Source: Burkholderiales bacterium
GTDB taxonomy: Bacteria; Pseudomonadota; Gammaproteobacteria; Burkholderiales; Burkholderiaceae_E
Direction of reading: 5' to 3'
Assembly: GCA_020248665.1 (NCBI GenBank)
Contig: JADCHE010000151.1
Location: 1-32,807 of the forward strand
Length of the DNA stretch: 32,807 nucleotides
In this document: piece after piece, positions 1 through 32,807 of the stretch
How positions within the stretch are numbered: position 1 is the stretch's first letter
Layout: every line of letters starts with the position of its first letter
Notes under the pieces: generated by a model
The model's input: only the letters and a program-made list of their open reading frames with translations
Database searches by the model: none
What the model was told of the DNA's origin: nothing
Position numbers and translations under genes: made by a program

Positions 1-76
1 CGGTGACGCGCGCGTCGAGCCGCGCGAGCGCGGCCTCGAGCGCCTCGCAGCCGGGCGGAAGCGCGCCGGGCGTCAT
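1..76 (-). CDS. Possible 5' end of a gene leaving the window
   Basis: An ATG at 76-74 on the minus strand opens a frame that runs off the left edge (first residues MTPGALPPGCEALEAALARL). An in-frame GTG lies seven codons further upstream. It would follow the reductase gene by about 70 nt in the same direction, which fits an operon. The Ala/Leu/Glu-rich start looks like a helical N-terminus, but 25 codons are too few to recognise a family, and no clear ribosome binding site is visible. It could equally be a chance open frame in GC-rich DNA. Confidence 0.3.
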   Translation of the reverse strand, partial: MTPGALPPGCEALEAALARLDARVT

Positions 77-143
77 GCGCGTGTCCCGCGACGGCACGCG
101 CCGCGGCCTCGGGGCGCCCGCAGGCGAGCCGCCCGGTCGGGCT

Positions 144-1142
144 TCACCGCGTGCTCCGGCCGAGCTCGATCCGGCGTACCAGCGCGTGCAGCGCACGGTT
201 CACCGGCACCGGCACGCCGAGCGCCTCGCCGCGCGCGGCGACGTGGCCGTTCAACGCGTCGATCTCGGTCGGGCGCCCGAGCGCGAGGTCCTGCTCGGTC
301 GAGGAGGTCGCCGAGGACATCGCCGCGCCGAGACGCAGCGCGGCCGCGTGGAGCGCGTCGGCGTCGTCGATCGGCACGCCCTCGGCGCGCGCGACCGCGA
401 CGCACTCGCCGATCGTCGCGCGCATCGTCGCGGCGATGCCCGCGTCGGCGACCAGCTCGCCGTAGCGGGCGCGGGTCAGCGCGGAGATCGCGTTGAACGC
501 CGCGTTCATCGTCAGCTTGGTCCACAGCGCCGCGCGCACGTCGGGCACGGTCGGGCAGGACACGCCCGCGCGCTCGAAGGTGGCGGCGACCCGCGCGACG
601 CGCGCGGCATCGCCGCCACCCGGCCCACCGGGCACCTCGCCGAGCACCAGATCGCCGCGCCCGGCGTGCACCACGTGGCCCGGCCCGCCCATCGACGCAC
701 CGACGTAGACCACCGCGGCGACCGGGTCCAGGCCGGGCGCCGCGGCCCGGGCGCGCTCGACGTTGTCGACGCCGTTCTGCATCGATACCACGGTCGCGCC
801 CGGGCGCAGCCGGGGCAGCAGCTCGCGCGCGGCCGACGGTGTGTCGGAGGTCTTCACGCACAGCAGCACCAGGTCGGCGTCGCGGACCGCCTCGGCCGAG
901 ATGTCGGCCTCGACGCGGACCGTGGTGCGCGCCCCGCCGCTGTCCCACCACAGGCCGCGCGCGCGGATCGCCTCGACGTGCGCCGGTCGGCCGACCAGCA
1001 CGACCGGCGCGCCGGCGAGTGCGAGCTTCGCGCCGAAGTGGCAGCCGACCGCGCCGGCGCCGAACACCGCCACCCGTGGCCACGCCCCGGGAGCCACCGC
1101 CGATGCCACGCCCGCGTGCGTCATCACCTTCTCCGTCGTCAT
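144..1142 (-). CDS. panE: 2-dehydropantoate 2-reductase (ketopantoate reductase, ApbA/PanE family)
   Basis: Predicted NADPH-dependent reduction of 2-dehydropantoate to pantoate for pantothenate and CoA synthesis, in the cytosol. The N-terminal Rossmann fold shows a GAGAVG nucleotide loop (about residues 25-30), a VKTSDT segment and the MQNGVDN motif. The C-terminal helical domain has the family signature LWTKLTMNAAFNAISAL with its catalytic Lys, then the GRPTEIDALNG substrate-binding segment. Length (332 aa) is slightly above the usual 290-310. Several ApbA-fold paralogues act on other 2-oxo acids, so the exact substrate is not certain. Start chosen at 1142 because a TAGAAT box lies 7 nt upstream; an alternative ATG at 1124 has a GGAG about 6 nt before it. 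Divergent from AMP nucleosidase. Confidence 0.87.
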   Translation of the reverse strand: MTTEKVMTHAGVASAVAPGAWPRVAVFGAGAVGCHFGAKLALAGAPVVLVGRPAHVEAIRARGLWWDSGGARTTVRVEADISAEAVRDADLVLLCVKTSDTPSAARELLPRLRPGATVVSMQNGVDNVERARAAAPGLDPVAAVVYVGASMGGPGHVVHAGRGDLVLGEVPGGPGGGDAARVARVAATFERAGVSCPTVPDVRAALWTKLTMNAAFNAISALTRARYGELVADAGIAATMRATIGECVAVARAEGVPIDDADALHAAALRLGAAMSSATSSTEQDLALGRPTEIDALNGHVAARGEALGVPVPVNRALHALVRRIELGRSTR

Positions 1143-1148
1143 CGGGCC

Positions 1149-1171
1149 GATTCTAGGCGCGCCGTAGAATC
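1149..1171. promoter_or_regulatory. Palindromic divergent promoter between panE and amn
   Basis: GATTCTA (1149-1155), a 9-nt core containing the self-complementary GGCGCGCC, and TAGAATC (1165-1171) form a near-perfect palindrome. Each arm reads TAGAAT outward: 1155-1150 for the reductase (minus) and 1165-1170 for AMP nucleosidase (plus). Both look like sigma70 -10 boxes, so two polymerases could not bind at once. No convincing -35 element is visible on either side. A dimeric operator is the other reading. Confidence 0.5.
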
Positions 1172-1201
1172 GCCCGATTCCATCTCCGAGCCGATCCGCC
1201 C

Positions 1202-2764
1202 ATGACCGCCCCGTTCTTCGCACCGCAGCGCTTCGATTCGCCCGAGGCCGCGCTCGCCCGCGTCCGCGAGATCTACGACGCCGGCGTAGCGCACCTGCGC
1301 GACGCGCTGCGGCGCTACGTGGCCGGCGAGGACGCGGTCGGGCGAGTCCGTGCCCACTATCCGTTCGTCCGCGTCGAGACCGACACCGTGGCGCGGGCCG
1401 ACTCTCGGCTCGCCTACGGCTTCGTCGCCGGGCCCGGCACGTTCGAGACGACGCTGACCCGCCCCGACGTGTTCGGGAACTACTACGCCGAGCAGTTCCG
1501 GCTGCTGGTCGAGAACCACGGTGTGACGCTCACCGTCGGCACCAGTCACGCGCCGATCCCGGTGCACTTCGCGTTCCCCGAGCACGCGCACGTCGAGGCC
1601 GAGCTCGACGCCGCGCGGCTCACGCGGATGCGCGACCTGTTCGACCTGCCCGACCTCGCGTCGATGGACGACGGCATCGCCAACGGCACGCACGAGCCGC
1701 GGCCCGGCGAGCCGGATCCGCTCGCACTGTTCACCGCGCCGCGCGTCGACTACTCGCTGCACCGGCTTCGGCACTACACCGGCACCGCGCCCGGACACTT
1801 CCAGAACTTCGTGCTGTTCACCAACTACCAGTTCTACGTCGACGAGTTCGTGCGGCTCGGCCGTCAGCTGATGTCGATGCCGGCCTCGGGCCAGGCGGGC
1901 GGCGACGGCTACGTCGCGTTCGTCGAGCCGGGGGACCGGGTGCACGCGCGCACGGGGCCGCTGCCGGCGGCCGCGCCGCCGATCGTCGACACCGGAGCGG
2001 GCCTGCCCGGCGCTGCGGTCGCCGACGAGGAGCCGTCCGACGCCGCCGCAGGCGAGCAGCGCCCCGCGCGGCTGCCGCAGATGCCCGCCTACCACCTGGT
2101 GCGCGAGGACGGCAGCGGCATCACGATGATCAACATCGGCGTCGGGCCCGCCAACGCGAAGACGATCACCGACCACGTCGCGGTGCTGCGGCCGCACGCG
2201 TGGATCATGCTCGGCCACTGCGCCGGGCTGCATGCGTCGCAGCGGCTCGGCGACTACGTGCTCGCGCACGGCTACGTCCGTGAGGACCACGTGCTCGACG
2301 AGGAGCTGCCGCTGTGGGTGCCGGTGCCGGCGCTCGCCGAGATCCAGGTCGCGCTGCAGGACGCGGTCGCCGACGTGACCCAGCTCTCCGGCTGGGAGCT
2401 CAAGCGGATCATGCGCACCGGCACGGTCGCGTCGACCGACAACCGCAACTGGGAGCTGCTGCCGCACCACGGCCCGACGCGGCGCTTCTCGCAGAGCCGC
2501 GCGATCGCGCTCGACATGGAGAGCGCGACGATCGCCGCCAACGGCTTCCGGTTCCGCGTGCCCTACGGCACGCTGCTGTGCGTGTCGGACAAGCCGCTGC
2601 ACGGCGAGATCAAGCTGCCAGGCATGGCTAACCGCTTCTACCGCGCGAGCGTCGACCAGCACCTGCGGATCGGCATGCGGGCGATCGAGCAGCTGCGCCG
2701 GCAGGGGGCGACGCGGCTGCACAGCCGCAAGCTCAGGAGCTTCGCGGAGGTGGCGTTCCAGTGA
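1202..2764 (+). CDS. amn: AMP nucleosidase
   Basis: Hydrolyses AMP to adenine and ribose 5-phosphate, helping to set the adenylate pool; cytosolic. The 520-aa product has the family's N-terminal AMP nucleosidase domain (about 1-220; RLAYGFVAGPGTFETT, DVFGNYYAEQF) and a C-terminal nucleoside-phosphorylase-like domain (from about 297; INIGVGPANAKT, MLGHCAGL, ALDMESATIAANGFRF, SDKPLHGEIKLPG). About 35-40 residues between the domains (roughly 245-290) are Ala/Pro-rich and look like a lineage-specific insertion, making it longer than the E. coli enzyme (about 484 aa). The start has no obvious Shine-Dalgarno; a TAGAAT box lies 31 nt upstream. Family assignment is secure. Confidence 0.95.
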   Translation: MTAPFFAPQRFDSPEAALARVREIYDAGVAHLRDALRRYVAGEDAVGRVRAHYPFVRVETDTVARADSRLAYGFVAGPGTFETTLTRPDVFGNYYAEQFRLLVENHGVTLTVGTSHAPIPVHFAFPEHAHVEAELDAARLTRMRDLFDLPDLASMDDGIANGTHEPRPGEPDPLALFTAPRVDYSLHRLRHYTGTAPGHFQNFVLFTNYQFYVDEFVRLGRQLMSMPASGQAGGDGYVAFVEPGDRVHARTGPLPAAAPPIVDTGAGLPGAAVADEEPSDAAAGEQRPARLPQMPAYHLVREDGSGITMINIGVGPANAKTITDHVAVLRPHAWIMLGHCAGLHASQRLGDYVLAHGYVREDHVLDEELPLWVPVPALAEIQVALQDAVADVTQLSGWELKRIMRTGTVASTDNRNWELLPHHGPTRRFSQSRAIALDMESATIAANGFRFRVPYGTLLCVSDKPLHGEIKLPGMANRFYRASVDQHLRIGMRAIEQLRRQGATRLHSRKLRSFAEVAFQ

Positions 2765-2774
2765 CGGCGCGCGC

Positions 2775-3155
2775 TCAGTCGGGCGCGTGGACGATCGACG
2801 CGAAGATCCTCCAGCCGTCGGGCCGCCTGACGAGGGAATAGGTCTGCCGCCAGCGTCGGATCTCGCTGCCATCGGACCGGAACATCGCCCACGTGCCGTG
2901 GAGCACCGCCGCGTGCCGGCCCGCCGGGATCGTCGACACATCGAGGATCGCGCAGGTCGAGTAGCCCTCGGCCTCGTAGGCGCGCAGCGCGCCTTCGTAG
3001 AACGCGCGGACCGCGGTGTCGGTCGGCAGCACCTGCATCGAGCCGTCGGCGCGCAGCGTCGTCGTCGGCGTCTCGTACATGCGGTCGAGGCCGGTCAGGT
3101 CGTGGCGGTTCCAGAGCTCGACGTAGGCGGCGACCAGCGCCTCGGGCGTATCCAT
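2775..3155 (-). CDS. NTF2-fold / SnoaL-like protein
   Basis: A 126-aa single-domain protein with the NTF2-like (ketosteroid-isomerase-like) layout: an N-terminal helix EALVAAYVELWNRHD, then strands ending in RRWRQTYSLVRRPDGWRIFASIVHAPD, the usual last hairpin of the fold. This superfamily includes small-molecule isomerases, hydratases and non-catalytic binding proteins, and nothing here identifies a substrate. GGAG lies about 11 nt before the ATG. It is convergent with AMP nucleosidase (10 nt apart) and divergent from the helicase. No signal peptide, so cytosolic. Confidence 0.8.
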   Translation of the reverse strand: MDTPEALVAAYVELWNRHDLTGLDRMYETPTTTLRADGSMQVLPTDTAVRAFYEGALRAYEAEGYSTCAILDVSTIPAGRHAAVLHGTWAMFRSDGSEIRRWRQTYSLVRRPDGWRIFASIVHAPD

Positions 3156-3274
3156 GCGGGCTGTCTCCGGAGGGACGAGGTCCGGCTCGTCGACGAGGCG
3201 TTCGACCCGTCCTGCGGTGACGCTGCCGCCGCGGCTCGGAAGGGGAACGACACCGGCGATGCTAGCGCATGGGT

Positions 3275-3295
3275 GCGGCGCTCGCGAAGCGCCGC
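3275..3295. repeat. 8-bp inverted repeat upstream of the helicase gene
   Basis: GCGGCGCT (3275-3282) and AGCGCCGC (3288-3295) form a perfect hairpin with a 5-nt loop, 24 nt before the helicase start. It lies between divergent genes, so it is not a terminator. It could be an operator or a 5'-leader structure. Confidence 0.4.
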
Positions 3296-3319
3296 CAGGC
3301 GGCGTGCGAGACTAGCGCC

Positions 3320-5422
<2,103 letters not shown>

Positions 5423-5500
5423 CGCGACGCGTGCGCGCCGGATCGTGCGCCGCTCGCGATCGTCGTTCGGCGGCGTGTCCGGGCGGCGCGGTCCGCGCGC

Positions 5501-6208
5501 TCAGCCGCGCAGCGATGCCGCATCCAGCTCGATGGCCTCGACGTTCCTCGGCCCGCCGCGCCACGCGACCGCGCACGCGTGGCGCGTGTCGACCGCGACG
5601 TCGCGCAGCGTCCACGCGCCGGCCAGCGCGGCCGCCGAGCGCGCATCGGCGGGTACGTCCCAGCGCGGGCCGGCGTCGCCGTCGACGATGTCGATGGCGT
5701 CGAGCTTCAGCTGCAGCCCGATGCCGACGGCCTTCAGCAGCGCCTCCTTGCGCGCCCATGCGCGGGCGAACGCCGCGATCCGGGTGGCCTCGTCCGGCAG
5801 GTCGTCGATCCGCGCGCGCTCGCGCGGTCCGAACACGCGGCCGAAGTCGTCGGGCCGCGCCATCGACGGCGCCGTCTCCTGCACGTCGACGCCGACGGGC
5901 GTGTCTTCGGCGAGCGCGCACGCGATCCAGTCGCCCGAGTGGCTGAGGTTGAACGCCGGGCCCGGACCGTCGAGCGCGGGCTTGCCGTCGGCGTCGGCGA
6001 CCAGCCGCAGCGACGCGGGCGCGACGCCGGTGCGGCGGGCGAGCAGCACCCGCGCGAGCGCGCGCCCGAGCAGGTGGCGCGCGCGGTCGGCGTCGCGCAC
6101 GAAACGCGCGGCCCGCGCGCGCTCGGCGTCGTCGACGAGCGCCGCCGCGACGGCGAGGGCCGACGGGTCGGTGTCGAGCCGCAGCCGGGCGACGAGGACG
6201 GGCGTCAT
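5501..6208 (-). CDS. 4'-phosphopantetheinyl transferase (Sfp/Gsp type)
   Basis: Predicted to transfer the phosphopantetheine arm of CoA onto a conserved Ser of carrier proteins. The 235-aa length suits the two-lobed Sfp type. Visible signatures are NLSHSGDWIACAL (about 87-99), GVDVQ (106-110) and WARKEALLKAVGIGL (151-165). The Mg-binding set is usually Asp, Glu and Glu in GVDxE plus WxxKE; here Asp108 and Glu155 are present but the middle Glu is Gln110. That may change metal binding without abolishing it. The start at 6208 has no Shine-Dalgarno but a CAGAAT box 7 nt upstream, like the other probable leaderless genes here. No carrier-protein or NRPS/PKS gene is in the window, except a condensation-like fragment at 8069-8494. 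Confidence 0.88.
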   Translation of the reverse strand: MTPVLVARLRLDTDPSALAVAAALVDDAERARAARFVRDADRARHLLGRALARVLLARRTGVAPASLRLVADADGKPALDGPGPAFNLSHSGDWIACALAEDTPVGVDVQETAPSMARPDDFGRVFGPRERARIDDLPDEATRIAAFARAWARKEALLKAVGIGLQLKLDAIDIVDGDAGPRWDVPADARSAAALAGAWTLRDVAVDTRHACAVAWRGGPRNVEAIELDAASLRG

Positions 6209-6309
6209 CACCGCGATTCTGCCCGGCGGGGCGCGGGGGCGCGAGCGGCAGGCTGCCGGGCCGCGCCGCGCGCTGGACAGCCGGCCCCCGACGCAGGCAT
6301 GGTCGCGGG

Positions 6310-6328
6310 GCGCCGAGCGCGTCGGCGC
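6310..6328. repeat. 7-bp inverted repeat upstream of the WYL regulator
   Basis: GCGCCGA (6310-6316) and TCGGCGC (6322-6328), 5-nt loop, about 20 nt before the regulator's start in the divergent region shared with the phosphopantetheinyl transferase. A candidate autoregulatory operator; no direct evidence. Confidence 0.3.
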
Positions 6329-6348
6329 GCCGACGGAGACCCGGCCCC

Positions 6349-7419
6349 ATGCGACAGACCGAGCGCTACTGTCGGATCGACCAGCTGATCCGCGCACGCG
6401 GGGTGATCGACTTCAAGTCGCTGCAGCAGGCGCTCGAGGTGTCGCGCGCGACGCTGGTCCGCGACCTCGCGGCGCTGCGCGACCGGTTCAACGCGCCGAT
6501 CGTCTTCGACCGCGACCGCGGCGGCTACGTGCTCGCCGAGTCGGGCTTCGGGCCGCAGTACGAGCTGCCGGGCCTGTGGTTCAGCGACCGCGAGATCCTC
6601 GCGCTGCTGACGATGCACCGGTTGCTCGAGGACCTCGACCCGGGCGGGCTGATCGGCGACCGCGTCGGGCCGCTCGTCGAGCGGCTCGAGTCGCTGCTCG
6701 GGCAGGGCGCGGGCGGCGCCAAGGCGATCCGCGAGCGCGTGCGGATCGTCGCCGCGCAGGACCGGCCGGTCGCGCCGCGCTTCTTCGAGCGCGTCGGCAG
6801 CGCGCTGGTCGGCCGCCAGCGGCTCGAGCTCGCCTACCACTCGCGCGGCCGCGACGAGCGCGGGCGGCGCGAGGTGTCGCCGCAGCGGCTCGTGCACTGG
6901 CGCAACGCCTGGTACCTCGACGCGTTCTGCCACCGCGTCGAGGCGCTGCGCACCTTCGCGCTCGACGCGATCGAGGAGGCGCGGCTGCTCGACCGCAAGG
7001 CGCTCGACGTGTCGCTCGCCGAGGTCGACCGCACGCTCGGCTCGGCCTACGGCATCTTCCGCGGCCGGCCGCGCGAATGGGCGGTGCTGCGCTTCTCGCC
7101 GGAGGCGGCGCGCTGGGTCCGCGCCGAGGAGTGGCACCCGCAGCAGCGCGGCGAGGCGCTCGACGACGGCTCGTGGGAGCTGCGCCTGCCGTTCTCGGCG
7201 AGCGCCGAGCTGGAGATGGACATCCTGCGGCACGGCGAGACGGTCGAGGTCGTCGGGCCGCCGGCGCTGCGCGAGCGGATCGCGGCGCGGCTCGCGGCCG
7301 CGGCGCGCGCGTACCGCGCGGGGCCCGCGGGCGTGCCCGGGCGCGCGTCGCCGGCGCGGCGCGGCGCCGCCGGGCGTCGCTCGAAGGACACGGACGCCGC
7401 GGCCCCGCCCGAGGCCTGA
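6349..7419 (+). CDS. WYL-domain transcriptional regulator (HTH + WYL)
   Basis: 356-aa regulator. The N-terminal DeoR-like winged helix is about residues 1-60 (RIDQLIRARGVIDFKSLQQALEV, then the recognition helix SRATLVRDLAALR). The WYL domain follows, with the defining stretch RNAWYLDAFCH at about 184-194. A C-terminal extension reaches about 325, and then comes a low-complexity Ala/Arg tail of roughly 35 residues. WYL domains bind nucleic acids or nucleotides and occur in regulators of DNA damage, phage defence and metabolism. No defence genes are adjacent, so the target is unknown. GGAG lies about 11 nt before the ATG. A 7-bp inverted repeat lies just upstream. Confidence 0.88.
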   Translation: MRQTERYCRIDQLIRARGVIDFKSLQQALEVSRATLVRDLAALRDRFNAPIVFDRDRGGYVLAESGFGPQYELPGLWFSDREILALLTMHRLLEDLDPGGLIGDRVGPLVERLESLLGQGAGGAKAIRERVRIVAAQDRPVAPRFFERVGSALVGRQRLELAYHSRGRDERGRREVSPQRLVHWRNAWYLDAFCHRVEALRTFALDAIEEARLLDRKALDVSLAEVDRTLGSAYGIFRGRPREWAVLRFSPEAARWVRAEEWHPQQRGEALDDGSWELRLPFSASAELEMDILRHGETVEVVGPPALRERIAARLAAAARAYRAGPAGVPGRASPARRGAAGRRSKDTDAAAPPEA

Positions 7420-7480
7420 GCGCGCCCACCCGGGGCGACGGCCCGCGGCCGCGCGCCCGGTCGCGAGGCCCCCCGTGCGC

Positions 7481-7486
7481 TACGAT
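7481..7486 (+). promoter_or_regulatory. -10 box placed for a leaderless yaeQ transcript
   Basis: TACGAT ends 8 nt before the yaeQ ATG and no Shine-Dalgarno is present. Transcription would begin at or next to the start codon. No clear -35. Confidence 0.5.
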
Positions 7487-7494
7487 CGCGCCCC

Positions 7495-8052
7495 ATGGCC
7501 CTGCGCTCCACCATCTACAAGCTCGAGCTGTCGGTCGCCGACATCGACCGCGGCGTCTACGCCGACCATGCGCTGACGCTCGCGCTGCACCCGTCCGAGA
7601 CCGAGGAGCGGCTGATGCTGCGCGTGCTCGCGTTCGCACTGTTCGCCGACGAGCGGATGCGCTTCGGCCGCGGGCTGTCGGCCGAGGACGAGCCCGACCT
7701 CGCGCGCATCGACGACACCGGCGCGATCGAGCTCTGGATCGAGGTCGGCCTGCCCGACGAGAAGTGGGTGCGCAAGGCGTGCGGACGCGCCGACCGGGTC
7801 GTGGTGCTCGCCTACGGCGGCAGCCGGGCCGACATGTGGTGGCGGCAGAACGAGGGCGCGCTCGCGCGGTGCGCGAACCTGGCGGTCGTCGCCGTCGACG
7901 CCGAGGCGTCGGCGTCGCTCGCGCGCCTCGCGGCGCGCTCGATGCGCCTGTCGGCGACGGTGCAGGACGGCCAGGCCTGGCTGTCGGACGGCCACGCGAG
8001 CGTCGCGGTCGTGCCGCGCTGGTGGAAGGGCGAGCGCGCGTCGGCCGGCTGA
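7495..8052 (+). CDS. yaeQ: YaeQ family protein
   Basis: 185 aa, closely following the YaeQ pattern along its whole length: MALRSTIYKLELSVADIDRG at the start, LALHPSETEERLMLRVLAFAL (about 23-43), DEPDLARIDDTGAIELWIEVGLPDEKWVRKAC (about 64-95), a WWRQNE segment (about 118) and LSATVQDGQAWLSD near the end. YaeQ proteins have a PD-(D/E)XK-like fold. A role in suppressing RfaH-loss defects was proposed for E. coli, but the molecular function is not established. The start is fixed by homology and by a TACGAT box 8 nt upstream. It ends 16 nt from the convergent gene at 8069-8494. Confidence 0.93.
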   Translation: MALRSTIYKLELSVADIDRGVYADHALTLALHPSETEERLMLRVLAFALFADERMRFGRGLSAEDEPDLARIDDTGAIELWIEVGLPDEKWVRKACGRADRVVVLAYGGSRADMWWRQNEGALARCANLAVVAVDAEASASLARLAARSMRLSATVQDGQAWLSDGHASVAVVPRWWKGERASAG

Positions 8053-8068
8053 GCGCGGGCCGCGGCGC

Positions 8069-8494
8069 TCAGGCGAGCGCGACCGTCGCGATCGGGTACA
8101 GGCGCTCGAGGTCCTCGGCGATCGCCGAGAGCGCCTGCAGCGCCGTCGCGCCGGGCGCGGCGGCGAGCAGCAGCAGGTGCTCGCGCGAGCCGAGGCTCAC
8201 CAGCGTCGCGCGCAGCGTGCCGCGCGGGCCCGCCGCGCGGCGCTCGTCGCTCAGCACGCGCAGCGCGTCGCGCTCGCGCTCGTGGGCGGTCCGGCCGCAG
8301 GTCTCGACGATCGACAGCGCGACCCGGGCGGCCTCGCGCCGCGTGCCGCCGAGGCGGCGCCACGCGCGCCCGAGATCGTCGGCGAGGCGCTCGGGGTCGA
8401 TGCCGGTGCTCAGCCGCAGCGCGAGCGCCGGCGTCTCCTCTCCGGCCACGGTGCGTGGGCCGGACGGTGGGCGCTGGGCGATCGACGGCTGCAT
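8069..8494 (-). CDS. Small protein resembling part of a condensation domain, without the His motif
   Basis: 141 aa. Residues about 75-135 look like the second half of an N-lobe of an NRPS condensation domain: RVLSDERRAAGPRGTLRATL, then EHLLLLAAAPGATALQALS and DLERLY, where active domains read LLRARL, EHxLLLxxHHxxxDGxS and ELxxLY. The catalytic HHxxxDG positions are Ala/Pro and Ala/Leu here, so no condensation activity is expected. Earlier residues include RAWRRLGGTRREAARVALSIVETCGR. It may be a structural or carrier-binding relic, a degraded gene end, or an unrelated fold. ATG at 8494 chosen; GTG at 8512 is in frame. The phosphopantetheinyl transferase lies 1.9 kb away. Confidence 0.6.
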   Translation of the reverse strand: MQPSIAQRPPSGPRTVAGEETPALALRLSTGIDPERLADDLGRAWRRLGGTRREAARVALSIVETCGRTAHERERDALRVLSDERRAAGPRGTLRATLVSLGSREHLLLLAAAPGATALQALSAIAEDLERLYPIATVALA

Positions 8495-8586
8495 CGACGT
8501 CGAGGTTCGCACGGCGGTCGTGACGCGGGCGTGAACGATGTCGCGCCGCGGGGCGCGTTTGACCGTCCTCGGCGATCGGCGACCCG

Positions 8587-8616
8587 GGGGTTCCGAACGC
8601 GACCGCTCGGAACCCC
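8587..8616 (-). terminator. Hairpin after the SDR gene, likely terminator
   Basis: GGGGTTCCGA (8587-8596) and TCGGAACCCC (8607-8616) form a perfect 10-bp stem with a 10-nt loop, 9 nt past the SDR stop codon. There is no T-run, as is common in very GC-rich genomes, so efficiency is uncertain. Confidence 0.55.
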
Positions 8617-8625
8617 GCCCGTGCG

Positions 8626-9465
8626 TCAGCGCACGCGTCGCTTGAACGGCAGCGTGCTGGAGAGCCCCCCGTCGACCGCGAGCGCCTGCCCGTTGACGTA
8701 CGACGACTCGTCGCTTGCGAGGAAGAGCGCCGCCGCCGCGATCTCCTGCGGCAGGCCGTAGCGCTGCAGCGGGTTGATCTGGCCGAGCTTGGCCTCGTTG
8801 CCGCCGGCGCGCGCCGCGTCGAAGATCGGCCGCGTCATCCCGGTCTCGATCAGCCCCGGGCAGATCGCGTTGATCCGCACGCCGGTGCCCCAGAACGAGT
8901 TGGCGCTCGTCTGCACGAGGCTGATCACGCCGGCCTTGCTCGCGCTGTAGGGGTTGCCGCCGGCGTTCGCGCGCAGTCCCGCGACCGACGCCGTGCAGAC
9001 GATCGAGCCGCGCCCCTGCGCGACCATGTGCGCGCCCGCGTGCTTGGCGACGAGGAACGGGCCGATCAGGTTCACGCGCAGCACGTCCTGCCACAGCTCG
9101 ACCGTCTGCTCGGCGAGCGGCACGTCGCCGCCGCTGACGCCGGCGTTCGCGTAGGCGACGTCCAGGCCGCCGAGCTCGGCGATCGCGCGCGCGACGAACG
9201 CGCGCACGTCGGCCTCGTTGCCTGCATCGGCCGCGACCGCCACGGCCGTGCCGCCTGCGGCCCGGATCATCGCCGCGGTCTCCGCGACCGCCTCGCCCGC
9301 GCGGTCGACGACGAGCACCGCCGCGCCCTCGGCCGCGAACAGCCGCGATGACGCGCGGCCGATGCCGCTGCCTGCGCCGGTGACGATCGCACGCTTGCCG
9401 GCGAGCCGTCCCGCCGCGCGCGATGGGTCTCCGCCGACGACGGCGGGTCGCTTCTCGTGAGCCAT
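8626..9465 (-). CDS. Short-chain dehydrogenase/reductase (classical SDR)
   Basis: 279-aa NAD(P)-dependent oxidoreductase. The cofactor loop TGAGSGIG is at 29-36, the NAG motif at 107-109, and the catalytic set is Ser160, Tyr173 and Lys177 (YSASK), followed by the PG segment [10 protein letters not shown]. Asp54 at the end of beta-2 (VVDRAG) suggests preference for NAD over NADP. Many SDRs of this layout oxidise secondary alcohols or hydroxyacyl-CoA; the substrate is not readable. Start is firm: GGAGGAGG lies just before the ATG (9470-9479), one of the strongest ribosome binding sites in the window. Only 38 nt separate it from the divergent YecA-like gene. Confidence 0.92.
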
Positions 9466-9490
9466 GGAATCCTCCTCCCTCGGGGGCCTG

Positions 9491-9496
9491 TACGAT
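9491..9496 (+). promoter_or_regulatory. -10 box for a leaderless yecA-like transcript
   Basis: TACGAT ends 7 nt before the ATG at 9504. No Shine-Dalgarno for this gene: the GAGG run here serves the opposite-strand SDR. Confidence 0.5.
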
Positions 9497-9503
9497 ACCG
9501 GGG

Positions 9504-10304
<801 letters not shown>

Positions 10305-10308
10305 TCCG

Positions 10309-11577
10309 ATGACCGAGCAGGGTCCGGATTCGCGCTACGCATGGCTGCGGCTGTGCGTGTCGGTGGTGCTGATGACGATCGGCGCGAGCGGCATGTACGT
10401 CGTGAGCGTCGTGATCCCAGCGGTGCAGGCGGACTTCGGCGTCGACCGCTCGGCCGCGTCGATGCCGTACACCGCGATGATGGTCGGCTTCGGCATCGGC
10501 GGCATCCTGATGGGCCGGGCCGCGGACCGGTTCGGCATCGTGGTGCCGAGCGCGATCGGCGCGATCCTGCTGGGGCTCGGGTTCGTGGCGGCCGGCGGAT
10601 CGCCGGGGCTGACGACGTTCGCGCTCGTGCACGGCGTGCTGATCGGGCTGCTCGGCACCGCCTCGACGTTCTCGCCGCTGGTCGCCGACACGACGCTGTG
10701 GTTCGAGCGGCGACGCGGGATCGCGGTCGCGATCTGCGCGAGCGGCAACTACCTCGGCGGCGCGCTGTGGCCGCCGATCACGCAGCACTTCGTCGAGACG
10801 GTCGGCTGGCGCGCGACCTACGTCGGCATCGGCGTGTTCTGCGTCGCGACGATGCTGCCGCTCGCGCTGCTGCTGCGCCGGCGCCCGCCCGCGCTGCCGG
10901 CCGCGGGCACGGCCCCGCCGGCGTCCGACCGGCCGGTGGCCGCGCGCGGCGTCGACTACGCGCGCCCGCTCGGCATGGCGCCGAACGCGCTGACGGCGCT
11001 GCTGTGCGTCGCGGGCGTCGCCTGCTGCGTCGCGATGGCGATGCCGCAGGTGCACATCGTCGCCTACTGCACCGACCTCGGCTTCAGTGCGGCGCGGGGC
11101 GCGGAGATGATGTCGCTGATGCTCGGGTTCGGCGTCGTCAGCCGACTGGTGTCGGGATGGATCTCCGACCGGATCGGGGGGCTGCGCACGCTGCTGCTCG
11201 GCTCGGTGCTGCAGGGCATCGCGCTGCTGCTGTTCCTGCCGTTCGAGGGGCTCGCGTCGCTGTACGTGATCTCGGCGCTGTTCGGGCTCTTCCAGGGCGG
11301 CATCGTGCCGTCCTACGCGCTGATCGTGCGCGAGCACTTCCCGGCCGCGCAGGCCGGCACGCGCGTCGGGGTGGTCATCACCTCGACGCTGTTCGGGATG
11401 GCCCTGGGGGGCTGGATGTCGGGCGCGATCTTCGACGCGACCGGGTCGTACGACGCGGCGTTCGTCAACGGCATCGGGTGGAACCTGCTGAACGTCGCGA
11501 TCGCGATCTTCCTGCTGCGGCGCGCCGGCCCGCTGCGGCGGCGCGGCGCGGGTCCGGTGGTCGCCGCCGCGGCGTGA
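10309..11577 (+). CDS. MFS transporter
   Basis: 422-aa major facilitator superfamily permease with about 12 hydrophobic segments in two halves. The loop between helices 2 and 3 carries the family motif MGRAADRFG (about 68-76), and the second half has the related SGWISDRIGG. A hydrophilic Pro/Ala-rich loop (about 195-215) separates the halves. Layout recalls the monocarboxylate / oxalate-formate-type MFS carriers that accompany organic-acid catabolism, but the substrate is not readable. Start at 10309 lies 4 nt past the YecA-like stop, so the two are probably co-transcribed. Confidence 0.85.
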   Translation: MTEQGPDSRYAWLRLCVSVVLMTIGASGMYVVSVVIPAVQADFGVDRSAASMPYTAMMVGFGIGGILMGRAADRFGIVVPSAIGAILLGLGFVAAGGSPGLTTFALVHGVLIGLLGTASTFSPLVADTTLWFERRRGIAVAICASGNYLGGALWPPITQHFVETVGWRATYVGIGVFCVATMLPLALLLRRRPPALPAAGTAPPASDRPVAARGVDYARPLGMAPNALTALLCVAGVACCVAMAMPQVHIVAYCTDLGFSAARGAEMMSLMLGFGVVSRLVSGWISDRIGGLRTLLLGSVLQGIALLLFLPFEGLASLYVISALFGLFQGGIVPSYALIVREHFPAAQAGTRVGVVITSTLFGMALGGWMSGAIFDATGSYDAAFVNGIGWNLLNVAIAIFLLRRAGPLRRRGAGPVVAAAA

Positions 11578-11579
11578 GC

Positions 11580-11611
11580 CGCGACGGCCCCGGGCCGCAC
11601 CCGGGTCGCGC
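11580..11611. terminator. Possible bidirectional terminator
   Basis: CCCGGG and CCCGGG separated by five bases, extended by GCGA/TCGC across a bulge, between the convergent ends of the MFS gene and the ohr remnant. No T-run. Confidence 0.3.
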
Positions 11612-11613
11612 CG

Positions 11614-11993
11614 TCAGACGACGGTCAGGGTGACGTCGACGTTGCCGCGGGTCGCGTTCGAGTACGGGCAGACCTCGTGCGGGCGTGCACCAGCGCCTCG
11701 GCGTCGGCGCGCGCCATGCCCGGGATCGACACCCTGAGCTCGACCTCGATGCCGAAGCCGCCGGGGATCTGGCCGATGCCGACCAGGCCGGTGATCGAGG
11801 TGTCGGCCGGCAGCGCGACCTTCTTCTGCATCGCGACGAACTTCATCGCGCCGATGAAGCACGCCGAGTAGCCGGCGGCGAAGAGCTGCTCTGGGTTGGT
11901 GCCGGCGCCGCCCGCGCCGCCCAGCTCTCGCGGCGTCGACAGCGCGAGGTCGAACCTGCCGTCGGCCGCGGCGGCGCGGCCGTCGCGGCATCC
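11614..11993 (-). pseudogene. ohr: Broken organic hydroperoxide resistance gene (ohr)
   Basis: Remnant of Ohr, the thiol peroxidase that reduces organic hydroperoxides. From about 11993 one frame reads [46 protein letters not shown] (with the first catalytic Cys) and on to DAEALVHA. The correct ending, [21 protein letters not shown] with the second catalytic Cys, is in another frame, so one base appears lost near 11680-11684. The first 13 or so residues (the usual M...LYTAxATATG) are absent: the ohrR 3' end abuts directly, with no start codon. As read, no active Ohr can be made. An assembly error could explain the frameshift but hardly the missing 5' end. Confidence 0.8.
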
Positions 11994-12007
11994 GCGGCCG
12001 ACGCCGC

Positions 12008-12479
12008 GTCGATCGCGTCGCGCAGTCGGACGAGCTTCCGGCGCAGCCGCGCGAGCTCGTCGCTCGAGCAGCCGGTCAGGCGCGCCATGCGCACCGGCAG
12101 CGTGCCGGCGCGCTCGCGCAGCGTGCGGCCCGCGGGCGTGAGCCGCAGCTCCACGCGACGCTCGTCGTCGGCGGCGCGCCCGCGGCGCAGCAGCCCGGAC
12201 TGCTCGAGTCGCTTGAGCAGCGGGGTCAGCGTGCCGGAGTCGAGGTGAAGGCGCTCGCCGAGCTCGGACACCCCGAGGCCGTCGCGCTCCCACAGCACCC
12301 TCATCACGAGGTACTGCGGATAGGTGAGGCCGAGCGCGTCGAGCAGCGGCCGGTAGGCCTTCGTCGTCGCCAGCGACGCGGAGTACAGCGCGAAGCACAG
12401 CTGCTCGTCGAGCCGAGGGGCGGGGACGCGGGCGGCGGCGGTCGGCCCGACCGGTCCGGCACGCGCATGCGGCGCGCAT
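12008..12479 (-). pseudogene. ohrR: Broken OhrR (MarR-family organic peroxide sensor)
   Basis: From 12415 downward one frame encodes a near-complete Ohr[21 protein letters not shown] with the peroxide-sensing Cys, [15 protein letters not shown], the winged-helix segment [34 protein letters not shown] and the last helix [16 protein letters not shown]. This frame has no ATG, GTG or TTG between an upstream stop and the internal GTG at 12307. ATG codons at 12479 and about 12468 are in the two other frames. The reading frame then runs out of frame into ohr with no stop. Either a frameshift near the 5' end plus a deletion at the 3' end, or partly a sequencing error. Confidence 0.75.
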
Positions 12480-12499
12480 CGGACGTCAGCGCACCCGGG

Positions 12500-13624
12500 T
12501 CAGGGCGTCGCGATCGCGCCGAGCGCGACGACCTCGAAATCGGAGCCGCGGATCCGGGCGAGCTCGGCGGCGAGCCGCGCGACGTCCCAGCCGGGGTCGG
12601 GCGCGCCCTCGAGCGTCAGCGCGGGGCCGACGCCGACCACGATCGCGCCGTAGGTCTTGAGCGCCTGCAGGATCGCGCGCGCCTCGACGCTCGCGTCCGC
12701 GGGGATCGTCACGTCGGCCTTCAGGCGCAGCCGTGCGCCCGCGGGCGGCAGCGCCGCGTCGTCGGCGTGCGCGAGCGGGCCGCGCGCCGGCGCGACCCAG
12801 GCGGCGCGCAGCGCGGGCACGGTGACGCGCAGAGCATGGCGGATCACGCCCGAGGCGGCCTCGTCGTGCCGCACGAGCCCCGGGAAGACCGGCATGCCGG
12901 CGTCGCCGGACGGGCCGGCCGCGTCGGCCGGGGCGGCGTTCGCGAGATCGAGCCGCCACGCGGCCGCGGCCGTCGCGCTCCAGCCGCCACCCGCGACCGG
13001 CGAGGCACCGCGCAGCTCGTAGAGCACGCCGGCGTCGCGGTCGAGCACCGACAGGCGCGCCGACGGGTCGGCGGAGGCGGGCATCGACGCCGGGATCGGC
13101 CACGCACGCGGCGTCGCATCGCCGGCCACGGTCACCGTCACGCGCGGCTGCGTCCGGTCGACGACCGCATACGGCACGCCGGCGAGCAGGCCGAAGCCGG
13201 CCTTCAGCGACGCGCCGCCGCCGATCGCCGCCACCAGCGCCGACGACGCCGCGTCGGTGGCGCTCGCCAGCACGTCGCGGTTCCACGCATCGGTCGCCGG
13301 GAACGGGAGCGCGCCCGACAGCGTCGTGCCGACGCCGGGCAATGCCGCGACCGGCACGCCGTAGCGGACCTTGCCGGACAGCACGGGCACCGCGGCGAGC
13401 GACGAGGGCGTGGCCAAGCCGGCTTCGACCGACAGACCGAGCGGCTTGGAGACGGCGGCCGAATGCGACTCGCCGGCGATCGCGGACGTCGGCGGCGCAT
13501 CGGAACCGTCGCCGCCGCAGCCCGCGAGCAGCGCGGCTGCGAGCGCGGCCGGCGCGAGCCGGAACGGCTGCGCCGATCCGCCGGGCAGCCGGTACCGGGG
13601 GAGCAGAACGCGAGACAGAGCCAT
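12500..13624 (-). CDS. Secreted lipoprotein of an uncharacterised family
   Basis: 374 aa. Residues 1-36 are a lipoprotein signal peptide with lipobox LLAGC (Cys36), then a Gly/Ser linker. The mature part has features I recall from a widespread family of uncharacterised secreted proteins in actinobacteria, acidobacteria and proteobacteria: DAWNRDV, SVLDRDAGVLYEL, MPVFPGLVRHDEAASG, IRHALRVTVP, LPPAGARLRLKA, ILQALKTYGAIV, and GAPDPGWD followed by GSDFEVV. No catalytic function is known to me. An Ala-rich stretch (about 40-75) precedes the domain. The ATG at 13624 has a TACAGT box 6 nt upstream and no Shine-Dalgarno. It lies just upstream of the broken ohrR. Confidence 0.82.
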   Translation of the reverse strand: MALSRVLLPRYRLPGGSAQPFRLAPAALAAALLAGCGGDGSDAPPTSAIAGESHSAAVSKPLGLSVEAGLATPSSLAAVPVLSGKVRYGVPVAALPGVGTTLSGALPFPATDAWNRDVLASATDAASSALVAAIGGGASLKAGFGLLAGVPYAVVDRTQPRVTVTVAGDATPRAWPIPASMPASADPSARLSVLDRDAGVLYELRGASPVAGGGWSATAAAAWRLDLANAAPADAAGPSGDAGMPVFPGLVRHDEAASGVIRHALRVTVPALRAAWVAPARGPLAHADDAALPPAGARLRLKADVTIPADASVEARAILQALKTYGAIVVGVGPALTLEGAPDPGWDVARLAAELARIRGSDFEVVALGAIATP

Positions 13625-13630
13625 GACGGA

Positions 13631-13636
13631 ACTGTA
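13631..13636 (-). promoter_or_regulatory. -10 box for a leaderless lipoprotein transcript
   Basis: TACAGT on the minus strand ends 6 nt before the ATG at 13624. Confidence 0.4.
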
Positions 13637-13686
13637 TGTGCGGGATCGCACGCCCGGTCGGCCGTCCGTGCGGCCGGATCGACCTT

Positions 13687-14769
13687 TCAGCGGGTTCGTG
13701 CGTCGATCGTGCCGGCAACGAGCGCGATCAGGCGGTCAATCCCCTCGGATTCCACCCATCTCGCGACCAGCACCAGGTCCCGGCGCGGATCGACCCAGAC
13801 GGTGTGGCCGCCGGCGCCGATCATGAACCAGCTGCCGGCGCCGGCCGACGGGTAGACGCGGCCCCGCTCGCCGTTGAGCCAGACCAGCATCCCGTACCAC
13901 GGCGCGATCGGGCAGGGCGTCGTCATCCGATCGATCCAGGCCTCGGACAGCAGGGCGCGGCCCTCCCAGCGGCCGCGCTGCAGCAGCAGCCGGGCGACGC
14001 GCGCCTGGTCGCGCGCCGAGATCGACACGCCGCCGCCCCAGTGCGTCCCGCCGGGCACCGACTGCGCTCGTCGCGCGACGCCGTCGCGACCGCGCAGCTC
14101 GATCCACGCGTCGTCGTAGCCGACCCAGCGCCAGTCGGAGGTCGCGCCGATCGGGCGCAGGATCGCCGCGTCGAACACCTCGGGCAGCGGCCGGCCGAAC
14201 AGGTGCATCAGCGCGAGCGACAGCTGGTTGATGCGGACGTCGTTGTACTCCCAGTAGGTGCCCGGCGCGCGCAGCGGCCGCGCGTCGCCCTTGCGGCCCG
14301 CGGCAGGGCCGCCGCCGTAGGCGACCACCCGGTACCGGTCGACGGTGTCGGGCACGCCGAGGCAGCTGCCTTCCCACTCGCTCGTCTGCTGCAGCAGCTG
14401 CGTCCAGGTGACCGCGGCGTTCCGGGGCGAGTCGAAGCCGATGCCGGGCAGGCGCGCGCGGACTGGCTCGTCGGGATCGGGCAGCAGGCCCGCGTCGTGC
14501 GCGACGCCGGCGAGGATCGCGAGGTACGACTTCGCGACGCTGAAGGTCAGGTCGGCGCGGTCGGGCTCGCCCCACGCGACGAGCTCGCGGCCGCGGTGGA
14601 GCACGACGCCCGAGCTCGGCCCGCGTGCGTGCACCGGACCGCGCAGCACGTTCCACGGCGGCGGGTCCTGCAGGTGGATGCCCCAGTTCGCCGGGTCCGC
14701 GGCGGGGTCGCGGGCCCAGTCGATCTCGTGGGCGATCGCGTGTGCGACGGCGTCGTCGAAGGGGCTCAT
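13687..14769 (-). CDS. Cytosolic serine hydrolase, beta-lactamase fold (class C-like)
   Basis: 360 aa. The SxxK nucleophile motif is FSVAK (Ser77, Lys80), and the second-element Tyr is in WEYNDVRIN (Tyr175); GGHTVW near the end fits the third element. These define the serine beta-lactamase / penicillin-binding-protein / esterase fold. No signal peptide is present, which argues against a beta-lactamase or cell-wall enzyme and for an intracellular esterase or amidase. It is divergent from an acyl-CoA ligase (53 nt between starts). Start chosen at 14769 with a TAGGAT box 7 nt upstream; an in-frame ATG 8 codons earlier would overlap that box. Confidence 0.87.
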   Translation of the reverse strand: MSPFDDAVAHAIAHEIDWARDPAADPANWGIHLQDPPPWNVLRGPVHARGPSSGVVLHRGRELVAWGEPDRADLTFSVAKSYLAILAGVAHDAGLLPDPDEPVRARLPGIGFDSPRNAAVTWTQLLQQTSEWEGSCLGVPDTVDRYRVVAYGGGPAAGRKGDARPLRAPGTYWEYNDVRINQLSLALMHLFGRPLPEVFDAAILRPIGATSDWRWVGYDDAWIELRGRDGVARRAQSVPGGTHWGGGVSISARDQARVARLLLQRGRWEGRALLSEAWIDRMTTPCPIAPWYGMLVWLNGERGRVYPSAGAGSWFMIGAGGHTVWVDPRRDLVLVARWVESEGIDRLIALVAGTIDARTR

Positions 14770-14776
14770 CCGATCG

Positions 14777-14788
14777 ATCCTATACGAT
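14777..14788. promoter_or_regulatory. Two interlocking divergent -10 boxes
   Basis: On the minus strand TAGGAT (14782-14777) ends 7 nt before the hydrolase ATG. On the plus strand TATACG/TACGAT (14781-14788) precedes the ligase, whose mRNA would have a leader with a GAGGAG site. The boxes share the central TATA and are flanked by CGATCG on both sides, so use of one should exclude the other. Confidence 0.5.
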
Positions 14789-14822
14789 CGCATCCATCCG
14801 ACATCGACGAGGAGACCCCGGA

Positions 14823-16418
14823 ATGAACCCCGCCGTCCGCAGCCACACGCTCGGCGACCTGCTGCGCCGAACCGCCGCCCGACTGCCGGAGAAGCCCGCG
14901 ATCCGCTGCGGCGCGACGGCCTGGACGTTCCGGGAGTTCGACGCGGTGGTGAACCGGCTCGCCAACGGCCTGGCCGCGGGGCGCGCGGGCGCGCCGGTCG
15001 GCGTCGGCGACCGCGTCGCGGTGCTGTCGCGCAACTCGCACGCCTTCGCCGCGCTGCGCTTCGCGCTCGCGCGCCTCGGCGCGGTGCTGGTGCCGATCAA
15101 CTTCATGCTGAACGCCGACGAGGTCGCGTACATCCTCGAGCACTCGGCCGCGCGGCTGCTCGCGGTCGGCCCCGACATGGTGAAGCTCGGGCAGGACGCC
15201 GCCGCGAAGGGTACCTCGGTCGCGCACACCGTGTGGCTCGAAGGCGAGGATCCGGCCGAGCCGCCGGCGGGCATGACGAGCTTCGCCGGCCTGCTCGCCG
15301 ACGACGCGTCGGCCCCCGCGGTCGAGCTCGACGCGCGGATGCTCGCGCAGGTCATCTACACCAGCGGCACCGAGTCGCTGCCCAAGGGCGCGATGCTGAC
15401 CCACGAGGCGGTCTGCTGGGAGTACGTGAGCTGCGTCGTCGAGGGCGAGATCGCCGGGTCCGACTCGATGCTGCATGCGCTGCCGCTCTACCACTGCGCG
15501 CAGCTCGACGTGTTCCTCGGGCCCGCAGTCTACGTCGGCGCCTCGAGCGTGATCACCGGCAAGCCGACGCCCGACAACATCCTCGCGCTGCTCGCCTCGA
15601 ACCGCATCAACTCGTTCTTCGCGCCGCCGTCGATCTGGATCGCGCTGCTGCGCTCGCCGGCCTTCGCGACGACCGACCTGTCGGCGCTGCGCAAGGGCTA
15701 CTACGGTGCGTCGATCATGCCGGTCGCGGTGCTCAAGGAGATGGCCGAGCGGCTGCCGCAGGTGCGGCTGTGGAACTTCTACGGCCAGACCGAGATCGCG
15801 CCGCTCGCGACCGTGCTCAAGCCCGAGGACCAGCTGCGCAAGGCGGGCTCGGCGGGCCGCGCGGTGCTCAACGTCGAGACGCGGGTGGTCGACGACGCGA
15901 TGCGCGACGTGAAGCCCGGCGAGATCGGCGAGATCGTGCACCGCTCGCCGCAGCTGCTCGCCGGCTACTTCAACGACCCCGAGCGGACCGCGGCCGCGTT
16001 CGAGGGCGGCTGGTTCCACAGCGGCGACCTCGCGACGATCGACGACGAGGGCTACATCACCGTCGTCGACCGCAAGAAGGACATGATCAAGACCGGTGGC
16101 GAGAACGTCGCCTCGCGCGAGGTCGAGGAGACGGTCTACCGGCTCGACGGCGTGTCCGAGGTCGCGGTGGTCGGCCTGCCGCATCCGTACTGGATCGAGG
16201 CGGTGACCGCGTTGATCGTGCGCAAGCCCGGGTTCGAGGCGATGACCGAGGAGCAGGTGATCGCGCACTGCCGCGCGCAGATGGCGCACTTCAAGGTGCC
16301 GAAGAAGGTGATCTTCGTCGACGCGCTGCCGAAGAACCCGAGCGGCAAGTTGCTCAAGCGCGAGCTGCGGGTGAAGTACGAGGCGACGATGAAGGACCTG
16401 CCCGCGGAGAACCGCTGA
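14823..16418 (+). CDS. Acyl-CoA ligase (AMP-forming, FadD-like)
   Basis: 531-aa ANL-superfamily enzyme that activates a carboxylic acid to acyl-AMP and then acyl-CoA. The P-loop is YTSGTESLPKGAMLTH (about 178-193); the usual TTG/TSG is TES here, a variant that also occurs in long-chain-type relatives. Then come NFYGQTE (about 317), SGDLATIDDEGYITVVDRKKDMIKTGGENV with the hinge Asp and Arg (about 400-430), and the catalytic Lys in PKNPSGKLLKREL (about 505). All core motifs are present. Substrate length is not readable. GAGGAG (14809-14814) fixes the start. The remains of an amidohydrolase gene follow. Confidence 0.93.
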   Translation: MNPAVRSHTLGDLLRRTAARLPEKPAIRCGATAWTFREFDAVVNRLANGLAAGRAGAPVGVGDRVAVLSRNSHAFAALRFALARLGAVLVPINFMLNADEVAYILEHSAARLLAVGPDMVKLGQDAAAKGTSVAHTVWLEGEDPAEPPAGMTSFAGLLADDASAPAVELDARMLAQVIYTSGTESLPKGAMLTHEAVCWEYVSCVVEGEIAGSDSMLHALPLYHCAQLDVFLGPAVYVGASSVITGKPTPDNILALLASNRINSFFAPPSIWIALLRSPAFATTDLSALRKGYYGASIMPVAVLKEMAERLPQVRLWNFYGQTEIAPLATVLKPEDQLRKAGSAGRAVLNVETRVVDDAMRDVKPGEIGEIVHRSPQLLAGYFNDPERTAAAFEGGWFHSGDLATIDDEGYITVVDRKKDMIKTGGENVASREVEETVYRLDGVSEVAVVGLPHPYWIEAVTALIVRKPGFEAMTEEQVIAHCRAQMAHFKVPKKVIFVDALPKNPSGKLLKRELRVKYEATMKDLPAENR

Positions 16419-16442
16419 ACCCGGGCGGCGCGCGCGCCGCCG

Positions 16443-16873
16443 ACCGAACCCGAGCGCGCCGACGCCCGCGCGAAGGCGCTCGCGAGCCGATTCATCATGG
16501 ACATGCACACGCACTTCCTGCGCGACGACACGCGACTCGACGGCTTCGTGCGCGCGTGAGGCGCCGGGCAAGGCCGGCTGGAATCCGTTGCTGGTCGGGA
16601 CGCCGCAGACGATCGAGGACCTCGAGCTCGCGGGCCACATGAAGGAGGTCTTCCTCGACTCCGACACCAAGGTCGAGGGCATCGGCGGCGTGCCGTCGGA
16701 GATCGAGTCGACCTCGCCGAGATCGCGGCGCGGCACGGGGTGACCAACGTCTATGCCGACCTCGGGCAGCTGTTCGCGCAGACCACGATCACCGAGCCGC
16801 GCCTGTCGGCGGTCATGATGGGCCTGCGGGTCAAGGGCCTCGGGGCCGACCATGTCTGCCGGGGCACCGATGC
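16443..16873 (+). pseudogene. Decayed amidohydrolase gene
   Basis: The 569-nt stretch between the ligase and the kinase contains fragments of one amidohydrolase family (TIM-barrel metal hydrolase). Fragment 1 (16443-16556) ends KALASRFIMDMHTHFLRDD then TRLDGFVRA and a TGA; it holds the metal-binding HTH. Fragment 2, one frame over (about 16555-16675), reads GKAGWNPLLVGTPQTIEDLE, then HMKEVFLDSDTKV. Fragment 3, back in the first frame (16713-16873), reads EIAARHGVTNVYADLGQLF, then TEPRLSAVMMGLRVKGLGADHV. Most of the barrel between fragments 2 and 3 and the end after GTDA are gone. About 110 nt after it hold no recognisable gene. Confidence 0.75.
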
Positions 16874-16987
16874 GAGAGTGCGACGGCGGGATGCGGACCA
16901 ACCTCGCGTACGGCTTCGTCGCCGGCCGCGGAGAGCGGTGCGGCTGAGCGCCGCGACCGAGCGGCCGGTCGCGGCGCCGCGGCGCGC

Positions 16988-18268
16988 TCAGCCCGGCGGC
17001 CGCGGCAGGAACAGCACCAGGCGGGCGCCGCCCAGCGGCGAGTCCTCGATTCGCGCCTCGCCCCCGTGCAGGGTCATCGTGCGGCGGACCACCGCGAGAC
17101 CGAGCCCCCAGCCGGCGTGCCGCGCGTCGTCGTCGCGCGCGAGACGCCGGAACGGTTCGAACACCGCCTCGCGCTGCGCGGGGTCGACGCCGGGCCCGTC
17201 GTCGTCGATCGTCACCTCCACGCGGTCGTGCCGCACGGCCGCGCCGACGCGCACCGTCGAGCGGGCGTACTTCAGCGCGTTGCGCACGCCGTTTCGCACC
17301 GCGTAGGCGAGCAGCGACGGATCGAAGCGCGCGCGCAGCGGACCGTCGGCGGTGCACGACAGCGCACGCTCGCCGGCGATCGGTCGAAGGTGCCCGACCT
17401 GCCGCTCGAGCCAGGGCGCGAGGTCCTCGACGCCCGGCTCGAAGCGGATGTCCTCCCGCTCCAGCCGCGACCAGGTCAGGCTTGCGTCGATCAGCGCCTC
17501 GAGCTCGTCGAGGTCACCCTCGATCGCGGCCAGCGCCGCCTCGGTCGGGGGCTCGTCGCGCAGCGCATCGACGGCGAACCGGATCCTCGCCAGCGGCGTG
17601 CGCAGCTCGTGGCCGATCGCCGCGGCCATCTCGCGGCTGCGTTCCAGCAGGGCCTCGATGCGCGTCGCCATCGCGTCGAAGGCTTCGTTCAGCGGGGTGA
17701 TCGGCTCGCTGCGGGCGGCCCCGACGCGGGTGCTCCAGCGCCGCTGCGCGATCGCGGCGGCCGCGTCGCGCAGGCGCCGCAGGTCGCGCTGCACCGGGCG
17801 CATCCAGCCGATCGCGAGCCCGGCGGCCAGCAGTGCGAACAGCGCGGCGCTCGCCACCCGCAGCGCGTGCAGGCGGCGCATCGGTCCCCGGTACTCGGGG
17901 TTGTCCTCCAGCGTCACCGGCCCGAGCACCAGCGTGTGCGCCGGATCGAGCGGCTCGCGCCAGCGCAGCCCGTCGGCGTCGGCACCGGCCCGCTCGCCCG
18001 GGACCGTCTCCTCGAGCCGGACCGGGAAGGCGAACCGGGCGTCCACCTCCTGCACCGCGGCCGCGCGCTCCGCCTCGGGCACGGCGCGCAGCAGGTCCCC
18101 GCTCAGCCGGGCGATCGCCCCGAGCTGGCGCAGCAGGTAGGCGTGCGATTCGCGCTCGATCGCCCGCGAGATGCCGACGTCGATCGCCAGACCGGCCGCG
18201 GCGAACGCCACCACCAGCGCCCAGACCCGCCACCCGGGCATGCCGGCCAGCCGGCCCGGGTCGCTCAT
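16988..18268 (-). CDS. Sensor histidine kinase (RstB-like)
   Basis: 426-aa inner-membrane two-component sensor. A first membrane helix is at about 13-33, a periplasmic sensor region of about 100 residues follows, a second helix is at about 138-156, then HAMP (to about 210). HisKA has phospho-acceptor His220 in IGHELRTPLARIRF. The ATPase domain has N box NGVRNALKYA (about 328), G1 DDDGPGVD and G2 GWGLGLAVV. All catalytic boxes are intact. Its ATG overlaps the regulator's TGA (ATGA, 18265-18268), implying translational coupling. The partner's RstA-like signature and the envelope genes alongside suggest it senses an envelope or ionic signal, which is inference. Confidence 0.92.
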   Translation of the reverse strand: MSDPGRLAGMPGWRVWALVVAFAAAGLAIDVGISRAIERESHAYLLRQLGAIARLSGDLLRAVPEAERAAAVQEVDARFAFPVRLEETVPGERAGADADGLRWREPLDPAHTLVLGPVTLEDNPEYRGPMRRLHALRVASAALFALLAAGLAIGWMRPVQRDLRRLRDAAAAIAQRRWSTRVGAARSEPITPLNEAFDAMATRIEALLERSREMAAAIGHELRTPLARIRFAVDALRDEPPTEAALAAIEGDLDELEALIDASLTWSRLEREDIRFEPGVEDLAPWLERQVGHLRPIAGERALSCTADGPLRARFDPSLLAYAVRNGVRNALKYARSTVRVGAAVRHDRVEVTIDDDGPGVDPAQREAVFEPFRRLARDDDARHAGWGLGLAVVRRTMTLHGGEARIEDSPLGGARLVLFLPRPPG

Positions 18269-19020
18269 CGGGTCGCGGGGCCGTCCGGCGACGCGAACAG
18301 ATAGCCGCGGCCCCGCACGGTCTTGATGATGCGCGGGTCCTCGGCGTCGTCGCGGAGCTTGCGGCGCAGGCGCGAGACGCGTGCGTCGATCGATCGGTCC
18401 AGTCCGTCGAATGCCAGACCACGCAGCGATTGCATCAGTTCGTCCCTCGACACGATGCGGCCTGCAGACGAAGCGAGCGCCCACATCAAATCGAACTCGG
18501 CGGTGGTCAGCTGGACCGGTTCGCCGCGGACGCGCACGGTCCGCGCCGCCGCGTCGATCGTGACGCCGGCGGCCGACACGCTCCGCGCGGTCGTGCCGCC
18601 CGAGGCTGGCCCGGCCTCGGGCGGCACGACCGTCGGTGCGGTGCGCGCGCCGCGACGCAGCAGCGCGCGGATCCGCGCCGCGAGCACGGCGGGCGCCACC
18701 GGCTTGGCGACGTAGTCATCGGCCCCGAGCTCGAGCCCCACCACCTGGTCGATGTCGTCGTCGCGCGCCGTCAGCATCAGGATCGCGCCCGGGAATCCGC
18801 CCCGGACCGCGCGGCAGACGTCGAAGCCGTCGCCGCCGGGCAGGTTCACGTCGAGGATCACCAGATCGGGCGGATCGGTGCGGATCCGGTCGATCGCGAG
18901 GTCCCCGCGGCCGACGACGTCGACCTGCCACCCCTTGCGGCGCAGCGACTCGGCCACGAGCGCGGCGAGCCGCGCGTCGTCCTCGACCAGCAGCAGGCGG
19001 GCGGGTGCATCGTCGTGCAT
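18265..19020 (-). CDS. OmpR-family response regulator (RstA-like)
   Basis: 251 aa. The receiver domain (about 8-120) has the acidic pair Glu13-Asp14, phospho-acceptor Asp57, Thr84 and Lys106. The winged-helix DNA-binding domain (about 150-245) has LTTAEFDLMWAL, the recognition region DGLDRSIDARVSRLRRKL and RGRGYLF. The segment RGLAFDGLDRSIDARVSRLRRKL closely resembles E. coli RstA. The linker (about 122-150) is encoded by a perfect inverted repeat (18588-18632). A TACCGT box 8 nt before the ATG suggests its own leaderless promoter, besides read-through from the glycine-zipper gene 37 nt upstream. Confidence 0.94.
   Translation of the reverse strand: MHDDAPARLLLVEDDARLAALVAESLRRKGWQVDVVGRGDLAIDRIRTDPPDLVILDVNLPGGDGFDVCRAVRGGFPGAILMLTARDDDIDQVVGLELGADDYVAKPVAPAVLAARIRALLRRGARTAPTVVPPEAGPASGGTTARSVSAAGVTIDAAARTVRVRGEPVQLTTAEFDLMWALASSAGRIVSRDELMQSLRGLAFDGLDRSIDARVSRLRRKLRDDAEDPRIIKTVRGRGYLFASPDGPATR
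18588..18632. repeat. Perfect 19-bp inverted repeat inside the response-regulator gene
   Basis: Arms CGGTCGTGCCGCCCGAGGC (18588-18606) and its exact complement (18614-18632) flank a 7-nt loop. The element encodes the interdomain linker (VVPPEAGPASGGTT). The stem is far longer than any other in the window and should fold very stably in the mRNA. Confidence 0.9.
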
Positions 19021-19028
19021 GACGCGTG

Positions 19029-19034
19029 ACGGTA
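19029..19034 (-). promoter_or_regulatory. -10 box for the response regulator-kinase pair
   Basis: TACCGT on the minus strand ends 8 nt before the regulator's ATG at 19020; no Shine-Dalgarno is visible. Confidence 0.4.
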
Positions 19035-19057
19035 CACCACGCCCCGATGCACCGGGG

Positions 19058-19576
19058 TCAGAGCGCCGTGGCCCGGTGGCTCGCCTCGATCCGGACGAAC
19101 TCGGCCGGCGGCGCCGACATCAGCGTGGTGTACTCGCGGCCGTTCCACTCGTAGCGCACCGTGTAGTCGCGCACCACCTCCCGCGAGACCGGCACCGCCC
19201 TGCAGACCTGCACGGACTCGATCCGCGGCGGGCTCGCGGCCATGCGGCCGCCGAGCTCGGCACCGAGCGCGGCGCCGGCCGAGGTGGCGATCACCTGGCC
19301 GGTGCCCTTGCCGGCGCGGCTGCCGATCGCGGCGCCGGCAAGGGCGCCCGCCACAGAGCCGGCGAAGCCCTGGGCGCTGCTGCCGGCGACCTCACGGCTC
19401 TCGATCGCGCAGTCCTGGCGGGTGTCGGCGATGCGGACGAGGTTGGGTGTGACCGAGACGACCCGGGCGAGCTCGGGCGCATGGGCGTAGGACGCAGGGC
19501 CGGCCGGCTGGGCCCAGGCCGGGGCGCCGAGGGCGGCGATCGAGGCGGCGAGGCAGATGGCGAGGCGGATGTTCAC
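19058..19576 (-). CDS. Glycine-zipper envelope protein (17-kDa antigen / SlyB-like)
   Basis: 172 aa. The cleavable signal peptide runs to about 22 (GAPAWA before QP) and has no lipobox Cys. A glycine-zipper segment follows at about 70-110 (GSVAGALAGAAIGSRAGKGTG and GAALGAELGG), the feature of Rickettsia 17-kDa / SlyB-like outer-membrane proteins. The C-terminus is a beta-like domain (VVRDYTVRYEWNGREYTTLM). Probably an outer-membrane or periplasmic protein; exact role unknown. The start is GTG at 19576, with GGAG only 3 nt upstream. Gene order with the regulator and kinase suggests a shared regulon. Confidence 0.82.
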   Translation of the reverse strand: MNIRLAICLAASIAALGAPAWAQPAGPASYAHAPELARVVSVTPNLVRIADTRQDCAIESREVAGSSAQGFAGSVAGALAGAAIGSRAGKGTGQVIATSAGAALGAELGGRMAASPPRIESVQVCRAVPVSREVVRDYTVRYEWNGREYTTLMSAPPAEFVRIEASHRATAL

Positions 19577-19693
19577 GGTCGGTCTCCAGTCGGGGTGTCG
19601 GGGGTGTCACGCTCACGGGGTCGCCATGGCGATGTCGAGGCCTTCACTGTGCCGGCGGGCGATCGCGGCGTCCGTCGTGGGACGGTGCGGGTA

Positions 19694-19713
19694 CGTGACC
19701 GTCCGTGACCGTC
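19694..19713. promoter_or_regulatory. Tandem 10-bp direct repeat, candidate response-regulator site
   Basis: CGTGACCGTC occurs twice end to end (19694-19703 and 19704-19713), 12 nt before a TTGACA hexamer (19726-19731). OmpR-family regulators typically bind tandem half-sites about one helical turn apart, and the regulator gene is 0.7 kb away. A second short tandem repeat, GGGGTGTC twice, is at 19592-19608 in the same divergent region (19577-19809). No good -10 follows the TTGACA at normal spacing. Confidence 0.45.
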
Positions 19714-19809
19714 GCCGTCACCCGATTGACACTGACGGCCCGCACGGGAGGCCGCAGACTCGGGTCGTTGCATTCGATCCCCCCATCGACCCTTCGAACA
19801 GGCCCCGCC

Positions 19810-20985
19810 GTGAACCGAGATCCCGCCTCCCGCCGTCCGAACCCCAGCGCCGGTCGCCCGGTCCCCACCCGCCGGCCGTCCCGGCCGTCCCGGCCGCTCG
19901 CCGTCGCGGCGCTCGTCACCGCCCTGGCGCTCGCCGGATGCGGGGGCGGGGGCGGCGGGGACACGGTCGATCCCGCCACGCTGCCGGTGTTCGTGGACGG
20001 CGCGGTCACCAAGGGGCCCGTCGCCGGCGCCCGGGTGTGCGGCGTCTGGACGGTCGCCGGCGTCGCCGATGCGTCGACGCGGACCTGCGCAGACACCGGA
20101 CCGGACGGCAAGTACTCGCTCGAGATGCCCCGCCGCGCCGGGCTGCTCGTCGTCACCGCGACTGGCGGCAGCTATCGCGACGAGGCGACCGGCGCGATCG
20201 TGTCGATGGGCACGCTGCGCAGCGCGACGGCCTTCGAGGGCGTCGGCAACAACGTGACCGCCCAGGTGACCGCGGTCACCGAGATCCTGGTGCGGCGTGC
20301 GCAGGCGCGCGGCCTGCTCGACGAGACCACGGTCGCCGCGGCGAGCACCGAGGTCCGGCGCACCTTCGGCGTGTCGGATCCGCTGCGCACGCGGCCGGCC
20401 GACGTCACGACCCGCGACGCGAACACGGCGGGCACGCCCGAGCTGCTCTACGGCCTGTCGAACGCCGGCGTCGTCGGATGGATGGCCGAGCGCGGGATCG
20501 CCTCGCTGGACGAGGGCCTGGCCGCGCTGTCGACCAGGATCGCGGACGGCACCCTCTACGACGAGCTGGCCGCCTACCGTGCCGGGATCAAGCGGGTGAT
20601 CGTCTCCAACCCGGCGTCGGGCCTGAACCTGAATGCGTCGGCCTATTCCACGCTGGTCGCCCTCGACTTCGGCAGGCCGCCGCCCGCGCCGACGCGTCCG
20701 CCGATCGTCGAGCAGGCGGGCACGCAGCGCTTCACCGTGAAGTGGGCCTTCCCCTGGGACGCGCTCATCGCGGGCGCGCCGGTCTGCGTGACCAACGTCC
20801 CCTCGGCGGTGCCGGTCGCGACCGTGCGCGCGGCGATGCAAGCGCATGCGGGGTCGTACACCACGCAGGTCACCGCGATGACCCCGGTCGCCGCGTGCCT
20901 GGGCGGCGGCCAGACGATGACGATCGACTGGTCGCGCACGAGCGCCGATCCCTGGGGCACCGCGATCTGGGGCGACGAGGGCTGA
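19810..20985 (+). CDS. Lipoprotein with carboxypeptidase-regulatory-like N-terminal domain
   Basis: 391 aa from a GTG start. An Arg/Pro-rich N-region leads to a hydrophobic stretch and lipobox LALAGC (Cys44), followed by a run of Gly. Residues about 60-125 look like a small beta-sandwich of the regulatory-like type (VDGAVTKGPVAGARVCGVW, then TGPDGKYSLEMPRRAGLLVV). A helical middle and a C-terminal region with paired Cys follow (APVCVTNVPSA, AACLGGG). I do not recognise the full-length family; such proteins are common surface lipoproteins in betaproteobacteria. The start may lie upstream, but earlier codons do not look like a signal peptide. Divergent from the glycine-zipper gene. Confidence 0.75.
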   Translation: MNRDPASRRPNPSAGRPVPTRRPSRPSRPLAVAALVTALALAGCGGGGGGDTVDPATLPVFVDGAVTKGPVAGARVCGVWTVAGVADASTRTCADTGPDGKYSLEMPRRAGLLVVTATGGSYRDEATGAIVSMGTLRSATAFEGVGNNVTAQVTAVTEILVRRAQARGLLDETTVAAASTEVRRTFGVSDPLRTRPADVTTRDANTAGTPELLYGLSNAGVVGWMAERGIASLDEGLAALSTRIADGTLYDELAAYRAGIKRVIVSNPASGLNLNASAYSTLVALDFGRPPPAPTRPPIVEQAGTQRFTVKWAFPWDALIAGAPVCVTNVPSAVPVATVRAAMQAHAGSYTTQVTAMTPVAACLGGGQTMTIDWSRTSADPWGTAIWGDEG

Positions 20986-21009
20986 GCCCGGCCGCGGCCA
21001 CGCCCGGCC

Positions 21010-22212
21010 TCAGCCCGCCGCTGCCGCCACCCGCTTCTGGAAGTCCCACCAGTACGGATTCCAGAAGCCCATGTAGCGCTGCGTCATCAGCACCGCGGAC
21101 AGCCCTTGCGCCGGCGACATCCACCAGTGGGTGCCGGCCATGCCGCCCCACTGCAGCGCGCCCCGCGAGCCGGGCGCGTCGAGCGAACCCTCCTCGGCGG
21201 TGACCGCACCCGCGAGCCCGTGGCCCTTGCCGCGGGCCACGCCGGTCGCGGGAAAGCGCAGCCAGACGCCGTCGGCCAGCTGGTTCGCGTGCATCGCCGC
21301 GAGCGTGTCGGCGCGCAGCAGCGCCTGGTCGCCCGGCACCAGCGCACGCAGCAGCGCCGCCTGGTCGTCGAGCGACGAGACCAGTCCGCCGCCGCCCGAC
21401 TGCCGCGGCATCGGCTTCAGGTACGCGCCCGCGTAGGGCGTGTCGTCGAGACGGCGCAGCCCGGGCTTCGTCGGGTCGAGGGGATCGCCGACGTAGAGCG
21501 CGGCGAGCCGGCCGTGTCCGGCCTCGGGCACGACGAAGCCGGTGTCGCGCATCCCGAGCGGATCGAGGATCCGCGCCTGGAACGCGTCGCCGAGCCGGCC
21601 CCCGGTCAGCGTCTCGACCAGGTGGCCGAGCACGTCGATGCCGATCGAGTACTCCCAGGACTCGCCGGGGTGGAAGGCGAGCGGCAGCGTCGCGAGCGTG
21701 TCGACCAGCTCGGCGAGGGTGCGCGCGTCGCTCAGCACCTTGCGCTCGGTGTAGGCGCGGTACATCGGCGTGCCCGGATCGAGCAGGCCGTAGGACAGGC
21801 CCGAGGCGTGCGACAGCAGGTGCCGCACGGTGATCGGCCGGCGCGCGGGCTCGGTGTCGTCGATCGAGGTCGCGCCCGTCCTGAGCACGCGCAGGTCGGC
21901 GAGCTGCGGGATCCACCGCGAGACCGGGTCGTCGAGCGTGAGGCGGCCGTCCTCGACCAGCTGCAGCACCGCGATCGAGGTGACCAGCTTCGTGCTGGAG
22001 AACGCGCGGAACAGGTGGTCGCGGCGCAGCGGTACGCCGGATTCGCGCTCGGCCAGGCCGATCCACCGCAGGTCGAGGACGTCGCGGCCGCAGAGGATCG
22101 CCCACGACGCGCCCGCCAGGAAGCCGCGATCGACCCAGCCGCGCATCGCGGCCTCGACCGCGTCGAAGCGCGCGTCGCGCGGCGCGTCGTCGCCGCCGGG
22201 ACCCGCGATCAA
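21010..22212 (-). CDS. Cytosolic serine hydrolase, beta-lactamase fold (EstB-like)
   Basis: 400 aa. SxxK motif is SSTK (Ser72, Lys75), and the second-element Tyr is in WEYSIGIDVLG (Tyr188). HLLSHASGLSYG (about 131-142) is typical of class C-like esterases, and a late GMAGTHWW segment may supply the third element. No signal peptide. The start appears to be TTG at 22212, overlapping the ligase's TGA in TTGA; the first ATG lies inside a conserved helix (AAMRGWVDRG), too late for a full domain. That overlap implies coupling to the acyl-CoA ligase. Ester or amide cleavage before CoA activation is a reasonable guess, not shown. Confidence 0.87.
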   Translation of the reverse strand: MIAGPGGDDAPRDARFDAVEAAMRGWVDRGFLAGASWAILCGRDVLDLRWIGLAERESGVPLRRDHLFRAFSSTKLVTSIAVLQLVEDGRLTLDDPVSRWIPQLADLRVLRTGATSIDDTEPARRPITVRHLLSHASGLSYGLLDPGTPMYRAYTERKVLSDARTLAELVDTLATLPLAFHPGESWEYSIGIDVLGHLVETLTGGRLGDAFQARILDPLGMRDTGFVVPEAGHGRLAALYVGDPLDPTKPGLRRLDDTPYAGAYLKPMPRQSGGGGLVSSLDDQAALLRALVPGDQALLRADTLAAMHANQLADGVWLRFPATGVARGKGHGLAGAVTAEEGSLDAPGSRGALQWGGMAGTHWWMSPAQGLSAVLMTQRYMGFWNPYWWDFQKRVAAAAG

Positions 22213-23924
22213 CGGAACTGCTCTTCGAGGAACTCGCGCTCGTTGCGCGCCGCGCCCTCGGGCCGCCCCTTTTCCTGGACGCGCAGCTCGACGCGGCGGA
22301 TCTTGCCGCTGATCGTCTTCGGCAGCTCGGAGAACTCGATGCGCCGGACCATCTTGTACGGCGACACGCGGCCGCGCAGGAACGCGAAGATCGACTTCGC
22401 GGTCTCGGCGGTCGGGGCGTGGCCCGGCGCCAGGATCACGTAGGCCTTCGGCACGAAGCCGCGCACCGGGTCGGGCGAGGGCACGACCGCGGCCTCGGCG
22501 ACCGCCTCGTGCTCGATCAGCGCGCTCTCCAGCTCGAACGGGCTGATCCGGTAGCCCGAGGCCTTGAACACGTCGTCGGCACGGCCGACGTAGGTGATGT
22601 AGCCGTCCGCGTCGCGGGTGCCGACGTCGCCGGTGTGATAGTGGCCGTCGCGCATCGCCTCGGCGGTCTTCTCCGGGTCGTCGGCGTAGCCGTCCATCAG
22701 CGACACCGGCCGCCTCGACAGGTCGATGCAGATCTCGCCCTCGTCGCCCGGCGTGCCGTCGGCGTCGAGCAGCACCACCGGGTAGCCGGGGAGCGGGCGG
22801 CCCATCGAGCCCGACTTGAGCGGCTGGCCCGGCGGGTTGCCGATCATCGCGGTGGTCTCGGTCTGGCCGAAGCCGTCGCGGATGGTGAGGCCCCAGGCGG
22901 CGCGCACCTGCTCGATGACCTCGGGGTTCAGCGGCTCGCCGGCCGAGATCGCCTCGCGCAGCGAGGTCTTCCAGGCCTTCAGGTCTTCCTGGATCAGCAT
23001 CCGCCAGACGGTGGGCGGCGCGCACAGGGTCTTCACGCCGTACTTGACGACGGTGTCGAGCACCGCGGGGCCGCTGAAGCGCGAATAGTTGTAGATGAAC
23101 ACGCAGGCCTGCGCGTTCAGCGGCGCGAAGAAGCAGCTCCACGCGTGCTTGGCCCAGCCGGGCGAGGAGATCGTCCAGTGCACGTCGCCCGGCTGCAGGC
23201 CGAGCCAGTACATCGTGCTCAGGTGGCCGACCGGATAGCTCTGGCGCGAGTGGCGCACGAGCTTGGGCTTGGAGGTCGTGCCCGAGGTGAAGTACTCGAG
23301 CAGCGGCTCGGCGACCGCGATCGTCTCGGCGGGGGTGAAGTCGGCCGACGCGCGGGTCGAGTCGCGGTAGTCGGTCCAGCCGGTGGGCGTCGCGCCGTCG
23401 GGGCCGCGGCCGGCGTCGCCGGCGAGGATGCGGCCGACGCCCGCGAGCGCGTCGGCGGGCAGCTCGGACACGCGCGCGAGCCCGGTGCCGTTGGTGAGCA
23501 CCCAGCGCACCCGACCGCGCGCGAGGCGGTCGGCGAGGTCGGGGCCCGAGAGCAGCGTGGTCGCCGGGATCACGACGACGCCGAGCTTGATCGCCGCGAG
23601 CATCGTCTCCCACAGCGGCGCCTCGTTGCCGAGCATCAGCAGCATCCGGTCGCCGCGCTTCGCGCCGAGCCCGGCGAGGAAGTTCGCGACCTGCGAGGAC
23701 CGGCGCGACAGCTCGGCGTAGGAGAGCTTGGACTCGGCGCCCGACTCCTCGACGATGTGCAGCGCGGGGGCGTCGTTGCCCTTCGCGATCGCGTCGAACC
23801 AGTCGATCGCCCAGTTGAAGCGTTCGAGCTTCGGCCACTCGAACGCGGCGGCGGCGGCGGCGAGGTCGGTGCGGCGGGCGAGCAGCAGGTCGCGCGCGGC
23901 ACGGAAGCGGTCGTGCTCGGTCAT
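22209..23924 (-). CDS. Acyl-CoA ligase (acetyl-CoA-synthetase-like, medium-chain type)
   Basis: 571-aa ANL enzyme. An N-terminal region FEWPKLERFNWAIDWFD is typical of the medium-chain/ACS branch. The P-loop is FTSGTTSKPKLVRHS (about 213-227), then GFGQTET, YHTGDVGTRDADGYITYVGRADDVFKASGYRISP with the hinge residues, and the catalytic Lys in PKTISGKIRRVELR. All motifs are intact. Likely substrates are medium-chain or aromatic acids, but this cannot be fixed from motifs. A strong GGAGGAG precedes the ATG. It has its own palindromic promoter (23963-23982) and overlaps the hydrolase downstream. Confidence 0.93.
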   Translation of the reverse strand: MTEHDRFRAARDLLLARRTDLAAAAAAFEWPKLERFNWAIDWFDAIAKGNDAPALHIVEESGAESKLSYAELSRRSSQVANFLAGLGAKRGDRMLLMLGNEAPLWETMLAAIKLGVVVIPATTLLSGPDLADRLARGRVRWVLTNGTGLARVSELPADALAGVGRILAGDAGRGPDGATPTGWTDYRDSTRASADFTPAETIAVAEPLLEYFTSGTTSKPKLVRHSRQSYPVGHLSTMYWLGLQPGDVHWTISSPGWAKHAWSCFFAPLNAQACVFIYNYSRFSGPAVLDTVVKYGVKTLCAPPTVWRMLIQEDLKAWKTSLREAISAGEPLNPEVIEQVRAAWGLTIRDGFGQTETTAMIGNPPGQPLKSGSMGRPLPGYPVVLLDADGTPGDEGEICIDLSRRPVSLMDGYADDPEKTAEAMRDGHYHTGDVGTRDADGYITYVGRADDVFKASGYRISPFELESALIEHEAVAEAAVVPSPDPVRGFVPKAYVILAPGHAPTAETAKSIFAFLRGRVSPYKMVRRIEFSELPKTISGKIRRVELRVQEKGRPEGAARNEREFLEEQFR

Positions 23925-23962
23925 GGCATCTCCTCCGGGGGCCGGCCGGGCGCCGGCGACAG

Positions 23963-23999
23963 GGGACGCAGTCTAGCGTCCCGGGCCGCGGCGCGTCAC
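23963..23999 (-). promoter_or_regulatory. Promoter with the -10 box in the loop of an inverted repeat
   Basis: On the minus strand GGGACGC, TAGACT, GCGTCCC (23982-23963) is a perfect 7-bp inverted repeat whose 6-nt loop is the -10 hexamer. GTGACG (23999-23994) stands 18 nt upstream as a possible -35. A 39-nt leader with a strong Shine-Dalgarno leads to the ligase. A regulator bound to the repeat would block the promoter. Confidence 0.55.
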
Positions 24000-24058
24000 G
24001 GCGCCCCCGTGCGGCGGGCGCCCGGGAGGCGGGGTCGTCCGGCACGGGCGGCCCACGC

Positions 24059-24838
24059 TCATCGCGGCTTCGCCCGCTCCGGATAGCTCGCCGCCATCCC
24101 GTCGCGCACGTCCTGCTGGATGCCGTACTGCGGGAACGGATAGCGAAAGCCGTTCTTCGCCAGTGCGTTCATGCCGGCGATCGCCTTCGGCAGGTCGGCC
24201 ATCGGCAGCGCCATCAGCATCTCGTCGTCCAGCACGCCGCCGTAGCGGCGCTCGGCGAAGCAGGGGATCGACAGGCTCGGCTTGCCGGTGGCGAGCGCGC
24301 GGCCCCAGGAGTCGGCGCACGCCGACTCTCCGACGACGCTCCAGTCGAAGCGCGCGTAGCCGCTCCACTGCAGGCCGTTGACGAAGTAGATCATCGCGCC
24401 CGGCGTCGCGTAGAACATCACGATGTCGGGCGGATCGAGCCGCCCCGAGGCGAGCGGCGACACCGCGAGCGCCGCCGCGCGCGGCGGCACGTGCATCGCG
24501 GCCTGGTGCGCGCGCGCGTCCTCGGGCGTCGCGTACCAGACGCCGACCATGCCCTTCGCGGCCTGCCATTCCTCGTCGGCCGGCCCGAGGCCGACCACCG
24601 CGCGGCACTGCGCGCCGACCAGGTCCTCGCCGGTGATGCCGACGGTCCAGCCGAGCCGCGCGGCCTGCGCGACGATCTGGTCCGTCGTGTGGATCGTGCC
24701 GTTCGGGCGACGGATCTTCGGGATCGCCGCCATCGCGGCGACGTCGTCGAAGCGCTTCATCGCGATCGGGATCGAGCGCAGCTTCAGCAGGCGCTCGAGC
24801 TCGGCCGCGAGGGCGGGGCCGTCGGTGGGGATCGTCAT
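24059..24838 (-). CDS. DUF169 family protein
   Basis: 259 aa, with the DUF169 layout: LERLLKLRSIPIAMKRF near the N-terminus, the Cys-containing GITGEDLVGAQCRAVVGLG (about 68-86), PPDIVMFYATPGAMIYFVNGLQW (about 140-162) and a second Cys pair near ACADSWG and SIPCFAERRYG. DUF169 proteins are common in bacteria and archaea, often near acyl-CoA or anaerobic metabolism genes; no activity is established. The retained Cys residues could bind a metal or cluster. GAGGAG lies 7 nt before the ATG. It follows the tctC remnant by 20 nt in an apparent operon. Confidence 0.83.
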   Translation of the reverse strand: MTIPTDGPALAAELERLLKLRSIPIAMKRFDDVAAMAAIPKIRRPNGTIHTTDQIVAQAARLGWTVGITGEDLVGAQCRAVVGLGPADEEWQAAKGMVGVWYATPEDARAHQAAMHVPPRAAALAVSPLASGRLDPPDIVMFYATPGAMIYFVNGLQWSGYARFDWSVVGESACADSWGRALATGKPSLSIPCFAERRYGGVLDDEMLMALPMADLPKAIAGMNALAKNGFRYPFPQYGIQQDVRDGMAASYPERAKPR

Positions 24839-24857
24839 CGCGCTGCTCCTCGGGCGG

Positions 24858-25248
24858 TCATTCGGGCTTGATCCGCATCGCGCGGACCGCGGGGATCCAT
24901 CGGGCGCGCTGCGCGGCGCCGAACGCGTCGGCGGCCTGCGGCGTCGAGCCGCCGAGGTTCTCGGCGCCGTAGCCGTCCAGCCGCGCGCGGATGTCGGCGT
25001 CGGCGAGCGCCGCGTTCAGCGCGCGGTTCAGTCGCTCGACGACCTGGCGCGGCGTCGCGCGCGGCGCGCACCACCGCCTCGGTGCCGAGCCCGCCGCCGT
25101 CGCCCGCGCGACTCCCGACGACGACCGGCTGGCCGAGCGACTCGGCGAGCTTCGGCGCGAGCTGGCGCGCGATCAGGTCGTTGCCGCTGCCGGGGGCGAA
25201 GGACACCACGATGCGCACGGGGCGGTCCGGCCGCCCCTCGGCGGACAC
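24858..25248 (-). pseudogene. Truncated tripartite tricarboxylate (Bug/TctC) receptor gene
   Basis: Two ends of a Bug-family solute receptor, normally about 300 aa and exported. The N-terminal part (25248 to about 25070) reads PDRPVRIVVSFAPGSGNDLI then ARQLAPKLAESLGQPVVVGSR. The C-terminal part (about 25065-24858, another frame) reads RQVVERLNRALNAALADADI, GYGAENLGGSTPQ and WIPAVRAM then RIKPE. Roughly 170-180 central residues are missing and the join is out of frame. The signal peptide is also missing: the crotonase stop at 25296 leaves no room. It no longer makes a receptor but keeps its place in the operon. Confidence 0.85.
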
Positions 25249-25295
25249 CCGTCCGGGTCGCACGGGCCCGGCGCGGGCGCCGCGGGATTCCGGCC

Positions 25296-26081
25296 TCACC
25301 GGCCCGTCCAGTTCGGCGCCCGCTTCTCGATGAACGCCGCGCGCCCCTCCTTCGCGTCCTCGGTCAGCGCGAGCGTCATGATCTGCGTCTCCAGGTACGA
25401 GATCGCCTGCTCGAAGCTCATGTCGTAGGCCGCGCGCATCATCGCCTTGCCGCGGCGGTTCGCGGTCGGCGACTTCGAGACGATTCGCTCGACCAGCCAG
25501 TCGGTCTTCGCGTCGAGCTCGGCCCCCGGCACGACGTGGTTGACCAGGCCGATGCGCTCGGCGCGGTGCGCGTCGATCGGCTCGCCGGTCAGGCACAGCT
25601 CGGCGAGCCAGCGCGGGCCGACGAGGTGCTGCAGCACCGACAGCACCTGCGCCGGGAACACGCCGATCTTGACCTCCGGCAGCCCGAAGGTCGCATGGTC
25701 GGCGGCGACCGCGACGTCGCACATGCCGAACAGGCCCATGCCGCCCGCGAGGCAGTGGCCGTTGACCCGCGCGACCATCGGCACGGGGCAGGCCCAGGCC
25801 TGCCGCAGCAGGTCGGCGTAGTCGAGGTGCGGGCGCGAGGGGTCGAACTGGAACGAGCCCGAACCCTTCGCGAGGTCGGCGCCGGCGCAGAACGCCTGCT
25901 CGCCCGCGCCGGTGATCACCACCGCGCGGATCGCGTCGTCGGCGGCCGCCTCGCGCAGGCCGGCCGAGATCCCGGCCACCACGGCGGCCGAGATCGCGTT
26001 GCGGCGCGCGGGCCGGTCGATCGTCAGCCACAGCGCGTGGCCTCGGCGCTCGGTGCGCAGGTCGGTCGGGGTGTCGTCCAT
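25296..26081 (-). CDS. Enoyl-CoA hydratase/isomerase family protein (crotonase)
   Basis: 261 aa crotonase-fold enzyme acting on acyl-CoA thioesters. The oxyanion hole is formed by AFCAGADL (about 63-70) and GHCLAGGMGL (108-117), followed by FGMCDVAVAADHATFGLPEVKIG. Of the two catalytic glutamates of classical hydratase, the second is present (Glu136 in LPEVKIG), but the first, normally in GGGxEL, is replaced (GGMGLF, Gly116). So it may be an isomerase, hydrolase or specialised crotonase rather than a simple hydratase. GGAG lies about 11 nt before the ATG. It sits 65 nt downstream of the CoA transferase and probably shares its transcript. Confidence 0.9.
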   Translation of the reverse strand: MDDTPTDLRTERRGHALWLTIDRPARRNAISAAVVAGISAGLREAAADDAIRAVVITGAGEQAFCAGADLAKGSGSFQFDPSRPHLDYADLLRQAWACPVPMVARVNGHCLAGGMGLFGMCDVAVAADHATFGLPEVKIGVFPAQVLSVLQHLVGPRWLAELCLTGEPIDAHRAERIGLVNHVVPGAELDAKTDWLVERIVSKSPTANRRGKAMMRAAYDMSFEQAISYLETQIMTLALTEDAKEGRAAFIEKRAPNWTGR

Positions 26082-26146
26082 CGTCGCTCGTCTCCGGCGG
26101 TGCGTTCGGGTGCGTTCGGCTGCGGCGGCTCGCCCTGGGCGCGGGC

Positions 26147-27367
26147 TCAGGCCGCCGGCGGGGCGGTGTCGGGGGGCGGCGCGGCGAGCGCGACGCCGCT
26201 CGCGAGCATCGCCCCGATCGCGGTGTCGTCGAGCCCGGCCTCGCGCAGCACCGCGACCGTGTGCTCGCCGAGCCGCGGTGCGGGGCCGGGCGCGCGCGAC
26301 GGCGCGCCGTCGATGAAGCCCGGCGACGAGAGCATCCGCACCGTGCCCTCGGTCGGGTGCTCGACGCGCGCGATCGCGCCGCTCGCCTCGAGACCGGGGT
26401 CCCGGGCGACCTCGTCGAGCGGCACTGCGCGCGAGGCCGGGATGCCGTGCTCGCGGCACAGCACGAGCCACTCGTCGACGTTGCGCGCCGCGGCGGCCTC
26501 GCCGACGCGGCCGTACAGCCACTGCACGTGGCGGTTGCGCTCGACCGGGTCGACGACGCGCGGGTCGTCGGCCATCGCCGCGTCGCCGACCGCCTCGAAG
26601 AACGCCTTCCACTGCGGGCGCGTGTACGGCGTCATCGTCAGCCAGCCGTCCTTCGCGCGGTACATCCGGCGGCCCTCGGGCGTCACGCGCCGGTAGCCGG
26701 CCGGGCCGTCGGACGGCTCGAACGTGCGGCCCTGCAGGTGCTCGGCGAGCACGAAGCCGGCGAGCGTGTCGTACATCGGCACGTCGAGCGTGCCGCCGAC
26801 GCCGGTACGCAGCCGACGCACCAGCGCGGCCAGCATCGCGCCGGCGAGCGCGAGCCCGGCGGTCTTGTCGGCGATCACCGAGGGCACGAAGCGCGGTGCG
26901 CCGTCGGGCCCGGCGTTCAGCGCGGCGAGCCCGGTCGCCGCCTGGATCGAGTCGTCGATCGCCGGCGCGCGTGCGAGTGGCGAGCGCTCGTGCCAGCCGC
27001 TCGCGGTGCAGTAGACGATCGAGGGCGCGATCGCGCGGACCGCGTCGGGGCCGAGCCCGAGGCGCGCGATCGGCTCGCGGCGCACGTTGTGCACGAAGAG
27101 GTCCGCGCCCGCGAGCAGCCGGCGCATCGCGTCGAGCCCGGCCGGCGTCGCGACGTCGAGCGCGACCGAGCGCTTGCCGCGGTTCAGGTTGAGGAACATC
27201 GCCGACATGCCGCGGTGGCGGGCGACGCCGGCGTGGCGCAGCGTGTCGCCCTCGGGCGGCTCGACCTTGACCACGTCCGCGCCCCAGTCGGCGAGCGCCT
27301 GCGTGGCCGTCGGCCCGAAGACCACGCTCGTCATGTCGATCACGCGGATGCCCTCGAGCGGCGCCAC
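26147..27367 (-). CDS. CaiB/BaiF-type (family III) CoA transferase
   Basis: 406 aa. The opening PLEGIRVIDMTSVVFGP then ADWGADVVKVEPPEGDTLR is the family signature, followed by NLNRGKRSVALDV. The segment around SVIADKTAGLALAGAMLAAL likely carries the catalytic Asp, before GGTLDVPMYDTLAGFV. The second half has the usual DGWLTM and HGIPASRAVPLDEV. These enzymes move CoA between carboxylic acids via enzyme-bound anhydrides and thioesters (or act as racemases). The GTG start at 27367 is supported by GGAGGAG just upstream. First gene of the likely catabolic operon caiB-crotonase-(tctC)-DUF169; the substrate is unknown. Confidence 0.92.
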   Translation of the reverse strand: MAPLEGIRVIDMTSVVFGPTATQALADWGADVVKVEPPEGDTLRHAGVARHRGMSAMFLNLNRGKRSVALDVATPAGLDAMRRLLAGADLFVHNVRREPIARLGLGPDAVRAIAPSIVYCTASGWHERSPLARAPAIDDSIQAATGLAALNAGPDGAPRFVPSVIADKTAGLALAGAMLAALVRRLRTGVGGTLDVPMYDTLAGFVLAEHLQGRTFEPSDGPAGYRRVTPEGRRMYRAKDGWLTMTPYTRPQWKAFFEAVGDAAMADDPRVVDPVERNRHVQWLYGRVGEAAAARNVDEWLVLCREHGIPASRAVPLDEVARDPGLEASGAIARVEHPTEGTVRMLSSPGFIDGAPSRAPGPAPRLGEHTVAVLREAGLDDTAIGAMLASGVALAAPPPDTAPPAA

Positions 27368-27389
27368 GGCGTCTCCTCCCCTCGGGCCG

Positions 27390-27487
27390 ATTGTGCCAGC
27401 GCGGCCGCGCGGCAGGCGGCGCGCGTTCCGGTCGCGGTCCGGCGGTTCGCCGCGCCGGCGCAGGGGTCGGCGCGTCGATGGCACACT
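27390..27487. promoter_or_regulatory. Divergent promoters with matching TGGCACA motifs
   Basis: TGGCACAAT on the minus strand (27398-27390) and TGGCACACT on the plus strand (27479-27487) face outward, 80 nt apart, toward the CoA transferase and the SDR-like gene. They could be extended -10 boxes (CACAAT and CACACT) or paired operator half-sites. Confidence 0.4.
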
Positions 27488-27533
27488 TCGCCCCTTCGCC
27501 GCCGCGGCGGCCGATCGGACGGAGAACACCCAG

Positions 27534-28319
27534 GTGGAGTTCGTGCTGCAAGGACGCGTCGCGCTGGTCACCGGAGCCAGCAAGGGGATCGGGCTGGCCT
27601 GCGCGAAGGCCTTCGCGCGCGCCGGCGCGACGGTCGTCGGGGTGGCCCGCGACGCCGCGCGGCTCGAGGCCGCGCGCGCGGCGCTCGTCGCCGAGGGGCT
27701 GTCGATGACGACGATCGCCGCGGACCTGGTCGACCCGGCCCGCGCCGAGGCCGCGGTCGCGCGCGTCGAGGCCGAGGTCGGCCCGATCGCGGTGCTGCTC
27801 AACTCCGCCGGTGCCGCCAAGCGCTTCGCGCCCGAGGAGCTCGGCGCCGCGGCGTTCCGGCAGGGCATGGACGCGAAGTACTTCAGCACGATGCACGTGC
27901 TCGAGCCCGCGGTCCGCGCGATGGCCGCCCGCGGCCGCGGCGCGGTGGTCAACGTGATCGGGCAGGGCGGCCGGGTCGCCTCGCCGATGCACATCCCGGG
28001 CGGTGCCGCGAACTCGGCGCTGATGCTGGCGACCGTCGGCTACGCGCGCGCCTACGCGGCGCGCGGCGTGCGCGTGAACGGCATCAACCCGGGCCTCACC
28101 CGAACCGACCGCGTCGAGGAGGGCCTCGCCGTCACCGCGCGCGCGAGCGGCCGCAGCCGCGACCAGGTGCTCGCCGACGAACTCGCGCGGATCCCGATGG
28201 GCCGCATGGCCGAGCCCGAGGAGGTCGCCGCGGTGGCGCTCTTCCTCGCCTCGGACGCGGCGAGCTACGTGTCGGGCGCGATCGTCCCGATGGACGGCTG
28301 CTCGGGCTCGGTGATCTGA
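27534..28319 (+). CDS. SDR-fold protein lacking the canonical catalytic residues
   Basis: 261 aa from a GTG start (GGAG 10 nt upstream). The cofactor loop TGASKGIG is at 13-20 and NSAG at 90-93, so nucleotide binding looks intact. Where classical SDRs have Ser, Tyr and Lys, this protein reads NVIGQGG (Gly143 for Ser) and PGGAANSAL (Gly156 for Tyr, Asn160 for Lys); the active-site Asn is also absent (MDAKYF). The C-terminal PG segment (INPGLTRTD) and SGAIVPMDG are normal. I recall related proteins with the same GGAANxAL stretch, so this is probably a subfamily, not decay. It may use another mechanism or bind without catalysis. Divergent from the CoA transferase. Confidence 0.88.
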   Translation: MEFVLQGRVALVTGASKGIGLACAKAFARAGATVVGVARDAARLEAARAALVAEGLSMTTIAADLVDPARAEAAVARVEAEVGPIAVLLNSAGAAKRFAPEELGAAAFRQGMDAKYFSTMHVLEPAVRAMAARGRGAVVNVIGQGGRVASPMHIPGGAANSALMLATVGYARAYAARGVRVNGINPGLTRTDRVEEGLAVTARASGRSRDQVLADELARIPMGRMAEPEEVAAVALFLASDAASYVSGAIVPMDGCSGSVI

Positions 28320-28340
28320 GGACGGCCGGTGCCGGGCCCG

Positions 28341-28616
28341 TCAGTGCGGCAGCGGGCCGCCCCGCTCGAGCATCGTGCGGACCTGCTGCGCTTCGCCGCG
28401 CCGCAGGCGGATCTGCGCGATGGTGCCGGGCCGGTCGCGCAGCCTGACCTTGAGCAGGCCCGGCGGGTCGAGCGACGCGTCGGCACTCTCGGACCAGACG
28501 AACTCCACCTCGTCGAGCTCGAAGGCGACCGACACGACGCCGCCGATCACGCAGCGCGAACCGTCGCTGCTGACCGTCACGTCCGGATTCAACTCGACTT
28601 GCCAGGCCACGCCCAT
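28341..28616 (-). CDS. Small conserved-looking protein, unknown
   Basis: 91 aa, not recognised. The sequence alternates strand-like stretches (VAWQVELNPDVTVS, CVIGGVVSVAFELDEVEFVW, LLKVRLRDRPGTIAQIRLRR) and ends in a helix (EAQQVRTMLERGG), suggesting a small beta-barrel plus helix. No signal peptide. AAGGAG 6 nt before the ATG at 28616 supports that start over an in-frame GTG five codons earlier. Convergent with the SDR-like gene (21 nt) and divergent from the sigma factor. Confidence 0.7.
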   Translation of the reverse strand: MGVAWQVELNPDVTVSSDGSRCVIGGVVSVAFELDEVEFVWSESADASLDPPGLLKVRLRDRPGTIAQIRLRRGEAQQVRTMLERGGPLPH

Positions 28617-28698
28617 CGTCCGCTCCTTCACCGTTCGATCGACACCCCGACGCGCCGCGCGCAGCGAGCCTGTTCCGTTAGACGCGATGGCCGGACGA

Positions 28699-28741
28699 AA
28701 GTTGCTCGCGGACGGTGCAACTTGCGCACGCCACCGACGTC
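28699..28741 (+). promoter_or_regulatory. Possible ECF-type autoregulated promoter
   Basis: AAGTTGC (28699-28705) and GCAACTT (28717-28723) form an inverted repeat with an 11-nt spacer. GCAACTT also resembles an ECF sigma -35 (GGAACTT), and CGTC at 28738-28741 stands 14 nt downstream like an ECF -10. The sigma-factor start is 12 nt further on. Confidence 0.35.
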
Positions 28742-28753
28742 AGTGTCGGTGCG

Positions 28754-29431
28754 ATGCGAGAGATCCTCACCTTGACCACGACGCCGACCGGGTCCGCGCC
28801 CGACGGGGACGGCGCGCTGCGCGTCCCCGGCGACGCGTCGTCCGCGACCGCGGACGGCGCGCTGGTGGCGCGCGCGTGCCTCGGCGAGGCGCTCGCGTTC
28901 GAACTGCTCGTGGTCAAGTACCAGCGGCGTGCGGCGGCCGAGATCCGCCGGGTGGTGCACGATGCGGCGATCACCGAGGAGCTCACGCAGGATGCGTTCC
29001 TGCGCGCCTACGACGGGCTGCCCGACCTGCAGGAGCGCGACCGCTTCTGGCCATGGCTGCGCACGATCTGCCGCAACGTCGCGAGCAGCTACCTGCGCAG
29101 TGGCCAGAACCGGCTCGACGACCGCCCCGCCGACCCCGACGCCGCCTCGACGATCGACGCGATCGAGCGGGTCGGCGCGCACGGCAGCGTCGAGGACGAG
29201 GTGGCGGCCCGCCAGCTGTTCGACGCGCTGCGTCGCGCGGTCGCGGCGTTGCCCGAGCGGCAGCGCGACGCGATCCTGATGCGCGAGATCGAGGGGCTCG
29301 ACTACCGCTCGATCGCGGCGACGATGGGCCTGCCGGTCAACACCGTGAAATCGCTGATCTTCCGCGGGCGCGACGCGATCGCCACCGCGATCCGTCCGAT
29401 GATGCAACCGACCCGCTCCCGTCGCTGGTGA
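28754..29431 (+). CDS. ECF-family RNA polymerase sigma factor (RpoE-like)
   Basis: 225 aa. Region 2 spans about 35-110 (ALAFELLVVKYQRRAAAEIR, ITEELTQDAFLRAYDGL, RFWPWLRTICRNVASSYLRS). Region 4 spans about 155-215 (LRRAVAALPERQRDAILMRE, then IEGLDYRSIAATMGLPVNTVKSLIFRGRDAI). These are the -10 and -35 recognition domains of group 4 sigma factors. The N-terminus (about 1-35) is a low-complexity extension, so the true start is not certain; a GTG at 28715 is in frame. The anti-sigma gene starts 8 nt after the stop. Confidence 0.92.
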   Translation: MREILTLTTTPTGSAPDGDGALRVPGDASSATADGALVARACLGEALAFELLVVKYQRRAAAEIRRVVHDAAITEELTQDAFLRAYDGLPDLQERDRFWPWLRTICRNVASSYLRSGQNRLDDRPADPDAASTIDAIERVGAHGSVEDEVAARQLFDALRRAVAALPERQRDAILMREIEGLDYRSIAATMGLPVNTVKSLIFRGRDAIATAIRPMMQPTRSRRW

Positions 29432-29439
29432 GCCCGACG

Positions 29440-29670
29440 ATGAACGACGAGACCCTGTACGCCTTCCTCGACGACGAGCTGCCGCCCGAGCGCGTGGCCG
29501 AGCTGCTGTCCTCGCTCGAGCAGGGCGCACCCGGCGCGGCCGACGCGCGCGACCGGCTGACCACGATGCAGCTGATCAAGGACGCGGTCGCGGGCGTCGA
29601 GGCACCCGACGACGGCTTCACGCTGCGCATCCTCCGACGCCTCGACGCGCACCGCTCCGGCAGGGGCTGA
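29440..29670 (+). CDS. Miniature anti-sigma factor (RseA N-terminal-like), no membrane segment
   Basis: 76 aa. It starts MNDETLYAFLDDELPPERVAE, the pattern of anti-sigma domains that wrap the ECF factor, then continues SSLEQGAPGAADARDRL, QLIKDAVAGVEAPDDGFT and LRILRRLDAH. RseA-type anti-sigmas are about 200 aa with a membrane helix and periplasmic domain; here both are missing and the gene ends normally, so it should be a soluble cytosolic regulator. It may respond to a cytosolic cue or be a truncated form. A hairpin follows the stop. Confidence 0.78.
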   Translation: MNDETLYAFLDDELPPERVAELLSSLEQGAPGAADARDRLTTMQLIKDAVAGVEAPDDGFTLRILRRLDAHRSGRG

Positions 29671-29676
29671 GGGCGT

Positions 29677-29690
29677 CCGCCGCGCGGCGG
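29677..29690 (+). terminator. Hairpin after the sigma/anti-sigma pair
   Basis: CCGCCGCGCGGCGG is fully self-complementary and starts 6 nt after the anti-sigma stop. Another inverted repeat, GCCCGATC and GATCGGGC (29702-29719), lies just downstream. No T-run beyond TT. Confidence 0.4.
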
Positions 29691-29736
29691 TTCCCGGCCA
29701 AGCCCGATCTCGATCGGGCAAGGCGCCGATGACGGC

Positions 29737-29766
29737 TTGATGCCCAGCGCGGCAGTGGTGTAGGTT
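29737..29766 (+). promoter_or_regulatory. Sigma70-type promoter of the aldolase operon
   Basis: TTGATG (29737-29742), 18-nt spacer, TAGGTT (29761-29766) preceded by TG. The -10 ends 8 nt before the ATG, so the mRNA is probably leaderless. The best -35/-10 pair in the window. Confidence 0.6.
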
Positions 29767-29774
29767 GCTCCACG

Positions 29775-30440
29775 ATGACGCTACTGGACCTGTTCGAGCC
29801 GTCCCCGGCCTCGCCGATCGAGCCGGCCGCGCCGGTGATCCCCGTGATCGTCCTCGAGGACGCGCGCCACGCCGTGCCGCTCGCGCACGCGTGCGTCGCG
29901 GGCGGCGTGCGGGTGCTCGAGGTCACGCTGCGTACGCCCGCGGGCCTCGAGGCGATCCGCCGGATCGCGGCCGAGGTGCCCGACGCCTGGGTCGGCGCCG
30001 GCACCGTCACCAGTGCGGCCGACGTCGGCCGCGTGGCCGCGGTCGGCGCGCGTTTCGCGGTCTCGCCGGGGTTCGACCGCTCGGTCGCCGCCGCCGCGCG
30101 CGACCTCGGCCTGCCGCTGATGCCCGGCGTGATGACGCCGTCCGAGGCGATGGCCGCGATGGCCGTCGACTTGACCCTGCTCAAGTTCTTCCCGGCCGCT
30201 GCGGCCGGTGGCCTGCCGATGCTGAAGGCGCTGTCCGGCCCGTTCCCGGGCCTGCGCTTCTGCCCCACCGGCGGCGTCGACGCGCGCAACGCGGCCGAGT
30301 ACCTCGCGCTGGACAATGTCGTCGCGGTCGGCGGCTCGTGGCTGACCCCGCCCGCGGCGATCGCCCGCGAGGACTGGGCGGCGATCACCACGCTCGCGCG
30401 TGCGGCCGCGTCGCTGCGGGCGGCGCGGGTGCCCGCATGA
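29775..30440 (+). CDS. eda: KDPG/KHG aldolase (2-dehydro-3-deoxy-phosphogluconate aldolase)
   Basis: 221 aa class I aldolase that splits KDPG to pyruvate and glyceraldehyde 3-phosphate in the Entner-Doudoroff pathway (also acts on 4-hydroxy-2-oxoglutarate). The catalytic base Glu49 is in VLEVTLRT, phosphate-binding GAGTV is at 74-78, Schiff-base Lys137 is in LLKFFPA, and CPTGGV follows. All active-site residues are present. Length fits the family (about 205-225). No other Entner-Doudoroff gene is in view, so it may serve another 2-oxo acid. Its stop overlaps the next gene's ATG (ATGA). Confidence 0.93.
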   Translation: MTLLDLFEPSPASPIEPAAPVIPVIVLEDARHAVPLAHACVAGGVRVLEVTLRTPAGLEAIRRIAAEVPDAWVGAGTVTSAADVGRVAAVGARFAVSPGFDRSVAAAARDLGLPLMPGVMTPSEAMAAMAVDLTLLKFFPAAAAGGLPMLKALSGPFPGLRFCPTGGVDARNAAEYLALDNVVAVGGSWLTPPAAIAREDWAAITTLARAAASLRAARVPA

Positions 30441-31075
30441 ACGCCGTCGTGCTGGTCGTCGACGACCATCCGGTCGTGCCGCTGGCGCTGCGCAGCCTGA
30501 TCGAGACCCGCTTCGCCGGCGTGCGCGCGCTGCAGGCCTCGAGCCTGCGGCAGGCCAAGGCGATGTACCAGGACGAGCCAAGGCTCGCCGCCACGGTGCT
30601 CGACCTGCGGCTGCCGGACGTCGCCGGCCTCGAAGGCATCAGCGAGCTGCGCGCGCTGCGGCCCGAGGTGCCGATCGTCGTGTTCACAGGCCTGGACAGC
30701 GAACCGCTGCGGCGCAGCGCCGCCGCGCTCGGCGCCGCGGCGCTGGTCTGCAAGAACGAGAGCGCGACGATCCTGCTCGACCGGATCGCGCCGCTGCTCG
30801 CCGAGCGGCTGGACACGCTCGCCGAGTCGGCGGACGCGGCCGTCGCGCGCAATGCCGACACGATCGAGCTGTCGCCGCGCCAGCAGCAGATGTGGCAGTC
30901 GATCGCCGAGGGCTTGTCGAACGGCGAGATCGCCGAGCGCTACCGCATCAGCCTGAACACCACGAAGGCGCACGTGCGCGAGCTGCTGCAGCGGCTCGGC
31001 GTGCGCAACCGCACCGAGGCGGCGACGATGTACTACCGCGCCCGCCAGGCGCGCGCCCACGAGCCGGGCGCGTAG
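30437..31075 (+). CDS. NarL/FixJ-family response regulator
   Basis: 212 aa. The receiver domain has the acidic pair Asp9-Asp10, phospho-acceptor Asp56 in TVLDLRLP, Thr84 and Lys106. The C-terminal LuxR-type HTH (about 148-205) reads LSPRQQQMWQSIAEGLSNGE, then IAERYRISLNTTKAHVRELL. All phosphorylation residues are present. ATGA overlap with the aldolase implies one transcript and possible coupling. No cognate kinase is in the window. A strong palindrome begins at its stop codon. Confidence 0.92.
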   Translation: MNAVVLVVDDHPVVPLALRSLIETRFAGVRALQASSLRQAKAMYQDEPRLAATVLDLRLPDVAGLEGISELRALRPEVPIVVFTGLDSEPLRRSAAALGAAALVCKNESATILLDRIAPLLAERLDTLAESADAAVARNADTIELSPRQQQMWQSIAEGLSNGEIAERYRISLNTTKAHVRELLQRLGVRNRTEAATMYYRARQARAHEPGA

Positions 31076-31096
31076 CCCCGCGCGGGGCCTTGCCCC
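31075..31096 (+). terminator. Hairpin after the response regulator, with a competing hairpin
   Basis: GCCCC (31075-31079) can pair with GGGGC (31084-31088), giving the palindrome GCCCCGCGCGGGGC that starts in the TAG stop. The same GGGGC can instead pair with GCCCC at 31092-31096 across CTT. Most likely a terminator region; the two stems are mutually exclusive. Confidence 0.4.
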
Positions 31097-31116
31097 GCCC
31101 TGCGGCCGCACCGGGC

Positions 31117-31122
31117 TACCAT
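31117..31122 (+). promoter_or_regulatory. -10 box for a leaderless ABC-importer transcript
   Basis: TACCAT ends 7 nt before the ATG at 31130. A TTGCCC at 31090-31095 is 21 nt upstream, too far for a good -35. Confidence 0.45.
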
Positions 31123-31129
31123 CGCGGCG

Positions 31130-31885
31130 ATGACGGCTCCTCCACCGGCCGGCGCGCCGCTGCTCGCGCTGCGCGGCGTCGGCATGTGCTTCCCGAACGG
31201 CACCCGGGCGCTCGACCGCTTCGACCTCGAGGTCGCGCGCGGGGAGTTCCTGAGCCTGCTCGGGCCCTCGGGCTGCGGCAAGAGCACCGTGCTGCGGCTC
31301 GTCGCCGGGCTCGCCGCCCCGACCGAAGGCGCGGTGCTGCGGCCCTCGGGGGTGCGCGTCGGCGTGGTGTTCCAGGAGCCGACGCTGATGCCCTGGGCGA
31401 GCGCCTTCGACAACGTGCGCCTGCCGCTGCGGCTCGCCGGCCGCGGCGAGGCCGAGGTCCGCGAGGAGGTGATGGCGGTGCTCGCGCGCGTCGGGCTCGC
31501 AGACTTCGCGCGCTCCTACCCGCGCGAGCTGTCGGGCGGCATGCGGATGCGGGTGTCGATCGCGCGCGCGCTGGTCACCCGGCCGGAGCTGCTGCTGCTC
31601 GACGAGCCGTTCGCCGCGCTCGACGAGATCACCCGCGGCCGGCTCGACGACGACCTGCTCGATCTGTGGCGCGAGAACGGTCTGACGGTCGTCTTCGTGA
31701 CCCACAGCGTCTACGAGGCGGTGTACCTGTCGACGCGCGTCGCGGTGCTCGCCGGCCGACCCGGGCGGGTCGCCGACGCGATCGACGTCGACGCGGCCGA
31801 GCGGGGCGACGCGTTCCGCGCCGACCCTCGCTACGCCGCCTGGTGCCTGCGCGCCTCGGCGGCGCTGAAGGCGGCCGCGGCATGA
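31130..31885 (+). CDS. ABC importer ATPase (SsuB/TauB/ThiZ type)
   Basis: 251 aa. Walker A GPSGCGKST (45-53), Q-loop VVFQEPTLMPWA (Gln82), signature LSGGMRMR (134-141), Walker B LLLLDEPFAALDE (154-166) and the switch His in VFVTHSVYEA (about 190). The MPWA after the Q-loop and the LSGGM signature are typical of nitrate, sulfonate, taurine and pyrimidine-precursor importers. The substrate cannot be read. The permease ATG overlaps its stop (ATGA). Confidence 0.92.
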   Translation: MTAPPPAGAPLLALRGVGMCFPNGTRALDRFDLEVARGEFLSLLGPSGCGKSTVLRLVAGLAAPTEGAVLRPSGVRVGVVFQEPTLMPWASAFDNVRLPLRLAGRGEAEVREEVMAVLARVGLADFARSYPRELSGGMRMRVSIARALVTRPELLLLDEPFAALDEITRGRLDDDLLDLWRENGLTVVFVTHSVYEAVYLSTRVAVLAGRPGRVADAIDVDAAERGDAFRADPRYAAWCLRASAALKAAAA

Positions 31886-32658
31886 AGGGCTTCGCGCGCC
31901 TCGTGCCGGCGGCGGTCGTGCTCGCGGTGCTGCTCGCCTGGGAGGCGACGGTACGCATCGGCGGAATCCCGCCCTATATCCTGCCCGCGCCGAGCCTGGT
32001 CGCCGCGACGCTGTGGCGCGAGCTGCCGTCGCTGCTGCCCTCGCTGTGGTTCACGCTCAAGATCACCGTCGGCGCGCTCGCGCTCGCGGTGGCCGGCGGC
32101 GTCGCGCTCGCCGCGCTGTTCGCGCTGTCGCGGCCGATCGAGACAGCGCTCTTCCCGCTCGCGATCGTGCTGCAGGTCACCCCGATCGTCGCGATCGCGC
32201 CGCTGATCCTGATCTACGTCGAATCGACGACCGCGGCGCTGCTCATCTGCGCGTTCATCGTCGCGTTCTTCCCGATCCTCGCGAACACCGTCGTCGGCCT
32301 GCGCAGCGCCGACGCCGGGCTGCGCGACCTGTTCACGCTGTACGGCGCGAGCCGCTGGCAGCGCCTGCGCCTGCTGCTGGTGCCGAGCGCCTTGCCGTAC
32401 TTCCTCGCCGGGCTGAGAATCGCCGGTGGCCTCGCGCTGATCGGCGCGGTCGTCGCCGAGTTCGCCGCGGGCGCGGCCGGCCGCGAGACCGGACTCGCCT
32501 CGCGGATCCTGGAAGCCAGCTTCCGCACCGAGATCCCGAAGATGTTCGCGGCGCTCGTGCTCGTCTCGGCGGTCGGCATCGCGATCTTCGTGGTGTTCGA
32601 CGCGCTCGCGCGGCGCCTGCTCGGGCGCTGGCACGACAGCGAGACGCCGCGAGCATGA
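31882..32658 (+). CDS. ABC importer permease (SsuC/TauC/ThiX type)
   Basis: 258 aa inner-membrane permease with about six hydrophobic helices. The ATPase-contact (EAA) loop is LRDLFTLYGASRWQRLRLLL then VPSALPYFLAGLRIAGGLAL (about 151-190). The opening FARLVPAAVVLAVLLAWEA then IPPYILPAPSLV is typical of this group. It is predicted to work as a dimer with the ATPase and a periplasmic binding protein (next gene). Its own stop overlaps another ATG (32655), which opens the frame of the following gene. Confidence 0.92.
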   Translation: MKGFARLVPAAVVLAVLLAWEATVRIGGIPPYILPAPSLVAATLWRELPSLLPSLWFTLKITVGALALAVAGGVALAALFALSRPIETALFPLAIVLQVTPIVAIAPLILIYVESTTAALLICAFIVAFFPILANTVVGLRSADAGLRDLFTLYGASRWQRLRLLLVPSALPYFLAGLRIAGGLALIGAVVAEFAAGAAGRETGLASRILEASFRTEIPKMFAALVLVSAVGIAIFVVFDALARRLLGRWHDSETPRA

Positions 32659-32705
32659 CCCCGGCACGCAGCACGGGCACGACGCCCACGGAAGGACCCG
32701 CCCCG

Positions 32706-32807
32706 ATGAGTCACCCCCGCACCCGCCGCACGCAGCCCGACGCCCCGGGCCCGGCCAGGCCCCGCGCCCCGGCGGCATCCGCCGCCCCCCGCCGCCGCGC
32801 CTCGATC
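32706..32807 (+). CDS. Start of the ABC importer binding protein (partial)
   Basis: Frame open to the end of the window. The ATG at 32706 has GGAAGG about 10 nt upstream; ATG 32655 in the same frame overlaps the permease stop. The 34 visible residues are Arg/Pro/Ala-rich and end PRRRAS then I, the beginning of what looks like an export signal (a twin-Arg type is possible). Position after the permease suggests an NMT1/SsuA-like substrate-binding protein, but no domain is visible yet. Confidence 0.55.
   Translation, partial: MSHPRTRRTQPDAPGPARPRAPAASAAPRRRASI

What the first reader, a model, noticed from the sequence alone, without database searches (positions are those of the whole stretch)
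1124..31130. Widespread -10 boxes 6-8 nt before start codons: probable leaderless mRNAs
Eight genes lacking a Shine-Dalgarno have TAnnnT ending 6-8 nt before the start codon: panE (TAGAAT, 7 nt), yaeQ (TACGAT, 8), the YecA-like gene (TACGAT, 7), lipoprotein 13624 (TACAGT, 6), hydrolase 14769 (TAGGAT, 7), the response regulator 19020 (TACCGT, 8), eda (TAGGTT, 8) and the ABC ATPase (TACCAT, 7). The phosphopantetheinyl transferase has the variant CAGAAT at 7 nt. In DNA this GC-rich, TAnnnT at a given offset is expected at well under 1%. Genes with strong GGAGG sites (SDR 9465, ligases 14823 and 23924, CaiB) lack it. The TAnnnT-plus-7 rule is known in Deinococcus and actinobacteria; I do not know it as a described habit of betaproteobacteria.
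Basis: partly seen in the sequence, partly recalled or inferred. Interest (0 to 1): 0.72.

Follow-up and report, generated by a model that had tools for sequence, protein, structure and literature searches.

The report
Leaderless genes in a GC-rich betaproteobacterium
About one gene in twenty-two of this bacterium has its promoter box so close to the start codon that its messenger RNA should begin right at the first codon, an already described way of starting genes that stands out here because the DNA is so GC-rich.

Summary
In detail: all eight TANNNT boxes lie 6-8 nt before ATG starts. In 1.2 Mb of the same genome 8 of 32 window genes and 49 of 1086 others (4.5%) carry the box. The peak at 6-8 nt is sharp, offsets 9-20 are sparse, and leadered promoters form a second hump. 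Boxed genes mostly lack Shine-Dalgarno sites, head transcription units, and keep the box at 6-8 nt in 27 of 28 congener orthologs. E. coli shows no peak; D. radiodurans does. Leaderless mRNA from a sigma-70-type -10 box is the best reading; there are no RNA data. It is not a new kind: Zheng 2011 lists 9 of 71 betaproteobacterial genomes with such genes, and 5'-end mapping found them in Burkholderia cenocepacia and Cupriavidus metallidurans. In the order the count exceeds control in 119 of 120 genomes; this genome's excess per Mb is ordinary. The window is a rich patch. The freshest by-product lies outside it: a 20-bp gap between two divergent genes round one symmetric ATTATAAT, unchanged in length in this genome and the six congeners where I found the pair.

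The parts
1150..1155 (-). -10-type box TAGAAT, 7 nt before ATG of panE (ketopantoate reductase, 144-1142)
   Evidence: Pfam ApbA; box not found in the one ortholog examined, G006
144..1142 (-). panE, predicted leaderless
7481..7486 (+). -10-type box TACGAT, 8 nt before ATG of yaeQ (7495-8052)
   Evidence: TACAAT in 3 of 3 congener orthologs; Pfam YaeQ matched from residue 1
7495..8052 (+). yaeQ, predicted leaderless
9491..9496 (+). -10-type box TACGAT, 7 nt before ATG of the UPF0149/SEC-C (YecA-like) gene; it overlaps TATCGT on the other strand, 26 nt before SDR 9465
   Evidence: box kept in 8 of 8 orthologs
9504..10304 (+). UPF0149 + SEC-C protein, predicted leaderless
8626..9465 (-). SDR, divergent partner, with GGAGGAGG upstream and therefore read as leadered
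13631..13636 (-). -10-type box TACAGT, 6 nt before ATG at 13624
   Evidence: 1 of 1 ortholog
14777..14782 (-). -10-type box TAGGAT, 7 nt before ATG at 14769; back to back with TACGAT of ligase 14823 on the + strand
   Evidence: 7 of 7 orthologs, five of them with a start 31-42 codons further up and the box still 6-8 nt before it
13687..14769 (-).
14823..16418 (+). AMP-binding ligase, divergent partner, read as leadered (TACGAT at 34 nt, GAGGAG)
19029..19034 (-). -10-type box TACCGT, 8 nt before ATG at 19020
   Evidence: no ortholog in the congener loci held
18265..19020 (-). response regulator (Response_reg + Trans_reg_C), predicted leaderless
29761..29766 (+). -10-type box TAGGTT, 8 nt before ATG of eda
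   Evidence: TACGTT in 2 of 2 orthologs
29775..30440 (+). KDPG/KHG aldolase (eda), predicted leaderless
31117..31122 (+). -10-type box TACCAT, 7 nt before ATG at 31130
   Evidence: 6 of 6 orthologs, TACTAT in four and TACCAT in two
31130..31885 (+). ABC transporter ATPase, predicted leaderless
6216..6221 (-). variant box CAGAAT, 7 nt before ATG at 6208 (phosphopantetheinyl transferase); plausible, untested
   Evidence: no ortholog in the congener loci held

Best explanation
The TANNNT boxes are the -10 elements of sigma-70-type promoters placed so that RNA polymerase starts on or within a base or two of the start codon. These genes are therefore made as leaderless mRNAs, read by ribosomes that recognise a 5'-terminal start codon and not a Shine-Dalgarno site. 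They form a distinct class, about 4-5% of genes in the sampled part of this betaproteobacterial genome, mostly first genes of transcription units and often at divergent junctions. Shown by sequence: box, spacing, scarcity of Shine-Dalgarno sites, gene position, conservation. Inferred: that RNA starts at the codon and that the message is translated without a leader.
For: Peak at 6-8 nt in the first set (35 of 594) and again in a fresh set of 40 stretches (24 of 526), with sparse offsets 9-20 and a second, leadered hump at about 21-41 nt. The peak is also there without any gene calling: in the first 642 kb TANNNT-n-ATG occurs 49 times at n = 6-8 against 36 times over the nine spacings 12-20. Shine-Dalgarno 4-mers in 1 of 33 and 3 of 24 boxed genes against 250 of 559 and 203 of 502 others. 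Gene position over the two sets: boxed genes divergent from the upstream neighbour 38 of 57, same-strand gap under 25 nt 2 of 57; others 308 and 356 of 1061. A at hexamer position 5 in 30 of 63 boxed genes of three genomes against 27% of 593 TANNNT in the own-genome sample. Box at 6-8 nt kept in 27 of 28 congener orthologs of boxed window genes; among 62 orthologs of unboxed window genes only 5 have it, all of one gene. Own whole genome: TANNNTN{6,8}ATG 329 against 128 expected from N{12,20}/3. Controls with annotated starts: E. coli 2 of 97 genes, no peak; D. radiodurans plasmid MP1 8 of 79, peak. Congeners: 13 of 306 (G006) and 15 of 252 (G005, with a higher background).
Against: No RNA evidence for this organism. 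-35 elements are weak: best TTGACA match of 4 or more at spacers 16-18 in 9 of 63 boxed genes against 86 of 1087 others; TTG at spacer 17 in 6 of 63 against 0.3 expected, the best of 24 spacers looked at; of the eight window promoters only eda has a 4-of-6 match. The ATG preference is uneven: 31 of 33 in the first set but 20 of 24 in the fresh one (p = 0.62 there; combined 51 of 57 against 810 of 1061, p = 0.02). panE's box was not found in its one examined ortholog. My caller scores the in-frame stretch upstream as coding or not, so an AT-rich box could push a start to just behind it; that bias would not favour 6-8 nt over 9-20 nt, but starts can be wrong, as I think it is for the M20 peptidase in L003.
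Confidence: 0.9

Rival explanations
1. Chance: in a few hundred genes some TANNNT fall near starts and the reader picked them.
For: The window is richer than the rest of the genome (8 of 32 against 49 of 1086), so picking inflated the rate.
Against: Shuffles give a mean of 2.7 and at most 7 against 35 observed; replicated in 526 fresh genes; kept in 27 of 28 orthologs.
Confidence: 0.01
2. The boxes are -10 elements, but transcription starts so that a very short leader (about 1-10 nt) remains; the genes are 'near-leaderless'.
For: Spacings of 6, 7 and 8 nt occur in 31, 21 and 11 of 63 boxed genes, so an exact +1 at the first base is not required for all; B. cenocepacia has both kinds (72 start sites at the codon, 42 within 10 nt, PMC4603805).
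Against: Offsets 9-20 are sparse (21 hits over 12 offsets against 49 over 3, genes outside the window), and 6-8 nt is the usual distance from a -10 hexamer to +1 (recalled).
Confidence: 0.07
3. The motif is a conserved regulator site or a translation signal in a longer leader, not a promoter.
For: Weak -35 elements.
Against: TAnAAT-like content, the same motif at about 21-41 nt before other genes, few Shine-Dalgarno sites, and no common function among the boxed genes scanned.
Confidence: 0.02

Closest known systems
TA-led leaderless genes of bacteria (Zheng et al. 2011, PMC3160421; passages read)
   Same: TANNNT about 12 bp before the start, no Shine-Dalgarno; reported in 9 of 71 betaproteobacterial genomes at 2.8-10.6% of genes
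   Different: This genus is an additional case; nothing in kind
Leaderless transcripts of Burkholderia cenocepacia J2315 (PMC4603805; passages read) and Cupriavidus metallidurans CH34 (PMC7563307; passages read)
   Same: Betaproteobacteria; 5' ends mapped at or near start codons; TA-rich motif directly upstream in B. cenocepacia; TAnAAT -10 consensus in C. metallidurans
   Different: Those are mapped by RNA; here by sequence only. Those report enrichment for transcription regulators or the transcription class; here the Pfam names are mixed, with 4 DNA-binding regulators among the 8 window and 28 other boxed genes scanned, and enrichment was not tested
-10 region adjacent to ORFs in Deinococcus-Thermus (PMC12340547; passages read)
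   Same: Same box-next-to-start layout
   Different: About 30% of ORFs there, about 4-5% here
Bidirectional promoters of E. coli and Salmonella plasmids (PMC12825309, PMC10268837; search listings and abstract starts only)
   Same: Pseudo-symmetric sequence driving divergent transcription
   Different: Here one side, and at the argA-type/HrpA-like pair apparently both sides, would be leaderless

Membership tests
TA-led leaderless genes | TANNNT at a fixed short distance before the start, above shuffled background | tested here: met
   35 of 594 against a mean of 2.7; 24 of 526 in a fresh set
TA-led leaderless genes | No Shine-Dalgarno site | tested here: met
   4-mers in 1 of 33 and 3 of 24 against 250 of 559 and 203 of 502
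TA-led leaderless genes | First or single gene of a transcription unit | tested here: met
   2 of 57 have a same-strand upstream gap under 25 nt against 356 of 1061
TA-led leaderless genes | Preference for ATG as start (recalled as a trait of leaderless mRNA) | tested here: inconclusive
   51 of 57 against 810 of 1061, p = 0.02, but 20 of 24 against 385 of 502, p = 0.62 in the fresh set alone
TA-led leaderless genes | Mapped RNA 5' end at the start codon | not testable with these tools
   no RNA data
sigma-70 promoter | TAnAAT-like -10 element | tested here: met
   position 5 is A in 30 of 63 against 27% of 593 TANNNT in the own-genome sample, p = 0.001
sigma-70 promoter | -35 element 16-18 nt upstream | tested here: inconclusive
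   TTG at spacer 17 in 6 of 63, 0.3 expected; whole-hexamer scores of 4 or more in 9 of 63 against 86 of 1087
Bidirectional promoter | Opposite-strand -10 box overlapping or abutting at close divergent pairs | tested here: met
   10 of 15 close divergent boxed genes against 4 of 42 other boxed genes; background among all TANNNT 145 of 590
Bidirectional promoter | Transcripts mapped in both directions from the box | not testable with these tools
   no RNA data

The most novel reading that the evidence does not exclude
In this genus some divergent genes share one symmetric -10 box. In the extreme case an argA-type gene (AA_kinase + GNAT) and an HrpA-like helicase gene are separated by only 20 bp, six bases + ATTATAAT + six bases, so that both messages would be leaderless from a single box: a minimal bidirectional leaderless promoter, held without a length change in this genome and in the 6 congeners in which I found the pair.
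Probability: 0.5. Interest if true: 0.55.

Novelty: new member of a known kind. Interest (0 to 1): 0.33.

Why it matters
It places a 73% GC betaproteobacterial genus among those that appear to use leaderless mRNA, and the order survey suggests that the habit is spread over the order and is merely easiest to see where GC is high. By inference, start-site callers that expect a Shine-Dalgarno may misplace some of these starts. The conserved symmetric box between two divergent genes offers a very small test bed for bidirectional, leaderless transcription.

Tried and rejected
Reversed-pattern control (329 against 192): kept only as a first look, since in the sample it runs higher than the same pattern at longer spacings.

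Idea that leaderless yaeQ is general: rejected; of 60 yaeQ loci from named genomes only 1 shows TANNNT at 5-9 nt, and that through a start shifted by seven codons in a distant homologue, L098.

Idea that this genome is unusually leaderless: rejected; its ratio (2.56) is the highest of 120 in the order, though G241 and G067 of the class are higher, and its excess of 40 per Mb lies within the 15-86 per Mb of the 17 genomes for which one search printed that figure (all from the high-ratio end of the list, with rounded genome sizes).

First Shine-Dalgarno count read the wrong slice, inside the coding region; discarded, redone. One search, a search of 300 genomes in the order for the argA-type/HrpA-like box, was mis-specified by one base (it misses the own genome) and says nothing about spread beyond the genus; its 5 matches were not followed. 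The L003 pair (M20 peptidase / EamA) first looked leaderless on both sides; congener sequence suggests to me that the peptidase starts further in, with a leader. The gene on pMOL30 that I take for copJ (named leaderless in PMC7563307; the record does not name it, the assignment is mine) has no TANNNT at 6-8 nt, so the exact motif may miss some leaderless genes. The paper search gave nothing of use.
Full report
What was checked. One search finds TANNNT 6-8 nt before ATG for all eight genes named, with the hexamers and spacings of the finding; one search gives their coordinates and confirms CAGAAT at 7 nt for the phosphopantetheinyl transferase. A gene caller that I wrote picks starts by the coding score of the open frame and by start-codon type and scores no upstream motif; it chose the same eight starts. 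It does score the in-frame stretch upstream as coding or not, so an AT-rich box could push a start to just behind it; the counts made without gene calls guard against that.

Is it more than chance. Genes cut by a contig edge or without 80-100 nt of upstream sequence were dropped before counting. In the first set (window + 40 stretches, 594 genes) 35 have the box at 6-8 nt; dinucleotide shuffles of the 20 nt upstream give a mean of 2.7 and a maximum of 7 in 50 rounds. The second 40 stretches served as a fresh test: 24 of 526 (retraining the caller on all stretches changed the first set to 33 of 592). In 3-nt bins for all 1086 genes outside the window the counts from 0-2 to 57-59 are 1, 4, 49, 7, 4, 7, 3, 11, 10, 23, 18, 15, 14, 15, 5, 6, 10, 6, 9, 14. 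The 49 at 6-8 are set apart from the ordinary leadered promoters at about 21-41 by a sparse stretch. Without gene calls, the first 642 kb hold 49 TANNNT-n-ATG at n = 6-8 and 36 over n = 12-20. Whole-genome pattern counts agree: TANNNTN{6,8}ATG occurs 329 times against 385/3 = 128 for N{12,20}, an excess of about 200, roughly 4% of the some 4,700 genes implied by the sample.

What the boxed genes share. Shine-Dalgarno 4-mers: 1 of 33 and 3 of 24 against 250 of 559 and 203 of 502. Position: over both sets 38 of 57 are divergent from the upstream neighbour (others 308 of 1061), and 2 of 57 follow a same-strand gene within 25 nt (others 356 of 1061). Start codon: ATG in 51 of 57 against 810 of 1061, but in the fresh set alone the difference is not significant (20 of 24 against 385 of 502). 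Hexamer position 5 is A in 30 of 63 boxed genes of three genomes against 27% of 593 TANNNT in the own-genome sample; the -35 is weak, with TTG at spacer 17 in 6 of 63 (0.3 expected) but whole-hexamer scores only slightly raised. Functions are mixed: enzymes, transporters, tsaD, a globin and 4 DNA-binding regulators among 36 boxed genes scanned, the 36 including one with a 9-nt spacing.

Conservation. Eight congeners were given by the tool. Only the congener loci held were examined, so not every gene had a chance in every congener. Seven of the eight boxed window genes have 28 orthologs there (at least 50% identity), and a box at 6-8 nt before an in-frame start is present in 27: yaeQ 3 of 3, UPF0149 8 of 8, 13624 1 of 1, 14769 7 of 7, eda 2 of 2, ABC 6 of 6, panE 0 of 1; the response regulator had no ortholog there. 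Fifteen of the 24 unboxed window genes have 62 orthologs, of which 5 have a box, all of MFS gene 10309, which in this genome lies 4 bp behind the UPF0149 gene and in five congeners has its own leaderless-type promoter. The search asked for TANNNT, so the invariance of T, A and T is built in; the retention rate is not. At 14769 five congeners start 31-42 codons further up and the box has stayed 6-8 nt before the start. Congener gene sets show the same class: 13 of 306 (G006, GC 72%) and 15 of 252 (G005, GC 64%, with a higher background at other offsets).

Controls and spread. With annotated starts, E. coli K-12 has 2 of 97 genes with a box at 6-8 nt and no peak; D. radiodurans plasmid MP1 has 8 of 79 and a peak. 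In 120 genomes drawn from the order, the own included, the count at 6-8 nt exceeds one third of the count at 12-20 nt in 119, by more than 3 standard errors in 56; the own genome has the highest ratio (2.56), but its excess per Mb (40) is within the 15-86 of the 17 genomes for which I printed it. In the class, genomes G241, G067, G142 and G022 also have ratios of 1.8-2.9; I picked these rows by eye and did not rank all 232. The organism is placed among betaproteobacteria by the names of its nearest YaeQ relatives, Rhodocyclales and others at about 57-63% identity; its own name is not known to me. Among those 60 named yaeQ loci only one has a box at 5-9 nt, through a shifted start, so leaderless yaeQ looks peculiar to this genus.

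What is known. Zheng et al. 2011 (PMC3160421, passages) describe this signal as TANNNT about 12 bp upstream and list betaproteobacteria with 9 of 71 genomes, 2.8-10.6% of genes. In B. cenocepacia 72 primary start sites fall on the start codon and 42 within 10 nt, 24 of these transcripts being tRNAs, with a TA-rich motif directly upstream (PMC4603805, passages). In C. metallidurans 4.67% of primary start sites give leaderless mRNAs and the -10 consensus is TAnAAT (PMC7563307, passages).

A by-product. In a first count over own, G006 and G005 an opposite-strand TANNNT overlaps or abuts the box in 14 of 38 divergent and 3 of 25 same-strand boxed genes, while 145 of 590 TANNNT anywhere in the first own set have such a neighbour. 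In the own genome, of 15 boxed genes within 80 bp of a divergent neighbour 10 have it, against 4 of 42 other boxed genes (p = 5e-5; fresh set alone 4 of 7 against 2 of 17, p = 0.04). Against this: one pair enters the 15 twice because both its genes are boxed, and one entry of the first count (L013) has a start overlapping its neighbour, which may be a calling error. In the window, SDR 9465 and UPF0149 9504 share GTACGATAC, the first with GGAGGAGG before its start, the other leaderless; ligase 14823 and 14769 have abutting boxes. The extreme is L182 (contig 48): an argA-type gene and an HrpA-like helicase gene (Pfam AA_kinase + GNAT; DEAD; the names argA and hrpA are my inference) 20 bp apart, CAT-6-ATTATAAT-6-GTG, with box and length unchanged in own, G001, G002, G003, G005, G006 and G007 while the flanks vary; G008 (75% complete) gave no clear homologue and G004 was not searched. 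The helicase's GTG is not proven: an in-frame TTG lies 6 nt before it. Paper searches for 'leaderless' with bidirectional promoters or divergent transcription (12 papers listed of 138 and of 224) showed one paper with all three terms (Pyrococcus, PMC6640164, an archaeon) and two bacterial ones with 'leaderless' and one mention of 'divergent transcription' (PMC3160421, PMC3898074), the second of which I did not open; this is a narrow search, not proof of absence.

Verdict. Real, well supported as leaderless transcription, ordinary in kind. The window is a rich patch of a habit that runs at about 4-5% in the sampled genome and appears spread over its order.

Noticed in passing
L182:9271-9296 (own contig 48): Symmetric ATTATAAT in a 20-bp gap between divergent argA-type and HrpA-like genes, unchanged in length in this genome and the 6 congeners where the pair was found.
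   Followed up: partly
window:10309-11577: MFS gene sits 4 bp behind the UPF0149 gene here but has its own leaderless-type promoter in five congeners: a switch between operonic and leaderless expression inside one genus.
   Followed up: partly
window:1-32807: The window holds 8 boxed genes of 32, against 49 of 1086 elsewhere; why this patch is so rich is unexplained.
   Followed up: no
window:13687-14769: In five congeners the start lies 31-42 codons further up, yet the box keeps its distance to the start.
   Followed up: partly
L003:17522-18553: tsaD (tRNA threonylcarbamoyl transferase) is among the predicted leaderless genes.
   Followed up: no
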